NCBI RefSeq assembly: GCF_007994075.1
Contig: NZ_VIWU01000001.1
Location: forward strand, 930,001-994,000
Direction of reading: 5' to 3'
Origin: Pseudonocardia hierapolitana
GTDB lineage: Bacteria > Actinomycetota > Actinomycetes > Mycobacteriales > Pseudonocardiaceae
DNA length: 64,000 nt
The position numbers were made by a program, and so were the translations under genes. This document shows, one piece after another, positions 1 to 64,000 of the stretch; within the stretch, counting starts at the first letter, position 1; each line of letters begins with the position of its first letter. A model generated the notes under the pieces. The model saw only the letters and a list, made by a program, of their open reading frames with translations, was not told the origin of the DNA and did not search any database.

Positions 1-2210
1 TGACGCGGAACCACCCTGCCGACATGCAGCTCGTCCTCTCCAGTCGACTCGATCCCCCACTCTCCCTCCCACGGCTGCGCCTCGCCGGCCGGCTCCGCGA
101 GCTGCGCGCCGCGCAGCTGCGCCTCTCACTGCCCGAGACGGCAGCGCTGCTCGAGAAGTCGGGGCTGTGCCTCATGCCCGCGCAGGTCGCCCTCCTGCAC
201 CAGCGCACCGGGGGTTGGGCGGCCGGGCTGCGCCTGGCCGCGTTCGGCGTGGCCAACACCGCGGACCGGGACGGGTTCCTGACCCAGTTCTCCGGCGACG
301 AGCGCTCCGTCGCCGACTACATCGTCGGGGAGGTCCTGTCCGACCTGCCCGAGGACGTGCAGGAGTTCCTGCGCGTGATCAGCATCAGCGAACCGGTCCC
401 GACCGGGCTCGCCGCCGAGCTGTCGGGGCGGGAGGACGCCGGCAGAGTGCTCGATGGGCTCGAGCACCGGACCTCCCTGCTGTCGCCCATCGGCCGGCGG
501 CGCGATGCCTACACCGTCCAGGAGCTCCTGCGCACCCACCTGCTCGCCGATCTCCGGCGACAGGGGCTGAAGCGAGCAGCCGAGCTGCACGGCGTTGCCG
601 CCCGCTGGTGGGCGAACCGGCCCGAGCCGGTCCAGGCCCTCGACCACGCGGCGCAGAGCCACGACTCCGAGCTGTTGACGGACCTGCTGCACCGGTTCGC
701 CGTTCCGCTGATCCTTGCCGGGGACCACGAGCCGCTGCGGCGCGCCCTCGCCAGAGCCGGCGCGCAGGCCGTCGCCACGGATCCCTGGCTGGCTCTGACC
801 TCGGCGGTGGCCCACCTCGAGGCCGGGGAGCTCCCTGCTGCTCGGGGCGATCTCCGCCGCGCCCGGCAGTCGTGGCCGGCCGACGGCCCGGCTGACCTGG
901 CCGTGTTGCGCGCGATGGCCGAGCACCTCACCGTCGGTGTCGTCGAACCGGCCGCGTCCTCGACCTCTCCCGCCCTCGGCATATTCGACGAGCTGCCCGT
1001 CGAACCCGAACTGGAGGCACTCGCCCGACTGAGCCGCGGCACGGCTCGGCTCGGGGGGGACGACCGGGCCGGGGCACGCGCGGAGTTCGAAGCCGCGCTG
1101 CTGCTGAGCCGCAGCCACGGCTTCGACTACCTGACGATGCAGTGCCTCGCCCTCCTGGGCGCCGTCGCGGGCACGACGGGCGACATGCAGACGATGCGGA
1201 CGATGAGCACCGAGGCCGCTGCTACCGCGGTCGAACACGGCTGGGAGTGCTCGGCGTGGTCCGGCGCCGCCACGGCGATGCTGGCCTATGCCGAGCTCCT
1301 GCGAACGGAGACCGCGGAGGCCGAGCGCCTCGCAACCGAGGGCCTCGCGGTGGGTGCAGCAACGTCGCCTCCCCAGCTGCGGTTCGCCCTGCAGGCCGTT
1401 CGTGGTGCTGCAGCCTTCGACCGCGGGGACAGGGCGGGTGGGCTGGCCGAGCTGCAGCAGGCACGCTCGGAGTTCGGTGACGAGCCGGCGGGTCCGGAGC
1501 AGGTTGCCGCGCTCGCGATGCTGGAGTTCCACGCGGCGCTGCTGCTCGGGCACTCCGCGGCAGCGCGGACGGTACTGGGATGGCTGGCCAGCCGCACCGG
1601 CGAGAACGGCGAGCTGCTGCTGATGCGTGCGTGGGCCGACGCGACGAGCAGCCGCGGCGAGCACGCGCGGTCGCTGCTCCGGCCGGTGCTGGAGGGAGCC
1701 GCGCCTGCGCTGCTCCCCCAGAGCCTGGTGGAAGCGTGGCTGCTGGAGACATCGCTCGCCGTCACCGCCGGAGAGCGACCGGCCGCCCGCCAGGCCCTGC
1801 AGAGCGCGCTGGCACTCGCCGAGCCGCTCGACGCCCTCCGGCCGTTCACGCACGCAGGGCCAGGCATCCGCGAGCTCCTCGTGCACCAGCACGGCAGCTT
1901 CGGCGCCTCGGACGCGTTCGCGGAGCGCGCGCTCGCCGCAGGCGCAGGTAATGGAACACGGCAGGCGCTGCTGAGCGAGCGGGAGCTCACGGTGCTCGGG
2001 CTGCTCCCGTCCCTGCTGTCGCTGGATGAGATCGCCTGCGACCTCACCGTCTCGGTGAACACCGTGAAGAGCCACGTGAGGTCGATCTACACCAAGCTCG
2101 GCGTGAGCAGCAGGCGGCTGGCTGTGCTCTCCGCCCACGAACACGGGCTGCTCAGCGGCGTGCGGCGAAACGAGGTGTCCGAAGCAGTTGCAGGCCGGAT
2201 TCAGCGCTGA
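1..2210 (+). CDS. MalT-type LuxR family transcriptional regulator, 5'-truncated by window edge
   Basis: The frame is already open at base 3, and the residues before the first Met (TRNHPAD) continue the family pattern, so the true start lies left of the window. The first visible block (SSRLDPPLSLPRLR) matches the end of the STAND/AAA ATPase module of MalT-like regulators; the Walker A is outside the window. The middle is Ala/Leu-rich helical repeats (TPR-like). The C-terminus holds a LuxR helix-turn-helix, LSERELTVLGLL followed by TVSVNTVKSHVRSIYTKLG. This architecture is that of large ATP-binding LuxR (LAL) activators that sense a ligand. Its target is not evident. No dyad promoter of the type found downstream can be examined, because its promoter is missing. 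Confidence 0.88.
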   Translation, partial: TRNHPADMQLVLSSRLDPPLSLPRLRLAGRLRELRAAQLRLSLPETAALLEKSGLCLMPAQVALLHQRTGGWAAGLRLAAFGVANTADRDGFLTQFSGDERSVADYIVGEVLSDLPEDVQEFLRVISISEPVPTGLAAELSGREDAGRVLDGLEHRTSLLSPIGRRRDAYTVQELLRTHLLADLRRQGLKRAAELHGVAARWWANRPEPVQALDHAAQSHDSELLTDLLHRFAVPLILAGDHEPLRRALARAGAQAVATDPWLALTSAVAHLEAGELPAARGDLRRARQSWPADGPADLAVLRAMAEHLTVGVVEPAASSTSPALGIFDELPVEPELEALARLSRGTARLGGDDRAGARAEFEAALLLSRSHGFDYLTMQCLALLGAVAGTTGDMQTMRTMSTEAAATAVEHGWECSAWSGAATAMLAYAELLRTETAEAERLATEGLAVGAATSPPQLRFALQAVRGAAAFDRGDRAGGLAELQQARSEFGDEPAGPEQVAALAMLEFHAALLLGHSAAARTVLGWLASRTGENGELLLMRAWADATSSRGEHARSLLRPVLEGAAPALLPQSLVEAWLLETSLAVTAGERPAARQALQSALALAEPLDALRPFTHAGPGIRELLVHQHGSFGASDAFAERALAAGAGNGTRQALLSERELTVLGLLPSLLSLDEIACDLTVSVNTVKSHVRSIYTKLGVSSRRLAVLSAHEHGLLSGVRRNEVSEAVAGRIQR

Positions 2211-2308
2211 CCCGCCCGGACGCGATGGCGTCCACCCAGCGGCCTGGCGTCCCACTCCCACGGCGCCGGCAGGGTCTCGTCGATGTCGTTGATTTCGAAG
2301 ACGCTCAT
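2201..2308 (-). CDS. possible 35-aa small protein downstream of the Nudix gene
   Basis: An open frame of 35 codons starts at an ATG 10 bp after the Nudix stop and runs into the last 10 bp of the convergent LuxR gene. The peptide begins MSVFEINDIDETLPAPWEWD. Its acidic/aromatic composition differs from the Arg/Ala-rich shadow frames usual in such GC-rich DNA, which is the main reason to list it. No convincing ribosome binding site was seen and no family is recognised, so it may be spurious. Confidence 0.25.
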   Translation of the reverse strand: MSVFEINDIDETLPAPWEWDARPLGGRHRVRAGQR

Positions 2309-2318
2309 CGCGACGAGC

Positions 2319-2843
2319 TCATTCGAGGTGGGGCTCGCTCGCCCCGGCGAGCGCGTGGTGGATCCACCGCCGGGCCCCGGGCTCCAGCGTCAGCGCCTCG
2401 ACGACGGCGGGTTCGAACCAGGCGGCGTCGGTGGTCTCGTGCCCGTCGGGGTGGGGACGTCCCCACACGACCCAGCCGTGGAAGCACAACACGAACTGCT
2501 GGCGGATCTCGTCGCCCGTCGCAGCCTCGACAACGTGTGCCGGATCGCTGAACAACCCGACCAGCCCGGTGATCCGCACGCGCAGGCCCGCCTCCTCGGC
2601 CGTCTCGCGCACCGCTGCCTCGACGGCGCTCTCGCCGACATCGACGCGGCCCCCGGGCAGCTCCCATGCACCGCTGTCGCGGCGTCTCACCAGCAGCAGA
2701 TGGCCCTGCTCCTCGCGGACCGCGACGAACACCGACGGCGTCACGACGGTGGCCACCGGGGCGTCGGGATCACGGAAGTGCACCCTCCGGACGGCACTGA
2801 GGCCGGTCCCCCCGCTCCCGGACTCCACGTCCGTCGGCGTCAT
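2319..2843 (-). CDS. Nudix hydrolase
   Basis: A 174-residue protein with a complete Nudix box, G(x5)E(x7)REUxEExGU, read as GRVDVGES...RETAEEAGL at about residues 67-90. The conserved glutamates for divalent metal binding are present. Nudix enzymes hydrolyse nucleoside diphosphates linked to another moiety, and the exact substrate cannot be deduced. The start at 2843 (MTPTDVES) is chosen because GGGAGG lies 6-11 bp upstream; a longer frame to 2921 lacks this and would run over the promoter. It is transcribed from the dyad promoter at 2892-2937. Confidence 0.85.
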   Translation of the reverse strand: MTPTDVESGSGGTGLSAVRRVHFRDPDAPVATVVTPSVFVAVREEQGHLLLVRRRDSGAWELPGGRVDVGESAVEAAVRETAEEAGLRVRITGLVGLFSDPAHVVEAATGDEIRQQFVLCFHGWVVWGRPHPDGHETTDAAWFEPAVVEALTLEPGARRWIHHALAGASEPHLE

Positions 2844-2891
2844 CGCAGCCTCCCGTCTCCCCTGCCGGGACCGCCGTCGCGGTCCCCGGCG

Positions 2892-2937
2892 ACAGTCCCG
2901 TAGGGGTGGGGCACCTGGCATCGCCCACGGGGGGTGA
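2892..2937. promoter_or_regulatory. dyad promoter (site 1), Nudix and possibly the 3022 remnant
   Basis: Dyad TCGCCC-ACGGG-GGGTGA at 2921-2937. On the minus strand a hexamer GACTGT follows after 23 bp (2892-2897). On the plus strand no NANNNT hexamer stands at 22-23 bp, which fits the decayed state of the gene on that side. Confidence 0.55.
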
Positions 2938-3021
2938 GAGCACGGGTCTTCCGGGCAGGGTGACGACGCGCGTGGGACGGTTCGGCGTCACGGTGGCCCT
3001 GGCGCCGTGAAAGGAGACGTC

Positions 3022-3126
3022 ATGACGGAGGCCTCCCGTACGAGCGGCAGCTCGCCCGAGGACCACTACTGGGCGGGGTGGGTCGCCTTCGCCGGGATCA
3101 TGCTGCTGAACCGCACGAACGACTGA
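3022..3126 (+). pseudogene. N-terminal remnant of a DUF7144-type membrane protein (34 codons)
   Basis: A strong AAGGAG lies 6-11 bp before an ATG that opens a 34-codon frame ending WVAFAGIMLLNRTND. The block WAGWVAFAGIMLL has the shape of the first membrane segment of DUF7144 proteins; compare LALFAGIVMIIAG in the intact copy at 45408 and LARFAGLAMALLG at 18274. It then stops, and the remaining three membrane segments are absent. I infer a truncated copy of this family that could still be translated as a short peptide. An independent microprotein is the alternative. Confidence 0.55.
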
Positions 3127-3168
3127 CCGGCACTGGACCAGCGTCGTGGACGTCGACACGACCCCGGC

Positions 3169-3213
3169 TCATCTGCGGCGGGTGATGCCGGTCCGATGCC
3201 TGGGGCCGACCGT
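3169..3213 (+). promoter_or_regulatory. dyad promoter (site 2) for the SHOCT gene
   Basis: Dyad TCATCT-GCGGC-GGGTGA at 3169-3185, then exactly 22 bp to GACCGT (3208-3213). The start codon lies 91 bp after the dyad. Confidence 0.6.
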
Positions 3214-3276
3214 TGGCCGATCGGCGGTGGCCCCGTGCCAGTAGCGGTGCCCCAGGCACGGATCGAGGAGATCGAG

Positions 3277-3723
3277 ATGCCTTTGTGGGACGTGATCGTA
3301 TCCATCTTCTGGTTCATGATTCTCTTCACGTGGATCTGGCTGCTGATCTCCATTTTCGGCGACATCTTCCGGGACCACGAGCTGTCCGGCTGGGGCAAGG
3401 CGCTCTGGATCCTGTTCCTGGTCGTTGTGCCTTGGCTGGGTGCCCTCGTCTACCTGATCGCTCGCGGCCGCTCGATGAACGAGCGCGCTCGCGCTCAGGC
3501 CCTGCGCCACGAGCAGGCGTTCGGGCAGTACGTCCGGGAGACCGCCGGGGCGACGAGCACGGCCGACGAGCTCGCCAAGCTCGCTGACCTGCGAGACCGG
3601 GGCACGATCTCGGCCGAGGAGTTCGAGCAGGCCAAGGCCAAGGCCCTGGGCCGTAGCCCGGTGCAGCCTGCTCAGGCGCGCCGCGACCAGCAAGCGGCGA
3701 CCTCCTCCTCCACCATCACGTGA
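3277..3723 (+). CDS. membrane protein with PLDc_N-like segment and C-terminal SHOCT domain
   Basis: 148 residues. Two hydrophobic segments (about residues 5-30 and 42-63, the second ALWILFLVVVPWLGALVYLI) have the look of the PLDc_N/phospholipase-D-nuclease N-terminal pair. A linker follows, then a SHOCT motif: ADELAKLADLRDRGTISAEE with FEQAKAKAL at about residues 95-125. SHOCT helices are thought to mediate oligomerisation; no enzyme activity is implied. The start at 3277 is preceded by GAGGAG (3265-3270). The gene lies in the stress island behind the dyad promoter, and the next gene is 82 bp downstream on the same strand. Confidence 0.85.
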   Translation: MPLWDVIVSIFWFMILFTWIWLLISIFGDIFRDHELSGWGKALWILFLVVVPWLGALVYLIARGRSMNERARAQALRHEQAFGQYVRETAGATSTADELAKLADLRDRGTISAEEFEQAKAKALGRSPVQPAQARRDQQAATSSSTIT

Positions 3724-3805
3724 CCTCCATCATGTGACGGAACCACCGCGACGCCGGCGTGCCGCCCGATGAGCGGCGCGCCGGTGTGAGGGAGGCGGAG
3801 GAGCA

Positions 3806-4303
3806 ATGCGGCGATCGGTCGGTCGACTCCGCTCCAGGTGGACCGACGAGCGGGAGCTGGCCGAGGCCGTCAACGGCACCGTGGTGGGGTCTGCGGTGAT
3901 GGTGGCCGCAAGCCTGCACGGCTCTCTCGGCCAGGTCGTGATCGCCGTCGTCGCCACGCTGTTCGTCTACTGGCTGACCGAGCGCTACGCCGACGTACTC
4001 GGCTCCGGCGTGCACGGGCCTGCGCCCAACCGGAGCCGCGTCGTCGGTGCGCTGCGGCGCGGTTGGCCGATGCTGCAGTCCTCCTACGCTCCGGTGATCG
4101 TGCTGCTCGCGGCCTCGGCGCTCGGTGCGGAGCTGCGGGGAGCGGTGCTGGCGGCGCTGGGGCTGTCCACCGCGTTGCTCGCCGGCCTCGGGTACGAGGC
4201 CGCGCGCCGTTCCGGCGCCGCGGCCGCCGCCGCTCTGGGCTGGGCGGCAGGGACCGCCCTGCTCGGCGTTGCCATCATCGGGCTGAAGTACGCCCTGCAC
4301 TGA
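3806..4303 (+). CDS. conserved integral membrane protein, function unknown
   Basis: 165 residues with about four to five membrane segments, for example VVIAVVATLFVYWLTE, SYAPVIVLLAASALGA and ALLGVAIIGLKYAL. The N-terminus is basic and cytosolic. A purine-rich GGAGGCGGAGGAG precedes the ATG. It follows the SHOCT gene by 82 bp with no dyad promoter of its own, so it may be the second gene of that unit. I recognise no named family; small hydrophobic proteins of this kind occur next to stress genes in actinobacteria. Confidence 0.75.
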   Translation: MRRSVGRLRSRWTDERELAEAVNGTVVGSAVMVAASLHGSLGQVVIAVVATLFVYWLTERYADVLGSGVHGPAPNRSRVVGALRRGWPMLQSSYAPVIVLLAASALGAELRGAVLAALGLSTALLAGLGYEAARRSGAAAAAALGWAAGTALLGVAIIGLKYALH

Positions 4304-4347
4304 TGAGCCTGGCAGGACCACGACCTCACACGACATCAGATCCGCCG

Positions 4348-4554
4348 CTACTCGGGAATCGGATGCGCCGCCACCACGGTGATCCCGAGCGCCTGGAGCT
4401 GGACGATGATGCCGTGCAGGTGCGACTCGTCGAGCACCTCACCGTCGATGACCGTCTCCGGTGGAACCTCGGTGATCCGCATGTCGCCGAACGCCGCCCT
4501 GGCCTCGTCCGTCAGCCGACCTTCCACCCGGAACTCGTAGTGCATCGTTGCCAT
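4348..4554 (-). CDS. small conserved protein, 68 aa
   Basis: A compact soluble protein beginning MHYEFRVEGRLTDEARAAF (from residue 4), with a regular alternation of strands and one helix that suggests a single alpha/beta fold. I remember similar short unnamed proteins (HYEFRVEGRLSD..., ...VPPETVLYGPV..DEAHLHGLL) in actinobacterial genomes, but have no function for them. It is convergent with the membrane protein at 3806, and its dyad promoter lies 92-108 bp upstream. Confidence 0.7.
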   Translation of the reverse strand: MATMHYEFRVEGRLTDEARAAFGDMRITEVPPETVIDGEVLDESHLHGIIVQLQALGITVVAAHPIPE

Positions 4555-4617
4555 CGCCTCATCGCCTCATCTCGGGTCGCGGGCCGGCGGCCGACATCGA
4601 TCGTCGGCCACCCGGGC

Positions 4618-4662
4618 ACCCTGCGCCCACCTGCCGAACGGGACATCGCCCGGCCCGGGTGG
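4618..4662 (-). promoter_or_regulatory. dyad promoter (site 3) for the 68-aa protein
   Basis: Dyad TCGCCC-GGCCC-GGGTGG at 4646-4662. Reading toward 4554, 22 bp separate it from CAGGGT (4618-4623). The intergenic stretch 4555-4863 (309 bp) otherwise holds a short repeat of CATCGCCT beside the start codon, plus site 4. Confidence 0.55.
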
Positions 4663-4782
4663 AGTCGCCGAAGATCGCCCGATGGTCGTGGTTCTCGGGG
4701 ACCAGGTCGGGATACCAGTGGCTGCTCTCGGACGAGCCGTGATGCCGTGGTCACCGCCCTTCGTCGCGCTCCGGCCCCGGGG

Positions 4783-4827
4783 TCATTCGCCGAAGGTGGT
4801 GCTGCCCCGGGGCCGGTGGTCCACGGT
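4783..4827 (+). promoter_or_regulatory. dyad promoter (site 4, degenerate) for the SulP gene
   Basis: A weak dyad TCATTC-GCCGA-AGGTGG at 4783-4799 is followed after exactly 22 bp by CACGGT (4822-4827). The start codon is 64 bp after the dyad, the commonest distance in this window, which supports it despite the mismatches. Confidence 0.45.
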
Positions 4828-4863
4828 CGGGAGGGTGGACGCGGGTAACAGGGCGGTTGGCGG

Positions 4864-6582
4864 ATGAGCGTGGGCGCGCCGGACTCGCGCCCCCGGACCT
4901 GGCTGCACCGCGTTCTGCCCGGTGCGGCTGACCTGATGCAGTACCGGCGGTCGTGGCTGCGCCCCGACCTCGTCGCCGGACTTGCGGTCTGGGCGGTGCT
5001 CGTGCCGCAGGGGCTGGCCTACGGCGAGCTCGCCGGCCTGTCGCCCGTGACCGGTCTCTACACCGCGCTCGGTGCGCTGCTGCTGTACCCGCTCGTGGGC
5101 AGCAGCCGCTACGTCCACATCGGACCGGAGTCCGCGGTCGCCATCGTCACCGCCGCCTACATCGGCGGTCTGGTCGCGGACGCGCCCGAGCGGGCGGAAT
5201 CACTCGCCGCGCTGCTCTCCCTCGTCGTGGCGGGGTTCCTGCTGCTGGGCGCGCTCCTCCGGCTGTCCGTCGCGGCTCGGCTGTTGTCCACACCCGTGCT
5301 GGCCGGATACCTGACGGGCTCGGCAGTCGTGATCGGTGCCAGCCAGCTCGGCAAGATCTTCGCCGTCCCGACGCCGGGCGAGCACTGGTGGCAGAAGCTC
5401 GCCGAGGTGGTGGCCGGTCTCCCGGCGATGAACCCGTGGGCGCTGCTCATCGGCGTCACGACCCTCGTCGTCGTGGTCGCACTGCTCCGGTGGGCACCGC
5501 GGGTTCCGGGCATCCTCCTCGCGATCGCGTCGGCCACCGCGGTCGTGGCCATCGCCGGCTGGGAGGGCCGGGTTCCCGTGATCGGCGACGTGCCCTCCGG
5601 TGTTCCCGTCCCCGCGCTTCCTCGGGTCGCCCCCGGCGACGTGGTCGACCTGCTCGGGGCCGGCGCGAGCGTCGCCTTGCTCGTGTTCGCGAGCAGCATG
5701 CTCACGGCCGGCGCTCTCGCCCGGCGCGACCGCGAGCGGGTGTCGGGCCGGCGCGAGTTCCTCGGGCTCGCGGCGTCGTGCGCCGGATCGGGGCTGTTCG
5801 GGGGCTTCCCGGCCAACGCGAGCGAGTCCCGCAGCTTCGTCGTGGCCGACACGGGTGCCCGGTCGCAGATGGCGAACCTCGTCGCCGTCGGGCTCACGGC
5901 CCTGACGCTGGTGGTGCTGACGCCGGTGTTCCGGTTCCTGCCGCAGGCGGCGCTCGGCGCGGTCGTGCTCGCGGCTGCGGCGAGGATGATCGACGTCACC
6001 GCCCTTCGCCGGCTGTGGAGGGTGCGCCGCAGCGACTTCGTGCTGGCGGCGGTCACCGCCGCGGGCGTGCTCGTCGTCGGGGTGCTGCCGGGCATCGGCG
6101 TCGGGGTCGCGGTGTCGCTGCTCGAGGTCCTGCGGCGAGCGGTCATGCCACACACGGCTGTGCTCGGCCGGGTCGCGGGCCGCCCGACGTGGCGCAGCAC
6201 CGACAACCACGAGGGCACCCGGACCGTCCCCGGCCTGCTCGTCTACCGCTTCGACGCACCACTCTTCTTCGCCAACGCCGACGTGCTGCGCGAGCAGGTC
6301 CTCCGGCTCGTCGACGACTCCGACCCACCGGTCCGCGAGGTCGTGCTCGACGCCGAGGGCATCGTCGACATGGACATCACCGGAGCCGAGACGCTCGACG
6401 AGCTCCTCGACGCTCTCGACGATCGCGGAGTGCGCATGGTGCTGGCCCGCGTGCGCAGCTCGCTCCGCTCCACCATGCGCCGGCTCGGGTTGGACGAGCG
6501 GCTCGGACCGGACGCCTTCCACTATCAGATCCGTGACGCCGCGACCGACTTCGTGCGCCGGAACCGGACCACGACGAGCTGA
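4864..6582 (+). CDS. SulP-family inorganic anion transporter with STAS domain
   Basis: 572 residues. The N-terminal transport domain (about residues 20-430) has many membrane helices, including the family signature VLVPQGLAYGELAGLSPVTG with GLYTALGAL. A cytosolic STAS domain follows (about 450-560; LVYRFDAPLFFANAD, then DAEGIVDMDITGAETLDEL). SulP proteins move sulfate, bicarbonate or other anions across the plasma membrane; the substrate cannot be told from sequence. Length and domain order are normal. There is only a weak ribosome binding site at the ATG. Confidence 0.92.
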   Translation: MSVGAPDSRPRTWLHRVLPGAADLMQYRRSWLRPDLVAGLAVWAVLVPQGLAYGELAGLSPVTGLYTALGALLLYPLVGSSRYVHIGPESAVAIVTAAYIGGLVADAPERAESLAALLSLVVAGFLLLGALLRLSVAARLLSTPVLAGYLTGSAVVIGASQLGKIFAVPTPGEHWWQKLAEVVAGLPAMNPWALLIGVTTLVVVVALLRWAPRVPGILLAIASATAVVAIAGWEGRVPVIGDVPSGVPVPALPRVAPGDVVDLLGAGASVALLVFASSMLTAGALARRDRERVSGRREFLGLAASCAGSGLFGGFPANASESRSFVVADTGARSQMANLVAVGLTALTLVVLTPVFRFLPQAALGAVVLAAAARMIDVTALRRLWRVRRSDFVLAAVTAAGVLVVGVLPGIGVGVAVSLLEVLRRAVMPHTAVLGRVAGRPTWRSTDNHEGTRTVPGLLVYRFDAPLFFANADVLREQVLRLVDDSDPPVREVVLDAEGIVDMDITGAETLDELLDALDDRGVRMVLARVRSSLRSTMRRLGLDERLGPDAFHYQIRDAATDFVRRNRTTTS

Positions 6583-6662
6583 CCACGGTCGCGGCCTCCG
6601 GCAGCCACCTGCGCCGACGGCCACCTGTCCCGACGGTGGCGTCGCCGTTCCGACCGGGGCCG

Positions 6663-8000
6663 TCAACCCCCCGTTCCCGGGGTGGTGGACGCCACCGGAC
6701 CCGGACGGCCCAGGAACTCGATCACTCCGAGCACCCCGAGCAACACCGCGGCGATGATCAGGATCGTGATCCCGGTGGGCTGGTCGAGGAAGACGAACAC
6801 CAGCGCGGCGAGTGCGACCGCCCCGATCCGCAGGCCGCGCACATGCGCGTGGGCCCAGGTGCCGACCGCGCTGGTCGAGGACGGGCCGACCCGGATCCGG
6901 TTCAGCAGCCCGGTGGCCCACCGGCGGACGCCGACGGCCGTCGCCGACTGGCCGGCCAGGAAGGCACCCAGTGCCACGACCAAGGCCAGCACGAGCAGCG
7001 ATCGCCCGGCGGTTCGCAGGGACCCCACGACGATGTCGAAGCCCGACGCGGCAGCCGGCGCTCCGGCCGGCGGGACGGCACCGACCAGCAGTCCGCGCGC
7101 CACGAGCAGCCCGGCCGCGAGCACGACCAGCGCCAGCGCGACGCCCAGGCCGGCGGCGACCACCGCCCGCATCCGCACCCGCGCGAGGTACACGCCCACC
7201 GCGAGCAGCAGCAGGGTGATCCACGGCAGCACACTCGCGAGGGAGCCCAGCGTGCTGTAGGCCGTCTGCGCGCGCACCAGCTGGTCGGCCGGAGCGAGCG
7301 CGATCGTCGGGTGCACCTCGGGGACCATGGCGACGACGGTCAGGCCTTCCGCGCTCAGCCGCTGCTTCGCCGCGTCGATGAACGGCGCGAGGTCCAGGTA
7401 CACGGTGCCGCCCTGCACGACGACGGCCTGGCTGTCGCCCGACAGCACCGTCACGGCCTGCTGGTGGGCCACCCGAACGGCCTGGTCCCACGCCGCCGCG
7501 AACCGCGGGCTCGCCACGAGCTCGCCGACCTTCTCCCGCACGAAGCTGGTGGTCGCCGACTCAATCGTCGGGGTCAGGGCATGCAGCCGCTGCACGAGCT
7601 GGGGTGGCAGGCCCTGCGCCGCGAGGGCGTCGATCGCCTCGTTCGCCAGGGCCTGCACGTCGACGTGTTCGAACACGGTTGTCGTGATCCGGTTCGTCAG
7701 GGCCTCCTGCACCGCGGGATCAGCGGCGAGCGGTCCGACGGTCTCGACGAACTGGTCGGTGTCGGAGACCTCGCTGCGCGTCCATACCGCGACGAGTGCG
7801 ACGGGTGCCAGCGCGCAGCCGAGGACGAGCAGCACGGTGGCGATCACCGATCGCCAGCGGATGTGCCACCGCGGGGGGCGCGGCCGGGTGCGCAGCGCCG
7901 AGTTCTCCTCCCGCAACCGCTCGAGCTCGGCGCGTTCGTCGGTCGTCAATGCGGTCCGGACCTCGTCGGGCGGGATCTCGCGGCCCTGCACCTGGGACAT
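6663..8000 (-). CDS. integral membrane protein with N-terminal coiled coil
   Basis: 445 residues. A short hydrophilic N-terminus contains a coiled-coil-like ERAELERLREENSALR, then one membrane helix (VIATVLLVLGCALAPVALVAV). An outside domain of about 180 residues follows, carrying helices that begin VSDTDQFVETVGPLAADPAVQ, and finally four to five more membrane helices. Such proteins are common, unnamed, in actinobacteria. The start at 8000 (MSQVQGRE) is set by GGAGG 9-13 bp upstream; the open frame extends to 8279 but would overlap gadB. It is divergent from gadB with a shared dyad. Confidence 0.75.
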   Translation of the reverse strand: MSQVQGREIPPDEVRTALTTDERAELERLREENSALRTRPRPPRWHIRWRSVIATVLLVLGCALAPVALVAVWTRSEVSDTDQFVETVGPLAADPAVQEALTNRITTTVFEHVDVQALANEAIDALAAQGLPPQLVQRLHALTPTIESATTSFVREKVGELVASPRFAAAWDQAVRVAHQQAVTVLSGDSQAVVVQGGTVYLDLAPFIDAAKQRLSAEGLTVVAMVPEVHPTIALAPADQLVRAQTAYSTLGSLASVLPWITLLLLAVGVYLARVRMRAVVAAGLGVALALVVLAAGLLVARGLLVGAVPPAGAPAAASGFDIVVGSLRTAGRSLLVLALVVALGAFLAGQSATAVGVRRWATGLLNRIRVGPSSTSAVGTWAHAHVRGLRIGAVALAALVFVFLDQPTGITILIIAAVLLGVLGVIEFLGRPGPVASTTPGTGG

Positions 8001-8052
8001 CTCCGGTACCTCCGCAGTCTTGACGACAACGCAGCGTCGACGACAAGGCTGG

Positions 8053-8125
8053 ACGGTCGTCCGTCGACGCGATGCGCGCCTCGCCCGCCGCGGATGAGGC
8101 AGGGGCCCTCGACGGCCGGAACCAT
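8053..8125. promoter_or_regulatory. bidirectional dyad promoter (site 5), gadB and membrane protein
   Basis: Dyad TCGCCC-GCCGC-GGATGA at 8081-8097. Hexamers stand at exactly 22 bp on both sides: AACCAT (8120-8125) toward gadB, and GACCGT (8053-8058, minus strand) toward the membrane protein. One symmetric site may therefore drive both genes. Confidence 0.65.
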
Positions 8126-8169
8126 CGATTCCGACGACTGCAGTGATCTGCGTGATCGGGAGGACCAGG

Positions 8170-9591
8170 ATGGCGAAGCTCGACACGGCTCGCGGAATCG
8201 CCGGCGTGCTATCGGTGAACCCGATGTTCGCGCGATCCGGCGAGATCGCCGCCGTGCCGCGGCACCGGCTCCCGGACACGCCGATGGATCCCGCGACCGC
8301 TTACCAGATCGTCCACGACCACCTCATGCTCGACGGGAACGCGCGGCTCAACCTGGCGACCTTCGTGACCACATGGATGGAACCGGAGGCCGACCGGCTG
8401 ATGGGCGAGTGCCTCGACAAGAACATGATCGACAAGGACGAGTACCCGCAGACCGCCGAGCTCGAAGTGCGCTGCGTGAACATGCTCGCCGCGCTGTGGA
8501 ACGCCCCGGGGAACGGCTCGCAGGCGGCCTCGGCGCTCGGCTGCTCGACCATCGGGTCGAGCGAAGCCGCGATGTTCGCCGGGCTCGCGCTCAAACGGCG
8601 CTGGCAACAGCGGCGCCGCGCCGCCGGTGCGGACACCGCCCGGCCCAACCTCGTGATGGGAATCAACGTCCAGGTCTGCTGGGACAAGTTCTGCAACTAC
8701 TTCGAGGTCGAGCCACGCTTCGCGCCGATGTCGGGCGAGCGGTTCCATCTCGACGCCGCACAGGCCGTCGGGCTGTGCGACGAGAACACCATCGGCGTCG
8801 TCGCGATCCTCGGCTCCACCTTCGACGGCAGCTACGAGCCGGTGGCCGAGATCGCCGCCGCGCTGGACGATCTCCAGTCCGGCACCGGCCTCGACATCCC
8901 GGTGCACGTCGACGGCGCGTCCGGGGGCATGGTTGCCCCGTTCCTCGACCCCGGACTGGAATGGGACTTCCGGCTGCCCCGCGTCGCGTCGATCAACACC
9001 TCGGGACACAAGTACGGGCTGGTCTACCCCGGGGTCGGCTGGGTGGTCTGGCGGGACGCGGAGGCACTGCCGGAGGAACTGATCTTCAAGGTCAACTACC
9101 TGGGCGGAGAGATGCCTACCCTCGCCCTGAACTTCTCCCGGCCCGGTGGGCAGGTGGTGGCGCAGTACTACACGTTCCTGCGTCTGGGGCAGGAGGGATT
9201 CCGGCAGGTCCAGCAGGAGTGCCGCGACGTCGCCATGTACACATCGGCACGGCTCGCGGAGCTGGGCCCGTTCCGGCTGCTCACCCGCGGGGACGAGCTC
9301 CCGGTGTTCGCGTTCACGCTGCACGACGACGTCACGAACTACAGCGTCTTCGACGTCTCGGCCGGGCTGCGGGAGCGCGGTTGGCAGGTGCCTGCCTACA
9401 CGTTCCCGGCCGACCGGGAGGATCTCGCCGCCCTGCGCGTCGTGGTGCGCAACGGCACCAGTCGCGAGATGGCCGACCTCCTGCTGGACGACGTCGCCCA
9501 CCTGCTGCCCCGGTTGCAGCGGCAGTCCGCTCCGGCCAGGGGGTCGGACGCGGCGGGCTTCGACCACGCGTCCGCGCACCGCAAGTCCTGA
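8170..9591 (+). CDS. gadB: glutamate decarboxylase (PLP-dependent)
   Basis: 473 residues, the usual length. It belongs to the group II PLP decarboxylases; the cofactor lysine sits in INTSGHKYGLVYPGVGW, and the phosphate-binding GSSEAAM and the substrate-region HVDGASGGMVAPF are intact. It converts L-glutamate to GABA and CO2, consuming a proton, in acid resistance or the GABA shunt. No glutamate/GABA antiporter gene is next to it. The start at 8170 (MAKLDTARG) has GGGAGG (8158-8163) upstream; an ATG at 8143 is the alternative. Confidence 0.95.
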   Translation: MAKLDTARGIAGVLSVNPMFARSGEIAAVPRHRLPDTPMDPATAYQIVHDHLMLDGNARLNLATFVTTWMEPEADRLMGECLDKNMIDKDEYPQTAELEVRCVNMLAALWNAPGNGSQAASALGCSTIGSSEAAMFAGLALKRRWQQRRRAAGADTARPNLVMGINVQVCWDKFCNYFEVEPRFAPMSGERFHLDAAQAVGLCDENTIGVVAILGSTFDGSYEPVAEIAAALDDLQSGTGLDIPVHVDGASGGMVAPFLDPGLEWDFRLPRVASINTSGHKYGLVYPGVGWVVWRDAEALPEELIFKVNYLGGEMPTLALNFSRPGGQVVAQYYTFLRLGQEGFRQVQQECRDVAMYTSARLAELGPFRLLTRGDELPVFAFTLHDDVTNYSVFDVSAGLRERGWQVPAYTFPADREDLAALRVVVRNGTSREMADLLLDDVAHLLPRLQRQSAPARGSDAAGFDHASAHRKS

Positions 9592-9595
9592 ACCG

Positions 9596-10267
9596 TCACG
9601 ACGCATCACCGACCAGGCCGAGCACGCCGACCACGACCAGGTAGCCGCCCAGCGCGCCGAAGAACCCGATCGTGATCACCCGCTGGTGCTCGCGGATCCA
9701 TGAGATGACCCGCTCGAGGAATTCCCGGGACACCGTCGGCCGGTAGACCGACAGCACCAGCGCCACGATGGCGAGGCTGAACCAGATGCCGTTGTAGACC
9801 ACCACCTGCAGCACGCCGCTCGCGGTGCCGCTCGCGCCTGCGGCGATCGCATTCAGCGCGGCCAGGTAGACGAGCCCGGGCAGGTGGGTGAGCACACCGG
9901 CGACCGCGGCGCCGGAGGGCGACATATCCGTCAACCGGCGCCGTAGCCAGCTGTCGGGTTCCCCCGAGCCGCGGGGCCGGGATCGGGGCAGCCATCCGAT
10001 CCACGCACTGGCGGCGCAGCCCAGCGCGGAGGTTCCCAGCACGAGGTCGAGCAGCGGGCGGACCGCCGACGACGCGCGCGTCGACTGCAGTCCGCCGAGG
10101 AGGACGACGACCAGCGTCCCGACGGCGAGGCTGAACCCGAGCCCCACGACGAGGTAGGCCACCAGCAGCCGCTGCGGACGCGGCGTCGAGAGCATCGCGA
10201 AGACGGCCGCCGCACTCGTTGGACGGATCACGCCGGTCAGGGCGAGAACGAGCGCCTCCGTGCTCAT
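9596..10267 (-). CDS. GAP/Sap-family membrane protein (sulfolipid-addressing-protein-like)
   Basis: 223 residues with about six membrane segments. The N-terminal ALTGVIRPTSAAAVFAMLST with VGLGFSLAVG, and a second half beginning SGAAVAGVLTHLPGLVYLAAL, resemble the GAP (Sap) family, which relates to lipid export in mycobacteria. It is the last gene of a three-gene unit (DUF6325, SHOCT, this gene), 16 bp after the SHOCT stop, and nearly abuts gadB convergently (4 bp between stops). Confidence 0.8.
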   Translation of the reverse strand: MSTEALVLALTGVIRPTSAAAVFAMLSTPRPQRLLVAYLVVGLGFSLAVGTLVVVLLGGLQSTRASSAVRPLLDLVLGTSALGCAASAWIGWLPRSRPRGSGEPDSWLRRRLTDMSPSGAAVAGVLTHLPGLVYLAALNAIAAGASGTASGVLQVVVYNGIWFSLAIVALVLSVYRPTVSREFLERVISWIREHQRVITIGFFGALGGYLVVVGVLGLVGDAS

Positions 10268-10283
10268 GTCGCCCAGACCGCTT

Positions 10284-10565
10284 TCACGCGTTCAGGATCC
10301 GGCTCTTCTGCTGCTGGAACTCGGCCTCGGTGAGCACACCCTGGCTCTTCAGCTCGCCCAGCTGCTTCAACTGCGCCAGCGTGTCGTCCATGCCCCCGGC
10401 GGCCGCGGGCTCGGGCTCGACGGGTTCCTGCGCGTCGGCCTGCTGCTGGTCCTGGCGGGCCCACCGGCCCCCCTGCCGCCGCGACACCCGGTTGGACACC
10501 GCCGTGGCCGTGCCGGCGACGATCGCCGTGCGTGCTATTCCTCGAAGCAGACCGGGCATGTTCAT
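10284..10565 (-). CDS. small SHOCT-domain protein
   Basis: 93 residues. The N-terminus MPGLLRGIARTAIVAGTATA is weakly hydrophobic, followed by a basic and Gln/Glu-rich linker. A C-terminal SHOCT motif reads LAQLKQLGELKSQGVLTEAE then FQQQKSRIL. GAGAGG precedes the ATG. It is the middle gene of the DUF6325-SHOCT-GAP unit. It probably acts as an oligomerisation or membrane-adaptor protein; no enzyme function is visible. Confidence 0.85.
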   Translation of the reverse strand: MNMPGLLRGIARTAIVAGTATAVSNRVSRRQGGRWARQDQQQADAQEPVEPEPAAAGGMDDTLAQLKQLGELKSQGVLTEAEFQQQKSRILNA

Positions 10566-10606
10566 CGTCCTCTCAGGTGTCGGGACCGGTCGGTGGCGAT
10601 GCCGTA

Positions 10607-11062
10607 TCAGGCGCGGGCGGGCTTGGCCTCCTCGACCGCGTCGAGTGCGTCGAGCAGGGCCGCGACGGGGATGCGCCCACTCGCCACCAGTTCGGCTCCG
10701 GCCCGGCGAAGCGCCGACACGAACGGGATCGCCCAGAGGTTCTCGTACACCACGATCGCGGCCGCGGTGCCCGGCTCGATCGCGGCGGCGGCCTCGTCCA
10801 GGTCGTCATGAGCGACGAGACCCGACGTCGCGCCCTCCAGGACCCGGAGGTCGAGCTCGCCGTCGCCGTCGAGGTCGGCGATCTCCAGGCCGGTCACCGA
10901 TCCGTCGGCCTCCTTGCGGATGAAGGCCAGGTCGAGGATGCGCACGGTCCCCCGGTCGACCAGATCGAGGATTCGTTGCAGCACGTCCCCCGGCACCCGC
11001 GTATCCGGGAACTCCACGACGAGGTAGTCGACCGGTCCCATCATGTCCAGTTCGTCGCCCAT
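10607..11062 (-). CDS. DUF6325 family protein
   Basis: 151 residues. It begins MMGPVDYLVVEFPDTRVPGD and contains RILDLAFIRKEADGSVTGLE, both characteristic of DUF6325, and the pattern VVYENLWAIPFVSALRRAGAE resembles the repeat seen in related DUF1269-type proteins. Function is unknown; members often neighbour SHOCT and GAP genes, as here. It is the first gene of the unit, and its dyad promoter is 64 bp upstream. Confidence 0.85.
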   Translation of the reverse strand: MGDELDMMGPVDYLVVEFPDTRVPGDVLQRILDLVDRGTVRILDLAFIRKEADGSVTGLEIADLDGDGELDLRVLEGATSGLVAHDDLDEAAAAIEPGTAAAIVVYENLWAIPFVSALRRAGAELVASGRIPVAALLDALDAVEEAKPARA

Positions 11063-11098
11063 GTCACTCCTTCGTACGGCGCTCGGGCACGTCCGGGA

Positions 11099-11143
11099 AC
11101 GCTCGCCCGGGCGTTCCTCCGTGACCTCACCTCCGACGGATGA
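11099..11143 (-). promoter_or_regulatory. dyad promoter (site 6) for DUF6325-SHOCT-GAP
   Basis: Dyad TCACCT-CCGAC-GGATGA at 11127-11143, 22 bp, then GAGCGT (11099-11104) toward the gene. The start codon is 64 bp after the dyad. Confidence 0.6.
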
Positions 11144-11153
11144 ACAGCGGAGA

Positions 11154-12356
11154 TCAGGTCGGCGCGGCTTTCAGGTCCTGCTTCTGCTGCTCGCGTTCGC
11201 TGCGCCGCTCGCGTCGCGACTTCTTCGCAGGCGCATCCGGGTCCGGTTCCTTCGGGGTGTCCCTCAGCAGCGCATCGGCCCACTTGGCCTGCGGATCGAT
11301 GTCCACGAGCAGCGCCTTGGCCAGCAGCGTCAGCGGGATGGCGAGGATCGCCCCGAGCGGGCCGAGCAACCACGCCCAGAACACCAGCACCACGAACGTC
11401 ACGGTGACCGACAGCCCCACCGCGTCCCCGATGAACCGGGGCTGGATGATCGACTGGACCACGAAGTTGATCCCGCAGTACACCACGATGACGATCACCA
11501 TCAGCTGCGGTCCGCCGGTCAGGAGCGCGAGCAGCGCGGGTGGCACGACGCCGATGATGAACCCGACGTTCGGGATGTAGTTGGTGATGAACGACAGCAG
11601 GCCCCAGGTGACCGCGAGCGGGATGCCCAGCAGCGCCAGCGCGACCGAGTCGAGCACCGCCACGATCAACCCGAAGACGGTCGTCACCAGCAGGTACTGC
11701 CGGGTGCCCCAGGCGAAGTGTCCGAGCGCGTCGGCGATTCTCGGCCGGTCCGCCGCGATCGACGCCAGCCGGTCCCCGGTGCCCCCGGCCTCGACGCTGA
11801 GGAAGAGCAGCAGCGCCAGCAGGAACACGAGGTTGGACGCCAGCCCGGCCACGCTGCTCAGCAGCGACCCGAGCACGCCTGCGAAGCTGCCGAGGCTCAG
11901 GGAGCTCCTCGCCTGCGCGAGCTGCTCCGGTCCCACTCCCAGCGCGGCCAGCTGCGCGGTCGCGGACGTCACCAGGCCGTCGGCCGTCGACGCGTACTTC
12001 GGCAGCTCGGTCGCCAGCCGGGCAACGGAGAAGACGATGCCGAGGGCCAGCCCCAACATGATCGCGTAGACGAGGAGGATCACCACGAGTGTCGTGGCCC
12101 ATCCCGGCCACCCGTGGCGCCGTAGCCAGCTCTGCGCCGGCGCCACGGCGATCACGATGATGAGTGCCATGAACGCCGGGCCGATCAGCCACGCGACTGC
12201 CTGCACCCCTGCGAGGACGATCACCGTAGCGGCCGCACCGACGAGGATGACCATCGCCCGCGGCAGGCCACCCTGCCGTGCTGGCGGCCGTGAGCGGACA
12301 CCGTCCGAGGATGGACGGGCGGCCGGGATGGCGGGAGTGCCTGCCGGTGTGGTCAC
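11154..12356 (-). CDS. AI-2E family transporter (first copy)
   Basis: About 400 residues with eight membrane helices. Hallmarks of the AI-2E/PerM family are the SFITNYIPNVGFIIGVVPPA stretch, the SIIQPRFIGDAVGLSVTVTF stretch and the C-terminal GPLGAILAIPLTLLAKALLV. The tail is charged (KKSRRERRSEREQQKQDL). The family includes the E. coli TqsA exporter, but most members have unknown substrates. GTG 12356 is preferred: no ribosome binding site precedes it, yet a promoter hexamer TACCGT ends exactly 6 nt before it, which would make the mRNA leaderless. A GTG at 12395 lies inside the dyad and is less likely. A second copy is at 23462. Confidence 0.88.
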   Translation of the reverse strand: MTTPAGTPAIPAARPSSDGVRSRPPARQGGLPRAMVILVGAAATVIVLAGVQAVAWLIGPAFMALIIVIAVAPAQSWLRRHGWPGWATTLVVILLVYAIMLGLALGIVFSVARLATELPKYASTADGLVTSATAQLAALGVGPEQLAQARSSLSLGSFAGVLGSLLSSVAGLASNLVFLLALLLFLSVEAGGTGDRLASIAADRPRIADALGHFAWGTRQYLLVTTVFGLIVAVLDSVALALLGIPLAVTWGLLSFITNYIPNVGFIIGVVPPALLALLTGGPQLMVIVIVVYCGINFVVQSIIQPRFIGDAVGLSVTVTFVVLVFWAWLLGPLGAILAIPLTLLAKALLVDIDPQAKWADALLRDTPKEPDPDAPAKKSRRERRSEREQQKQDLKAAPT

Positions 12357-12362
12357 CCCCGG

Positions 12363-12408
12363 ACGGTAGGGCCGGCGCCGGACCCCCGGCGTCACCCGCG
12401 GCGGGCGA
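12363..12408 (-). promoter_or_regulatory. dyad promoter (site 7), leaderless type, for the first AI-2E gene
   Basis: Dyad TCACCC-GCGGC-GGGCGA at 12392-12408, 23 bp, then TACCGT (12363-12368), and 6 nt later the GTG at 12356. The dyad centre would be about 43-44 bp upstream of a transcription start placed on the GTG. Confidence 0.65.
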
Positions 12409-12443
12409 ATGCAGCTACTGCAGCCCTGAGCGCGGGGCGCACG

Positions 12444-12731
12444 TCACCCTCTCCCCCCGCCTCCGGCCGACGGCGAGCCCCGCCGCAAGATCACCACGAG
12501 CGCCAGGATCGTCAGCAAGGCCCCGAGGAACAGCCCAGAATCCGACAGCACCAGCCCGATCAGCAGCAGGATCGCCGCAAGAGCGACGCCCGCCCACGTC
12601 ACCCAGCGCAGGAGCCGCGCCCGCCACGGCGTGGGCCACCGGCGCAGGAGTCCGGCCAGTGCCGGATCCTCGGCGGCGAGGGCTTCCTCGATCGCGCGGA
12701 GGGCACGTCGCTCCCGTGGGGTCAACTTCAT
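12444..12731 (-). CDS. DUF3040 domain protein
   Basis: 95 residues. It begins MKLTPRERRALRAIEEALAA, the typical DUF3040 opening, followed by a positively charged stretch and two membrane helices (TWAGVALAAILLLIGLVL and GALLTILALVVILRRG). Function is unknown. TAGGAGG, overlapping the stop of the upstream 59-aa gene, serves as its ribosome binding site, so the two are probably translated together. Confidence 0.85.
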   Translation of the reverse strand: MKLTPRERRALRAIEEALAAEDPALAGLLRRWPTPWRARLLRWVTWAGVALAAILLLIGLVLSDSGLFLGALLTILALVVILRRGSPSAGGGGRG

Positions 12732-12740
12732 CGCCGCCTC

Positions 12741-12920
12741 CTACCGCTGCCCGTCGGGCTCGATCCCAGGACGGCCTGCGCCGGGCGCGGCCAGCACGAC
12801 CGTCATCACCCGCAGCGCGTAGGGCGACGACGCGCTCGAGACCATCACCCGGGCGTAGAGCTCGGTGAAGGTCGACACGGCCACGGCGGCCATCGCGGCG
12901 GAGAAGGCGGCGAGTGTCAT
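12741..12920 (-). CDS. 59-aa small hydrophobic protein upstream of the DUF3040 gene
   Basis: The frame from ATG 12920 to TAG 12741 encodes 59 residues beginning MTLAAFSAAMAAVAVSTFTE, with a hydrophobic N-terminal half and a Pro/Gly-rich tail ending in GIEPDGQR. GGGGAGG stands 5-11 bp before the ATG, and the stop is followed after 9 bp by the DUF3040 start. Strong initiation signals and operon placement support a real gene. No family is recognised. No dyad promoter was found upstream. An inverted repeat GTCCC-N8-GGGAC at 12966-12983 is the only structure seen there. Confidence 0.6.
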   Translation of the reverse strand: MTLAAFSAAMAAVAVSTFTELYARVMVSSASSPYALRVMTVVLAAPGAGRPGIEPDGQR

Positions 12921-13036
12921 CTGAGCCTCCCCGGTCAGTAGCTCGGTTCGGGAACCGGCGCATCGGTCCCGCCGTCACGGGACGGCCCCGGAGCGAGCTC
13001 CTTCCGGGGGAAGCGCGCACGCACCTCAGTCCCCCG

Positions 13037-14866
13037 TCATCCGCGGGCGGTTCGGTCGAGCGCCTTGTCGAGGGTGATCGCGGCGTCGATGAGCGCGAGG
13101 TGGGTGAAGGCCTGCGGGAAGTTGCCGATCTGCTCGCCGGTGAGGGCGATCTCCTCGGAGAACAGCCCGACGTGGTTGGCGTAGGTGAGCATCTTCTCGA
13201 AGGCGAGCCGGGCGTCCTCGAGCCTGCCGGCCCGCGCGAGCGCGTCGACGTACATGAACGAGCAGAGCGAGAAGGTGCCCTCCGAGCCGAGCAGACCGTC
13301 GGGCGATGCGCCGGGGTCGTAGCGGTAGACGAGGCTGTCGGTCACCAGCTCGTCGTCCATCGCCCTCAGCGTGGAGGCCCACATCGGGTCGTGCGGGGCG
13401 ACGAACCCGACACTGGACATCCGCAGCAGCGACGAGTCCAGCACGTCGCTGGCGTAATGCTGGACGAACGCCTTCCGTTGCGCGTTCCAGCCCTTGGTCA
13501 TGATCTGGTCGTAGATCGCGTCCCGGGCCTCACGCCAGCGATCGACGGCGGCGGGACGCCCGTGCGAGGCCGCCATCCGGATGCCCCGGTCGAACGCCAC
13601 CCAGCACATCAGCCGGCCGTAGGTGAAGTCCTGGCGGCCGCCGCGGGTCTCCCAGATTCCCTCCTCCGGTTGGTCCCAGTGCTCGGCGAGCCAGTCCAGG
13701 AGTTCGCGGATCGCGATCCAGCCGCGGTGCCCGACCTGCAGGCCGTGCTCGTCGGCGAAGAAGATGCTGTCCAGCGCCTCGCCGTAGATGTCGAGCTGGA
13801 GCTGGTCGGAGGCGCCGTTGCCGATCCGGACCGGGCGCGAGCGGCGGTAGCCCGACCAGTGCTCCAGCGACTCCTCCTTGAGATCCGATGACCCGTCGAC
13901 CCGGTACATGATGTTCAGGGGGCCACCCTCGCCCCCCACGCGCTCGGCCACCCGGTCCCGCAGCCAGCCGCTGAACTGCGCCGACTCCTCGGTGAAGCCC
14001 AGCCGCAGGAGGGCGTAGATCGAGAACGACGCGTCCCGTACCCAGGTGAAGCGGTAGTCCCAGTTGCGCTCGCCGCCCACCTGCTCGGGCAGCCCCGTGG
14101 TCGGAGCGGCCACCATCCCGCCGGTCGGGGCGTAGGTCATCAGCTTGAGCGTGATCGCCGAGCGCTGCAGTGTCTCCCGCCAGCGGCCGGTATAGGTCGA
14201 CTGGGCCAGCCATGAGCGCCAGAACTCGACCGTGTCGTCGAACATCTGCCGGAACTCCGCCACCCGGATCTCGCGCGGCGGGCCCTCCGCCGCCGACTCC
14301 AGCACCACACCTCGCACGTCCCCGGCCTTCAGATCGATCGACACCCGAACGTCGCCCTCCTCGACGCGGACCTCCGCCAGGCGCGCGTCGTCGGGCTCCC
14401 GCACCGCGTGCAGGGTCAACGTCAGGGCATCGGTGCTGAACACCGCCCCGTGCTGGGTCAGCTCCGTCCGGTGCGCCCTACGGCCGTACTCGAACCGCGG
14501 GGCGATGTCGACCTCGAAGCTCATCTCGCCGCGGACGCAGCGCAGCATCCGCACGAGCCGGTGGTTCCCGGTGGCCTCCCGGCCCGACGGCGTCATGAAG
14601 TCGACGACCTCGCCCACCCCGGCCTCGGTGATGAACCGCGTGATGAGCACGGCCGTGTCCGGGAAGTACATCTGCTTCGACTCGCAGTCACGGCTGGGCC
14701 GGACCCGGAAGTGGCCCCCACGCTCGTCGTCGAGGAGAGCACCGAAGACGCTCGGAGAGTCGAAACGCGGGCAGCAGAACCAGTCGATCGATCCATCCGT
14801 ACTCACCAGCGCCGCCGTCTGCAGGTCGCCGATCAGCCCGTGGTCGGCGATCGCTGCCTCGGTCAT
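13037..14866 (-). CDS. glycoside hydrolase family 15 protein (glucoamylase/trehalase type)
   Basis: 609 residues, the usual size for bacterial GH15. The N-terminal beta-sandwich begins IADHGLIGDLQTAALVSTDG with SIDWFCCPRFDSPSVF. The (alpha/alpha)6 catalytic barrel follows, with GGERNWDYRFTWVRDASFS, the GEALD segment and EGTFSLCSFMYVDALARAGR, which hold the expected carboxylates. Actinobacterial relatives hydrolyse trehalose or alpha-glucans to glucose in the cytosol. No signal peptide. The start at 14866 is supported by GGAGGAGG. With the GH63-like/GlgX pair and zwf it could feed stored glucose into the pentose phosphate pathway; this is inference. Confidence 0.92.
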   Translation of the reverse strand: MTEAAIADHGLIGDLQTAALVSTDGSIDWFCCPRFDSPSVFGALLDDERGGHFRVRPSRDCESKQMYFPDTAVLITRFITEAGVGEVVDFMTPSGREATGNHRLVRMLRCVRGEMSFEVDIAPRFEYGRRAHRTELTQHGAVFSTDALTLTLHAVREPDDARLAEVRVEEGDVRVSIDLKAGDVRGVVLESAAEGPPREIRVAEFRQMFDDTVEFWRSWLAQSTYTGRWRETLQRSAITLKLMTYAPTGGMVAAPTTGLPEQVGGERNWDYRFTWVRDASFSIYALLRLGFTEESAQFSGWLRDRVAERVGGEGGPLNIMYRVDGSSDLKEESLEHWSGYRRSRPVRIGNGASDQLQLDIYGEALDSIFFADEHGLQVGHRGWIAIRELLDWLAEHWDQPEEGIWETRGGRQDFTYGRLMCWVAFDRGIRMAASHGRPAAVDRWREARDAIYDQIMTKGWNAQRKAFVQHYASDVLDSSLLRMSSVGFVAPHDPMWASTLRAMDDELVTDSLVYRYDPGASPDGLLGSEGTFSLCSFMYVDALARAGRLEDARLAFEKMLTYANHVGLFSEEIALTGEQIGNFPQAFTHLALIDAAITLDKALDRTARG

Positions 14867-14931
14867 GACTGCCTCCTCCGTACCGAACGAGAGACCGCTC
14901 CGCGAGCAAGTCACGCCCCACGGTCAAGGCC

Positions 14932-14976
14932 ACCCTGCCCGGACGGAACGGCCGAGGCATCACCCGCGACGGACGA
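14932..14976 (-). promoter_or_regulatory. dyad promoter (site 8) for the GH15 gene
   Basis: Dyad TCACCC-GCGAC-GGACGA at 14960-14976, 22 bp, then CAGGGT (14932-14937). It starts 93 bp upstream of the ATG. The 305-bp gap 14867-15171 contains only this site and site 9. Confidence 0.65.
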
Positions 14977-15082
14977 GCGACCGCAGTCGCCTCCACGGCC
15001 CCGCCCTGTTTCTGCCCGGTTGCGCCCGCTGCCCGATAGCGCCCCGGTTTCGGCCGGGAGCGCGCGACGACCCGCACGCTGC

Positions 15083-15127
15083 TCACCTCAGCGAGGTGAT
15101 GCGTCGCCGTCGGCGCCGCCGGACCGT
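15083..15127 (+). promoter_or_regulatory. dyad promoter (site 9) reading through a GMC remnant into zwf
   Basis: Perfectly symmetric dyad TCACCT-CAGCG-AGGTGA at 15083-15099, 22 bp, then GACCGT (15122-15127). The first start codon downstream is the GTG of the GMC remnant (15172), and zwf lies 15 bp after the remnant's stop. Confidence 0.65.
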
Positions 15128-15171
15128 GGGCTTCCTCGACGTCGCACTCAACCGGCGCCCGAGGAGTCGAC

Positions 15172-15291
15172 GTGTCCGACGGCCGGCACTACGACGTCGT
15201 CGTCATCGGCACCGGCGCGGGCGGCGGCACGCTCGCGCACCGGCTCGCCCCGTCCGGGATGCGTGCTGATGCTCGAACGCGACTCGGATGA
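15172..15291 (+). pseudogene. 5' remnant of a GMC-type oxidoreductase gene
   Basis: GAGGAG precedes GTG 15172, which opens a frame beginning VSDGRHYDVVVIGTGAGGGT and then LAHRLAPSG. This is the FAD-binding Rossmann start of GMC oxidoreductases. A frameshift follows at about 15260: the next expected residues (VLMLERDSDD) are found in another frame, and the original frame stops at 15291. Only about 40 codons of a gene normally over 500 codons long remain, directly fused upstream of zwf. Its promoter and ribosome binding site are intact, so a 39-residue peptide may still be made. Confidence 0.75.
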
Positions 15292-15306
15292 TCGAGGGGG
15301 AGCACC

Positions 15307-16689
15307 GTGGCAGCAGACCGAGTGGATGCTCTTGTCATATTCGGGGCAACAGGTGACCTGGCGAAGCTGGAGACCTTTCCCGCCCTGGTGGGCCTGGTGG
15401 ACCGGGAGGTGCTCGACGTCCCCGTCATCGGGGTCGCCAAGAGCGGCTGGAACCTCGACCGCTTCCGTGACTACGCCGCGCGGTCGCTGCGGGATAACGG
15501 CATGGACGTCGAGTCGCCGGCGGCGCGGACGATGCTCGGCCTGCTCCGTTACGTGGACGGGGATCTCGGCGACGACGCCACCTACGCGGAGATGTCCCGG
15601 CAGATGGGTGACGCCCGGCGGGCCCTGTTCTACCTGGAGGTGCCCCCGTTCCTGTTCGGCCGCATCGCCGAGGGCATCTCGAAGGCGGGACGGGCCGAGG
15701 GCGCCCGGGTGATGGTGGAGAAACCCTTCGGCACCGACCTGGACAGCGCCATCGCGCTCAACGAGACCATGCACCGGTACTTCCCGGAGGACGCCATATA
15801 TCGCGTCGACCACTGGCTGGGACTGGATCCGCTCAACGACGTCCTCGTTGCCCGGTTCGCCAACTCGATGATCGAGCCGCTGCTCAACCGCGACCACGTG
15901 GAGAGCATCCAGATCACGATGGCCGAGGCCTTCGACGTCGCCGACCGGGGCCGGTTCTACGACGGGACCGGCGCGATCCGCGACGTCGTGCAGAACCACA
16001 TGCTGCAGGTGCTGGCCACCGTGGTCGCCGACCCGCCGGACGGCTCCGGCGTGAACTCGTGGCTGGACGCGAAGGCGCGCGTGGTGTCCGCACTGCGGCC
16101 GCTGACGCCTGCGGACACAGTCCGCGGCCAGTACGACGGCTACCGCGACGTGGACGGTGTCGACGCGCTGTCGACGGTGGAGTCGTACGTCGCGGTCCGG
16201 CTCGCGCTCGACTCGTGGCGGTGGGCGGGCGTGCCCCTGCTCATCCGCGCCGGCAAGACCCTGCCCGTGACCGCGACGGAGATCAGTATCAAGTTCCGCC
16301 CGGTGCCGTACGACGTGTTCGCGATGTTCGGTGTAACGGGCAAGAACCTCACCAACGCGCTGCGGTTCCGCATCTGGCCGAACACTCAGATCAGCCTCAC
16401 GCTGGCCGGGAAGAAGCCGGGCCCGGGAGCCGAGCCGCGACTGAACGACCTCGTGTTCGCCGAGCACGCCGGTGAGGAAATGCGACCCTACGACCGGCTC
16501 ATCGGCGCCGCCCTCGACGGTCGCCGGGTCTTCTTCGCCCGGCAGGACACCGTGGAGGCGGCGTGGCGCGTCGTCGACCCGGTTCTCGGCGACGCCGTAC
16601 CCGTGCACACGTACCCGCGGGGCAGCTGGGGACCGAAGGAGGCCGACAGCCTGCTCCCGAACGGCGAGACCTGGCACGACCCGGCCTGA
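15307..16689 (+). CDS. zwf: glucose-6-phosphate dehydrogenase
   Basis: 460 residues. The NADP-binding N-terminus reads VIFGATGDLAKLETFPALVG, the substrate region VMVEKPFGTDLDSA then YRVDHWLGLDPLND, the histidine motif VVQNHMLQVL, and a further motif IRAGKTLPVTATEISIKF. It oxidises glucose-6-phosphate to 6-phosphogluconolactone, making NADPH. In the usual RIDHYLGKE motif the phosphate-contacting lysine is here leucine (DHWLGL), while the catalytic histidines remain, so it may be a divergent paralogue. GTG 15307 is preceded by GAGGGGGAG. It is transcribed from site 9 through the GMC remnant. Confidence 0.9.
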   Translation: MAADRVDALVIFGATGDLAKLETFPALVGLVDREVLDVPVIGVAKSGWNLDRFRDYAARSLRDNGMDVESPAARTMLGLLRYVDGDLGDDATYAEMSRQMGDARRALFYLEVPPFLFGRIAEGISKAGRAEGARVMVEKPFGTDLDSAIALNETMHRYFPEDAIYRVDHWLGLDPLNDVLVARFANSMIEPLLNRDHVESIQITMAEAFDVADRGRFYDGTGAIRDVVQNHMLQVLATVVADPPDGSGVNSWLDAKARVVSALRPLTPADTVRGQYDGYRDVDGVDALSTVESYVAVRLALDSWRWAGVPLLIRAGKTLPVTATEISIKFRPVPYDVFAMFGVTGKNLTNALRFRIWPNTQISLTLAGKKPGPGAEPRLNDLVFAEHAGEEMRPYDRLIGAALDGRRVFFARQDTVEAAWRVVDPVLGDAVPVHTYPRGSWGPKEADSLLPNGETWHDPA

Positions 16690-16799
16690 CCGATGCCGAG
16701 AACGCCATGCAGCGAACCTGTGCCGGCCGCGCTCCGTCACGACGCGCGGCACGCCCGCTCCACCTCCGGAAGCGTTTGCAACGGCCGCCGCGGGCCCCA

Positions 16800-18134
16800 T
16801 CACCCGGCGGAGATGACGGGGTCTTGGTCGGGGGCGAACCGCGCGGCCACCACATGGGCGACCACGACGGCGACGATGACGAGCGGCATGACCGCGAGGC
16901 CGTCGGCGTACAGCAGCAGCGTGGCCAGCATCACCGAGGTCAGCGGCAGCTTCAGCATCACCGCGCACATCGCGCCGATGCCCATGGCCACCCCGGCGAC
17001 CATCGGCAGCCCGGGCAGGTGCGACAGCGCGATCCCGCCCGCCGCGCCGATGTACAGCGCCGGGAACACCGGCCCGCCCCGGAAGCTGCTCAGACACAGG
17101 CCGTACGCGAGCCCCTTGCACACCAGGAGCATCAGCAGGGCGCCGACCGAGTAGCCGGCGCTGCCCTGCAGCAGCGGGCTCAGTTCCGCCTCCCCGGAGA
17201 ACAGCACGTCCGAGGCGCTGTGGCCGGTCACGGCGACGTAGGCGATCGCAAGCCCCGCGACGGCCAGCCCGATCACCGGCGTGAGCAGCACGGTGTGCCG
17301 CTCGACGTGGGCCCGCAGGGCGGTCGCGAGCCACCGGATACCCGACCCGACCAGCGCGGCGAGCACCCCGATGACCAGCGCCCAGCCGAACTGCGCAACG
17401 TCCGGATGGTCGAATTGCGGCAGGCCGGGCAGTGCCAGCTCGGCCGGGCCGATGCCGGTCAACGCGTTGAGCCCCACGAAGATCAACGAGCCGATCCCGG
17501 CGGCCAGCAGGCCCGGGAGCAGCACCAGCCCGAGCGTGGCCCCGCCGAGTCCGGAGGCCTCCATCAGCAGGAAGGCACCGGTGATCGGTGACCCCAGCAG
17601 CGCGCTGACCGCCGCGAAGCTCCCGGCCGCCGCGACCACCGCGGCGACCCGCTGGGGGACGTCACGCCGGGCGAGGCGCACCGCGCACACGGCGAGGCCA
17701 CCACCGAGGGCGATCAGCGGTGCCTCCGGCCCGAGCACGACCCCGAGCCCCAGGCTCGCGAGCGCCGCCAGCAGGACACCCGGCAGCTCGACCGGCTTCG
17801 GCACGGCACCCGGTTCGAACCGGTCGACCGGCGAGTGGCCGCCTCTGCCCGGTAGGTGCTGGACGGTCAGGCCGACGAGCACGCCGGAGATCCCGAGCAT
17901 CGGCAACGGCCACCACAGCGGCGCCGTGGCGAATCCGAGCGCCCGCGGCAGGTCTGCGTACACCCAGCTCTGCAGCATGTTGACCAGATGCAGGAAGTAG
18001 TAGGCGGCGGCCGAGATGGGCACTCCGATGACCGCCGCGATGACCAGCAGGCGCAGGTACGCCGGGGATCGCAGCTGGGCTTCCGCATCCGGCGGGGTCG
18101 CCGTCCCCGCCGGAGCCGCCGCCGTGTCCCCCAT
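16800..18134 (-). CDS. ClC-family voltage-gated chloride channel/transporter
   Basis: 444 residues with about ten to twelve membrane helices. ClC hallmarks are GLGVVLGPEAPLIALGGG (GxExP, with the gating glutamate), AAAGSFAAVSALLGSPI, and SFRGGPVFPALYIGAAGG (GxFxP). There is no CBS domain. It moves chloride or another anion, possibly with proton exchange. The start at 18134 is chosen for GGGGAGG 6-12 bp upstream rather than the GTG/ATG further out. It is divergent from the DUF7144-pit unit and shares a dyad 61 bp from both starts. Confidence 0.9.
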   Translation of the reverse strand: MGDTAAAPAGTATPPDAEAQLRSPAYLRLLVIAAVIGVPISAAAYYFLHLVNMLQSWVYADLPRALGFATAPLWWPLPMLGISGVLVGLTVQHLPGRGGHSPVDRFEPGAVPKPVELPGVLLAALASLGLGVVLGPEAPLIALGGGLAVCAVRLARRDVPQRVAAVVAAAGSFAAVSALLGSPITGAFLLMEASGLGGATLGLVLLPGLLAAGIGSLIFVGLNALTGIGPAELALPGLPQFDHPDVAQFGWALVIGVLAALVGSGIRWLATALRAHVERHTVLLTPVIGLAVAGLAIAYVAVTGHSASDVLFSGEAELSPLLQGSAGYSVGALLMLLVCKGLAYGLCLSSFRGGPVFPALYIGAAGGIALSHLPGLPMVAGVAMGIGAMCAVMLKLPLTSVMLATLLLYADGLAVMPLVIVAVVVAHVVAARFAPDQDPVISAG

Positions 18135-18167
18135 CGACGCACCTCCCCGCCCATCGGCCACCAGCGC

Positions 18168-18240
18168 ACGGTGCGCGGCCTGGCGAGGCGGGGCATCGTC
18201 CGGGCCGGGTGAGTGGTCGGAGCCATCTCCCGCGGGTGAT
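18168..18240. promoter_or_regulatory. bidirectional dyad promoter (site 10), ClC and DUF7144-pit
   Basis: Dyad TCGTCC-GGGCC-GGGTGA at 18196-18212, exactly 61 bp from both divergent start codons. Toward ClC, CACCGT (18168-18173) stands at 22 bp. Toward DUF7144 the matching position holds GGTGAT (18235-18240), a weaker hexamer. A second, poorer dyad overlaps 18223-18239. Confidence 0.6.
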
Positions 18241-18273
18241 GCCGACGTCGGTCCGGGCGCTCAGAATCCGGCG

Positions 18274-18762
18274 ATGGGTACCAAGCGGACCACCAAGCCG
18301 ACCGCGCAGGCGAACGGCACCGGCTCGGAATCCGTCGCCACGAATTGGGCCCCGCACACCACCACATCGTGGACGACCGGGCTCGCCCGCTTCGCCGGTC
18401 TGGCGATGGCCCTGCTCGGCGTGCTGTACATCGTCACCGGGACGGGCGCACTGTTCCAGAGCACCGAGGCCGTGCCCGGCCTGGTCCACGTGTTCTCGAT
18501 CGACGCCGTCACCTGGGGCTGGATCCACATCGTCGCCGGCGCGCTGGTGGGTCTCGCGGGGATGGCCGTCATCATGGGGACGTTGTGGGGACGGGTGATC
18601 GGGATCGCGCTGACCGCCGTCGCCATCGGGGTGAGCTTCCTGTCGCTGTCGCACCATCCCGTGCTGTCGATCCTCGGGATCATGCTGGGCCTCGCCGTGA
18701 TCTGGGCCCTCTGCGTCTTCGACGAGGAGGCCTCAGCGGCATCGCCCACCATGCTGGACTGA
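18274..18762 (+). CDS. DUF7144 family membrane protein (copy 2)
   Basis: 162 residues. A hydrophilic N-terminus of about 37 residues is followed by four membrane helices. The family blocks are GLARFAGLAMALLGVLYIVT, the aromatic turn DAVTWGWIHIVAGALVGLAG, LWGRVIGIALTAVAIG and VIWALCVFDEE. A close paralogue lies at 45408 and a remnant at 3022. Function is unknown; the WGWIHxxxG motif is the diagnostic part. No strong ribosome binding site precedes 18274. It probably heads a unit with pit, 64 bp downstream. Confidence 0.85.
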   Translation: MGTKRTTKPTAQANGTGSESVATNWAPHTTTSWTTGLARFAGLAMALLGVLYIVTGTGALFQSTEAVPGLVHVFSIDAVTWGWIHIVAGALVGLAGMAVIMGTLWGRVIGIALTAVAIGVSFLSLSHHPVLSILGIMLGLAVIWALCVFDEEASAASPTMLD

Positions 18763-18826
18763 TCGACAGGACGTCACGCTCCCCCGCACGGCTCGGTTCC
18801 ATCCCGGCGTCTGGAAGGCGCGAACC

Positions 18827-19975
18827 ATGGACGTGTTGGTCATCGTCGTGGTAGTCGTGGTGACTGCACTCGTCTTCGATTTCACGAACGGCTTCCACGA
18901 CACGGCGAACGCGATGGCGACCTCCATCGCCACCGGAGCGCTGCGCCCCAAGGCCGCCGTCACGATCGCGGGAGTCCTCAACCTGGCCGGTGCCTTCCTC
19001 TCCGTCGAGGTGGCCAAGACGATCTCCGGTGGGATCGTCGCCGAGGCCCTGATCACCCCGGTCGTGATCTTCGCCGGGCTCGTCGGGGCCATCCTCTGGA
19101 ATCTGCTGACCTGGCTGCTCGGGCTGCCCTCCAGCTCCTCGCACGCGTTGTTCGGCGGGCTCATCGGTGCCACCCTGATGGCGGCAGGGCCGAACGCGGT
19201 CAACGGCACAGCCGTCCTCGGCAAGGTCGTCCTACCGGCCGTCATCTCGCCGCTCCTCGCCGGTCTCGTGGCCGTCACGGCGACGTTCCTCGCCTACCGG
19301 ATCACCGCGCGTGCCGACGCCGGGACCGCCCATCGCGGCTTCCGGATCGGTCAGGTGGTGTCGGCCTCGACGGTCGCGCTCGCTCACGGCACCAACGACG
19401 CGCAGAAGACGATGGGTGTGATCACGCTGACGCTGATCACGGCGGGGGCTCTCGCCCCCGGCTCCGCGCCACCGTTCTGGGTGGTCGCCGCCGCGGGTCT
19501 GGCGATCGGGCTGGGCACCTATGTCGGCGGCTGGCGGATCATCCGGACGCTCGGCAGGCGGATCAGCGACATCCAGACGACCCAGGGCTTCACCGCCGAG
19601 ACCACGAGCGCCACGGTCATCCTGGCTTCCAGCCACCTCGGCCTCCCGATCTCCACGACACAGGTGTGCACCGGTGCGATCTTCGGTGCCGGCGCGGGAC
19701 GCAGGCTTGCGACAGTGCATTGGAGCGTCGCGGGCCGGATGGCACTGGCCTGGGCGGTCACCCTGCCCGCCGCCGCGGTCGTCGGAGCGGCCGCCTCCTG
19801 GACGGCGGCGAGCGGGCCGTTCGGCGTCGTCGTGGTCGCGGTGAGCGGGCTTGCGCTCGCGGCCGGCATGTACGCCGCGTCGCGCCGGAACCCGGTGAAC
19901 GCGCTCAACGTCAACGACGTGCCCACGCTTCCGCCCGCACCCGCCGCGGCCCGCTCGGGTCAGGAGGCCGCGTGA
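18827..19975 (+). CDS. pit: inorganic phosphate transporter, PiT family
   Basis: 382 residues. Both copies of the inverted PiT signature are present: FDFTNGFHDTANAMATSIAT at the N-terminus and VALAHGTNDAQKTMGVITL in the middle, each with the family's GxxNDxxx-type core. The loop GLPSSSSHALFGGLIGA and its second copy LPISTTQVCTGAIFGAGAGR are also typical. It is a low-affinity phosphate symporter in the plasma membrane. It lies downstream of a DUF7144 gene and overlaps the following 81-aa gene by 4 bp (GTGA). Confidence 0.94.
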   Translation: MDVLVIVVVVVVTALVFDFTNGFHDTANAMATSIATGALRPKAAVTIAGVLNLAGAFLSVEVAKTISGGIVAEALITPVVIFAGLVGAILWNLLTWLLGLPSSSSHALFGGLIGATLMAAGPNAVNGTAVLGKVVLPAVISPLLAGLVAVTATFLAYRITARADAGTAHRGFRIGQVVSASTVALAHGTNDAQKTMGVITLTLITAGALAPGSAPPFWVVAAAGLAIGLGTYVGGWRIIRTLGRRISDIQTTQGFTAETTSATVILASSHLGLPISTTQVCTGAIFGAGAGRRLATVHWSVAGRMALAWAVTLPAAAVVGAAASWTAASGPFGVVVVAVSGLALAAGMYAASRRNPVNALNVNDVPTLPPAPAAARSGQEAA

Positions 19976-20217
19976 CCATCGACTGGGGTTCCCTCGTCCT
20001 CGCCGCGGTCTTCTCCGCCGCCGTCACCGTGGGCGTCGTGTCGCTGGTCGCGTTCGCGGTCGTCGGGCTCTCGGCACGCGTCCACCGGCCGATCGGCGGC
20101 CGCAACGACGGCGCCCCACCACCGCTGCGACCCGCGGTGGGCACAGCCATCGCCGCGGTCTGCACGCTGGCCGTCGCGTTGATCGTCGGGTACGGCCTGT
20201 TCCTGGTCGTGACGTGA
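19972..20217 (+). CDS. 81-aa membrane protein coupled to pit
   Basis: A small protein with two membrane helices (SLVLAAVFSAAVTVGVVSLV with AFAVVGL, and AAVCTLAVALIVGYGLFLVV) joined by a charged loop. It starts at a GTG overlapping the pit stop (GTGA), with AGGAGG (19962-19967) inside the pit 3' end, so its translation is coupled to pit. Similar short proteins follow PiT genes in other actinobacteria, suggesting an accessory role; this is inference. Confidence 0.8.
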   Translation: MTIDWGSLVLAAVFSAAVTVGVVSLVAFAVVGLSARVHRPIGGRNDGAPPPLRPAVGTAIAAVCTLAVALIVGYGLFLVVT

Positions 20218-20244
20218 AGCTCGTCCGGCTCCTCATGGACAGGG

Positions 20245-20290
20245 TCACCCCTTCAGGGTGATGCACCCCTTCGAATTGCCGTGCGAAAAT
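20245..20290 (+). promoter_or_regulatory. dyad promoter (site 11) for the 45-aa basic protein
   Basis: Dyad TCACCC-CTTCA-GGGTGA at 20245-20261 with both half-sites perfect. GAAAAT follows after 23 bp (20285-20290). The start codon is 63 bp after the dyad. Confidence 0.65.
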
Positions 20291-20324
20291 TTCTGGCTTC
20301 ATGGATACCGAAGGAGCACGCAGC

Positions 20325-20462
20325 ATGGGCTCATTGAAGAACAGACTGTCGAAGTTCGCGAAATCATCGAAGGGGATAAAACTGCGCGACGAGGCGATGC
20401 GCAAGGCCAAGGACCCGAAGGTGCGGGCAAAGATCGCCAAGAAATTCGGGAAGAAAGGCTAG
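20325..20462 (+). CDS. 45-aa lysine-rich basic microprotein
   Basis: GAAGGAG (20310-20316) precedes an ATG opening a 45-codon frame. The peptide begins MGSLKNRLSKFAKSSKGIKL and ends in KIAKKFGKKG. About a third of residues are Lys or Arg, with an amphipathic-helix pattern. The DNA is noticeably less GC-rich than its neighbours, and lysine codons (AAG, AAA) are unusually frequent. It has its own dyad promoter and lies 11 bp before the lipid-kinase gene. It may bind nucleic acid or membranes; no family is recognised. Confidence 0.7.
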   Translation: MGSLKNRLSKFAKSSKGIKLRDEAMRKAKDPKVRAKIAKKFGKKG

Positions 20463-20473
20463 CGGGAACGCCC

Positions 20474-21823
20474 ATGACCGTTCCCGCGGCTTCCGTATCC
20501 GGCAGGCAACGCGCAGCCGCCGCGGTCGCGCTCCTCACCGCGGTGCTGACGGTTGTGCTCGCCGTCGTGGTAGCGATCACCGACTTCCCGGAGGGCCTCG
20601 GGGTGCTCGGTTGCGTCGCGATCGCGCTGGGAGCTGCCTGGTTCGGGGTGGTGCGAGGCGGCAGGCAACGCGGCGTGGGGATCGCCGTGGCGGTGCTGGC
20701 CCTCATGGTCGGCGCGGCGCTGCTGATCCGCAACGGCAGCTGGCTCCCCTTGATGCTGCTCGTGCTCGGTATCGCGATCTGGCACGCCGCGGCCCGCGCG
20801 GCGTTCCAGGCGCACGTTCACCTTCCGGCTGCCGATCGGCCGCGGCGACCGGTGCTGTTCGTCAACCCGTGGTCCGGCGGCGGGAAGGCCGCCAAGGTCG
20901 GGCTGGCCGACGAGGCCGCCGCCCGGGGGATCAGGACCGTGGAGCTGCACCGCGGCGACGATCTCGAGCAACTCGTCCGCGACGCCGTCGCCGAGGGTGC
21001 CGACGGGCTCGCGGCGGCAGGCGGGGACGGCACACAGGCCATCGTCGCCACAGCTGCCGCCGAACACGGCCTGCCCTACGCGTGCATTCCCGCCGGCACC
21101 CGCAACCATTTCGCGCTCGACCTGGGGGTGGATCGCGACGACGTCGTCGGGGCCCTCGACGCCTTCGTCGACGGCGGCGAACACATCGTCGACCTCGGGG
21201 AGGTCAACGGCCGGGTGTTCGTCAACAACGTCTCGATGGGCCTGTACGCCGAGGCGGTGCAGAGCGAGGGCTACCGCGACGCGAAGATCCGCACGTTGCT
21301 CGACACCGCACCAACGGTCCTGGGTCCCGCCGGCTCCGAACTCGACCTGCGCTGGAGCTCTCCCGACGGTGTGGCCCACACGTCGGCGGCCACGATCCTG
21401 GTGTCCAACAACCCCTACCGGCTCGGCCGCGCCGTCGGATCGGGTACCCGCCCGCGGATCGACACCGGACAGCTCGGCGTCGCCGTGGTACCCGCACGCG
21501 GCGAGGACGGGACGGCAGGGCACGGACCGTCCTCACTGCTGAGGCAGTGGTCGACGCAGGCGTTCCAGATCGACTCGGCACAACCGGTCCCGCTGGGAAT
21601 CGACGGTGAGGCGGTCGTGCTCGACCCACCGATCCGCTTCCGGATCCGCCCCGGCGCGCTGCACGTCCGCATCGCCCCGCAGCACCCCGGGGCGTCGCCG
21701 TCGGCGATGCAGCCCGACCGGGTCGTGGACGGCTTCCGCGCACTGGCAGCGATCGCCGCGGGCCGGGTGCCGACGCCGGACGTGCTGCACCGCCAGGACC
21801 ACCGAGCAAACGAGCAGCTGTGA
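20474..21823 (+). CDS. diacylglycerol kinase-like lipid kinase with N-terminal membrane segments
   Basis: 449 residues. The N-terminus has four hydrophobic segments (about residues 12-100). The DAGK catalytic domain begins PVLFVNPWSGGGKAAKVGLA. The nucleotide motif is AAAGGDGTQAIVA, and the substrate loop is ACIPAGTRNHFALDLG. Members phosphorylate diacylglycerol or related lipids. The added membrane segments are not part of the minimal soluble enzyme. The start at 20474 has only a weak ribosome binding site and probably depends on the microprotein gene just upstream. Confidence 0.85.
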   Translation: MTVPAASVSGRQRAAAAVALLTAVLTVVLAVVVAITDFPEGLGVLGCVAIALGAAWFGVVRGGRQRGVGIAVAVLALMVGAALLIRNGSWLPLMLLVLGIAIWHAAARAAFQAHVHLPAADRPRRPVLFVNPWSGGGKAAKVGLADEAAARGIRTVELHRGDDLEQLVRDAVAEGADGLAAAGGDGTQAIVATAAAEHGLPYACIPAGTRNHFALDLGVDRDDVVGALDAFVDGGEHIVDLGEVNGRVFVNNVSMGLYAEAVQSEGYRDAKIRTLLDTAPTVLGPAGSELDLRWSSPDGVAHTSAATILVSNNPYRLGRAVGSGTRPRIDTGQLGVAVVPARGEDGTAGHGPSSLLRQWSTQAFQIDSAQPVPLGIDGEAVVLDPPIRFRIRPGALHVRIAPQHPGASPSAMQPDRVVDGFRALAAIAAGRVPTPDVLHRQDHRANEQL

Positions 21824-21927
21824 CCGAGAACGACCGGGCGACTGTCTTCTGACCCCCGACGTGACCGATCGGCTCCCGGACGGGCCGAAGAGGAAGCCCG
21901 TGTCCGCATGCCACCAGGATGGCCCGG

Positions 21928-22215
21928 TCACGCCGTGCTCGTGCGTCGCCTGCGGCCGCCGTACACGCCACCGCCCGCGTAGCTGGCGATGTCGGCGAGC
22001 ACCGCGATCCCCATCCAGAGGAGGTCCAGGCCGCCGACCAGCCCACCCGGCGCCACGATCACGTACATCAGGGTCGTCCAGGGAAGGATCAGGAATCCCA
22101 GGAACGGCACGATGAACGAGCCGAAGGTCGCATCCCAGCGCATCGGCTGGATCAACCACCAGATGACGATCACGGACCGCGGGCCGAACAGCAGTAAGAT
22201 CAGGAACAGGCACAT
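21928..22215 (-). CDS. small conserved membrane protein, 95 aa
   Basis: Three hydrophobic segments: CLFLILLLFGPRSVIVIWWL, FIVPFLGFLILPWTTLMYVI and a weaker one around GLDLLWMGIAVLADIASYAG. An aromatic-rich character (IVIWWLIQPMRWDATFGSF) is typical of unnamed actinobacterial membrane proteins. GGGAGG precedes the ATG. It is the third gene on this strand after the genes at 22807 and 22342, but the 126-bp gap leaves open whether it has its own promoter; only a half dyad (TCATCC at 22289) is seen. Confidence 0.75.
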   Translation of the reverse strand: MCLFLILLLFGPRSVIVIWWLIQPMRWDATFGSFIVPFLGFLILPWTTLMYVIVAPGGLVGGLDLLWMGIAVLADIASYAGGGVYGGRRRRTSTA

Positions 22216-22341
22216 GGCAGTCCTCCCAGGGAATGTCGCGCCTCTGTCCAGGCCGCCGTCAGGGCGCCTGCGGCCCGCGCGTCGCGGTTCATCCCGCCGT
22301 GCGTTCGAGGTCGATGGTGCGGCGGCGATGCGGGCGCGGCC

Positions 22342-22794
22342 TCATCCCATCCCCCCGGCCCTCGGCGCGTCGCCGTCGTGCGCCGGTGACCGCCCGACGA
22401 GCGCACGGATACTGACGAGAGCGGGTGGGGCCAGCAGCACGATCGGGACGATCGCGAGCACGGCCACCTTCAGGCCACCGGCGCCGAATAGCGCATTGAT
22501 CGCGGCGATCAAGGACAGCAGCCACACCGCGGCATAGACGAGGTTGACCCAGGTCGGCGGGGCGCTGCCCGCGGCCCAGCCGCGGCGAAGCCGTGCGCGG
22601 AGCGCGAGAAAGAAGGCGACGCCGGCGACGACAGCAACGGCCAGCACCAAGAGGACCACAGAGCTGATCAACGGGTCCCGCTGGTTCGCGTACGCCCCGG
22701 CAGCGACGAAGAGGCCCGTGCACAGACCCACGACGACCGCCTGCACCCAGGCCGGTCGTTTCGTGAGGAACGCGGCCAACAACGCCCAGATCAT
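22342..22794 (-). CDS. integral membrane protein, 150 aa
   Basis: Four membrane helices, for example AVVVGLCTGLFVAAGAYANQ, SVVLLVLAVAVVAGVAFFLA and GLKVAVLAIVPIVLLAPPAL, with a basic loop RARLRRGWAAG. No enzyme motif is visible. It lies 12 bp after the DUF4203-like gene, so the two form a unit. The function is unknown. Confidence 0.7.
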   Translation of the reverse strand: MIWALLAAFLTKRPAWVQAVVVGLCTGLFVAAGAYANQRDPLISSVVLLVLAVAVVAGVAFFLALRARLRRGWAAGSAPPTWVNLVYAAVWLLSLIAAINALFGAGGLKVAVLAIVPIVLLAPPALVSIRALVGRSPAHDGDAPRAGGMG

Positions 22795-22806
22795 CAGATC
22801 CTCCAG

Positions 22807-23391
22807 TCAGGAGACTCGCTCAGCCCTGGTGCGTAGCGCGCGGTGCTGGACGAGCCATCCGACAACAGCCAAGATCACCCAGGCGGCGGTGGCGAGTGCA
22901 CTCTGCACGCCGGTGGTGGGTTGACCGAGGAAGGCGAGGCTGGACGGGGCGAGGGTCGCCAGTGCGTTGAGGATGATGCTCGCGCCGCTGAGCGCGGTCA
23001 CGGCCGCGAGCAAAGGCTCTCGGTACCGGTCGGCCAGGAATCCGACGATCAGACCGAGGGCCGCCGCGAAGAGCACCGCGACCAGTGCACTGCCCTCACC
23101 CAGGGCCACGTGCACGTAAACCTTGAGTGCGATCGTGGCGCCGGCGAGACCACCGATCACCCACATCGCGAACCTGAACACCAACGAGACGAGGACGAGC
23201 CCGGCGATCGCTCCGCCGACAGCTATGACGAGTCCGACGGGCCCGTCCGCGCCGAGCAGGTCGGCGAACGCCCAGGCGAGCGCGAAGCCCAAACAGAGCC
23301 CGGTCAGCCGCAACGAACGGCCCCCGGCGAAGCACAGCACCAGCCCCACCAGGAGGAGGAGCACGCCGGCAGGTAGGGCTGTCGCGGTCAT
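22807..23391 (-). CDS. DUF4203/TMEM198-like membrane protein
   Basis: 194 residues, about seven membrane helices with many Gly and Ala. GVLLLLVGLVLCFAGGRSLR with LTGLCLGFALAWAFADL, followed by GGAIAGLVLVSLVFRFAMWV, resembles the seven-helix DUF4203 group. The ATG at 23391 has no ribosome binding site, but a promoter hexamer ends 6 nt before it, which argues for a leaderless mRNA. Function is unknown. Confidence 0.72.
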   Translation of the reverse strand: MTATALPAGVLLLLVGLVLCFAGGRSLRLTGLCLGFALAWAFADLLGADGPVGLVIAVGGAIAGLVLVSLVFRFAMWVIGGLAGATIALKVYVHVALGEGSALVAVLFAAALGLIVGFLADRYREPLLAAVTALSGASIILNALATLAPSSLAFLGQPTTGVQSALATAAWVILAVVGWLVQHRALRTRAERVS

Positions 23392-23397
23392 CGACCG

Positions 23398-23442
23398 ATC
23401 GTGGCCGTCCTCGAGCCTCGTGCCTTCACCTGCCTGGGGTGA
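23398..23442 (-). promoter_or_regulatory. dyad promoter (site 12), leaderless type
   Basis: Dyad TCACCT-GCCTG-GGGTGA at 23426-23442, 22 bp, then CACGAT (23398-23403), then 6 nt, then ATG 23391. No Shine-Dalgarno sequence is present in the gap. Confidence 0.65.
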
Positions 23443-23461
23443 GCGGCGGCACGAGCTGACC

Positions 23462-24685
23462 TCAACCTGAACCCTGTTCGTCCACGGGCGGCGCCGGCTC
23501 GGTCGCCGTACGCGCTGCTCTTCGATCCGCTCGTTCCTGCTCCACCTCAGCGCTCAGGAGGGCGCGGGTCTCGGCCGTTGGCCCCACGGCAGGTTGCCAC
23601 CGGCGGGCACGCGGATCTGCATCCATGAGGACCGCCTTGGCGAGCAGTGTCAGCGGGACCGCCAGAATGGCTCCGATCGGGCCGATGATCACAGCCCAGA
23701 ACAGCACCGAGAACAACGTCACCGTCTGACTCAGCGAAACCGCTTGGCCGACGACCCGGGGCTGGACGATCGACTGCACGACCGCATTGATGACGGCGTA
23801 GACGACCAACACGACGATCGCTGTCGACCAGCCTCCCACGAGGAATCCGAAGAAGAGCGGTGGAATGAGGGCGATGAAGTAGCCGACGTTCGGAATGAAG
23901 CTGCAGAGGAAGGAGAGCATTCCCCACAAAAGCGCGGACGGTACGCCCAGTAAGGCTAACGCAATGGTGTTCAGCGTTCCCTGCACGATGCCGAGCAACG
24001 TGGTCACGACCATGTAACGCCGCACATTCGACGTGTACTGCGTGATCGCGGCGATGAAGTCCGGGTTGACCTCTCGGAGCTGGCCGAAGATCACGCGAGC
24101 GTACGCTGAATCAGCCGCCATCAGGATCATCATCGTGAGAACGATCACCAGCGCTCCGGTCAGCGCCGCAACTCCGCCCAGCGCACCGGCGACCGTTGCC
24201 ACGATGTTCCGGGGGTCGATCCCGGCCACAATGGCCTGGATCTGCGCCTGACCGATTCCCACGCTCCCCAGCCATCGAGCGACACTCTCACCGATTTGGG
24301 CGAATTGATCCGAATAGGTCGGCAACATCGCCAAGAACTGGGCCAAGGCGATCACGATCGCATACACGAATGCGGCCAGCACCCCGAACACGACGAGGAC
24401 GATGGTTGGTGTGGCGATTCCCCTCGGCACGCCGCGCGCCGGCAGCCAGTCGCGAACGGGAGCCGCGCAGATCGTGAGGACGAGCGTGAGGAGCGTCGGA
24501 GCCAGGATTCCCCGCAGGCTGCTGATGCCGATCCCCGCGACGGTCGCCCCGGCCAGACCGACGAGAATGATGGCGGCCCGCGGGTACCTCTTCAGGGAGA
24601 GGCCATCAGCAGTCGTGGTGCTGCCACCTTCGACCACCTCCGGTGCGGCCGGGGATGTTGGCGGGGTATTGGAATCTGTCGACAT
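23462..24685 (-). CDS. AI-2E family transporter (second copy)
   Basis: 407 residues, the same family as the gene at 11154. Shared hallmarks are SFLCSFIPNVGYFIALIPPL, SIVQPRVVGQAVSLSQTVTL and GPIGAILAVPLTLLAKAVLM. The N-terminal tail is Thr/Pro-rich and the C-terminal tail charged. It is placed 6 bp after the alkylsulfatase stop, in the same unit. The coding sequence is less GC-biased than its neighbours (for example CAGTAAGGCTAACGCAATGG near 23950). ATG 24685 is preferred to GTG 24691. Confidence 0.88.
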   Translation of the reverse strand: MSTDSNTPPTSPAAPEVVEGGSTTTADGLSLKRYPRAAIILVGLAGATVAGIGISSLRGILAPTLLTLVLTICAAPVRDWLPARGVPRGIATPTIVLVVFGVLAAFVYAIVIALAQFLAMLPTYSDQFAQIGESVARWLGSVGIGQAQIQAIVAGIDPRNIVATVAGALGGVAALTGALVIVLTMMILMAADSAYARVIFGQLREVNPDFIAAITQYTSNVRRYMVVTTLLGIVQGTLNTIALALLGVPSALLWGMLSFLCSFIPNVGYFIALIPPLFFGFLVGGWSTAIVVLVVYAVINAVVQSIVQPRVVGQAVSLSQTVTLFSVLFWAVIIGPIGAILAVPLTLLAKAVLMDADPRARRWQPAVGPTAETRALLSAEVEQERADRRAARTATEPAPPVDEQGSG

Positions 24686-24691
24686 CGCCAC

Positions 24692-26563
24692 CTACGGCGT
24701 CATGATGTTGAAGGACGGGTTGCCTCTCTCGAGCACGTCCAGCAGCGACTGCAGGACCTTCCCGTCACCCGCGACGTCGGCACCGGGACTTGTGGTGTCG
24801 CCTCCGAGGAGCCCGAGCATCCTGCTGGTCGTCAAGGTCAGGGTCATGTCCGCGGTGTTGTCGGCCGGTCGCTCGCGGTGGACGAGCACACCGTTGTGCA
24901 GGGTGAGCCGGTGATTGGTGTCGATGTCGGTGAACGTCACGTCGAGGGACAGGTCGAGGTCCCACGCGCGGGGTCCGTTGACCGAGATCGCCAGCGAGTC
25001 GAACAGCTGCGCCGGGGTCAGCTGGGCGACGATCGCGGGCGCGGCCGTGACGGCCGGGGTACCGAAGTTTCCTTCACGGAGTTCGGTGGCGCCGGACAGG
25101 AAGAAGTTGCGCCACGTGCCGTTCTCGGCGCCGTAGCCCAGTTGCTCGAGGGTGTCCGCGTACAGCTCACGGGCAGGGCCGTGGTCCGAGTCGGTGAAGA
25201 CCGCGTGGTCCAGCAGGGTGGCCGCCCACCGGTAGTCGCCGGAGTCGAACGCCGCCTGGGCGAGCTCGACGACCCGGTCGATGCCCCCGAGCGCGCCGAC
25301 GTAGCGGGTGGCGAGCTCGGCGGGCGGGTACGGCCACAGCCGGGCCGGGTTGCCGTCGAACCAGCCCATGTAACGCTGGTAGATCGCTTTGACGTTGTGG
25401 CTGACCGAGCCGTAGTAGCCGTGAGTGCTCCACGAGTCCGTCAGGGCGGGCGGCAGTTCGATCATCTCGGCGATCTCGACCCCGGTGAACCCGTGGTTGA
25501 GCAGGCGCACGGTCTGGTCGTGCAGGTACGCGTACAGGTCGCGCTGGGTCGAGAGGAATGAGACGACCCGCTCGCGGCCCCACGTCGGCCAATGGTGGGA
25601 AGCGAAGGCCACGTCGGTCCGCGCCCCGAACGTGTCGATGGCCTCGGTCAGGTACTGCGACCACACGTGCGGGTCACGCACCAGGGCCCCACGCAGGGTC
25701 AGCAGGTTGTGCAGGGTGTGGGTCGCGTTCTCCGCCATGCACAACGCGCGGTACCGCGGGAAGTAGAAATGCATCTCCGCGGGAGCCTCGGTCCCCGGTG
25801 CCATCTGGAACTCGATCTCCACCCCGTCCACGGTGAGGGTCTGGCCGGTCGTGGTGATGTCGTGGGTGGGCACGATCAGCCCGATCTCACCGGTCGACGT
25901 CGTCTGCCCCAACCCTGCGCCCACCTGGCCCTGAGGGCCGCGCGCGAGCGCCGCGCCGTACATGTAGCCCGCGCGGCGGGCCATCGCCGTGCCCGCGTAG
26001 ACGTTCTCCTCGACCGCGTGCTGGGTGAAGCCCTCCGGGGCGATCACCTGAACCTTCCCGGCGTCGACGTCGTCCTGCACGGCGACCCCGAAGACGCCAC
26101 CGAAATGGTCGACGTGGCTGTGCGTGTAGATGACCGCAACCACCGGCCGGTCACCGCGATGCTCGCGGTACAGAGCCAGTGCCGCGGCCGCGGTCTCGGT
26201 GGAGATCAGCGGGTCGATGACGATCAACCCGGTGTCACCCTCGACGATCGTCATGTTCGACAGGTCCAGACCGCGCACCTGGTAGATGCCCTCGACCACC
26301 TCGAACAGACCTTGCTTCGCCACCAGCGTCGACTGCCGCCACAGGCTCGGGTTCACCGTCGCCGGCGCCTCGCCGGTCAGGAACGCGTAGCTGTCGCTCT
26401 CCCACACCACCCGGCCATCAGCAGCACGAACCACGCCCGGCTCCCACGCCCCCAAGAACCCCCGAGCGGCGTCATCGAAGTCCGCTGTGTTCCCGAACGG
26501 CAGCGTCGTGGACATCTCCCGATGGGCGAACTCCGTGGACCCGGTCGGCGGCTTCTGGATCAT
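24692..26563 (-). CDS. alkyl/aryl-sulfatase, metallo-beta-lactamase fold (SdsA1/BDS1-like)
   Basis: About 623 residues. The metallo-beta-lactamase motif VIYTHSHVDHFGGVFGVAV gives the dizinc site, with further ligands in ENATHTLHNLLTLRGA. An all-helical dimerisation region follows, then a C-terminal SCP2-like domain (LTPAQLFDSLAISVNGPRAW onward). It cleaves alkyl sulfate esters such as SDS, releasing sulfate. No clear signal peptide is seen. The start at 26563 (MIQKPPTGSTEF) is uncertain; ATG 26578 is possible. Confidence 0.9.
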   Translation of the reverse strand: MIQKPPTGSTEFAHREMSTTLPFGNTADFDDAARGFLGAWEPGVVRAADGRVVWESDSYAFLTGEAPATVNPSLWRQSTLVAKQGLFEVVEGIYQVRGLDLSNMTIVEGDTGLIVIDPLISTETAAAALALYREHRGDRPVVAVIYTHSHVDHFGGVFGVAVQDDVDAGKVQVIAPEGFTQHAVEENVYAGTAMARRAGYMYGAALARGPQGQVGAGLGQTTSTGEIGLIVPTHDITTTGQTLTVDGVEIEFQMAPGTEAPAEMHFYFPRYRALCMAENATHTLHNLLTLRGALVRDPHVWSQYLTEAIDTFGARTDVAFASHHWPTWGRERVVSFLSTQRDLYAYLHDQTVRLLNHGFTGVEIAEMIELPPALTDSWSTHGYYGSVSHNVKAIYQRYMGWFDGNPARLWPYPPAELATRYVGALGGIDRVVELAQAAFDSGDYRWAATLLDHAVFTDSDHGPARELYADTLEQLGYGAENGTWRNFFLSGATELREGNFGTPAVTAAPAIVAQLTPAQLFDSLAISVNGPRAWDLDLSLDVTFTDIDTNHRLTLHNGVLVHRERPADNTADMTLTLTTSRMLGLLGGDTTSPGADVAGDGKVLQSLLDVLERGNPSFNIMTP

Positions 26564-26603
26564 CAGCGCCCTGCCCATCGTCGAAGCGTGTCCGGTCAAC
26601 GCG

Positions 26604-26649
26604 ACCCTCGCGTCTCGTGGCACCGGTCCGCGTCACTCATTGCGGGTGA
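26604..26649 (-). promoter_or_regulatory. dyad promoter (site 13) for alkylsulfatase and AI-2E
   Basis: Dyad TCACTC-ATTGC-GGGTGA at 26633-26649 (one mismatch), 23 bp, then GAGGGT (26604-26609). It lies 69 bp from ATG 26563. Confidence 0.55.
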
Positions 26650-26775
26650 TCCGCGGGTCGTGGGGCTGCCTCGGCGTCGCCGTACGGCGATGGCGAGGCG
26701 GGATGGCTCACCGACCGACGACCAAGGACGCCGAGCACCCGCCTCCGTCACCGATCCCGTCCTGCTCACGCGGCC

Positions 26776-26821
26776 TCATCCCTGACGGATGAGGCGCCTC
26801 GCCGCAGTCGTCGGGCAGGTT
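26776..26821 (+). promoter_or_regulatory. dyad promoter (site 14) for the K+ channel
   Basis: Perfect dyad TCATCC-CTGAC-GGATGA at 26776-26792. CAGGTT follows after 23 bp (26816-26821). The sequence from the dyad to about 26830 nearly repeats the promoter of the lipoprotein gene at 32735 (site 20), including an identical stretch CGTCGGGCAGGTTCGGTGCC. Confidence 0.68.
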
Positions 26822-26850
26822 CGGTGCCCACCCGAGGACGGAGCGGGCCG

Positions 26851-26880
26851 GTGACGAGGAAGCACAGTGACGAGGAAGCA
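26851..26880 (+). repeat. 16-bp tandem duplication over the K+ channel start
   Basis: GTGACGAGGAAGCACA at 26851-26866 is repeated from 26867 (GTGACGAGGAAGCA, 14 matching bases). Both copies begin with GTG, but the frames differ by one, so only the second opens the channel frame. The first copy supplies AGGA (26857-26860) as a possible ribosome binding site. Confidence 0.8.
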
Positions 26881-27463
26881 CTACGACGAGCTGACCCCAG
26901 CTGCCCGCAAGCGCCTGATCGTGGCGTCCCTGCTGCGGGCAGGCGCATCGGTGACTCTGCTGACGGCCGTGTACTACACCATCCCGCTGGACCGGCCGCT
27001 CAATGCCGCCACCTGGATCCGGTTCGTGCTCGGCCTGGGGGCCTTCGCCGCGGTCATCGTCTGGCAGGTGCGGGCCATCCTCGCCTCCGACGTCCCGCGG
27101 CTGCGCGCCGTCGAGGCCGTCGCCATCGGCCTCCCGATGCTCCTGCTGCTGTTCGCCTCGACCTACCTCCGGATCTCCCGCGATGCCCCGGACAGCTTCA
27201 GCGAGGCGCTGGGCCGGACCGACGCGCTCTACTTCACGGTCACCGTCTTCACCACCGTCGGCTTCGGAGACATCGCACCACGCAGCGAACTCGCGCGGAT
27301 CCTCACGATGATCCAGATGATCACCGGCCTCGTGGTCGTCGGGCTGGTCGCGAAGATCCTCTTGGGCGCCGTGCAGACGGCGGTTCGACGGCGGGAGAGC
27401 GAGGGCCCGGCAACGGCGGTGGCCCCGGACGGCCGGAACCCGGACACGCCCGGCCGCGGGTGA
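26867..27463 (+). CDS. potassium channel family protein
   Basis: 198 residues. Three N-terminal hydrophobic segments (about residues 20-40, 47-70, 78-102) are followed by the pore loop ALYFTVTVFTTVGFGDIAP and a last helix (MIQMITGLVVVGLVAKILLG). The selectivity filter TVGFGD is the classical K+ signature. There is no RCK/TrkA-N regulatory domain; the tail is short and charged. GTG 26867 is the start of the second unit of a 16-bp tandem repeat. It is transcribed from site 14. Confidence 0.9.
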   Translation: MTRKHYDELTPAARKRLIVASLLRAGASVTLLTAVYYTIPLDRPLNAATWIRFVLGLGAFAAVIVWQVRAILASDVPRLRAVEAVAIGLPMLLLLFASTYLRISRDAPDSFSEALGRTDALYFTVTVFTTVGFGDIAPRSELARILTMIQMITGLVVVGLVAKILLGAVQTAVRRRESEGPATAVAPDGRNPDTPGRG

Positions 27464-27467
27464 CGGC

Positions 27468-27484
27468 TCACCCGTCACGGGTGA
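27468..27484. promoter_or_regulatory. orphan dyad site (site 15) between convergent genes
   Basis: Perfect dyad TCACCC-GTCAC-GGGTGA, identical to site 25 at 45329 along with several flanking bases. It starts 4 bp after the K+ channel stop. No NANNNT hexamer stands at 22-23 bp on either side and no gene start follows, so it is not a promoter of the usual layout. It could also act as a weak stem-loop. Confidence 0.45.
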
Positions 27485-27594
27485 AGGACCCGCAAACAGG
27501 CGGGACCGACCTCGACCGGGGGCTCAGGTCGTCACCGCTCGCCGGACGGCCGGCGAGCGGTGGACCGCACGCCGGCCGGTCGGGAGTGCGCCGG

Positions 27595-27897
27595 TCAGGA
27601 GTGTGACCGTGCCGCAGCCTTGCCGCCGCGGGCGTGCCCGCGCGGTGCCGCGGCGGGTTCCGGATCGGCCGACGCGGTCGACCACGTGAACTCCACCTCG
27701 AGTTCCACCTCGTCTCCGTCGACCTCCACCTCGACCTCGCACCGGACGTGGTCGGGAACGTGGAGCTTCACGGTGCTGGCGCCGAGCTCGACTTCGACGT
27801 GGCCACCGGCGCCGAGCGCATCGGCCAGCGCGGAGAGCCGGCGGGCCGCCTCGTGCCGGGTGAGCGACTCTTTCCGGCTGATCTCGACGTCCGACAT
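27595..27897 (-). CDS. amphi-Trp domain protein
   Basis: 100 residues. It begins MSDVEISRKESLTRHEAARR, then LSALADALGAGGHVEVELG, then repeated Val/Glu strands (EVEVEVDGDEVELEVEFTWS). This matches the amphi-Trp domain, a short conserved module of unknown function with a C-terminal Trp. A Gly/Ala/Arg tail follows. ATG 27897 is preceded by ACGGAG. It lies 47 bp after the DUF1269 gene in the same unit. Confidence 0.85.
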   Translation of the reverse strand: MSDVEISRKESLTRHEAARRLSALADALGAGGHVEVELGASTVKLHVPDHVRCEVEVEVDGDEVELEVEFTWSTASADPEPAAAPRGHARGGKAAARSHS

Positions 27898-27944
27898 CAC
27901 GAGCTCCGTTCTGGCCCAGGTTTCCGGCGTTGTGCTCTAGCGAC

Positions 27945-28439
27945 TCACTCGGCGTCGGCGAAGGCCTCGCGCAGCTTGGCTTCCTGCTCGTTCGACAGGT
28001 TCGTCGACAGGAGGGTGGCGCCGGTCTGCTTGAACTCGTCCAGGACCTTGTCGACGACGACGTCCGAGACCATGACGAACAGCGCCGACGTGCCCGGCGT
28101 GACTTGCTCCCGCACCTGGCGGACGAAGGAGTCGTCGATGCCCACGTCGGACATCGAGCCCATGATCGCCCCCATGGCGGCCCCCATCGCCATGCCCAGC
28201 AGCGGCACGAAGAAGATGAGGCCGAACAGCAGACCCCAGAAGCTGCCGCCCAGCGCCCCGACCCCGGCCAGGCTGCGCAGCTGCTGTGTCTTCGGCTTCT
28301 TCCGCCCCTCGGTCCAGTAGACGTATGCGGCGTCGTTGATCGTGATCAGCTCTTCTTTCTGCATCCGCTGGAGGAGCCCGAGAGCACCCTCCGCTCCGTG
28401 CACCGTGTCGAACTTCCACACCGTCAAGGTCGCTGCCAT
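27945..28439 (-). CDS. DUF1269 family membrane protein
   Basis: 164 residues. It begins ATLTVWKFDTVHGAEGALGL and has the central glycine-rich membrane hairpin SFWGLLFGLIFFVPLLGMAM with GAAMGAIMGS, then a soluble half with SALFVMVSDVVVDKVLDEF. This is the standard DUF1269 layout. AAGGAGG precedes the ATG. Such proteins accompany stress genes; the mechanism is unknown. First gene of the DUF1269/amphi-Trp unit. Confidence 0.9.
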   Translation of the reverse strand: MAATLTVWKFDTVHGAEGALGLLQRMQKEELITINDAAYVYWTEGRKKPKTQQLRSLAGVGALGGSFWGLLFGLIFFVPLLGMAMGAAMGAIMGSMSDVGIDDSFVRQVREQVTPGTSALFVMVSDVVVDKVLDEFKQTGATLLSTNLSNEQEAKLREAFADAE

Positions 28440-28474
28440 GCCCGGCCTCCTTCAGGAACGATCGGTCGTCACGC

Positions 28475-28519
28475 ACTCTGCTGACCGCGACCCGCCGCGC
28501 CATCACCCCGCGGGGGCGA
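28475..28519 (-). promoter_or_regulatory. dyad promoter (site 16) for DUF1269-amphi-Trp
   Basis: Dyad TCACCC-CGCGG-GGGCGA at 28503-28519, 22 bp, then CAGAGT (28475-28480). The start codon is 63 bp from the dyad. Confidence 0.65.
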
Positions 28520-28559
28520 TCGTGGAAGGCGGCTCGGTCCGGGGTGGGCCCTTGCCCTG

Positions 28560-30575
28560 CTACCGCACCGTCCGGTTCATCTGAGGCAACTGCTGCCGCT
28601 GCCCGAGCCGTTCGAGCCAGGCCACGAGCTGGTGATGCACCGAGTCGGCCCCGACCAGGTGTCCGGCGACCGGCCAGTCCGCGGGGTGGATCAGCACCGA
28701 CCGGGACTGCCAGCCGCCCAGCCCGCCGTGGCAGCCGACGAGCTCCTCGAACGCCGCCACCTCGCCGGTCGACACGTCGATCCGGCTGTTCACCAGGATG
28801 TCGCCGACATGCGGGAGCCGGTCGTGACGGCGCAGGTCATCCGCTGCATGCCGGCCGAACATCGCGAGCGGATCGAGGCCCTCCACGTGGTCGTCGAACA
28901 GCCTGCGTGTGCCGTTCGCGCCGAGGACGAGCGGGCCGTGGGTGCGGGAGCGCACCACGACGAATCCGATACCCGGATGCGTCGCGAGCCCGTTGAGCAG
29001 CCTCGGGTGCAGCTCATCGATCTCCTCGAGCGTCAGGCGCCCCGGTACGCGGGGGAAGTAGACGAGCCCGAGGTTGCCGGACGCGACGACCACGAGATCC
29101 GGGCGCTCGGCGCCGGGCGGCCGGTCCGCTGGCCTCCCCTCCTCGGGAGGACGCCGGCGCTGGATGCGGCGCGTCATGCCGCCCGCCATCCCGCCCTGGG
29201 CGGTCACCTCGGTGAGGAGCGCGTTGACCCGCCCCCATTGCTCCTGCCCGTGCGTCGCCGCCGCGAGCTCGGCCCCGGCGCGCATCTGCTGCCGGACGAG
29301 GTCCTCCAACCGCATGCCGTAGCGCTGCAGGAACGTGGCGCCCTGGCTCTGCCCGTGGTCGGACAGCACCACGAAGCGGTACGGCCGGGGGGCGGCCCGC
29401 GCGACCTGCTCGAGCGTGCCCAGCACCCGGTCGATCCCCTCGAGCGAGGCCAGCGATTCGGGACGCGTCGGGCCGGCATGGTGGGCGATCTCGTCGTAGT
29501 CGACGAGGTCGCAGTAGAGCGACGGTGCTCCCCCGCGGAGGTGTGCCGCGACCAGGTAGGTGTTCAGCTCGCGCAGCAGCACGTTCGTCACACCACGCAG
29601 GGCCACGTAGGACGCGCCGCGATGGACCCGCGGCTCGATGCCGCGCAGCCGCTGGCGGCGGCCCTGGTACAGCTCCTTGATCATCTCCGCGACGGTGAGG
29701 ACCAGCGAGCGGGTCAACCCGTAGGGATCCACGAAGAAGGCACTCAGCCAGCGGGTCGGGCGGGGTGCCGAACCCGACCCCGCCGTGCTCATCGTCAGGC
29801 TGCTGATCGGCGCGTCACCGGAGAAGATGTTGGAGAGGCTCACGCCGTCATCGGCGAGCAACCCGCGCCCGTCGGACAGCCGTGACTCGACCAGCGCGCT
29901 GTCCTTGGGGTGGTTGGTCACGACGAGCCGGCCGGCGTCCTTCTCCCACCAGCGGAACGCCGGCACCTCGTCACTCCCGCCGTGCAGCAGGCCGGCCTGG
30001 CTGGCCGGGGTCGTCGCCGGTAGCTCGGCGTGCCACTCGGTGAGGGTGTGGCTGCCCGACCGGATCCAGCGGCTCAACGTCGGCAGGTTGCCCGCCTGGA
30101 CGGCCCAGCGCGCGAGCGGGGCGGACAGGCCGTCGATCTGGATCATGACGACACCCGGGGCATCGGTTGGCGTAGCGGCCCGGCGGGCGCTGCGCGTGCT
30201 GCGCAGGAGGTGCGCGATGACCGCACGGTTGTCCCCCGCCGTGACGAACCAGCTGGCGATGCTCACCAGGATCGCGTAGAGCCACGAGGCCCAGAACGCG
30301 TCCCAGAACCCTCCGACGTGGATTCCCGGGGTGACGGAAAGGGCCAGGTACATCAGCACGGCCTGGCTCAGGAGCCACCCCGCGATCACCCCGGCCCATC
30401 CGAGCCGCACGGCCACGGCCACGAACGCGGGCCGCAGCACCGCGGCGAGCAGCCCGAGGAGCACGACGGCGAGCAGGACGGCCCAGCGCACGTCCAGGGA
30501 TACGCCGGGCAGCACTGCGATCGTGAACCCCATCGCGGCCCATCCGACCAGGAGCAGCAGGACCCCGTGGCGCAC
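28560..30575 (-). CDS. membrane-anchored type I phosphodiesterase/nucleotide pyrophosphatase-like protein
   Basis: 671 residues. The N-terminus carries about four membrane helices (GVLLLLVGWAAMGFTIAVL, AVLLAVVLLGLLAAVLRPAF and others) resembling the mycobacteriophage holin 4 family. From about residue 140 there is an alkaline-phosphatase-superfamily domain: metal ligands in VVMIQIDGLSAPLARW, the nucleophile region LPATTPASQAGLLHGG, YCDLVDYDEIAHHAG and VVLSDHGQSQGATF. It probably hydrolyses a phosphodiester at the membrane. GTG 30575 has GGAGG upstream. Confidence 0.88.
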   Translation of the reverse strand: MRHGVLLLLVGWAAMGFTIAVLPGVSLDVRWAVLLAVVLLGLLAAVLRPAFVAVAVRLGWAGVIAGWLLSQAVLMYLALSVTPGIHVGGFWDAFWASWLYAILVSIASWFVTAGDNRAVIAHLLRSTRSARRAATPTDAPGVVMIQIDGLSAPLARWAVQAGNLPTLSRWIRSGSHTLTEWHAELPATTPASQAGLLHGGSDEVPAFRWWEKDAGRLVVTNHPKDSALVESRLSDGRGLLADDGVSLSNIFSGDAPISSLTMSTAGSGSAPRPTRWLSAFFVDPYGLTRSLVLTVAEMIKELYQGRRQRLRGIEPRVHRGASYVALRGVTNVLLRELNTYLVAAHLRGGAPSLYCDLVDYDEIAHHAGPTRPESLASLEGIDRVLGTLEQVARAAPRPYRFVVLSDHGQSQGATFLQRYGMRLEDLVRQQMRAGAELAAATHGQEQWGRVNALLTEVTAQGGMAGGMTRRIQRRRPPEEGRPADRPPGAERPDLVVVASGNLGLVYFPRVPGRLTLEEIDELHPRLLNGLATHPGIGFVVVRSRTHGPLVLGANGTRRLFDDHVEGLDPLAMFGRHAADDLRRHDRLPHVGDILVNSRIDVSTGEVAAFEELVGCHGGLGGWQSRSVLIHPADWPVAGHLVGADSVHHQLVAWLERLGQRQQLPQMNRTVR

Positions 30576-30610
30576 AGCAGCCTCCGTCGTTCCCGTCGTG
30601 CTTTCCCGCG

Positions 30611-30655
30611 ATGGTCGGCGGAAGCAGTGCGCTCGGCCCCATCCGTGCGGGATGA
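30611..30655 (-). promoter_or_regulatory. dyad promoter (site 17) for the phosphodiesterase
   Basis: Dyad CCATCC-GTGCG-GGATGA at 30639-30655 (one mismatch), 22 bp, then GACCAT (30611-30616). The start codon is 63 bp from the dyad. Confidence 0.6.
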
Positions 30656-30718
30656 GTTCGGCCCCGGGATCCCCGCGATACCCGGGGCCTGCAGCCGCAG
30701 CGGCGCACGGCCGGAGGT

Positions 30719-30763
30719 TCACCCGCGGCGGAGGGTCAGAACGCTCTCGCGCGCCGTTAACGT
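30719..30763 (+). promoter_or_regulatory. dyad promoter (site 18, half-degenerate) for the 66-aa protein
   Basis: The left half TCACCC is perfect, but the right half at the standard spacing is GGAGGG (30719-30735). TAACGT follows at exactly 22 bp (30758-30763), the best hexamer of the set. Confidence 0.45.
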
Positions 30764-30812
30764 CCTCCCCGGCGAGACCGAGAATCCTCGGTCGTCCTTC
30801 CAAGGAGGCACC

Positions 30813-31013
30813 ATGGCCGCATCGCCATCGCCTCATGCCGGTCGAGCGGGCAGGCGTTACCGGCTGGTCACGCCCGCCGGTGTCATCGACATCTCCGTGA
30901 TGCGCAGCCACCCGGACGGCACCGTCGACGTCCTGTGCACCTGTTGCGGCGCCCGATGGGAGCGACGGCACCTCCAGCTCGGGAGCTGCGGGATCGTGAC
31001 GCAGGAAATGTGA
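30813..31013 (+). CDS. 66-aa protein with a cysteine cluster
   Basis: AAGGAGG precedes the ATG. The peptide has a small beta-rich region (YRLVTPAGVIDISVMRSHPD) and a C-terminal cluster VDVLCTCCGARWERRHLQLG followed by SC, with four cysteines that could bind a metal. It lies between the phosphodiesterase (divergent) and the DUF389 gene (convergent). No family is recognised. Confidence 0.65.
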   Translation: MAASPSPHAGRAGRRYRLVTPAGVIDISVMRSHPDGTVDVLCTCCGARWERRHLQLGSCGIVTQEM

Positions 31014-31091
31014 GCACCCGGAGGCCAGATCCGGGGGTTCGGCTGTTCGGTCGCCGTCCGGAGGCAGGGCACAACGATCCCGCCGCCTCGG

Positions 31092-32009
31092 TCATGATCC
31101 CGAGCGGAGGACGCGGCGGAGCCGCACCGCGTTCCCATCCGCAGCGAGCCAACGCTGCACCACGAGCGTCAGCGTCCCGGCCGCCACCAGCACGGCCACG
31201 TTGGTGCCGAGGACAGCGAGTGCGCCCAAGGCCTTGGACGCTTCGCCGACGCCGGCCGCGACCCCGAGGTACGCCGCGGCGGGGATCGTGGTGATCGAGA
31301 TGCCCACACCCACTGCCGCGCTCGCACGGGTCTCGAGGGCGAGCATGCCGGCGACACCCGCCGCGAGCGCGACTCCTACGGTCGAAACGTTGATCGTCGT
31401 CAGCCCGGCGACCACGGCTTCGCCGACCACGAACCCGGGTGGCAGGACGCCGAGGAGACCGAGGCACTTGCTCAGCACCCCCGCGGCGAGGCACGCTGCG
31501 CCCATCCCGATGGCCAGCGTCGCGAGCGCCCGCAGGACGAGCCGGCCACGCCGGCTCGCCAGGCCGACGCAGGCCGCGGTGATGGGCAGCAGGTCGGGGC
31601 TCACCGCCATCGCGCCGACGATCAGTATGCCGCTCGCCTCGATCACGCCGAAGCCCGCGATGACGCCCGCCGCGACGAGGAACACGAGGTAGCGCGCGAC
31701 CGGACGCGAGTTCGCCCTGGCCTGCCCGAGCACGTCGGCCCAGATCAGGCTCCCGGCCGTGCGCCCCGGCTTGATCGGCCCGATCTCGTCGATCCGTGCG
31801 AGCTTGATGTCCTCCTGGGCAACCCCGCTGCGCACGAGCAGCTCGAGCACGGCGTCGGCGGACTCCGCGAAGACCTCCGCGCTGAGGAGGACGTACCCGG
31901 CGCGTACCCCTGGGGCGACGGCGACGTTGCGCGCCGCGCCGCGATCCTCGAGGTCGCCGCCGATCCCGGTGAGTGAGTCGGCGTGACCGTAAACCCTGAG
32001 ATGGAGCAT
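31092..32009 (-). CDS. DUF389 family membrane protein
   Basis: 305 residues. An N-terminal soluble domain (about residues 1-80) begins LHLRVYGHADSLTGIGGDLE. The membrane part opens SRPVARYLVFLVAAGVIAGF and has the family signature ASGILIVGAMAVSPDLLPIT. Such proteins (TIGR00341 group) have about six helices and unknown transport function. Its ATG follows the stop of a 42-aa gene by 2 bp. Confidence 0.88.
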   Translation of the reverse strand: MLHLRVYGHADSLTGIGGDLEDRGAARNVAVAPGVRAGYVLLSAEVFAESADAVLELLVRSGVAQEDIKLARIDEIGPIKPGRTAGSLIWADVLGQARANSRPVARYLVFLVAAGVIAGFGVIEASGILIVGAMAVSPDLLPITAACVGLASRRGRLVLRALATLAIGMGAACLAAGVLSKCLGLLGVLPPGFVVGEAVVAGLTTINVSTVGVALAAGVAGMLALETRASAAVGVGISITTIPAAAYLGVAAGVGEASKALGALAVLGTNVAVLVAAGTLTLVVQRWLAADGNAVRLRRVLRSGS

Positions 32010-32011
32010 CC

Positions 32012-32140
32012 TCAGAAGATCGCTATCGGTTCGAGCGGCGGCGAACCGTCGTACGAGGTCTCGTCGCCCCAGCGCCCCCGGTCGGAGACCGGGTGGAAGG
32101 GTTCACGGAGCTCCGCCGCCGTCATGTCCACGCGCGTCAC
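32012..32140 (-). CDS. 42-aa small protein translated from a probable leaderless mRNA
   Basis: The frame from GTG 32140 runs 42 codons to TGA 32012, 2 bp before the DUF389 ATG. The peptide starts VTRVDMTAAELREPFHPVSD and ends PPLEPIAIF; it is rich in acidic and aromatic residues, unlike shadow frames. There is no ribosome binding site, but the hexamer TAGGTT of a dyad promoter ends 7 nt before the GTG. This position matches the leaderless layout of other genes here and is the main support. ATG 32125 is the alternative start. Confidence 0.55.
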   Translation of the reverse strand: MTRVDMTAAELREPFHPVSDRGRWGDETSYDGSPPLEPIAIF

Positions 32141-32147
32141 CGCGGCG

Positions 32148-32192
32148 AACCTAGAGCGACGCGGTTCGCTGCGCCTCGTCCGATTCGGGTGA
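32148..32192 (-). promoter_or_regulatory. dyad promoter (site 19), leaderless type, for 42-aa protein and DUF389
   Basis: Dyad TCGTCC-GATTC-GGGTGA at 32176-32192, 22 bp, then TAGGTT (32148-32153), then 7 nt, then GTG 32140. Confidence 0.62.
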
Positions 32193-32234
32193 CGGGGCGG
32201 CCGGACCGATCGTGGTGTCACCCTCCAGCGGCCG

Positions 32235-32735
32235 CTACGTGGTGGGTGGGGTCGAGTTTGATGGGCAGGCTGCCTGGGCGCTGTCCAGGATGGCTGCCGC
32301 GGCCTTTTCGACCTCGCCGACGGACGTGGCGATCTCGCCGAGCTTCGAGGAGAGGTCGGCCTGGTTCTGCAGGCCCTCGACCGTGCTGCCGAGGGCGGCG
32401 ACCGCCTCCTTCAGATCCTGGGCCTGAGGGCCGAACTCGGCCGATGCGGCGTCCGCCAGTCCGTTCGCGGCGGTGCCTAGGTTCTGCAGGGCCGCCTTCA
32501 CCCCGTCGAGACCCACTGCGACCGCGTCGAGCTCGGTGAGCTGGTTGGTGGCGGTGCGGAAGTCGGCGACCGCGGTGCAGAGCTCGGCCGAGGTGCTCGC
32601 GGTGGTGGTCGGGGCAGGTGGGGCCGCAGGTGGGGCCGAGGGTGTGGCCCCGGAGCAGCCGGCGCCGCTCAGAGCGAGCAGCGTGGCTGCGATCAATCCG
32701 GCGGCTGCCCGCCGTCCCACCGGGTGGCTCATCAT
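32235..32735 (-). CDS. lipoprotein, helical, function unknown
   Basis: 166 residues. A signal peptide with lipobox (GLIAATLLALSGAGC, Cys at about residue 29) is followed by a Pro/Ala/Thr linker. The mature domain of about 110 residues is almost wholly helical with heptad-like Leu/Ala (LCTAVADFRTATNQLTELDA; LKEAVAALGSTVEGLQNQAD). It is likely anchored on the outer face of the membrane. GGAGG precedes the ATG pair at 32735/32732. No family beyond a lipoprotein is recognised. Confidence 0.82.
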   Translation of the reverse strand: MMSHPVGRRAAAGLIAATLLALSGAGCSGATPSAPPAAPPAPTTTASTSAELCTAVADFRTATNQLTELDAVAVGLDGVKAALQNLGTAANGLADAASAEFGPQAQDLKEAVAALGSTVEGLQNQADLSSKLGEIATSVGEVEKAAAAILDSAQAACPSNSTPPTT

Positions 32736-32776
32736 GATCAGCGGTCCGCCTCCGATGTCGGTTGGTGTGGGCACCG

Positions 32777-32821
32777 AACCTGCCCGACGGATCCGACGGG
32801 CGCCTCATACGTCAGGGATGA
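32777..32821 (-). promoter_or_regulatory. dyad promoter (site 20) for the lipoprotein
   Basis: Dyad TCATAC-GTCAG-GGATGA at 32805-32821, 22 bp, then CAGGTT (32777-32782). The sequence from the dyad through the hexamer is nearly the same as site 14 at the K+ channel. Confidence 0.65.
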
Positions 32822-32938
32822 AGCCGCGCGCCTCGCCGCCGCACCGACCAGTAGGACCCCGTAGCCACCAACCCCCTGCTCAGCAGGAAACCGCAGGTCG
32901 GGTCCGCGGCGACCGACGAGCGCCGGCCAGGCACGAAA

Positions 32939-32983
32939 CCACCTGCAACGGATGAGAACGCTCGCCTGACTCGAGGCGACAGT
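32939..32983 (+). promoter_or_regulatory. dyad promoter (site 21) upstream of the DyP operon
   Basis: Dyad CCACCT-GCAAC-GGATGA at 32939-32955 with two mismatches in the left half. GACAGT follows at exactly 22 bp (32978-32983). The first gene starts at 33129, so the leader would be about 140 nt. The gap 32736-33128 (393 bp) holds only sites 20 and 21. Confidence 0.45.
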
Positions 32984-33128
32984 GGCGTACAGGCGCAAGT
33001 GGCATCTCGGCGCACCCCGAGTGAGGGAAGCACAGGTCATGGCTGCAGGGGAAGGTCAAGCCTGCCGTTGAGGCGGACGGCTTCGGAATGCCGATTCGGA
33101 ACGCGGGCCCGATCCACGGGAGGAACGG

Positions 33129-33683
33129 ATGGCAACAACTGAGACCGGAGCGCCCCGGCCGGGCGTCGGCGTCGGCCCGACGAGCGAATTCAGCCTGTTC
33201 TTCCGTCTCAAGCCGGGCCACGGGGACGCCTTGCGGGAAGCGCTCGAGGCGCTGCAGACCCATCCGGGGTACCGGCCCGGGGAATACCACATGGCGATCG
33301 CGACGATTCATGAGGCCAGGTTCGTGCTGTTCGACGAGGACACGCGGCTCCTGTTCGCGACCAGCTTCGACGGCTCGTGGGACGCCTACATGGACGACTT
33401 CGCCACGTCCGGGCCGACGCTGCAGCTGTTCGACGCCACCTTCCAGCACGTCGAAGGCTACGACGGCCTACCAGACGCCGCGGCGGTGAAGACGTTCATC
33501 TTAGGCGCCCAGGTTACCGCGGCTGCTTACGCGCGGAACTACCCCGGCACGGTCAAGGAGATCCGCAAGGCTCTACGGGTCAACAAGGCGTTCCAGCAGG
33601 TGCTCGACGACCCGGAGGCCGCCACGGTGCTGCAGCAGCCGGCCCTGAAGCCGCTGTTGGACGAGGCCGCCGACTCCACGTAG
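33129..33683 (+). CDS. DyP-operon protein, ferredoxin-like fold, unknown
   Basis: 184 residues. The opening SEFSLFFRLKPGHGDALREAL with LFDEDTRLLFATSFDGSWDA resembles the ferredoxin-like half-domain of DyP/Dabb-type proteins, so it may be a catalytically inactive relative or a partner of the peroxidase. The C-terminal part is helical (AYARNYPGTVKEIRKALRVN). GGGAGGAACGG precedes the ATG. First gene of a five-gene operon with gaps of 13-54 bp. Confidence 0.65.
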   Translation: MATTETGAPRPGVGVGPTSEFSLFFRLKPGHGDALREALEALQTHPGYRPGEYHMAIATIHEARFVLFDEDTRLLFATSFDGSWDAYMDDFATSGPTLQLFDATFQHVEGYDGLPDAAAVKTFILGAQVTAAAYARNYPGTVKEIRKALRVNKAFQQVLDDPEAATVLQQPALKPLLDEAADST

Positions 33684-33701
33684 CCCGACTCCACGTAGCC
33701 C
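33672..33701 (+). repeat. 15-bp tandem duplication spanning a stop codon
   Basis: GACTCCACGTAGCCC occurs twice head to tail (33672-33686, 33687-33701). The TAG of the first DyP-operon gene lies in the first copy, and an identical TAG lies in the second. Confidence 0.9.
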
Positions 33702-33737
33702 TTGGGAGCCAATCAGCAGGAGCCATGGAGGAGCGGC

Positions 33738-34871
33738 GTGTCGGACCACATCTCAGGGCCGCGGGCCTTGGCCGAGCCGATCGCGGACATCACCGATGTC
33801 TACGCGTTTCCGAGCCCGGAGCATTCCGGCCGGCTCGTGCTGGTGATGAACACCCTCCCGTTCGCCCAGCCATCCGCGCGGTTCTCCGACGGGCTGGTCT
33901 ACCGCTTCCGGTTGCGCCCGGTCGCCGCGGCCGCCCGGGATGATCCTGCGCTGTTCGTGGTCGGCCCGGAGGAGTTCGCGTTCGACTGCGTGTTCTCCAC
34001 CCCCGTGAGCGGCGGCGCCGCCGGGTCCGACCAGGACGGCGCGTGCACCACGCCGGCCGGCGAGACGGTCTCCTTCAGCGTGAACGACGAGCGGGTCGGC
34101 TCGGCGCCCGGCGTTCGCGTCTTCGCCGGGCCGCGCTGGGATCCGTTCATCATGGACGCCCCCGCGGCGCTGGAGACGATCGCCACGGGCAAGCTGGCGT
34201 TCACCGATCCGAGTGCGATCTTCCTGGACGGCAAGAACGTCCTCAGCCTCGTCGTCGAGGTCGACTGCGCCGGGCTGCTCGGCGGCGCGGAGCTGGTCGG
34301 GGTGGTCGCCGAGACCCTGACCCGAGGCCCGATCCCCGTCCGCATGGAACGCGTGGGGCGACCCGAGGTGAAGAACCTCCTGCTGGCGCCCAAGCAGTTC
34401 GACCCCGTCAACCGCGACCTGGAGATCCGTGACCTGTACAACAGCGAGGACGCGTTCGCGCTCGCGCCGGCCTACCAGGGCGCCTACCGGGCGCGGCTGA
34501 ACGCCAACCTGGCCTTCTGGGACGGCCTGGATGGCAACCAGGACTGGCCGGCGGACAAGGGTGGCGCCCACCCGCTGACCGAGCTGCTGCTGGCGGACTT
34601 CCTCGTCGTGGACGTCACCAAGCCGTACGCCGAGCAGGGCTCCTTCCTGGAGCTCGAGCTGGCCACCCGCGGGGCTCGCGCGCACCAGACTTGTGGGGGT
34701 CGGGCCCTCAACGACGACGTGATGGACACGCTGTTCACGCTGCTGGTCAACGCCGGGAACGGGCCCAGGATCCGCGACGGCGTCGACCAGGCGACAAAGC
34801 CAGCAGCGCGCACCTTCCCCTACCTGGCAGCGCCGAACCCGGACCCTCCCCAGCCCCCAGAACACCTCTAG
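33738..34871 (+). CDS. DUF4331 family protein
   Basis: 377 residues. DUF4331 features include DHISGPRALAEPIADITDVY at the start and AFPSPEHSGRLVLVMNTLPF. The C-terminus contains TRGARAHQTCGGRALNDDVM, the conserved GGRxxNDDVxD-type segment. Structures and functions of this family are poorly known. There is no signal peptide, although many members are exported. GTG 33738 has GGAGGAG upstream. Second gene of the DyP operon. Confidence 0.85.
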   Translation: MSDHISGPRALAEPIADITDVYAFPSPEHSGRLVLVMNTLPFAQPSARFSDGLVYRFRLRPVAAAARDDPALFVVGPEEFAFDCVFSTPVSGGAAGSDQDGACTTPAGETVSFSVNDERVGSAPGVRVFAGPRWDPFIMDAPAALETIATGKLAFTDPSAIFLDGKNVLSLVVEVDCAGLLGGAELVGVVAETLTRGPIPVRMERVGRPEVKNLLLAPKQFDPVNRDLEIRDLYNSEDAFALAPAYQGAYRARLNANLAFWDGLDGNQDWPADKGGAHPLTELLLADFLVVDVTKPYAEQGSFLELELATRGARAHQTCGGRALNDDVMDTLFTLLVNAGNGPRIRDGVDQATKPAARTFPYLAAPNPDPPQPPEHL

Positions 34872-34884
34872 GAATGCGACGTCC

Positions 34885-36237
34885 ATGGACACTGTGAGCG
34901 CGCAGGAGACCGTCAACCTCGAGCTCGACGACCTCCAAAGTGGGGTGCTGCACCCACGACCGTCGCCCTACGTCGGCCGCTATCTGCTGTTGCGCATCGA
35001 CGACCGCGCGGCGGGGCGGGAGCTGCTGCGGCGGCTGCACCCGGTGGTCAGCGCCGGCCGGCCCTCCTCCGACCCGGCCCGCGGCGCCTGGGTCACCGTT
35101 GCCCTCACCTACCAGGGCCTGAAGGCGCTCGGCGTGCCGCAGGAGTCGCTGGACAGCTTCGCGCCGGAGTTCCAGCAGGGCATGGCGGCCCGTGCGGCCG
35201 AGCTCGGCGACCTCGGCGAGAGCAGCCCGGCCAATTGGGAGCAGCCGCTCGGAACCCCTGATGTCCATGTGGCGCTGGCGGCGCTGTCACCGGACGCCGC
35301 GCGGCTGGCGACGGTGGTCGAGCGGGCCCGCCGCGCCCACCAGGACCTGCCCGGGGTGGAGGTGATCTGGCGCCAGGACTGCTACCAGCTCCCCACGGGG
35401 CGCACCTCCTTCGGCTTCAAGGACGGGATCGGCCAGCCGGCGGTGGAGGGCAGCGGCATCCCGGGCTCCAACCCCAGGGAGCGACCGATCAAGGCGGGCG
35501 AGTTCATCCTCGGCTACCCCGACGAGACGGGGAGCCTGCCGCCGATGCCGACCCCTCAGCTGCTCGGTCGCAACGGCACCTACATCGTGTTCCGGAAGCT
35601 GCACACCCGCGTCGCGGCCTACCGGCGCTACCTCCGCGAACGAGCTTCCAGCCGCGAGGAGGAGGCGCGGCTGGGCGCCAAGATGGTCGGACGCTGGCAA
35701 AGTGGCGCGCCCCTGGCGCTGTCACCGGACCACGACGATCCCCAGCTCGGCGCGGATCCCGCGCGCAACAACGACTTCGACTACCACGACGATCTGCGCG
35801 GGTTCAAGTGCCCGGCTGGCGCGCACGCACGGCGCGCGAACCCGCGGGACGCGCTCGACAGCGAGGGAAGCGTCTACGTCCGCCTCCACCGGATGATCCG
35901 GCGCGGCACCAGCTACGGCCCCATGTTGCCCGAAGGCGTCCTGGAGGACGACGGCGTCGACCGCGGAATCGTCTTCGTGTTCGTCGGTGCCCACCTGAAG
36001 CGCCAGTTCGAGTTCGTCAAGACCCAGTGGATCAACGACGGCATCTTCATCGGCACACCCGCCGAGAAGGACCCGCTCGCCGGGCCGAACGACGGGTCCG
36101 GCGCGTTCACCATCCCGCAGCGGCCGATCCGGCGTCGGCTGCAGGGCCTGCCACCGTTCGTCGTCACCCGCGGTGGCGAGTACTGCTTCGTGCCGGGCCT
36201 GCGAGCCCTGCGCTGGCTGGCGGAGCTGGAGACCTGA
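34885..36237 (+). CDS. DyP-type peroxidase
   Basis: 450 residues. The DyP motif GxxDG appears as SFGFKDGIGQPAVEG with the distal Asp. The proximal heme region reads FKCPAGAHARRANPRDALDS with the His ligand. The closing GIFIGTPAEKDPLAG and GGEYCFVPGLRALRWLAEL are typical. It uses peroxide to oxidise dyes, lignin-like aromatics or unknown partners. There is no Tat signal, so it is probably cytosolic. No encapsulin gene is nearby. Confidence 0.92.
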   Translation: MDTVSAQETVNLELDDLQSGVLHPRPSPYVGRYLLLRIDDRAAGRELLRRLHPVVSAGRPSSDPARGAWVTVALTYQGLKALGVPQESLDSFAPEFQQGMAARAAELGDLGESSPANWEQPLGTPDVHVALAALSPDAARLATVVERARRAHQDLPGVEVIWRQDCYQLPTGRTSFGFKDGIGQPAVEGSGIPGSNPRERPIKAGEFILGYPDETGSLPPMPTPQLLGRNGTYIVFRKLHTRVAAYRRYLRERASSREEEARLGAKMVGRWQSGAPLALSPDHDDPQLGADPARNNDFDYHDDLRGFKCPAGAHARRANPRDALDSEGSVYVRLHRMIRRGTSYGPMLPEGVLEDDGVDRGIVFVFVGAHLKRQFEFVKTQWINDGIFIGTPAEKDPLAGPNDGSGAFTIPQRPIRRRLQGLPPFVVTRGGEYCFVPGLRALRWLAELET

Positions 36238-36270
36238 ACGGGCATCGAAATCCCAGGAAAGGAGGGCGAC

Positions 36271-37137
36271 GTGACAACGAGCCCGACGAGCACCGACCGC
36301 TGGAAGGCACTCGACTTCGGCCCGCCGCCATCGGGGCTGGCGGAGCCCGAACTGCCGGTGCTCGTCGATTACGGCTCCGGCGGACGCGTGGCACTCATCA
36401 CCCTGAACCGGCCGCACACCGACAACGCGATCACGACGGAGATGGGGGCGCGGCTGACGGAGGTCCTGGAGACGATCGCGGTCCGTCCCGCCGTGCGCGT
36501 CGCCATCATCACCGGCGCCGGCGACCGAGCCTTCTCGGTCGGCAGCGACCTGCGCCAGCGCAAGGACATGACCAAGGAGCAATGGCTGCGGCAGCGCCAG
36601 GACTTCGACCGCACGCTCTACACCCTGCGCCAGCTGCGCAAGCCGATCTTCGCCGCCGTCAACGGCATCGCCTACGGCGGCGGCTGCGAGATCGCCCAGA
36701 GCACCGACTTCATCATCGCGTCCGACAACGCGACCTTCGGCCAGCCCGAAGCGATGATCGGCCTGGCCGCCGGTGGCGGCTCGCCGGCCCTACTGCCCCG
36801 TTTGCTCCCGCCGGGCAAAGCCCTGCAGATGCTGATGACCGGCGACCCGATCACCGCGCAGGAGGCCCACCGGCTGGGCATGGTCAACGAGCTCCACCCC
36901 CAGGACGAGCTGCTGGAGGTTGCGCACCGCATCGCGGACAAGATCGCCAGCAACTCTCCCACGGCGGTCCAGGCGGTCAAGCGAGCCGTCCGGATGGGCC
37001 AGGGGCAGCCGATCGAACAGGCCATCGCGATCATGATGGAGGCCCACTGGCGCTCAGCCGTGCACCCCGACCGCGTCGAAGGCATCGGCGCCTTCAACGA
37101 CGACCGGGAGCCCACCTTTCAGGATCCCGACTACTGA
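36271..37137 (+). CDS. enoyl-CoA hydratase/isomerase family protein
   Basis: 288 residues. Crotonase features are ALITLNRPHTDNAITTEM, the oxyanion-hole region ITGAGDRAFSVGSDLRQRKD, VNGIAYGGGCEIAQSTDFII and the acidic segment FGQPEAMIGLAAGGGSP. An N-terminal extension of about 35 residues precedes the domain. Substrate unknown. AAAGGAGG precedes GTG 36271. Its place in an operon with a peroxidase and a molybdoenzyme is unusual. Confidence 0.87.
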   Translation: MTTSPTSTDRWKALDFGPPPSGLAEPELPVLVDYGSGGRVALITLNRPHTDNAITTEMGARLTEVLETIAVRPAVRVAIITGAGDRAFSVGSDLRQRKDMTKEQWLRQRQDFDRTLYTLRQLRKPIFAAVNGIAYGGGCEIAQSTDFIIASDNATFGQPEAMIGLAAGGGSPALLPRLLPPGKALQMLMTGDPITAQEAHRLGMVNELHPQDELLEVAHRIADKIASNSPTAVQAVKRAVRMGQGQPIEQAIAIMMEAHWRSAVHPDRVEGIGAFNDDREPTFQDPDY

Positions 37138-37182
37138 GGCGCGACCCGCGCGTCCGCGGCCATCCACGAGGAGGCGGAGAAC

Positions 37183-38262
37183 ATGACCTTGGCAGATGAC
37201 CTGGCGCAGGCGCGTTCGGCGCTCACGATGATCCACGACGAGCCCTTCAACGCAGAAGCCCCGCCGGAGGCCCTGGAAGGCGACACCACGCCGACGGAAC
37301 TCCACTACGTCCGCAGCAACTTCGCGGTACCGGCCCACGATGGATCGCTCGAGGTCGGTGGCGCGATCGAGCACCCGAGGACCCTGACGCTCGACGACCT
37401 GCGCGCCATGCCCTCGGTCGAGCGGGCCGTCACGATGGAATGCGCCGGGAACGGGCGACTCGCGATGCGACCGCTGCCGGCCGGCGAACCATGGGGTGAC
37501 TACGCCGTCTCCACGGCTCGCTGGACCGGTGCCCTCCTGCACCAGGTGCTGGAGGAGGCCAAGCCGGCGGCGGAGGGCGTCGAGGTTCGCTTCGCAGGAG
37601 CCGACCACGGCTCGTACCTGCTCCATCCGGTCCTCGCCGTCACCAAGCGGTCCGACTTGACCTTCGTGCGGTCCCTGACTCTCGCCCACGCAACCGACCC
37701 GCAAGCCGAGATCCTGATCGCCTACGAGATGAACGGCGAGCCGCTCAACCCCGACCACGGCGCGCCCTTCCGGCTCATCGTGCCCCACTGGTACGGCGTC
37801 GCCTCCGTGAAATGGCTGAAGCACATCGACGTCCTGACCGAGCCGTACGCCGGGGAGTTCGAAACCGGGCACTACATGTACCAGTGGGCCGATCGTCCGC
37901 CTGAGCGCGTCACCCTCATGCGTGTGCGCGCGCGGATCACCGATCCCGCTCGGGGCGCGACCATCCCCGCTGGGACCTACACCGTGCGCGGAAAGGCCTG
38001 GTCGGGTACCGGACCGATCACGAACGTCGACGTCAGCCTCACCGGCGAAGGCGAATGGCACCCGGCGCAGGTCGAACCCCCGAAGGGCCCGTACCAGTGG
38101 CAGGATTGGTCGTTCGCGTGGAAGGCGACCGAGCGCTGCCGCCACAGCCTCCGCGCCCGTGCGGTCGACGCAGCCGGCAACGTGCAGCCCGAGGTCCCAC
38201 CCTGGAACCGCCTCGGCTACGGCAACAACGCCGTCGAGGTTTCCTACGTCGACGTGCGCTGA
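37183..38262 (+). CDS. sulfite-oxidase-like molybdopterin oxidoreductase
   Basis: 359 residues. It begins with ALTMIHDEPFNAEAPPEAL, typical of the SUOX family. The molybdenum-ligating cysteine lies in VERAVTMECAGNGRLAM, followed by RWTGALLHQVLEEAKPAAEG and a dimerisation domain (about residues 240-355; GKAWSGTGPITNVDVSLTGE). There is no heme domain and no signal peptide. Substrate may be sulfite or another oxyanion. Last gene of the DyP operon. Confidence 0.88.
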   Translation: MTLADDLAQARSALTMIHDEPFNAEAPPEALEGDTTPTELHYVRSNFAVPAHDGSLEVGGAIEHPRTLTLDDLRAMPSVERAVTMECAGNGRLAMRPLPAGEPWGDYAVSTARWTGALLHQVLEEAKPAAEGVEVRFAGADHGSYLLHPVLAVTKRSDLTFVRSLTLAHATDPQAEILIAYEMNGEPLNPDHGAPFRLIVPHWYGVASVKWLKHIDVLTEPYAGEFETGHYMYQWADRPPERVTLMRVRARITDPARGATIPAGTYTVRGKAWSGTGPITNVDVSLTGEGEWHPAQVEPPKGPYQWQDWSFAWKATERCRHSLRARAVDAAGNVQPEVPPWNRLGYGNNAVEVSYVDVR

Positions 38263-38300
38263 CGCCGGCGAGCGCAACCGGCTCCACGTCCTTCATCCGA

Positions 38301-40435
38301 TCAGCCGGGGCCCCCCGTGACGGGTCCGCGCAGCACGACCAACGACCTGGCGTTGACCGTGACGGGATCGCCGGCGCCCGGCTTCGTCGGCGAAGCGACG
38401 CCCGTGGGCTCGGAGCTGTCCAGCTCCGGCTCCCAGACCTGTCCGTCCCGCGTCCGCGGTATCACGAACTCGAGCGCCGCCCACGACGCGTTGACGAGCA
38501 CGAGGAAGTCGTCGTCGAGGAGCAGCGAGCCGTCGTCGGCGTGGTCGGGCATGTCGGCCCCGTCGAGGTAGATGGCCACGCTGCGCGCACGCGGATCAGC
38601 CCATTCCTCGGCGGTGACGATCTCGCCGGCCGGTGTGTACCAGCGCAGTTGCCACCAGTCGACCCCGGAGAGGAATCGCCGCCTCCGGAACACGGGATGC
38701 GCCCGGCGGAGGGCGACCAGGCGGCGCGTGAAGGCGAGCAGATCCTCGTCGACGTGTTCCCAGTCGAACCAGGTCAGCGGGCCGTCCTGGCAGTAGGCGT
38801 TGTTGTTCCCGTGCTGGGTGCGGCCCAGCTCGTCGCCGCCGAGCAGCATCGGCACCCCGAAGGACAGCAGCAACGTGGCCAGCAGCGCCCGTTGCTGGCC
38901 CCCGCGCAGCGCGAGCACGTCCGGGTCGGTGGTCGGGCCCTCGACACCGCAGTTCCACGATCGGTTGTCGTCGGTCCCGTCGCGGTTGTCGTCGCCGTTG
39001 GCCTCGTTGTGCTTGCTGTCGTAGGAGACGAGGTCGGCGAGCGTGAACCCGTCGTGCGCGGTGATCAGGTTGACCGAGGCGGTCGGGCGGCGGCCCCGGC
39101 CGCCGTAGAGGTCCGCCGAGCCGCTGAAGCGGGTGGCGAAGTCGCCGAGCAGGCCGGCGTGGCTACGCCAGAAGTCACGCATCGTGTCGCGGTAGCGGCC
39201 GTTCCACTCCCGCCACAGCGGCGGGAACCGACCGATGTCGTAGCTGTCGCCCTGGCCGACGTCCCACGGCTCGGCGATCAGCTTGGCCCGGGAGACGACC
39301 GGGTCCTGCGCGACCAGGTCGAAGAACGCCGAGAGGCGGTCGAAGCCGCCCTGCTCGCGGGCGAGCGTCGGCGCCAGGTCGAAGCGGAATCCATCGACCC
39401 GCATCTCGGTGAGCCAGTAGCGCAGCGAGTCCATGATCATCTGCAGGGCGAACGGGTCCGCCGCGTTGAGGGAATTGCCGCATCCGGTCGTATCGACGTA
39501 ACGGCTCGGGTCCGCCGGGTCGAGACGGTAGTAGGCGGCGTTGTCGATGCCGCGGTGGCAGAGCGTGGGGCCGAGGTGATCGCCTTCGGCGGTGTGGTTG
39601 AACACCACGTCGAGCACCACCTCCAGCCCGGCGCCGTGCAGGGCGTCGACCATGGCCTGGAACTCGGCGACCTGTCCACCGGGGCGTCCGGCGCGCACGG
39701 CCGCGGAATAGCCGGCGTGCGGGGCGAAGTAGCCGATCGTGTTGTAGCCCCAGTAGTTGGTCAGGCCGCGCTCGGGCAGGAATGCCTCGGGCACGTTGTG
39801 GTGGACCGGAAGCAGCTCGACCGCGGTCACGCCGAGGCCCACCAGGTGGGCCAGCGCCGCGTCGTGCCCGAGGCCGGCGTAGGTCCCGCGCACTGCTGCC
39901 GGCACGTCGGGGTGGGCCGCCGTGAAGCCCTTGACGTGCACCTCGTAGAGGATCGTGTCCGAGTACCGGTACCGGGGCCGAGGTCGTTCGCTCCACCGGA
40001 ACGCCGGGTCGATCACGACGCTGCGCGGCACGTGCGCCGCGGACTCGAGGTCGCTGCGCGCGTACGGGTCATCCGGCCGGTGGGCGAGCACTTCCGGCCC
40101 GAACCGCACCTCCCCGCTGATGGCCCGGGCGTAGGGGTCGAGCAGGAGCTTCGCCGCGTTGTAACGCAGCCCCCGGCGCGGATCCCACGGCCCGGACATC
40201 CGGTAGCCGTAGGCCTGGCCGGGGCCGGCACCCGGCACGAAACCGTGCCAGACGCCCGCGTCGTACTCGGTGAGCTCGACCTGGCGCTCCCCGCCGTCGT
40301 CGATCGGGCCGTCGTCGAACAGGCAGAGGCGCACCGCCTCCGCACCCGAGGCGACCGCGAAGTTCGTGCCACCGGCCGTCGGGCTCGCACCCAGCGGGAA
40401 CATGCTCCCGGGCAGGGCTGACGTCACCGTGGTCG

Positions 40436-40439
<4 letters not shown>
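38301..40439 (-). CDS. glgX: glycogen debranching enzyme GlgX
   Basis: 712 residues. An N-terminal CBM48-like domain (GGTNFAVASGAEAVRLCLFD) precedes a GH13 barrel. The nucleophile is in EMRVDGFRFDLAPTLARE, the general acid in AKLIAEPWDVGQGDSYD, and the GlgX-type loop in TAHDGFTLADLVSYDSKHNE. It removes alpha-1,6 branches from glycogen or maltodextrins. GTG 40439 overlaps the stop of the upstream GH63-like gene (GTGA), so translation is coupled. Confidence 0.93.
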
Positions 40440-43141
<2,702 letters not shown>

Positions 43142-43176
43142 CGCGACCTCCCCTGGTTCGCCCCACGGCGGGGCCG

Positions 43177-43221
43177 AGTCTCGGACCTCGACATCTCCGG
43201 GAACTCATCCGCTGAGGGCGA
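43177..43221 (-). promoter_or_regulatory. dyad promoter (site 22) for GH63-like-glgX
   Basis: Dyad TCATCC-GCTGA-GGGCGA at 43205-43221, 22 bp, then GAGACT (43177-43182). The start codon is 63 bp from the dyad. Confidence 0.65.
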
Positions 43222-43318
43222 ACCGGTCGCTCGTCAGGATCGGCCGGCAGAGGTGGTACGCACGGCGTCGTCGCGTGAGGCACGGCTCCCGTTCCGGTGG
43301 CCGACACCGCGGCATGAG

Positions 43319-43364
43319 CCGCCCGACGTGGGTGAGGCGGCCGGGCCACGGCCCGATGCACGCT
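43319..43364 (+). promoter_or_regulatory. dyad promoter (site 23, degenerate) for the YccF gene
   Basis: Dyad CCGCCC-GACGT-GGGTGA at 43319-43335 with two left-half mismatches, 23 bp, then CACGCT (43359-43364). The start codon is 58 bp from the dyad. Confidence 0.45.
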
Positions 43365-44317
43365 CAGAGGGACCTCGTCGATGGAGGACCGCGATGCGAA
43401 CCGTGCTCAACGTCATCTGGCTGCTCCTCTGCGGGATCTGGCTCGCCATCGGCTACGTCCTCGCCGGAGTGGTCTGCTGCCTCCTCATCGTCACGATCCC
43501 GTTCGGGCTGGCGTCGTTCCGGATCGCGGACTTCGCGCTGTGGCCCTTCGGCCGGCAACTCGTGCGCCGCGAGGACGCCGGAGCGCCGTCCACCATCGGC
43601 AACGTCATCTGGATCATCTTCGCCGGCTGGTGGCTCGCGCTCGCGCACCTCACCACGGCCGTCGCGCTGGCGGTCACGATCATCGGGATCCCGCTCGCCT
43701 GGGCCAGCCTGAAGCTGATCCCGGTCTCGCTCGTCCCGCTCGGGCGGATCATCGTGCCCACGGACGACGCGCAGGCCACCCGGTATCCCGTGGTGCGCTG
43801 ACCCCGCAGGGGTCTCGCCCGGTGCGGATGCGAACATCGGCTTTCGGTCGTAGACCACGATCGAGCCGACGACGAGGTCCTGTACCGAACGGCGCGTCGG
43901 GCTGATCGCACACCACAGCAGCCCGACGGGGAACGCGACGCAGGCCAGTGCGCGCACCGACGCGCGGGCCCAGCCCAGTCGGCCGCCCCGTCGCGCGAGC
44001 ACCCGGATCCCGAGCAGGCCTGCGCCGTAGGTGCACCCGGTCGTGGCCCACGCCACGGTGAGGTAGGCGGTCGCGATCAGTCCTCCAACGACAACGGTGA
44101 CCTCCGTCGTCGGTCGGGGCCACGTGAAGGCGAGGGGCGACCACGCGAACCGGACGCCCGCGATCGAGAGGTACACCAACACGGTCAGCAGCACGACCAC
44201 GACGAGGTCCACGGCGGCGGCGAGAAGCCGGGTAACCACGCCCGCCCGACACGGCCCGGGGGTGGCGCTCATCTCCCGCCCTCGCTGTGCCGACGATCCG
44301 CTTGCAAGATCACTCAT
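43364..44317 (-). CDS. RDD family membrane protein with an abnormally long antisense C-terminus
   Basis: The RDD part (about residues 20-165) has three to four membrane segments: GVVTRLLAAAVDLVVVVLLT, EVTVVVGGLIATAYLTVAWA and ACVAFPVGLLWCAI, ending SVQDLVVGSIVVYDRKPMF, where RDD proteins normally finish. The frame has no stop there and stays open for about 150 more Arg/Asp/Glu-rich residues exactly antisense to the YccF gene, so the true end is doubtful (frameshift or real extension). ATG 44317 overlaps the upstream stop (ATGA); ATG 44272 with GGGCGGGAG is the alternative. Confidence 0.65.
   Translation of the reverse strand: MSDLASGSSAQRGREMSATPGPCRAGVVTRLLAAAVDLVVVVLLTVLVYLSIAGVRFAWSPLAFTWPRPTTEVTVVVGGLIATAYLTVAWATTGCTYGAGLLGIRVLARRGGRLGWARASVRALACVAFPVGLLWCAISPTRRSVQDLVVGSIVVYDRKPMFASAPGETPAGSAHHGIPGGLRVVRGHDDPPERDERDRDQLQAGPGERDPDDRDRQRDGRGEVREREPPAGEDDPDDVADGGRRSGVLAAHELPAEGPQREVRDPERRQPERDRDDEEAADHSGEDVADGEPDPAEEQPDDVEHGSHRGPPSTRSL
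43394..43801 (+). CDS. YccF domain membrane protein
   Basis: 135 residues. Two copies of the YccF domain are visible: LNVIWLLLCGIWLAIGYVLA with IPFGLASFRIADFALWPFGR, and IGNVIWIIFAGWWLALAHLT with IPLAWASLKLIPVSLVPLGR. This duplication is the normal YccF layout. Function is unknown. GATGGAGGACC precedes the ATG. The gene lies entirely antisense to the C-terminal extension of the RDD frame. Confidence 0.88.
   Translation: MRTVLNVIWLLLCGIWLAIGYVLAGVVCCLLIVTIPFGLASFRIADFALWPFGRQLVRREDAGAPSTIGNVIWIIFAGWWLALAHLTTAVALAVTIIGIPLAWASLKLIPVSLVPLGRIIVPTDDAQATRYPVVR
43800..43816. terminator. stem-loop after the YccF gene
   Basis: GACCCC-GCA-GGGGTC (43801-43815) forms a 6-bp stem overlapping the stop codon. 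There is no U-tract. It could end YccF transcripts and, being symmetric, the RDD transcripts from the other side. Confidence 0.4.
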
Positions 44318-45099
44318 TGCAGCGCAGGCCGCTCTGGATCCGGCCGTCGCAACACCCGGCCGACGAAGCGCGCGACCGCATCGTCGGCGTGCATCCCCTC
44401 CGCCCGGAGGCCGTGCACCGTCTCGGAGGACAACGCCCTGCTGGACTGGCGGATGATCTCGGGCAGATCGATCGCGTCGATGACCTCGCGCGCGATCCCG
44501 GCGAGGTCGAGGCGGGCGACCACGGCGTCGAGGTCCACCCGCCCGACAACCGCATCCGCGTCGAGACGCTCCGCGATCGCGTCGAGATCGATACGGGATG
44601 TGACGAGGTCCAGATCGACCTTGGCGACGATCGCGTCGACGTCGATGCGGTCGAGGATGGCGTCGAGGTTCACCCGCGCCACGGCGGCGTCCAGATCAGC
44701 GCGGCTCACCGCAGCGTCGAGGTCGGCGCGGGCGACGATGGCGTCCACATCGATTCCGCGGGCGAGCGCGTCGAGATCGACGTTGCGGCGGACGAGCTCG
44801 GTCAGGTCGACGACATCCACCACGGCCAGCACGAGCCGGCGGACGGTCGCCCGCATCGCGTGCTCCAGCTCGGCCCGGACCTGTCCCCCGCGATCGGCGA
44901 GGCCTGCCAACACCCGCTCCCCCACTCCGATGCGGGACATCCGCAGGCCGAGCTGGAGCACCGTGCCTGCAGCGGCGAGGACGGGCCCGGCGAGCGTCCC
45001 CACCAGGTCAGCGAGGGCGGCCCCGGCGCCCAGTGCCGTGTCCGCTCTACCACCGGGCAACACGTCGGGTCGGTCGCCCCGCCGCTCGTCATCGCTCAC
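44314..45099 (-). CDS. protein with tandem (V/I)D(L/V)DAIV repeats, RDD-partner
   Basis: 261 residues. After a helical N-terminal part (about 1-105) there is a run of about ten 11-residue repeats of the type NVDLDALARGI, DVDAIVARA, DLDAAVSRA, NLDAILDRI, ending with EVIDAIDLPEIIRQSSRALS. These suggest a regular solenoid. I recall the same repeats in the same chain as an RDD domain in actinobacteria; here they are in separate overlapping genes. GTG 45099 follows a promoter hexamer by 6 nt (leaderless layout), with a weak GGAG also present. Confidence 0.72.
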   Translation of the reverse strand: MSDDERRGDRPDVLPGGRADTALGAGAALADLVGTLAGPVLAAAGTVLQLGLRMSRIGVGERVLAGLADRGGQVRAELEHAMRATVRRLVLAVVDVVDLTELVRRNVDLDALARGIDVDAIVARADLDAAVSRADLDAAVARVNLDAILDRIDVDAIVAKVDLDLVTSRIDLDAIAERLDADAVVGRVDLDAVVARLDLAGIAREVIDAIDLPEIIRQSSRALSSETVHGLRAEGMHADDAVARFVGRVLRRPDPERPALQ

Positions 45100-45105
45100 G
45101 CGTCC

Positions 45106-45150
45106 ACGCTCCGTCGGACTCCACGCCTCGGCCTCACCCGGAGCAGGCGA
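45106..45150 (-). promoter_or_regulatory. dyad promoter (site 24), leaderless type, for the repeat protein-RDD pair
   Basis: Dyad TCACCC-GGAGC-AGGCGA at 45134-45150, 22 bp, then GAGCGT (45106-45111), then 6 nt, then GTG 45099. The gap 45100-45407 (308 bp) holds this site and site 25. Confidence 0.6.
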
Positions 45151-45328
45151 AATCCGCAGTACGGCAGGCGATGACGACCCCCGGCCCGGCCGCCGGCCGG
45201 CAAGATCGCGGCCGAGATCAGCCAGCTGCGCGAGGCGCACGATCGCACCGCTGTCCCCCGCGCCCCGGCGCCGCGACGGAGTCGGCTCGGGCCCGGGCCG
45301 AGCGCGGGCGGAGGCTCCATCGCCCGGC

Positions 45329-45373
45329 TCACCCGTCACGGGTGAGGGACCGGCAGCATCCGAGAGCCATGAT
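45329..45373 (+). promoter_or_regulatory. dyad promoter (site 25) for DUF7144 copy 3
   Basis: Perfect dyad TCACCC-GTCAC-GGGTGA at 45329-45345, 22 bp, then CATGAT (45368-45373). The start codon is 62 bp from the dyad. This is the last dyad promoter seen in the window. Confidence 0.68.
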
Positions 45374-45407
45374 CGCTGCGAACCGCACGAGGAGGAGGTA
45401 CAGCCCG

Positions 45408-45866
45408 ATGTCCACATCGCACCAGGCCACGCCTGGTAGCCAGGCCGACTATCGCGATGCCACAGCGCGCAGCGCGACCGGCGCCTCGCCACTGGCCAGC
45501 GGGCTCGCCCTGTTCGCCGGAATAGTCATGATCATCGCAGGGATCTTCCAAGCCGTCGCGGGGCTGGTGGCGCTCTTCCAGAACGAGCTGTACGTCGTCG
45601 GCGTGACCTACGTGTTCTCCTTCGACGTCACTGCCTGGGGCTGGATCCACCTGCTCGTCGGTGCCCTCGTCGCCGTTGCCGGTGGGGCCGTGCTCATGGG
45701 CCACCTCTGGGGACGCGTCATCGGGATCGGGCTCGCCAGCCTGAGCATGATCGCCAACTTCCTGTTCGTCCCCTACTACCCGATCTGGTCACTACTGATC
45801 ATCGCGTTGGACGTGGCCGTGATCTGGGCCCTCTGCTCGTACGATCGCGAAGCCGCTCGACGCTGA
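45408..45866 (+). CDS. DUF7144 family membrane protein (copy 3)
   Basis: 152 residues, four membrane helices. Family blocks are GLALFAGIVMIIAGIFQAVA, SFDVTAWGWIHLLVGALVAV, LWGRVIGIGLASLSMIANFL and VIWALCSYDRE. It is clearly paralogous to the gene at 18274. GAGGAGG (about 45390) precedes the ATG. Function unknown. Confidence 0.88.
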   Translation: MSTSHQATPGSQADYRDATARSATGASPLASGLALFAGIVMIIAGIFQAVAGLVALFQNELYVVGVTYVFSFDVTAWGWIHLLVGALVAVAGGAVLMGHLWGRVIGIGLASLSMIANFLFVPYYPIWSLLIIALDVAVIWALCSYDREAARR

Positions 45867-45973
45867 CGCGCCACCGACTCCTGGTCCAGCGCAGCGTCGA
45901 GCTACCGGGCGGATCAGCCGCAGCACGTAGTGCCCGCGCCAACCGAATGCTGCTCCAGCCCCCGGAACACCCC

Positions 45974-46294
45974 ATGAGGAGACCCGAGGTGCGCCCTGTC
46001 AACCGTCCACCGGCCTTACGACTGGCCTCCGAGCCCGACCGGTTCGCCCTCGAGGGCGACGAGGCTTCCGGGCGCCGCACCTTTCCGACGCAACCGGCAG
46101 TAGGGCGCCACGACACGGCCACGCTCGAGAGCTGGGCCCGTGCGTGCTGGCCGATGCATCTGAACGCCGTGCTGGGGAACGAGATCGACCGGGCCGTTGA
46201 GGCCGGTGTCCTGACAGTCCCGGAAGGCGAGTCCCTCATCGCGCGGCTCGCCGTCGTGATCGACCAGGCCCTAGGCGTCGACGAGAACCGATGA
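45974..46294 (+). CDS. hypothetical protein, 106 aa
   Basis: The frame starts at ATG 45974 (MRRPEVRPVNRPPALRLASE). The N-terminal half is Arg/Pro-rich and probably disordered. The C-terminal half is a plausible helical domain (LESWARACWPMHLNAVLGNE; IDRAVEAGVLTVPEGESLIA). No family is recognised. There is no dyad promoter and no strong ribosome binding site. It lies at the edge of the stress island. Confidence 0.45.
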   Translation: MRRPEVRPVNRPPALRLASEPDRFALEGDEASGRRTFPTQPAVGRHDTATLESWARACWPMHLNAVLGNEIDRAVEAGVLTVPEGESLIARLAVVIDQALGVDENR

Positions 46295-46396
46295 GCTGAG
46301 CCAGGCAGCGGGGCGCGCGACCGCCGTCGGCCGGCGCGTTGCCATCAGCGTCGCCGCCGCTTCGCCGAAGGTCGCTGGGCCGACAAGCTCGCCGGG

Positions 46397-46441
46397 TCAT
46401 TTCACGGCCCCCATCGACAGGCCCTGCACGAGATGTCCTCG
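46397..46441 (-). pseudogene. C-terminal scrap of a sugar ABC-transporter permease
   Basis: The last 13 codons of a minus-strand frame read GHLVQGLSMGAVK before a TGA. Carbohydrate ABC permeases of the MalG type characteristically end in (Q)RYFVQGLTAGAVKG, so this looks like the tail of a lost permease gene. Nothing else of the gene is present; the LysR gene begins 33 bp upstream. Confidence 0.35.
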
Positions 46442-46473
46442 AAGTTGAGCATGGCCGGTGGTTCGAATGCGGG

Positions 46474-47367
46474 CTATCCCGACCCGTCGGAGGCGTTCGC
46501 CGGTCGAGCCGACTGTTCCTGCGCGATCGCCACGAAATCCTGGACGAGCCGGCTGCGGCGGGACGCATCCCAGGCCAAGCACACGTGGTTGGGCCCGAGG
46601 TCGCGCACGGCAGCGTGAATGATGTCGGGCCGGGTGTAGAACGTGGCCGTCGACAGCGGGAGCACCACCACTCCGCGCCCGGCGGCGACGTGCTCCAGCT
46701 TCTCCTCGACCGTGCGCACCCGCGGCTGCGGCACCCGCGTGCCGGTACGCAGCTCGGTGGCGATGTCACGCCACTCCGGGACGGCGTCGGGGTCCTGCAG
46801 GAGGTGCTCGTCGGCGAGGTCTGAGATCGCGATCGACTCCTTGCCCGCCAGCCGGTGGTCGGCCGGCAGTACGACGACCCGTGGTTCGGTCACCAACGGC
46901 CGCATACCCAGCCCGCGTGCGTCGACCGGGAGCCGCACGTAGCTGACGTCGGCCCGGCCGTCGTGGATCACGTCGGTCTGGTCGTCCCAGCTGGTCCGTA
47001 GCACCTTCACGTCGAGCTGCGGGTGCCGAGCGAGCAGGGTGCGCACCGCGGAGGTGACGATCAGCCCCGGCATGAACCCGATCGTGAACGTGCGCTTGCC
47101 GTCGGCCGCCTCCGCGACCCGGCGGCGCAGCGCCTCGGCCCCGGCGAGCAGGGGGCGGGCGTCGGCGAGCAACTGCTCCCCGGCCTCGGTGAGCGAGGTG
47201 GAGCGCCGGTTGCGGTCGAACAACGACACGTTGAGCTCTCTCTCCAGAGCCCGGATCTGGCGGGAGAGCACCGGCTGCGCGATGTGCAGCGCGTCCGCCG
47301 CGCGGCCGAAGTGCAGGTGCTCGGCCACCGCGACGAAATAGCGCAACTTGCGCAGGTCGACGTCCAT
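46474..47367 (-). CDS. LysR family transcriptional regulator
   Basis: 297 residues. The N-terminal HTH reads LRKLRYFVAVAEHLHFGRAA, DALHIAQPVLSRQIRALERE, LNVSLFDRNRRSTSLTEAGE. A two-lobed effector domain follows (FTIGFMPGLIVTSAVRTLLA onward). It is divergent from the SDR gene at 47498 with a 130-bp gap, the classical LysR arrangement, so it probably controls that gene. The inducer is unknown. Confidence 0.93.
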   Translation of the reverse strand: MDVDLRKLRYFVAVAEHLHFGRAADALHIAQPVLSRQIRALERELNVSLFDRNRRSTSLTEAGEQLLADARPLLAGAEALRRRVAEAADGKRTFTIGFMPGLIVTSAVRTLLARHPQLDVKVLRTSWDDQTDVIHDGRADVSYVRLPVDARGLGMRPLVTEPRVVVLPADHRLAGKESIAISDLADEHLLQDPDAVPEWRDIATELRTGTRVPQPRVRTVEEKLEHVAAGRGVVVLPLSTATFYTRPDIIHAAVRDLGPNHVCLAWDASRRSRLVQDFVAIAQEQSARPANASDGSG

Positions 47368-47497
47368 CACAGCCCCACCTGCGTCCTCCACCAGCGGTAA
47401 GACCTCGAGGGTATGACAGCGGGGCCAGAAGGTCTTGGACGGCGGGCACGAGCCGGGCCCACTGTGGAGGCATCCCCAAGACGAAGGAGCCTCCAAG

Positions 47498-48214
47498 TTG
47501 GACCTCAAAGGTTCACGCGTCGTCCTGCTCGGCGGCACGTCCGGCATCGGATTCGCGACGGCGGTGGCCGCCGCGGAACGCGGCGCCGAGGTGACCGTGG
47601 TGTCCGGCAACCCGGCGAGCGTCGAACGCGCGCTCGCAGCACTGCCCACCGGCACGCGTGGGCAGGCCGTCGACCTCAACGACCCGGCACAGGTCCGGTC
47701 CCTCTTCGCCCGGCTCGATCTCGACCACCTCGTCTACACGGCAGGCGAACCGCTCGCGCTCATGCCGGTGGCCGAGCTCGACCTCGACAGGGCGCGGGCG
47801 TTCTTCGGCCTGCGCTACTTCGGCGTGCTCGCAGCGGTCCACGCCGCCGCCCCGCACATCCGCGCGGGCGGTTCGATCACCCTCACGACCGGTACCGCCT
47901 CGGTCCGCCCCGGGCCGGGCTGGGCGGTGGCGGCGAGCATCTGCGGGGCGGTGGAGGCCCTGACCCGGACGCTTGCGGTGGAGCTCGCGCCGATCAGGGT
48001 CAACGCCGTGCAGCCCGGCGTCGTCCGGTCGCCGCTCTGGTCGGGCATGTCCGAGGCCGACCGGGAGGAGATGTACCGCGAGGTCGGCGCCTCTCTCCCG
48101 GCAGGACGCGTCGGCGAGGTCGAGGACATCGCAGCGGGTTACCTGTCGCTGATGACCCAGCCGTACGCCACCGGCACGATCCTCACCCTGGACGGCGGCA
48201 CGCTCGTCGCCTGA
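47498..48214 (+). CDS. short-chain dehydrogenase/reductase with atypical active site
   Basis: 238 residues. The nucleotide motif GGTSGIGFATAVAAAERGAE and the fold are normal, as is the C-terminal PYATGTILTLDGGTLVA. The usual catalytic YxxxK is missing: the segment reads TGTASVRPGPGWAVAASICG, where Tyr and Lys would be expected. It may therefore be inactive or use other residues. The start is a TTG at 47498 with GAAGGAG upstream. Divergent from the LysR gene. Confidence 0.87.
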   Translation: MDLKGSRVVLLGGTSGIGFATAVAAAERGAEVTVVSGNPASVERALAALPTGTRGQAVDLNDPAQVRSLFARLDLDHLVYTAGEPLALMPVAELDLDRARAFFGLRYFGVLAAVHAAAPHIRAGGSITLTTGTASVRPGPGWAVAASICGAVEALTRTLAVELAPIRVNAVQPGVVRSPLWSGMSEADREEMYREVGASLPAGRVGEVEDIAAGYLSLMTQPYATGTILTLDGGTLVA

Positions 48215-48227
48215 CCCGCGCGCACCG

Positions 48228-48246
48228 AACCCCTATGGCTGGGGTC
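48228..48246 (+). terminator. possible terminator stem after the SDR gene
   Basis: ACCCC-TATGGCT-GGGGT at 48229-48245 forms a 5-bp GC stem 14 bp after the SDR stop. No U-tract. Confidence 0.3.
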
Positions 48247-48267
48247 GCTCCATTCCCTCACAGGAGG

Positions 48268-48345
48268 ATGTCGATCGTGGTAGGCCAGGCGGGAACGGTC
48301 ATGATCGGCGGGAACCTCGAGGTTGATCGAGGTGCTGGGCGCTAG
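48268..48345 (+). pseudogene. 5' scrap of an aldo/keto reductase-like gene
   Basis: ATG 48268 directly follows ACAGGAGG and opens a 25-codon frame reading SIVVGQAGTVMIGGNLEVDR before breaking off. Aldo/keto reductases of this group begin with similar sequence (GTFxIGGDLxVNRLGFGAMR). After VDR the expected LGxGAMR is out of frame and a TAG follows. The rest of 48346-48532 has no recognisable gene. Confidence 0.42.
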
Positions 48346-48532
48346 GGCCGCGGCGCCGATCTACGAGGTTCGCGTCTACGTGTGACGCCACGCTCCTGCT
48401 GACCGAGACAGCAGCGACACGCCGGGCGCGGTGATCGGTTCACCAGGGCTGAGCCGTGATCAATCGCGGCCGTCATTGTCGAGCGGCGCCAGCGGCGGAG
48501 AAGCGCGACGGCCAAGACGCAAGCGCCGGCGT

Positions 48533-49168
48533 TCAGTTCGAGGGGGCGATCCGAGACGCGAGAGCGGACTCCTGGGCGAGGCGCCGGAGTGCCGAGAACA
48601 TCGCGTCGCCCAGGACGCTGGCCGCGATGACCGCCTCGGCGCGCGCTTCTTCGCCGTCGATGCCGAGGAGCTCGTCCACTTCGCGCCGGGCCAGCTCGTC
48701 AGCGGCGCGGGCGTAGTCGTCGACGGCGTCGAGGATCTCGGTACGTCCGATCGCGCGCAGTGTCGTCACCACCTCCGCGAGAGACTGTCGTGCCGGGTTG
48801 CGCTCGCGCACGCGCCATCCCTGCCGGGCGATGAGCGCGTCGACCTCGGCGAGGGCGTCACCCGTGCTCTCCGAAGCGCCACTGCGCCGTGCGGGGCTTC
48901 TGAGTCCGTACTGCACCTGACCGAGCACGGCGAAGTCATTGCCCGACTTCGACTCCATCGCAGCGATCACTGCCCGCGCCGCCTCCACCGAGAGCCCGCC
49001 GATCTCCAGCAGGGCGCGCACCAGGCGAAGTCGCCGCACGTGCGACTCGCTGTACACCGCCTGGTTCGGGCTCGTCAGCCGGCCCGGTTCGACAAGGCCC
49101 TCGCGCAGGTAGAAGCGGATCGTGGGCGCCGGCACGCCGCTGCGCGCGCTCAACTCGGCCATTCGCAT
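48533..49168 (-). CDS. MerR family transcriptional regulator
   Basis: 211 residues. The HTH reads MAELSARSGVPAPTIRFYLR, EGLVEPGRLTSPNQAVYSES, HVRRLRLVRALLEIGGLSVE. A long helical effector part follows, including a DALIARQGWRVRERNP segment. No cysteine metal site is visible, so it is not a metal-type MerR. It is divergent from the membrane protein at 49262. Confidence 0.9.
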   Translation of the reverse strand: MRMAELSARSGVPAPTIRFYLREGLVEPGRLTSPNQAVYSESHVRRLRLVRALLEIGGLSVEAARAVIAAMESKSGNDFAVLGQVQYGLRSPARRSGASESTGDALAEVDALIARQGWRVRERNPARQSLAEVVTTLRAIGRTEILDAVDDYARAADELARREVDELLGIDGEEARAEAVIAASVLGDAMFSALRRLAQESALASRIAPSN

Positions 49169-49201
49169 GTGCCGAGTATGCAACAGCGATTCACGCTATG
49201 C

Positions 49202-49214
49202 GTAGTGCTACTAC
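49202..49214. promoter_or_regulatory. palindrome between MerR and membrane-protein genes
   Basis: GTAGT-GCT-ACTAC is a perfect 5-3-5 dyad in the 93-bp divergent gap, and the region is less GC-rich than its surroundings. It is a candidate operator for the MerR protein, although MerR sites usually have longer arms. Confidence 0.35.
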
Positions 49215-49261
49215 ACGTACCTGTGATACACGTTGAGGAGAGCCCTCGTCGAAGGAGCCTG

Positions 49262-49702
49262 ATGACCTCGTCCCCCACCCCCGGCGCGGCGATCGCCACG
49301 CAATGCCGCTCGCCGTGGACGATGCGGGTCACACTCGGTGTGATCGGCCTGCTCACGATGACTCCGGCCCTCGCGCTGGTCTCACCCGGCCAGCTCGCCA
49401 GCTACGGCGTGGAATCCCCGGACGCGCTGGTGACGACCCTGCTCCAGCACAGGGCAGCCCTTCAGCTCGCCCTGGGAGCCGCGCTCGTCTGGGCCGGCGT
49501 CGATCCCCACGTGCGAGTGCCGATCCTGCTCGCCGCCACCTTCACCAAGGGCGTCGGCGTCGTCCTGACCCTCAGCCGGCCCGAGGTCTTCGCTGCGTCG
49601 TCAGGCAACATCGGGCTCTGGTTCGACATCGGATGCCTCGTGGTGCTGCCAGCGGTCGCCGTGTACACCGTCGTCTCCCCGCGGCGGGGGCACACGCGAT
49701 GA
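49262..49702 (+). CDS. membrane protein regulated by the adjacent MerR (inferred)
   Basis: 146 residues with about four membrane segments: VTLGVIGLLTMTPALALVSP, AALQLALGAALVWAGV, PILLAATFTKGVGVVLTLS and DIGCLVVLPAVAVYTVVSPR. The layout resembles small four-helix DUF4345-type proteins. AAGGAG precedes the ATG. Divergent from a MerR gene, a common pairing for regulator and target. Confidence 0.7.
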   Translation: MTSSPTPGAAIATQCRSPWTMRVTLGVIGLLTMTPALALVSPGQLASYGVESPDALVTTLLQHRAALQLALGAALVWAGVDPHVRVPILLAATFTKGVGVVLTLSRPEVFAASSGNIGLWFDIGCLVVLPAVAVYTVVSPRRGHTR

Positions 49703-49757
49703 GCGTCCTCGAAGAGGTGCAGCCCTCACCGGGCACCACCTACCGCCCGCGACGGGA

Positions 49758-50711
49758 TCACGCGACCTCGACGACCACTTTGCCGAGCGAACGACCCTCG
49801 CCAACGTGGGCAAGGGCCTGCGGTACCTCTTCGAGCGGGAACGTGCGATCGACGTGGATCCGGAGGTCGCCTGCCACGCACCGCTCAGCGAGCGGCTCGA
49901 AGTGCTCGGGCCCTGTCTTCACCGCGAGCACACCGAGCCGGCGACCGGTCAACAGCCCCAGCGCAGCGCCCACGGTCAGCACGCGGAGCAGGGCGCGCGT
50001 AGTGCCACCGACACAGAGGTACCGTCCCCCGCCGGCAAGGGCACGGCGGTAGGCGAAGACCGAGCGGTGGGCGACCAGGTCGAGCACCACGTCCTGCGGC
50101 TCGCCCCGGGTGAAGTCCTGTGTGCGGTAGTCGAGCACCTCGTCGGCGCCCACCGAGCGCATGAAGTCAGACTTGTCGCCGTTGTCGACGGCGGTCACGT
50201 GGGCGCCTGCCCGCTTGGCGAGCTGGATCGCGAACGAGCCCGACCCGCCGCCTGCCCCGTTGACCAGCACCCGCCGGCCCGGCCCCGCGGTTGCCGTGCC
50301 CTGCCATGCGATGGCGCCGGCCTGCGGGATCGTCGAGGCCTCGGCGAAGGACAGCGCGTCGGGCTTGTGCGCCAGTGCAGAGGCAGGCGCGACGGCGTAC
50401 TCCGCGAAGCCACCCTTGAGCCACAAGTTGTCGCCGTACACCTCATCGCCGACGGCGAAGCCGGTGACCTCCGGTCCGACCGCCTCGACCCACCCAGCGA
50501 TGTCGGAGCCGAGTACCGGCCGCGCCGGCCGCCGCAGGCCACCGATCCGGGAGTAGAGCGGACTCCCCCGCAGGGTCTCCCAGTCCGACAGGTTCACCGA
50601 TGTCGCGGCGACCCGGACCAGCAGCTGACCCCGCCCCGGCGACGGCACCGGCACCTCCTCGACGCGCAGCACCGAGGGTGGGCCGTAGCGGTCGTAGACG
50701 ACCGCCCTCAC
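49758..50711 (-). CDS. medium-chain dehydrogenase/reductase (quinone-oxidoreductase type)
   Basis: 317 residues. The N-terminal GroES-like domain begins VRAVVYDRYGPPSVLRVEEV with VAATSVNLSDWETLRG, and the NAD(P)-binding domain has VLVNGAGGGSGSFAIQLAKR. No cysteine zinc ligands are seen, so it is a zinc-free reductase acting on quinones or enones. GTG 50711 with GAGGGGCGG upstream is chosen as start; the frame extends to 50864 but that part looks like a remnant of another gene. Confidence 0.87.
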   Translation of the reverse strand: MRAVVYDRYGPPSVLRVEEVPVPSPGRGQLLVRVAATSVNLSDWETLRGSPLYSRIGGLRRPARPVLGSDIAGWVEAVGPEVTGFAVGDEVYGDNLWLKGGFAEYAVAPASALAHKPDALSFAEASTIPQAGAIAWQGTATAGPGRRVLVNGAGGGSGSFAIQLAKRAGAHVTAVDNGDKSDFMRSVGADEVLDYRTQDFTRGEPQDVVLDLVAHRSVFAYRRALAGGGRYLCVGGTTRALLRVLTVGAALGLLTGRRLGVLAVKTGPEHFEPLAERCVAGDLRIHVDRTFPLEEVPQALAHVGEGRSLGKVVVEVA

Positions 50712-50932
50712 GACGACCCGCCCCTCGCCCCACCACGGCCACCAGGCACGCCCGCAGCCTAGCCGGACCTGGCCGGGCGACACCCCGATCATGGTCGACA
50801 CAGGCCGGTAGCGAACCTGCAGGCCGCTGGCCACGTACAGGTCCGCCAGGCGCTCCTCCTCCACGTCGACGAGCGCCGCGCCGACGTCGCCGAGCGAGTC
50901 GACCTGGCGTGCACCTCGGCATCGGTGAGCAC
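50712..50932 (-). pseudogene. possible C-terminal remnant of an unidentified (recombinase-like) gene
   Basis: Upstream of the dehydrogenase start, the minus strand encodes a protein-like stretch, with at least one frame change: LTDAEVHA, then VDSLGDVGAALVDVEEERLA and DLYVASGLQVRYRPVS. The style resembles C-terminal parts of some site-specific recombinases, but this is a weak impression. No start codon or catalytic motif is present. Confidence 0.22.
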
Positions 50933-50974
50933 GTTCGACGGCGCCCGGCGACCCTCGGCGTCGGCGGGCCGGGG

Positions 50975-51985
50975 TCAGCGGGAGACGCGAAGCAGCGGGA
51001 ACACGCTATCGGAGACCTCGGTCAGCAGAGCACGCGGCAGGTCGTAGGACCCGACGTGCTGCAGGAACACCGCGTCGGCGCCGGCCGCGCGCACGCTCGT
51101 CAGCCGATCGACGATCTCGGCCGGCGTGCCGTAGAGGCAGAACTCCCGGGCGAAGGCGGTGGCCGCGGCGTCCGGGACGTACGGGTCGCACGCCTGCACC
51201 GCCGACTCCCAGTCCTCGGCATGCACCAGGTCGGGGTAGACGCCGGGCAGGTGCTCCGGCACGTCCACGTGGACGCCGGCCAGCGCAAGGAAGGGCGCCC
51301 CTCCGTTCTGGGCGATCCGCGCGCAGATCGGCTTGAGCTCCCGGGCGACGCGCGGCACGTCGTCCGTCACCCGGCAGAACGCGGACACCGTCATCGGGAC
51401 CGCCCCTCGCCCGGCGGCGTGCGCTCCGTCCTGGACGCGGGCGGCCGCGGCGGCCAGCGGGCCGGCGGCCACCCCGGAGAGCAGGATCGCGCCGTCGGCG
51501 AGCTCGCCGGCCAGTCGCAGGTTCCGCGGGCCGCTGGCCGCGAGGTGGATCGGCACGTCCACGGGGTCGCGTAGCCGGGACGTCGCCCCGCCGAAGTCCA
51601 CGGCCCCTCCCGCGAGCAGGATCCGCACGATCGCGAGCCGCTCGCGCAGCTCGGCGCCGGTGGACGCTCGCAGTCCCACCGGACCGACGGCGCTGTCCCC
51701 GACGCCGACCCCGAGCACGAACCGGCCGGGGGCGAGCTCGGCGACGGTGCGCGCCGCCGATGCGAGTACCGCGGGATGACGGGTGACGACGTTCGTCACG
51801 GCTGTGCCCAGCGTGATCCGCGAGGTCGCGGCGGCCGCGGCGGCGGCGACGGCGAACACGTCGCGCCACAGCAGCTGCGAGTCGGGGAACCAGACCTCGT
51901 CGAACCCCGCCCGCTCCGCGTCCCGCGCGAGCGCGGCGATCTCCGGCACCGGGGCGCAGGGCGGGATGCGCAGGCCGACCCTCAT
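50975..51985 (-). CDS. LLM-class flavin-dependent oxidoreductase
   Basis: 336 residues with the luciferase-like fold: MRVGLRIPPCAPVPEIAALA, RDAERAGFDEVWFPDSQLLW, ITLGTAVTNVVTRHPAVLAS and LAPGRFVLGVGVGDSAVGP. The latter patterns are typical of F420- or FMN-dependent members. It oxidises or reduces an unknown substrate. GGAGG precedes the ATG. Divergent from the TetR gene, with a shared palindromic operator. Confidence 0.9.
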   Translation of the reverse strand: MRVGLRIPPCAPVPEIAALARDAERAGFDEVWFPDSQLLWRDVFAVAAAAAAATSRITLGTAVTNVVTRHPAVLASAARTVAELAPGRFVLGVGVGDSAVGPVGLRASTGAELRERLAIVRILLAGGAVDFGGATSRLRDPVDVPIHLAASGPRNLRLAGELADGAILLSGVAAGPLAAAAARVQDGAHAAGRGAVPMTVSAFCRVTDDVPRVARELKPICARIAQNGGAPFLALAGVHVDVPEHLPGVYPDLVHAEDWESAVQACDPYVPDAAATAFAREFCLYGTPAEIVDRLTSVRAAGADAVFLQHVGSYDLPRALLTEVSDSVFPLLRVSR

Positions 51986-51998
51986 GGCAGTACCTCCT

Positions 51999-52017
51999 CG
52001 TACGACGTACGGTACGT
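51999..52017. promoter_or_regulatory. candidate TetR operator between LLM and TetR genes
   Basis: CGTAC-GAC-GTACG (51999-52011) overlaps a second palindrome ACGTAC-G-GTACGT (52005-52017) in the 51-bp divergent gap. The 5-3-5 form matches the palindrome upstream of the transporter at 52778. Confidence 0.6.
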
Positions 52018-52036
52018 ACTGACGCAAGGGGGTTCG

Positions 52037-52729
52037 ATGGCCGGGGAGTCGAAGCGGTCGGGGCGTGAGACCGCGCTCTCGGCGGACCGGATCATCGAAG
52101 CGGCGCTGCGCATCTCCGACGCCGAGGGCGACATCGACCGGCTCACGGTCCGCGGGCTCGCGGCGGACCTGGGCGTCGGCACGATGTCGCTCTACGGCTA
52201 CTTCCGCAGCAAGGACGAGATCCTCGACGGCATGGCCGACCACGTGCTCGGCCGGATGCGGCTGCCACCCGAGCCGGACGCCGGACCCGCCGAGGCGCTG
52301 CGGACCGTCGGTCACGCCTTCCTGGCGCTGATGCGCGAGCACCCGTCGGTCATGCGGCTCTTCGCGACCCGTGTCACCAGCAGCCGTGCCGCGCTGCGCG
52401 GAGCGATGGAGGCCGTACTGGCGCGCCTCGTGGACGCCGGGATCCCGGGCCCGCAGGCGGCCCGGTGTTACGGCTTCCTCCTGACGTACGCGATCGGCTT
52501 CGCCAGCTACCAGAAGCCCCGCCCGTGGGGCCGCAGCGACCGGGCGGCGAGCGCCGAGGAACGCCGCCAGCGCACGCACTTCTACGCGGCCCTGCCCATC
52601 GACGAGTTCCCGCACGTCGTGGAGCTCGCCGGGGACATCGCCGACCTGCCGTCCGACGAGCAGTTCGACGCGGGCCTCGAGGCCTACATCGACGCCACCC
52701 TCCGCACCCTGCAGCACGTCCGCGCCTGA
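52037..52729 (+). CDS. TetR family transcriptional regulator
   Basis: 230 residues. The HTH is normal: LSADRIIEAALRISDAEGDI, LTVRGLAADLGVGTMSLYGY, FRSKDEILDGMADHVLGRM. A TetR_C-type helical ligand domain follows. It is placed between the LLM gene and the MHS transporter, with similar palindromes on both sides, so it probably represses both and itself. The ATG follows AAGGGGGTT. Confidence 0.92.
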   Translation: MAGESKRSGRETALSADRIIEAALRISDAEGDIDRLTVRGLAADLGVGTMSLYGYFRSKDEILDGMADHVLGRMRLPPEPDAGPAEALRTVGHAFLALMREHPSVMRLFATRVTSSRAALRGAMEAVLARLVDAGIPGPQAARCYGFLLTYAIGFASYQKPRPWGRSDRAASAEERRQRTHFYAALPIDEFPHVVELAGDIADLPSDEQFDAGLEAYIDATLRTLQHVRA

Positions 52730-52777
52730 CGGGTCGTTCCGGCCACCGGACCGGGCTCCTTGACCCCGTGCGGCGGA

Positions 52778-52792
52778 CCGTACACGGTACGG
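52778..52792. promoter_or_regulatory. candidate TetR operator upstream of the transporter operon
   Basis: CCGTAC-ACG-GTACGG is a perfect 6-3-6 palindrome 62 bp before the transporter ATG. It shares the CGTAC-NNN-GTACG core with 51999-52011. Confidence 0.62.
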
Positions 52793-52854
52793 CCACTCTT
52801 CCGACGCCGGGTGGCCACCCGTCGTCGGTCTCGGACAGCGGTTCCGGAGGAACC

Positions 52855-54171
52855 ATGACCACCACGCACCCGCAGCGCACCCCCGTCAAGGCCGTGCTCG
52901 CCAGCTGGCTCGGCACGGTCATCGAGTTCTACGACTTCTTCATCTACGGGCTGGCATCGTCACTGATCTTCGCCCGGCTCTTCTTCCCCGCCTTCGACCC
53001 GCTGGTCGGCACCCTCATCTCGCTCTCGACGTTCGGCGTCGGCTACGTCGCCCGCCCGCTCGGGGCGATCGTCTTCGGCCACTTCGGAGACCGGCTCGGC
53101 CGCAAGTCGATGCTGGTCGTGACGCTCACGATGATGGGCGCCTCGACCTTCGCGATCGGCCTGCTCCCCACCTACGCGACCGTCGGGGTGCTCGCGCCCG
53201 TCCTGCTGGTCACCCTGCGGATCGTGCAGGGCCTCTCGCTCGGCGGCGAGTACGGCGGGGCCGTGCTGATGACCGTCGAGCACACTCCGGAGCGGCGCCG
53301 CGGCCTCGTCGGCTCGTTGCTCAACACCGGCGCAGGCGTCGGGACGCTGACCTCGAACCTCGCGTTCCTCGCGGTGCTGCAGCTGCCCGAGGACGCGCTG
53401 CTGAGCTGGGGTTGGCGGATCCCGTTCCTGATCAGCGCGGTGCTGGTCGTCGTCGGCGTCGCCGCCCGCGTCACGCTCGCCGAGAGCCCGGCGTTCGTCG
53501 CCGTGCAGGACAGCGGCGAGGTGCGCCGCCTGCCGATCCTCGACGTGCTCCGCTCGGACTGGCAGCGGGTGATCCTGGTGGCGCTCGGCACGGTCGGCGC
53601 GGGTGTCGTCGTCACGATGACGACCGTCTTCTCGCTGGCCTACGGCCGGGAGGCGCTGGGGCTGACCAACAGCGCCATGCTCGCGGTGCTGCTCCCCGCG
53701 GTCGTGGCGACCCTCGTGTTCCCGCCGCTCTTCGGGCCGATCGCCGACCGCGTCGGGGTCCGCACGGTGTTCCTCGTCGGTGCGGCCGGCATGGTGGTCC
53801 TCCCCTTCGCGTGGTTCGCGCTGCTCGACACCCGCCAGTACGGGCTCATGCTGCTCGGCTTCGTGCTGCTGTTCCTGCCGTACTCGGCCAACTACGCCAT
53901 GTTCCCGGCCTACTTCTCGCAGGTCTTCCCGCCCGCCCTGCGGTACAGCGGCATGTCACTCGGGTTCACGATCGGCACGATCGCCGGCAACGCCTTCGCG
54001 CCCGCGATCGCCACCTCGATCCTGGGCCGCACGGGTAGCTGGGTGGGCATCGCCTGGTACATGGCCGGGATGGCGGCCGTGTCGTTCATCGCCGCCGTCC
54101 TCATGCCCATCCGGGACACCGCGGGGCAACCCGCCCGGCCGACCACCGCGCTCGGCACGGCGACCGCGTGA
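52855..54171 (+). CDS. MHS-type MFS transporter
   Basis: 438 residues, twelve membrane helices. Signatures are ASWLGTVIEFYDFFIYGLAS, FGHFGDRLGRKSMLVVTLTM and RIVQGLSLGGEYGGAVLMTV, typical of metabolite:H+ symporters such as those for aromatic acids, citrate or shikimate. It likely imports the substrate of the following catabolic genes. GGAGG precedes the ATG. It overlaps the next gene by 4 bp. Confidence 0.92.
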   Translation: MTTTHPQRTPVKAVLASWLGTVIEFYDFFIYGLASSLIFARLFFPAFDPLVGTLISLSTFGVGYVARPLGAIVFGHFGDRLGRKSMLVVTLTMMGASTFAIGLLPTYATVGVLAPVLLVTLRIVQGLSLGGEYGGAVLMTVEHTPERRRGLVGSLLNTGAGVGTLTSNLAFLAVLQLPEDALLSWGWRIPFLISAVLVVVGVAARVTLAESPAFVAVQDSGEVRRLPILDVLRSDWQRVILVALGTVGAGVVVTMTTVFSLAYGREALGLTNSAMLAVLLPAVVATLVFPPLFGPIADRVGVRTVFLVGAAGMVVLPFAWFALLDTRQYGLMLLGFVLLFLPYSANYAMFPAYFSQVFPPALRYSGMSLGFTIGTIAGNAFAPAIATSILGRTGSWVGIAWYMAGMAAVSFIAAVLMPIRDTAGQPARPTTALGTATA

Positions 54172-54650
54172 CCCACCGGCTCGAGGTCAACGGTGCGCCG
54201 TTCGACGTTCGGGCTTCCGGGCTCGAGCCGCTCTCGCGGGTGCTGCGCGAGCAGCTCGGGCTGACCGGCACGAAGGTCGCGTGCGGCCGAGGCGAGTGCG
54301 GTGCCTGCACCGTGCTCGTCGGCGGCCGCCCGCGGCTGTCGTGCACCGTACCCGCCGTGCTCGTCCGCGAGCCGGTGCGCACGGTCGAGGACCTCGCCGA
54401 CGAGACGGCGCAGCTGCGCGCGGAGTTCGCCGACCGCGGCGCTTTCCAGTGCGGGTTCTGCACGCCCGGGCAGGTGGTGACCGCTTGGGCCGTGCTGCGG
54501 GACGAAGCCGGTCGGCCCCCCGACGGGCGGCGGGAGCGCGTCACACACGCCATGTCCGGCGTGCTCTGCCGGTGCACCGGGTACCAGGCGATCACCGCCG
54601 CGATCTGTCACGTGGCGGAGACGTCGGACGAGCCCACGAGCGCGCCATGA
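54168..54650 (+). CDS. [2Fe-2S] subunit of a xanthine-dehydrogenase-family hydroxylase
   Basis: 160 residues. The plant-type ferredoxin cluster is GTKVACGRGECGACTVLVGG with the fourth Cys in LSCTVPAVLV. The second cluster is AFQCGFCTPGQVVTAW and GVLCRCTGYQAITAAI. All eight cysteines are present. It transfers electrons from the molybdenum site to FAD. GTG 54168 overlaps the transporter stop. Confidence 0.93.
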   Translation: MTHRLEVNGAPFDVRASGLEPLSRVLREQLGLTGTKVACGRGECGACTVLVGGRPRLSCTVPAVLVREPVRTVEDLADETAQLRAEFADRGAFQCGFCTPGQVVTAWAVLRDEAGRPPDGRRERVTHAMSGVLCRCTGYQAITAAICHVAETSDEPTSAP

Positions 54651-54686
54651 GGCACGTTGAGCGAGCTTGCGAGCTCACCATGAGGC
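54645..54686 (+). repeat. 33-bp in-frame insertion bounded by 9-bp direct repeats
   Basis: CCATGAGGC occurs at 54645-54653 and again at 54678-54686, 33 bp apart. Between them is GAGCGAGCTTGCGAGC (54659-54674). The same 16-mer recurs at 59285-59300. The layout resembles a small repeat insertion with target duplication. It creates two in-frame ATG starts for the next gene (54647, 54680). Confidence 0.7.
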
Positions 54687-57600
54687 GGGGCATCGGCGAC
54701 CGCGTCCGGCCCATCGACTGGGACGCACGCAGCGCGGGGCGGGTGCCGTACACCGCGGACCTCGTGGCCTCGGCGACCGCGACCGGCCGACCCCCGCTGC
54801 ACGGCGCCGTCCTGCGCTCCCCGCACCCCTTCGCCGAGATCCACGGCATCGACACCGCTGCCGCTCGCGAGCTCCCCGGGGTGCACGCCGTCCTCACCAT
54901 GGCCGACTTCGCCCCCGGTATCCGCTACGTCCACCGCGGCGGGCCGCTGTCGGACCGGCCACCGCTCGCGGACGGGGTCGTCCGGCACGTCGGCCAGGAG
55001 GTCGCGGCCGTCGCGGCGGAGACACCGGAGATCGCGCGTGCCGCGCTGCGCGCGATCCGGGTGCACTACCGGCCCCGTCGGGCGCCGCTCACGGTTCAGG
55101 CCGCGCGCCGGCCGGGCGCCCGCCGGCTGCACGCGCGCAACACCCCGGAGCCGAACGTGTCGATGCTCCTCGAAGGGCGCTGGGGCGATCCGGGGGCAGC
55201 AGGCGCGACGGTGACCGTCACCGGCCGCTTCGCCTACCCGAGCGTCGCGCACGCGTGCATGGAGCCGAACACGACGCTGGCGTCCTGGGACGCCGAGCGC
55301 GAGGTCGTCGAGCTGTGGACCTCGACGCAGGCCCCGTGGTTCATCGCCAAGGAGGTCGCGCACCTCATGGGCCTGCGCCACGATCAGGTCGTGTGCCGGG
55401 AGGTCGCCGTCGGCGGCGGGTTCGGGTCGAAGTCGAAGGCGTCCGAGCACGAGGTGATCGCGGCGGCGCTCGCCCGCGCCGCAGGCCGACCGGTGCTGGT
55501 CGAGCTGGACCGGGCCGAGGAGTTCGGGGCGAACAAGCCGCGCCACCGGTTCGAGACCGTGTTGCGCACCTCGGCCGACGCCGACGGGGTGCTGCGGGAG
55601 TTCGACGCGGACGTCCTGGTGGACAACGGCTCCTACAACCACATGGGCACCTCCGTCCTGCGGGTCGGTCTGATCACCCTCGGCTCGATGTACCGGCCGG
55701 ACGGGGTCCGGTTCACCGCGCGGCTCGTCGACACCGCCACGCAGCCGGGCGGGCAGTTCCGCGGCTACGGCACGCCGCAGGTCTCGCTCGCGATGGAGAG
55801 CCAGGTCGACGAGATCGCCGAGCGGCTCGGGATCGATCCCGTCGAGCTGCGCCTGCGCAACCTCCCGCCCGAGCACGCGACGACGCTCTGCGGGTACCGG
55901 GTCACCACCAACCGCCTCGGCGACTGCCTGGTCGCGGTCCGCGACGCGCTCGACTGGGATCGCGCGCGGGCGGAGCGGCGCGCCGACCGCGGCTGGGGCG
56001 TCGCCGCGGGCGCCCACGGGTCCGGGGCCTACGCGTACGAGATGGCGAACCGCAGCGACGCGGCGGTCGACCTCTTCGCCGACGGCCGGGTCCGCGTGCG
56101 CCACGGCAGCGCCGACGCCGGCACCGGGCAGAACACCATCCTCGCCCAGATCGCGGCGTTCGAGCTCGGCGTCGACCTCGCCGACGTCTCGGTGCTGTCG
56201 ACCGACGGCGAGCGAACGCCGTTCGAGCTGGGCGCCTGGTCGTCGCGGGGCACGCACATGACCGGCTCGTCCGTCGGACAGGCTGCTCGGGAGCTCGCCG
56301 ACCGGCTGCGCGGGCTCGCGGCGGCCAAGCTCGGCACCGACGACGTCCGGCTGCGCGGTGGCTCGGCCGTGGCACCCGACGGCACGTCGGTGGCGCTCGG
56401 CGACCTCGTCCCGTTGGCCGAGGACAGCCGGCCCGACCCGGACGGCGCGCTCGTGCTCCCGCACGAGACGTCGTACCGGCTCGAGGGCACCGAGATGCTC
56501 AGTCCCGAGAAGAGCACGGCGAACCTCTCCCCCACCTATGCCTTCGCCGCCCACGGCGCCGTCGTCGACGTCGACCGGCTGACCGGGCGGATCCGGGTGG
56601 TCGACTACGTCGCCGCGCACGACGTCGGCACCGCGATCAATCCGACGGCCGTCGAGGGCCAGATCGTCGGCGGCGCGGCGATGGGAATCGGGGCGGCGCT
56701 GGGCGAGGAGCTCGTCCGCGAGGGCGGGCGGGTGGTGAACGCCGGCTTCCTGCACTACGCGCTGCCGCGCAACGCCGACCTGCCCTCGATCCGGCCGATC
56801 GTCGTCCCGGGCCACGACGGGGCCGGCCCGTACGGGGCCAAGAGCGTCGGCGAGATGTCGATCATCCCGCCGGGCGCGGCGATCGCCAACGCGGTGCACG
56901 ACGCGATCGGCGTGCGGCTGCGGGAGCTGCCGCTGACGCCCGACAAGGTGCTCGGCGCCCTGCGCAGGCACGAGGGATGGCCGGCGCGGCGGCACCGGAT
57001 CTGGCGCCGCCCCGGCCGCTGGTGGATCGCGGCGATCCGCGCGGCCTACCCGCTGGGCCTGCACCGGCTGCTGCACGCGCTGGGCAGCCGGTTCGGTCCT
57101 GCGGCCCGCGCCCGCCGCCGCATCGCGGAGTCGCCCGACCCGGAGATCCACGTCGCGCAGACCCTGGCCGAGGCCACCGCGCTGCTGGCGACCCCGGGCG
57201 CCGCGCCGCTCGGCGGGGCGACCGACGCCCTCGTCGAACGCAGGGCCGAACCCCGTCCGGCGCCCGTACTCGTCTCCGTCGCGTTCGTGACCGAGATGCG
57301 GCGCATCACCCGCGACGGCTCCGGCCTGCGCATCGGCGCGGCCGTCCCGCTCGCCGACCTGGCCGCCCACCCGGACGTCCCGCCGGTCGTGGCCGAGGCG
57401 ACCGCCACCATCGCGTCCCCGCAGGTGCGCAACGCCGCGACGGTGGGCGGGAACCTCGTGCAGGCCAAGCGCTGCTGGTTCTTCCGCAACGGCTTCGACT
57501 GCTACAAGCGGAACGGACCGTTGAGCCCCTGCTACGCCGTCACCGGCGACCACCGGTTCCAGCACGCCGTGGTCGACGGGCACCGCTGCCAGGCGGTGAC

Positions 57601-58147
57601 CCCGTCGGACCTCTCGACCGTGTTCCTCGCGCTCGATGCCGCAGTGCAGATCGACTCTGGGGAGATCGACTCCGGGGAGATCGACTCCGGCGAGATCGAC
57701 CGCGGCCGGACCGTGCCGATCTCCGCGTTCTACACCGGGCCCGGGGAGACCGTCCTGCGCCCCGGAGAGCTGGTCACCGCGGTCACGGTTCCCGCCGCCG
57801 CGCTCGAACGCGCCTCGGCCTTCACGAAGCTCGCGCTGTACACGGGCGACTTCGCCACCGCGTCCGCCGCGCTGTCGGTCGACCGGGCACCCTGCGGCAC
57901 CTGGCGCGACGTCCGCCTCGTCCTCGGCGCGATCGCCCCCGTCCCGTGGCGGCTCACCGCCGTCGAGGACGCGCTTCGTGGCACCGAACCCGACGTGGCG
58001 AGCGTGCGCCGCCACGTCGACGCCGTCCTCGACGCGCACGCCCACCCGCTCGCGCACAACGCGTGGAAGCTCGATGCCGCCACCGGCCTGGTCGTGCGCG
58101 CCGTCGAGGCGCTCGCGGCCCAGCAACGGATGAAGGAGCAGCGATGA
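54647..58147 (+). CDS. fused molybdopterin-binding and FAD-binding hydroxylase subunit
   Basis: 1,166 residues. Residues 1-830 are the molybdenum subunit: hammerhead domain (GRVPYTADLV, PLHGAVLRSPHPFAEIHGID), cofactor loops (AVGGGFGSKSKASEHEVIAA; QPGGQFRGYGTPQVSLAMES) and the catalytic Glu in GAKSVGEMSIIPPGAAIANA. From about 836 a CO-dehydrogenase-type FAD domain follows (ASPQVRNAATVGGNLVQAKR). A loop with four Cys (RCWFF, FDCYK, SPCYA, HRCQA; about 942-982) resembles the extra [4Fe-4S] loop of PaoB and 4-hydroxybenzoyl-CoA reductase beta. Mo and FAD parts are usually separate chains. ATG 54680 is an alternative start. Confidence 0.9.
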   Translation: MRHVERACELTMRRGIGDRVRPIDWDARSAGRVPYTADLVASATATGRPPLHGAVLRSPHPFAEIHGIDTAAARELPGVHAVLTMADFAPGIRYVHRGGPLSDRPPLADGVVRHVGQEVAAVAAETPEIARAALRAIRVHYRPRRAPLTVQAARRPGARRLHARNTPEPNVSMLLEGRWGDPGAAGATVTVTGRFAYPSVAHACMEPNTTLASWDAEREVVELWTSTQAPWFIAKEVAHLMGLRHDQVVCREVAVGGGFGSKSKASEHEVIAAALARAAGRPVLVELDRAEEFGANKPRHRFETVLRTSADADGVLREFDADVLVDNGSYNHMGTSVLRVGLITLGSMYRPDGVRFTARLVDTATQPGGQFRGYGTPQVSLAMESQVDEIAERLGIDPVELRLRNLPPEHATTLCGYRVTTNRLGDCLVAVRDALDWDRARAERRADRGWGVAAGAHGSGAYAYEMANRSDAAVDLFADGRVRVRHGSADAGTGQNTILAQIAAFELGVDLADVSVLSTDGERTPFELGAWSSRGTHMTGSSVGQAARELADRLRGLAAAKLGTDDVRLRGGSAVAPDGTSVALGDLVPLAEDSRPDPDGALVLPHETSYRLEGTEMLSPEKSTANLSPTYAFAAHGAVVDVDRLTGRIRVVDYVAAHDVGTAINPTAVEGQIVGGAAMGIGAALGEELVREGGRVVNAGFLHYALPRNADLPSIRPIVVPGHDGAGPYGAKSVGEMSIIPPGAAIANAVHDAIGVRLRELPLTPDKVLGALRRHEGWPARRHRIWRRPGRWWIAAIRAAYPLGLHRLLHALGSRFGPAARARRRIAESPDPEIHVAQTLAEATALLATPGAAPLGGATDALVERRAEPRPAPVLVSVAFVTEMRRITRDGSGLRIGAAVPLADLAAHPDVPPVVAEATATIASPQVRNAATVGGNLVQAKRCWFFRNGFDCYKRNGPLSPCYAVTGDHRFQHAVVDGHRCQAVTPSDLSTVFLALDAAVQIDSGEIDSGEIDSGEIDRGRTVPISAFYTGPGETVLRPGELVTAVTVPAAALERASAFTKLALYTGDFATASAALSVDRAPCGTWRDVRLVLGAIAPVPWRLTAVEDALRGTEPDVASVRRHVDAVLDAHAHPLAHNAWKLDAATGLVVRAVEALAAQQRMKEQR
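57649..57700 (+). repeat. 15-bp in-frame tandem repeat (about 3.5 units)
   Basis: Units GATCGACTCTGGGGA, GATCGACTCCGGGGA and GATCGACTCCGGCGA, plus a partial GATCGAC, encode repeated IDSGE in a surface loop of the FAD domain. A region like this can vary in length by slippage. Confidence 0.92.
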
Positions 58148-59286
58148 CACGAACGCAGGACGGGATCGGCTCGGTCACGCTCGACGAGGTCCTCGCCGAG
58201 CTGGCCGAGCGCCGGGAGGAGTTCCGCGAGCAGCGCTACGTCTCCCCGGACTTCGTCGCGCGGCTCAAACAGCTCGGCATCTACCGCTCCGCGACGCCGC
58301 AGCGGTTCGGCGGGGAGACGATGCCACCGGCACGGTTCCTGGACCTGATCGAGCGGATCTCGGCCGTCGACGGCTCCACCGGCTGGGTCGCGAGCTTCGG
58401 CTCGCAGCTGGTCTACCTCGGCTCGCTGCCACTCGAAGCGCAGGCGAAGCTGTACGCCGACGGCCCCGACGTCGTCTTCGCAGGCGCGCTGTTCCCGGTC
58501 CACCACGCCACCCCCACCGACCGCGGGTTCCTCGTCAACGGCCGCTGGAAGTTCGCCAGCGGCTGCATGGCCGCCGACATCGTCTGCGTCGGCATCCAGG
58601 GGGACGACACGACCTCCGGGAAGCCGCGCGGAGCGCTCGTGCCCCCGGATCGTCTCGAGATCGTGCAGGACTGGGACGTCATCGGTATGCAGGGCACCGG
58701 CTCCTTCGACCTCGTCGCCGTGGACGTCGAGGTCGACCGGGAGTGGACGTTCATCCGGGGCGGGGAGCCGGTGATCGACGAGCCGCTCTACCGATATCCC
58801 GCGATCACCTACGCCGCGCAGGTGCTCTCCGTCGTCTCCGCCGGGGTCGCCAGGGCCGCGCTCGACTTCGCGGAGGAGGTCGGCAGCGGCCGGGCGAGCA
58901 TCACCGGCGCCCCGAAGCTCGCCGACCGCGCCTACTACCGCGCCGGTATCGCCGAGGCCGAGGCCACGCTGCGGTCGGCGCGCGCCTACTTCTACGAGGT
59001 CACCGACGAGGCCTGGCAGGCGCTCGCCGACGGCGGCGAGGTGAGCGACGTGCAGAACGCCCACCTGCGACTCTCCGCTGCCCACCTCGCCCGGACGGCC
59101 GCACAGGTGGTCCACCAGGTCGTCTCGCTCTCCGGCACCGCCGCCATCCGACGGGACCACCCGTTGCCCGCCCTGCTGAACGACGCTCTCGTACCGCAGG
59201 AACACGCGTTCCTCGGCCCGGCGATCTACGACGCCGCGGGCGCCGTTCTCATGGGCCAGGCGCCCACCGTCCCGGCGTTCCGATGA
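58144..59286 (+). CDS. acyl-CoA-dehydrogenase-fold flavin monooxygenase (DszC/HpaB-like)
   Basis: 380 residues. Features are LAERREEFREQRYVSPDFVA, FGGETMPPARFLDLIERISA, VDGSTGWVASFGSQLVYLGS and the beta-barrel segment VNGRWKFASGCMAADIVCVG. The catalytic Glu of acyl-CoA dehydrogenases is not evident, which fits the oxygenase branch using reduced flavin. The ATG overlaps the upstream stop (ATGA). It may hydroxylate the product of the molybdenum enzyme. Confidence 0.87.
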   Translation: MTRTQDGIGSVTLDEVLAELAERREEFREQRYVSPDFVARLKQLGIYRSATPQRFGGETMPPARFLDLIERISAVDGSTGWVASFGSQLVYLGSLPLEAQAKLYADGPDVVFAGALFPVHHATPTDRGFLVNGRWKFASGCMAADIVCVGIQGDDTTSGKPRGALVPPDRLEIVQDWDVIGMQGTGSFDLVAVDVEVDREWTFIRGGEPVIDEPLYRYPAITYAAQVLSVVSAGVARAALDFAEEVGSGRASITGAPKLADRAYYRAGIAEAEATLRSARAYFYEVTDEAWQALADGGEVSDVQNAHLRLSAAHLARTAAQVVHQVVSLSGTAAIRRDHPLPALLNDALVPQEHAFLGPAIYDAAGAVLMGQAPTVPAFR

Positions 59287-59356
59287 GCGAGCTTGCGAGC
59301 GAATCATGTTGCAGCGCCCGCGCGAAGCGCCGGCCGAGCGTCAGCGAGGCCGAGCG
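59284..59356 (+). repeat. GAGCG-rich repeat element at a gene junction
   Basis: The stretch between the oxygenase stop and the hydrolase GTG begins TGAGCGAGCTTGCGAGC, the same 17-mer as at 54658, and continues with alternating GAGCG/GCGAG/GCCGAG words to about 59356. It looks like a longer copy of the element at 54645, not a gene. Confidence 0.5.
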
Positions 59357-60172
59357 GTGAGCAGCCACGTGCGGCACGGGTTCGCCGACACCCGGCACGG
59401 CCAGGTCCACTACGTCGAGCACGGCACCGGTGATCCGGTGGTGCTGCTGCACCAGACGCCGCGGTCGTGGGACGAGTACCGCGACGTCCTGCCGCTGCTC
59501 GGCGCGCACCACCGGGCGATCGCGATGGACACCCTCGGCTTCGGGGCGTCCGCCCGGCCGGCCGACCCGTGGACGATCGAGCTGTTCGCCGCCGGGGTCC
59601 TCGACCTGTGCGACGCGCTGGGCCTCGACCGCGTCGCCGTCGTGGGGCACCACACCGGCGGCGTGATCGCGGTCGAGGTCGCGGCCGCGGCGCCGGAGCG
59701 GGTGCACGGCCTGGTGCTCTCCGCGACCCCGTTCGTCGACGCAGCGCGCCGGCAGCGGGTCGCCACGTCCCGGCCGCCGATCGACCACGTGGTGCCCGCC
59801 GCGGACGGCTCGCACCTCGGGCAGCTGTGGGCCAACCGCGCCGGCTTCTACCCGCCCGACCGGCCCGACCTGCTCGACCGCCTCGTGCGCGACGCCCTCG
59901 CCGTGCTCGACCGGGTCGAGGAGGGCCACCGCGCGGTGAACCGCTACCGCATGGAGGAGCGCATCGGCCTCGTGCGGGCCCCGACGCTCGCGCTCTGCGG
60001 CGAGCTCGACACGTTCTCCCTGCCCGACCTCCCCCGGATCGCGGCGGCGATCCCCGGAACCCGCAGCGCGGTGCTGCCGGGCACCGGGGTGCCGGCCGTG
60101 GACCATCGGCCGGAGCAGTTCGCCGCCGTCGTCGGCGAGTTCCTCGCGTCGCTGCCCGCACAGGTCAGCTGA
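59357..60172 (+). CDS. alpha/beta hydrolase with His-His at the nucleophile elbow
   Basis: 271 residues. The oxyanion region is VVLLHQTPRSWDEYRDVLP. The elbow reads VAVVGHHTGGVIAVEVAA, so the normal Ser of GxSxG is replaced by His. The late Asp/His region is PAVDHRPEQFAAVVGEFL. I have seen GHHTGG in unnamed hydrolase-like proteins, so this is probably a real subfamily, but the chemistry is uncertain. GTG 59357 is preferred; ATG 59307 would read through the repeat element. Confidence 0.82.
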   Translation: MSSHVRHGFADTRHGQVHYVEHGTGDPVVLLHQTPRSWDEYRDVLPLLGAHHRAIAMDTLGFGASARPADPWTIELFAAGVLDLCDALGLDRVAVVGHHTGGVIAVEVAAAAPERVHGLVLSATPFVDAARRQRVATSRPPIDHVVPAADGSHLGQLWANRAGFYPPDRPDLLDRLVRDALAVLDRVEEGHRAVNRYRMEERIGLVRAPTLALCGELDTFSLPDLPRIAAAIPGTRSAVLPGTGVPAVDHRPEQFAAVVGEFLASLPAQVS

Positions 60173-60205
60173 TCGAGCCGTGATCGAAGCTTCGGCGCGC
60201 TTCTT

Positions 60206-60985
60206 CTACCCCTGGCTCAGCGCCGCCACCGACTTCATGATCCGCCGCCCGACCATGTTCAGCAGCCCCGCGAACTTCTGGACATCAGCGCGGTGCACCG
60301 GCGCCGTCACGGACAGGGCCCCGGTGATCACCCCCGTCGTGCCGATCAGCGGGATCGCCACGCTCACGAAGCCGGCCCGCGTCTGCTCGTTCTCCACGGC
60401 GTAGCCGAGCTCGCGGGCCCTGGCCAGCTCCTGCAGGAGGAGCCCGGGCACCGCGACCGTGTACGGGGTGAGCCGCCGCAGCGGGCTGGCCAGTACCTCG
60501 TCGACCAGCCGCCGCGGTCCGAAGGCGAGCAGCACCTTGCCGGTGGCCGTGCAGTGCAGCGGCATCCTGCCCGCGACGCGGGACGGCACCCGCCCGTGTC
60601 CGGAGACCTTCTCGAGGTAGAGCACCTCGAGCCCGTCGAGCACGGCGAGGTGGACGGTCTCGTTGGTGGCGTGGTGGAGGTCCTCCATGTACGGGCGGGC
60701 GGCGTCGCTCAGGATCCGCTGGCGCGGCACCCGCTGACCGATCTCGAACAGGCGCATGCCGAGCCAGTAGCTCGAACCGCGCCGTTCGAGCAGGCCCCAC
60801 TGCAGGAGCTCCTGGGCGAGACGGTGGACCGACGCCTTCGCGAGCCCCGTCCGGCGGGCGATCTCGGTCAGGCTCAAGTGCTCGTCGTCCGGCCCGAACG
60901 CCTCGAGGATGCGCTGCACCTTCGCCAGGACGCTCTTCGCCGCGGCTTCGGGCTGGTCCGGGCGGGTTGCAGACATCGTCGTCAT
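60206..60985 (-). CDS. IclR family transcriptional regulator
   Basis: 259 residues. The N-terminal winged helix reads SVLAKVQRILEAFGPDDEHL, SLTEIARRTGLAKASVHRLA, QELLQWGLLERRGSSYWLGM. The C-terminal IclR effector domain has RMPLHCTATGKVLLAFGPRR, RELGYAVENEQTRAGFVSVA and IPLIGTTGVITGALSVTAPV. IclR proteins frequently control aromatic catabolism. It is convergent with the hydrolase and precedes the strand carrying the second set of catabolic genes. Confidence 0.93.
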   Translation of the reverse strand: MTTMSATRPDQPEAAAKSVLAKVQRILEAFGPDDEHLSLTEIARRTGLAKASVHRLAQELLQWGLLERRGSSYWLGMRLFEIGQRVPRQRILSDAARPYMEDLHHATNETVHLAVLDGLEVLYLEKVSGHGRVPSRVAGRMPLHCTATGKVLLAFGPRRLVDEVLASPLRRLTPYTVAVPGLLLQELARARELGYAVENEQTRAGFVSVAIPLIGTTGVITGALSVTAPVHRADVQKFAGLLNMVGRRIMKSVAALSQG

Positions 60986-61049
60986 CGGACAAGGGTCGCT
61001 CAGCGGGCCGTTCCGGGGAACGGGCACGTTCCACCCAGCGGACCGCACC

Positions 61050-61997
61050 TCAGGGGAGCACGACCGCGCGCCCCGCCACCCGGCCCGCCCGCAGGTCCTC
61101 GACCGCCGCCGCCGCGTCGGCGAGGTCATAGGGCTGGACCGCGACCCCCAGCTCCCCGGCCGCCAGCCGGCGTACGAGCTCGTCGGACACCTCACGGGCC
61201 CGGCGCTCCTGCCGAATCATGTTGACAGGCAGCAGGGCGACGTCGTCGAGGAGCCACGAGGGCAGGTCGATCGTCACGCTGGTGCCGGTGACGTAGCCGA
61301 TGACGACGGCCCGCCCGCCTCGGCGCACCCACCGGCTGCGCCCGACCAGGCCCTCCCCGCCCAACGTGTCGACGAGCAGCGTCGCGGTGCGCGACTCGGC
61401 GAGCCGCGCGACCGATTCGTCCGAAGAGCCGTCGACCGCCTCGATCCCGTCGGGGACCAGGTCCAACTGGTCACTGCGTCCGACCACGCCGATCACGGTC
61501 GCCCCGGCCGCGACGGCCTGCTGCGCCACCATCGCGCCGACCGCGCCTGCGGCGCCGACGACCACGACCTCCTCCCCCGGCTGCAGCCGCGCGACGTCGT
61601 GGAGGGCCACGTAGGCGGTGGTGGCAGGCACGAAGAAGGTCGCGGCGACCGCGGGGGGAAGCGGCTCGGCGAGCGGGGTCACCGCCTTCGCGGGCACACT
61701 CACCTGCTCGGTCCACGTCCCGTCGCGCAGCATCCCGAGGCCGCCACCACGCAGGATGACCTGCGTGCCCGGTTCCAGACCGCCGCCGGACTCCGCGACG
61801 ACCCCGGCCCCCTCGACGCCGCCGATGTAGGGCAGCTGGGGCTTCATCCCGAAGTCGCCACCCGCGATGGTCAGGTCGAGGTGGGCGACGGCGGCGGCCT
61901 CGACCGTCACCAGTACCTCGCCGTCGGCGCGGGTCGGCGGAGGAACTTCGTCGAGGACCGGCGCAGCGCCCCACGCGTGGAGACGCGCGGCCCGCAT
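61050..61997 (-). CDS. zinc-type/quinone-reductase-like medium-chain dehydrogenase
   Basis: 315 residues. The N-terminal domain begins MRAARLHAWGAAPVLDEVPP and has YIGGVEGAGVVAESGGGLEP; the Rossmann motif is VVVVGAAGAVGAMVAQQAVA. No structural-zinc cysteines. It probably reduces an enone or quinone-like intermediate. The ATG shares one base with the upstream stop (TGATG), so it is translated after the hydrolase at 61997-62893. Confidence 0.88.
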   Translation of the reverse strand: MRAARLHAWGAAPVLDEVPPPTRADGEVLVTVEAAAVAHLDLTIAGGDFGMKPQLPYIGGVEGAGVVAESGGGLEPGTQVILRGGGLGMLRDGTWTEQVSVPAKAVTPLAEPLPPAVAATFFVPATTAYVALHDVARLQPGEEVVVVGAAGAVGAMVAQQAVAAGATVIGVVGRSDQLDLVPDGIEAVDGSSDESVARLAESRTATLLVDTLGGEGLVGRSRWVRRGGRAVVIGYVTGTSVTIDLPSWLLDDVALLPVNMIRQERRAREVSDELVRRLAAGELGVAVQPYDLADAAAAVEDLRAGRVAGRAVVLP

Positions 61998-62893
61998 CAG
62001 CGCGCGGCCGTTTCTACCCGCCCCGCCTCCTCCGTCGGCTTCCATCCCCCGGTGCGCAGGAACTCCAGGCTGATCGGGTTGTAGAGCTCCGCCTGCTCGT
62101 GCTGCGGCCAGTGCCCGCACCGCTCGAACAGCTCCAGCTGCGAGCCGGGGATGTTCTCGTGCATCGCCGACGCCTCCGGCACCTCGCCGAACGGGTTCTC
62201 CCGACCCCAGACGATCAGCGTCGGCTGGGTGATCCGGCCGAGCTCCTCCGGCGTGAGCAGGTTGCGCGTGCGGCGCTCCATGTCCTGCAGCGACAGCAGG
62301 TTGTCGACGTTGGCCACGAACTCCGGCGTGTGGTAGATCGCGTGCCGGACCTCGACCAGCTCCTCGGTCGCGTCCGCCGGGTCGGCCATCAGCAGCCGCA
62401 GCCGCTTGCGGGTCAGCTCGACGTCGTCGGTGGTGACGGCGTCGCGGGTGCTGGTCTTGATCCGCTCCATGACGGCCGGGTTGGCCACCGTTCCGCCGGC
62501 GCACAGCAGCTGCAGGCTCTGGACGCGCTCGGGGTGCGTGGTGGCGGTCCGGGCGCCGACCCAGCCGCCGAGCGACTCGCCGACGATGTGCGCCCGGGTG
62601 ATCCCGACGGCGTCGAAGTAGTCGACCAGGTGCCGGACGTAGTCCGCGATCTCGTACGGACGGTCCGGCTTGCCGGTGTAGCCGTGGCCGAGCATGTCGA
62701 TCGCGTGCACGTCGTACTCGGCGTGCGCCACGACGTTGCGGGTGAACGCCTCGAGGTGGCCGCTCGTGCCGTGCAGGAACACCACCGGCTCCGCATCGGG
62801 GTTGCCGGCGCGCAGGGTCCGGGTGGGGACGCCGGCCGCGTCGACGTACTCGACGCGGAAGGCGATCGGGCTCAGTTCGGTCCAGATGCTCAC
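61997..62893 (-). CDS. alpha/beta hydrolase, ring-cleavage-product hydrolase type
   Basis: 298 residues. The motifs are FLHGTSGHLEAFTRNVVAHA, AIDMLGHGYTGKPDRPYEIA, nucleophile elbow HIVGESLGGWVGARTATTHP, acid region LIVWGRENPFGEVPEAS and His in LELFERCGHWPQHEQAELYN. The triad is complete. It resembles C-C hydrolases acting on meta-cleavage products. GTG 62893 with AAGGA upstream. Confidence 0.9.
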   Translation of the reverse strand: MSIWTELSPIAFRVEYVDAAGVPTRTLRAGNPDAEPVVFLHGTSGHLEAFTRNVVAHAEYDVHAIDMLGHGYTGKPDRPYEIADYVRHLVDYFDAVGITRAHIVGESLGGWVGARTATTHPERVQSLQLLCAGGTVANPAVMERIKTSTRDAVTTDDVELTRKRLRLLMADPADATEELVEVRHAIYHTPEFVANVDNLLSLQDMERRTRNLLTPEELGRITQPTLIVWGRENPFGEVPEASAMHENIPGSQLELFERCGHWPQHEQAELYNPISLEFLRTGGWKPTEEAGRVETAAR

Positions 62894-62901
62894 GGGAGTC
62901 C

Positions 62902-63012
62902 TTACTTCTGGTTGATGCGGTGGACCTGGGTGTTGCTCCGCGCGGCGAGTTTGCGGAGCGCGAGCACGGTGCCCGCCAGCGCCAGCAGGAGCAGCGGCTT
63001 GCGAACCTTCAT
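62902..63012 (-). CDS. 36-aa membrane microprotein between two hydrolases
   Basis: The frame reads MKVRKPLLLLALAGTVLALR then KLAARSNTQVHRINQK: one membrane helix with basic ends. Its ATG overlaps the stop of the upstream hydrolase (ATGA), and GAGGTGG precedes it. The next gene starts 8 bp after its stop. Coupling on both sides supports a real gene; function unknown. Confidence 0.65.
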   Translation of the reverse strand: MKVRKPLLLLALAGTVLALRKLAARSNTQVHRINQK

Positions 63013-63902
63013 CGAGCACCCACCTCTGCGAGCGAGCCGGATGGCACCTCTGTGGACGGAATCGAGTCCAGGAAGCCGGAGACCACCGAGTGGTACGCCT
63101 GCGGGCGCTCCTCCTGCAGGTGGTGCGAGGCGTGGTCCATCACGTACAGGTTCCCGCGCGGGACCATCCGGGCCAGCATGAGCGGGTAGTCGGGCGTCAG
63201 GAACGCGTCCTGCATGCCCCACATGAACAGGACCGGGGCGTCGATCCGTCCGAGCTCCGCTGTCAGGTCCTGCCACTCCCCCCGCGGCGAGTCGGACATC
63301 GCGGCCAGCGCGCGCTCACCGGGGTCGAGGCTCTGCTCGTAGCGCAGGTCCAGGGTCTCCTCGGGTAGCGCGTCGGCGTCGTACCACTCCAGGCGGGTGA
63401 TCAGCGCGCGCATCTTCTCCCGGGTGGGGCCCTCGCCGCCGTAGTAGGCGTCGCGGGCGTTGCGGCCGCGGCGACCGCCCTCGGGCAGCGGGGCGAGCGG
63501 CCCGTGGAAGACCGGCATGCTCCCGGTGACGACCAACGAACGCGCGCGGTCCGGGTACTTCGCGGCCAGGTTGAGCGCGATCGTGCCGCCCCACGAGTTG
63601 CAGACGAAGTCCGCACGCTCCACGCCGAGGGTGTCGAGGAGCGCGACGGTCTTGGCGGCGTGGTGGTCCCACATCGGGCCCTCGATGCGCGACTTCTCGG
63701 ACTTGCCGTACTGGTGGATGTCCACGAGCAGGCAGCGGCGGTCGGCCGCGAAGAGCGGGGCGACGGGGCCGAAGTCGCTCCACGCGGTGCAGCCCGGTCC
63801 GCCGCCGTGCAGGAACACGGTGTCGGGACCGCTGCCGAGATCGTGGTAGTGGTAGCGGACGCCGCCACCGTCCGCGTAGCGGCTCTCCGGTGCGGGCGCC
63901 AT
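63009..63902 (-). CDS. alpha/beta hydrolase, meta-cleavage-product hydrolase type
   Basis: 297 residues. Features are RYHYHDLGSGPDTVFLHGGG with PGCTAWSDFGPVAPLF, VDIHQYGKSEKSRIEGPMWD, elbow FVCNSWGGTIALNLAAKYPD, acid region VLFMWGMQDAFLTPDYPLML and the terminal His in LYVMDHASHHLQEERPQAYH. The GGGPG oxyanion loop and elbow NSWGG are typical of BphD/HsaD C-C hydrolases. The ATG overlaps the upstream partial gene's stop (TGATG). Confidence 0.92.
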   Translation of the reverse strand: MAPAPESRYADGGGVRYHYHDLGSGPDTVFLHGGGPGCTAWSDFGPVAPLFAADRRCLLVDIHQYGKSEKSRIEGPMWDHHAAKTVALLDTLGVERADFVCNSWGGTIALNLAAKYPDRARSLVVTGSMPVFHGPLAPLPEGGRRGRNARDAYYGGEGPTREKMRALITRLEWYDADALPEETLDLRYEQSLDPGERALAAMSDSPRGEWQDLTAELGRIDAPVLFMWGMQDAFLTPDYPLMLARMVPRGNLYVMDHASHHLQEERPQAYHSVVSGFLDSIPSTEVPSGSLAEVGAR

Positions 63903-64000
63903 CAGGAGTCCTTCCGTGTCGTGGTGGTGGTGGCGATCGTGGTGCGGGCCAGCACTTCGCAGAGGCGCCTCATCGCCCGGACGTCCACGGTGTTCATCCC
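63902..64000 (-). CDS. 3' end of an unidentified gene, cut by the window edge
   Basis: The last 32 codons read MNTVDVRAMRRLCEVLARTT then IATTTTTRKDS before a TGA overlapping the hydrolase start. The first visible Met at 63997 may be internal. Too little is present to name it. The overlap places it in the same operon as the hydrolases. Confidence 0.5.
   Translation of the reverse strand, partial: GMNTVDVRAMRRLCEVLARTTIATTTTTRKDS

What the first reader, a model, noticed from the sequence alone, without database searches (positions are those of the whole stretch)
2892..45373. One position-locked promoter class drives more than 20 units in a 43-kb stress island
Seen: a 17-bp dyad TCRYCC-N5-GGRYGA occurs upstream of most transcription units from the Nudix gene to DUF7144 copy 3. 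Twelve copies fit this consensus exactly; the others have one to three mismatches. In nearly all promoter copies an NANNNT hexamer (GACCGT, CAGGGT, GAGCGT, CAGGTT and the like) stands 22 or 23 bp after the dyad. In DNA this GC-rich such a hexamer should be present at one of two registers only a few percent of the time. Inference: the dyad replaces a -35 box and binds one activator centred near -43 (class II position). I do not recognise the motif as a known actinobacterial box, so this may be an undescribed global regulon.
Basis: partly seen in the sequence, partly recalled or inferred. Interest (0 to 1): 0.94.

Follow-up and report, generated by a model that had tools for sequence, protein, structure and literature searches.

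The report
Gene island run by MalT-like activator
A 43-kb stretch of a soil actinobacterium's chromosome (likely Pseudonocardia) carries about 25 promoter-like sites built on one paired DNA box standing a fixed distance before the -10 element, and they are likely switched on together by a MalT-like activator encoded at its edge, a scheme already demonstrated in Actinoplanes and here found beside such regulator genes in many genera.

Summary
TCRYCC-N5-GGRYGA occurs 12 times exactly in the window (0.42 expected) and 39 times in the genome (14 for the reversed control). With a matrix trained on other genomes the island has 28 sites and 24 of 33 gene-facing sides carry NANNNT 22/23 bp after the dyad; 380 kb of background gives 0 of 3. 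Pooled over related genomes, 220 of 336 gene-facing sides have the hexamer in that register; other offsets give 0-3%.

The claim of an undescribed box fails: PMC7567727 (2020) reports 5'-TCATCC-5nt-GGATGA-3', 34.4 +/- 1.0 nt before mapped starts in Actinoplanes, where deleting a MalT-type LuxR regulator lowers 42 of 51 genes. Here a MalT-type regulator gene opens the window (1-2210, starting off-window). Eighty loci fetched by its homologues alone hold 175 dyads with spacer 5, against 7-15 at spacers 3, 4, 6 and 7.

Not found described in my searches: the spread beyond Micromonosporaceae, a conserved ~66-aa protein (predicted ferredoxin-like fold) as commonest target, and a dyad-preceded paralogue with a decayed DNA-binding helix. 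Binding, activation and signal are untested here.

The parts
1..2210 (+). LAL-B, MalT-type LuxR regulator; 884-aa gene at G000:C1:929556-932210, start outside the window; proposed activator
   Evidence: (GerE over cut-off, TPR_MalT and AAA_22 below cut-off)
2921..2937 (-). dyad, GACTGT at +23, toward Nudix gene 2319-2843
   Evidence: Pfam
3169..3185 (+). dyad (1 mismatch), GACCGT at +22, toward SHOCT/PLDc_N gene 3247-3723
   Evidence: Pfam
4348..4545 (-). 65-aa small protein, member of the commonest target family; predicted ferredoxin-like fold
4646..4662 (-). dyad (1 mismatch), CAGGGT at +22, toward the small protein gene
4783..4799 (+). weak dyad (9.9 bits), CACGGT at +22, toward SulP gene 4864-6582
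   Evidence: Pfam
8081..8097 (.). dyad in register on both sides: AACCAT at +22 toward glutamate decarboxylase-type gene 8170-9591 (+), GACCGT at +22 toward 6663-8000 (-)
   Evidence: Pfam
11127..11143 (-). dyad (1 mismatch), GAGCGT at +22, toward DUF6325 gene 10607-11062
   Evidence: Pfam
12392..12408 (-). dyad, TACCGT at +23, toward AI-2E-type gene 11154-12254
   Evidence: Pfam
14960..14976 (-). dyad, CAGGGT at +22, toward GH15/trehalase-like gene 13037-14866
   Evidence: Pfam
15083..15099 (+). degenerate dyad (16.1 bits), GACCGT at +22, toward G6PD gene 15388-16689
   Evidence: Pfam
18196..18212 (-). dyad, CACCGT at +22, toward ClC channel gene 16800-18134
   Evidence: Pfam
18223..18239 (+). 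degenerate dyad (14.1 bits), CAGAAT at +22, toward 18406-18762 (groups with DUF7144 proteins)
20245..20261 (+). dyad, GAAAAT at +23, toward diacylglycerol-kinase-type gene 20543-21823 (290 bp to the called start)
   Evidence: Pfam
23426..23442 (-). dyad (1 mismatch), CACGAT at +22, toward membrane gene 22807-23364
   Evidence: Pfam
26633..26649 (-). dyad (1 mismatch), GAGGGT at +23, toward alkyl-sulfatase-type gene 24692-26578
   Evidence: Pfam
26776..26792 (+). dyad, CAGGTT at +23, toward ion-channel gene 26867-27463
   Evidence: Pfam
27468..27484 (.). perfect dyad without an in-register hexamer on either side
28503..28519 (-). dyad, CAGAGT at +22, toward DUF1269 gene 27945-28439
   Evidence: Pfam
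30639..30655 (-). dyad (1 mismatch), GACCAT at +22, toward phosphodiesterase-type gene 28560-30575
   Evidence: Pfam
32176..32192 (-). dyad, TAGGTT at +22, toward DUF389 gene 31092-32009
   Evidence: Pfam
32805..32821 (-). dyad (1 mismatch), CAGGTT at +22, toward 32235-32516 (start uncertain)
32939..32955 (+). degenerate dyad (14.8 bits), GACAGT at +22, toward the run of genes 33129-38262
   Evidence: Pfam
43205..43221 (-). dyad, GAGACT at +22, toward glycoside-hydrolase gene 40436-43141
   Evidence: Pfam
43319..43335 (+). weak dyad (11.2 bits), CACGCT at +23, toward 43394-43801
45134..45150 (-). dyad (1 mismatch), GAGCGT at +22, toward 44314-44961
45329..45345 (+). dyad, CATGAT at +22, toward DUF7144-group gene 45528-45866; last promoter site of the island

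Best explanation
The island is a MalT-type regulon in which each promoter carries two inverted MalT-like half-sites ending 22/23 bp before the -10 hexamer, and the ATP-binding LuxR regulator encoded at window 1-2210 is predicted to bind them near -42.5 and bring in RNA polymerase in place of a -35 contact. Shown here: the dyad, its register, the regulator gene, and the linkage of dyads to such regulator genes in other genomes. Shown by others in Actinoplanes: mapped starts and activation. Inferred: binding and activation in this organism, and the signal. The gene families (glutamate decarboxylase, arginine deiminase in a satellite cluster, ClC, DUF308, ion channel, GH15, G6PD) suggest acid, ion or envelope stress; that is a guess. 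A neighbouring paralogue (LAL-A) with a decayed recognition helix has a dyad in register before it and might damp the response; the ~66-aa protein may be a partner of the regulator. Both are untested.
For: Register 220 of 336 gene-facing sides against 0-3% elsewhere. Same box and same spacing with a proven MalT-type activator in Actinoplanes (PMC7567727). Half-site cGGRTGAgg resembles the E. coli MalT box GGGGA(T/G)GAGG as quoted in that paper. The regulator has GerE, and MalT-like NTPase and TPR matches; closest solved chain is MalT 8bob; 24% identity to E. coli MalT end to end, with a similar HTH. Eighty loci fetched by regulator homology alone: 175 dyads at spacer 5 against 7, 11, 11, 15 at 3, 4, 6, 7 and 0 reversed; 63 of 80 loci have one. 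Strict-dyad density rises with regulator closeness, 0.28, 0.64, 1.73 per Mb over 246 genomes.
Against: No binding or expression data for this organism. The regulator is below NCBIfam's MalT cut-off, 247 of 537 bits. Three such regulators lie in this genome and I cannot say which one binds. LAL-B has no in-register dyad of its own. 17 of 80 loci have no dyad. Genomes without a close regulator still have about ten times more strict dyads than the control, 0.28 against 0.03 per Mb, so more distant regulators may read the box or my cut-off is too strict.
Confidence: 0.85

Rival explanations
1. Another DNA-binding protein, encoded elsewhere, reads the dyad; the MalT-like gene is only a neighbour or member of the regulon.
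For: LAL genes are sometimes dyad targets themselves, 13 in the target list; genomes without a close LAL hit have some excess of dyads.
Against: Loci chosen only by LAL homology are rich in dyads; half-site resembles the MalT box; deletion and overexpression in Actinoplanes.
Confidence: 0.1
2. The dyad is an operator for a repressor, with the fixed spacing reflecting overlap with the promoter rather than activation.
For: A palindrome over the -35 region could also block polymerase; sequence alone does not decide.
Against: Hexamers are weak (TANNNT at +22 on 4% of sides), as expected for activated promoters; the Actinoplanes homologue activates.
Confidence: 0.04
3. Chance in GC-rich DNA.
For: At one mismatch the genome-wide excess is small, 586 against 490.
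Against: Shuffles, reversed patterns, other spacers and other registers all give far fewer.
Confidence: 0.01

Closest known systems
[quoted passage not shown] SE50/110 (PMC7567727)
   Same: Box TCATCC-N5-GGATGA; distance to the start (34.4 +/- 1.0 nt there, 22/23 + 6 + about 6 here); MalT-like LuxR genes in or at the region, two there and two here; arginine deiminase, glutamine amidotransferase and peptidase-type genes near dyads at family level.
   Different: Different genus; more regions in this genome than the window's (dyad clusters also at 1.37-1.39 and 8.50 Mb); third regulator copy; paralogue with decayed helix; small-protein family not discussed in the parts I read; gene-by-gene orthology not tested.
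E. coli MalT and its mal promoters
   Same: NTPase, TPR and GerE HTH layout; half-site like GGGGA(T/G)GAGG; position near -35.
   Different: 24% identity and below the NCBIfam MalT cut-off; a single inverted pair; no maltose genes seen among the annotated island genes.
OsdR/DevR regulon of Streptomyces (PMC5069765, passages)
   Same: Actinobacterial stress-gene cluster with many palindromic sites around the regulator.
   Different: Consensus AGGGCCGATCGGCCCT is another palindrome, read by a two-component regulator.

Membership tests
MalT regulon of the Actinoplanes MRLGR kind | TCATCC-N5-GGATGA dyad before many units of one region | tested here: met
   12 exact copies of the wider form TCRYCC-N5-GGRYGA, 28 matrix sites in the island; the literal TCATCC/GGATGA pair occurs once, at 26776
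MalT regulon of the Actinoplanes MRLGR kind | Dyad 34.4 +/- 1.0 nt before the transcription start, overlapping -35 | tested here: inconclusive
   -10-like hexamer in the matching register; starts not mapped
MalT regulon of the Actinoplanes MRLGR kind | MalT-like LuxR regulator gene in the region | tested here: met
   LAL-B at window 1-2210, LAL-A upstream
MalT regulon of the Actinoplanes MRLGR kind | Regulator deletion lowers and overexpression raises the genes; induction on maltose | not testable with these tools
   needs experiments
MalT regulon of the Actinoplanes MRLGR kind | Orthology of the regulator and genes to ACSP50_3900-3950 | not tested
   Actinoplanes SE50/110 sequence not fetched by name; an unnamed family of the class shows the same core set with dyads
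MalT (NCBIfam equivalog PRK04841) | Score over the curated cut-off of 537 bits | tested here: not met
   247.4 bits
LAL (large ATP-binding LuxR) regulators | N-terminal NTPase, long TPR-like middle, C-terminal GerE HTH, about 900 aa | tested here: met
   884 aa; GerE 42.8 bits over cut-off; AAA_22 22.8 and TPR_MalT 33.7 below their cut-offs; Walker-type GYGKT in sequence
OsdR/DevR regulon | AGGGCCGATCGGCCCT-type box | tested here: not met
   the dyad does not fit that consensus (passages); the window was not scanned for OsdR boxes

The most novel reading that the evidence does not exclude
A widespread actinobacterial regulon of acid, ion and envelope defence is run by MalT-type regulators that have left sugar sensing, take their signal through a dedicated 66-aa ferredoxin-fold partner, and are damped in Pseudonocardia by a regulon-induced twin whose DNA-reading helix has decayed.
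Probability: 0.25. Interest if true: 0.7.

Novelty: new member of a known kind. Interest (0 to 1): 0.5.

Why it matters
It gives a candidate regulator, a testable box and a register to a large set of genes of unknown function (DUF7144, DUF1269, DUF6325, DUF308, SHOCT proteins) in many actinobacteria, and shows that the MalT-type regulon reported in Actinoplanes is not confined to one family. The conserved small protein and the decayed regulator twin are concrete handles on how MalT-like regulators may be controlled outside enterobacteria.

Tried and rejected

Literature searches for other accounts of the box or regulon: (listings); only PMC7567727 was found to describe it; DUF7144 gave no paper. 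They cover open-licence PMC papers only. PMC7567727: parts 1-5 of 6 read. PMC5069765: passages only. The other listed papers were not opened.

Limits: gene starts come from my own GC-frame caller; sites in related genomes are not independent; part of the genomes were fetched at known dyads, which inflates target fractions there (named-only fractions are in the report); only three candidates per genome were scored. Dropped before the register count: sites within 70 bp of a locus end and repeated contexts (38 of 39 own-genome exact sites were classified).
Full report
What was claimed.

The exact dyad occurs 12 times in the window, 0.42 expected from shuffles, all intergenic, and 39 times in the 8.86-Mb genome against 14 for the reversed pattern. 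Of 38 exact own-genome sites classified, 29 are intergenic. Of the 16 gene-facing sides of the 12 window copies, 12 have the hexamer at +22/+23, where chance in the same intergenic DNA is 4.7%. With a matrix trained on other genomes, the island (2.2-45.9 kb) has 28 sites of 12 bits or more, all intergenic, with 24 of 33 facing sides in register; the other 18 kb of the window has 0 intergenic and 1 genic; 380 kb of scattered stretches from the same genome has 6 intergenic and 7 genic, and 0 of 3 facing sides in register. Against: at one mismatch the whole-genome excess is only 586 to 490.

The register is general. Pooling the own genome, four others of the genus and 80 named loci, 336 gene-facing sides show the hexamer at +22 in 47% and at +23 in 18%, and at every other offset from 10 to 39 in 0-3%. 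By set: window 12 of 16, rest of own genome 7 of 15, other genomes of the genus 58 of 86, named loci 143 of 219. Sides facing away from genes show 10% and 5%, and sites called genic 15% and 13%, so some of those are probably miscalled promoters. Of 106 sites between divergent genes 103 have at least one in-register hexamer and 20 have both, so one palindrome may serve two promoters. The half-site reads cGGRTGAgg.

The claim of novelty fails. PMC7567727 (parts 1-5 of 6 read) describes in Actinoplanes sp. SE50/110 a 51-gene region with 5'-TCATCC-5nt-GGATGA-3' before 17 mapped starts, 34.4 +/- 1.0 nt from the dyad's 3' end, overlapping -35. Deleting the MalT-like LuxR regulator ACSP50_3915 lowers 42 of 51 genes; overexpression raises 39. 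No maltose-metabolism gene is affected, and the authors leave the region's function open. They found the box in four other Micromonosporaceae. The spacing here (22/23 bp, a 6-bp hexamer, about 6 bp to the start) fits theirs.

The regulator was off-window. The open frame at 24-2210 is the C-terminal part of an 884-aa gene at G000:C1:929556-932210: GerE HTH over the Pfam cut-off, TPR_MalT and AAA_22 matches below theirs, nearest solved chain MalT 8bob, 24% identity to E. coli MalT end to end, similar HTH. It is below NCBIfam's MalT cut-off. A second copy, LAL-A, lies just upstream at 925353-927962; its recognition helix has lost the T-V-K-S-H stretch, and a dyad with GACAGT at +23 stands before it. 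Four such decayed copies are seen in loci of the genus (L020/L061, L058, L096, L118); two (L020, L118) are in the in-register target list, L058's begins at a locus end, and L096's has no counted site. A third own copy, at 6301155-6303761, lies near the dyad at 6300590.

Linkage to the regulator. Eighty named loci were fetched by regulator homology alone (Pseudonocardia, Geodermatophilus, Blastococcus, Amycolatopsis, Prauserella, Actinomycetospora, Lentzea, Rhodococcus, Prescottella, Nitriliruptorales and others). In 1.55 Mb they hold 112 strict dyads against 0 reversed, and for the looser form 175 with spacer 5 against 0, 7, 11, 11, 15, 5 at spacers 2, 3, 4, 6, 7, 8; 63 of 80 loci have a loose and 56 a strict dyad. 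Over 246 genomes of the class the strict dyad's density rises with the closeness of the regulator: 0.28 per Mb (187 genomes without a hit at 1e-40), 0.64 (42), 1.73 (17 at 1e-90 or better), control 0.02-0.03; Mann-Whitney p = 5e-11 for hit against none. That test ignores relatedness, and only three candidates per genome were scored. In a second, unnamed family, three genomes show the regulator with the small protein, DUF6325, DUF7144 and DUF1269, and in part SulP, SHOCT and GH15, with dyads; 18 of 27 facing sides are in register after removing one doubly fetched site.

The targets. Clustered across loci, genes that follow an in-register dyad are most often a ~66-aa protein (56 of 70 copies; named loci only 46 of 58), a DUF7144 group (48 of 63; 36 of 47), AI-2E/SfLAP-type membrane proteins (35 of 66; 25 of 51), DUF1269 (35 of 44; 31 of 37), MFS-type proteins (19 of 34; 15 of 26), DUF308 (14 of 17; 8 of 11), DAGK (13 of 18; 8 of 13), sulfatase (13 of 17; 12 of 15), DUF6325 (12 of 14; 6 of 8), SHOCT/PLDc_N (11 of 17; 5 of 11), Nudix (10 of 12; 7 of 9), GH15 (10 of 23; 8 of 20) and arginine deiminase (4 of 8; 4 of 5). 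The small protein lies within 1 kb of a regulator gene in 46 of 70 cases and occurs in 44 of the 80 named loci. It has no Pfam or NCBIfam family in the members tried and is modelled at pLDDT 93.6 as beta-alpha-beta-beta-alpha-beta; fold searches give only the common ferredoxin-like class. I propose it as a partner or feedback part of the regulator; that is a guess from neighbourhood.

Function. A glutamate-decarboxylase-type gene with its own dyad, arginine deiminase downstream of DUF308 in a satellite cluster with a one-mismatch dyad in register (L035:12643), ClC, AI-2E-type and ion-channel genes, G6PD and GH15 point to acid, ion or envelope stress. The Actinoplanes data point to growth phase and maltose instead. 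Both are open.

Organism. The closest named relatives of the regulator are Pseudonocardia (75% in P. alaniniphila); the genome itself is unnamed.

Verdict. A real, very well supported promoter class; a new member of a known kind, with a wider range and two companions that my searches did not find described.

Noticed in passing
window 208-296: ARAGORN calls a tRNA-Arg inside the coding frame of the MalT-like regulator; likely a false call.
   Followed up: no
window 26776-26830 (+) and 32765-32821 (-): Two promoters are near-identical from the dyad through the hexamer (shared GTCGGGCAGGTTCGGTGCCCAC), so one may be a copy of the other.
   Followed up: no
window 27468-27484: A perfect dyad, identical to that at 45329, has no in-register hexamer and stands just after the ion-channel gene.
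   Followed up: partly
G051:C1 1.870-1.875 Mb and 6.48-6.51 Mb: The same dyad sequences recur in two or three blocks of one genome, as if parts of the regulon had been duplicated.
   Followed up: no
L061:3996-4220, L054:15201-15464, L058:1218-1499: A second family of short proteins (about 75-93 aa) beside the regulators, with no NCBIfam match for the one tried.
   Followed up: no
187 genomes of the class without a close regulator hit: They still carry about ten times more strict dyads than the control, so more distant regulators may read the same box.
   Followed up: no
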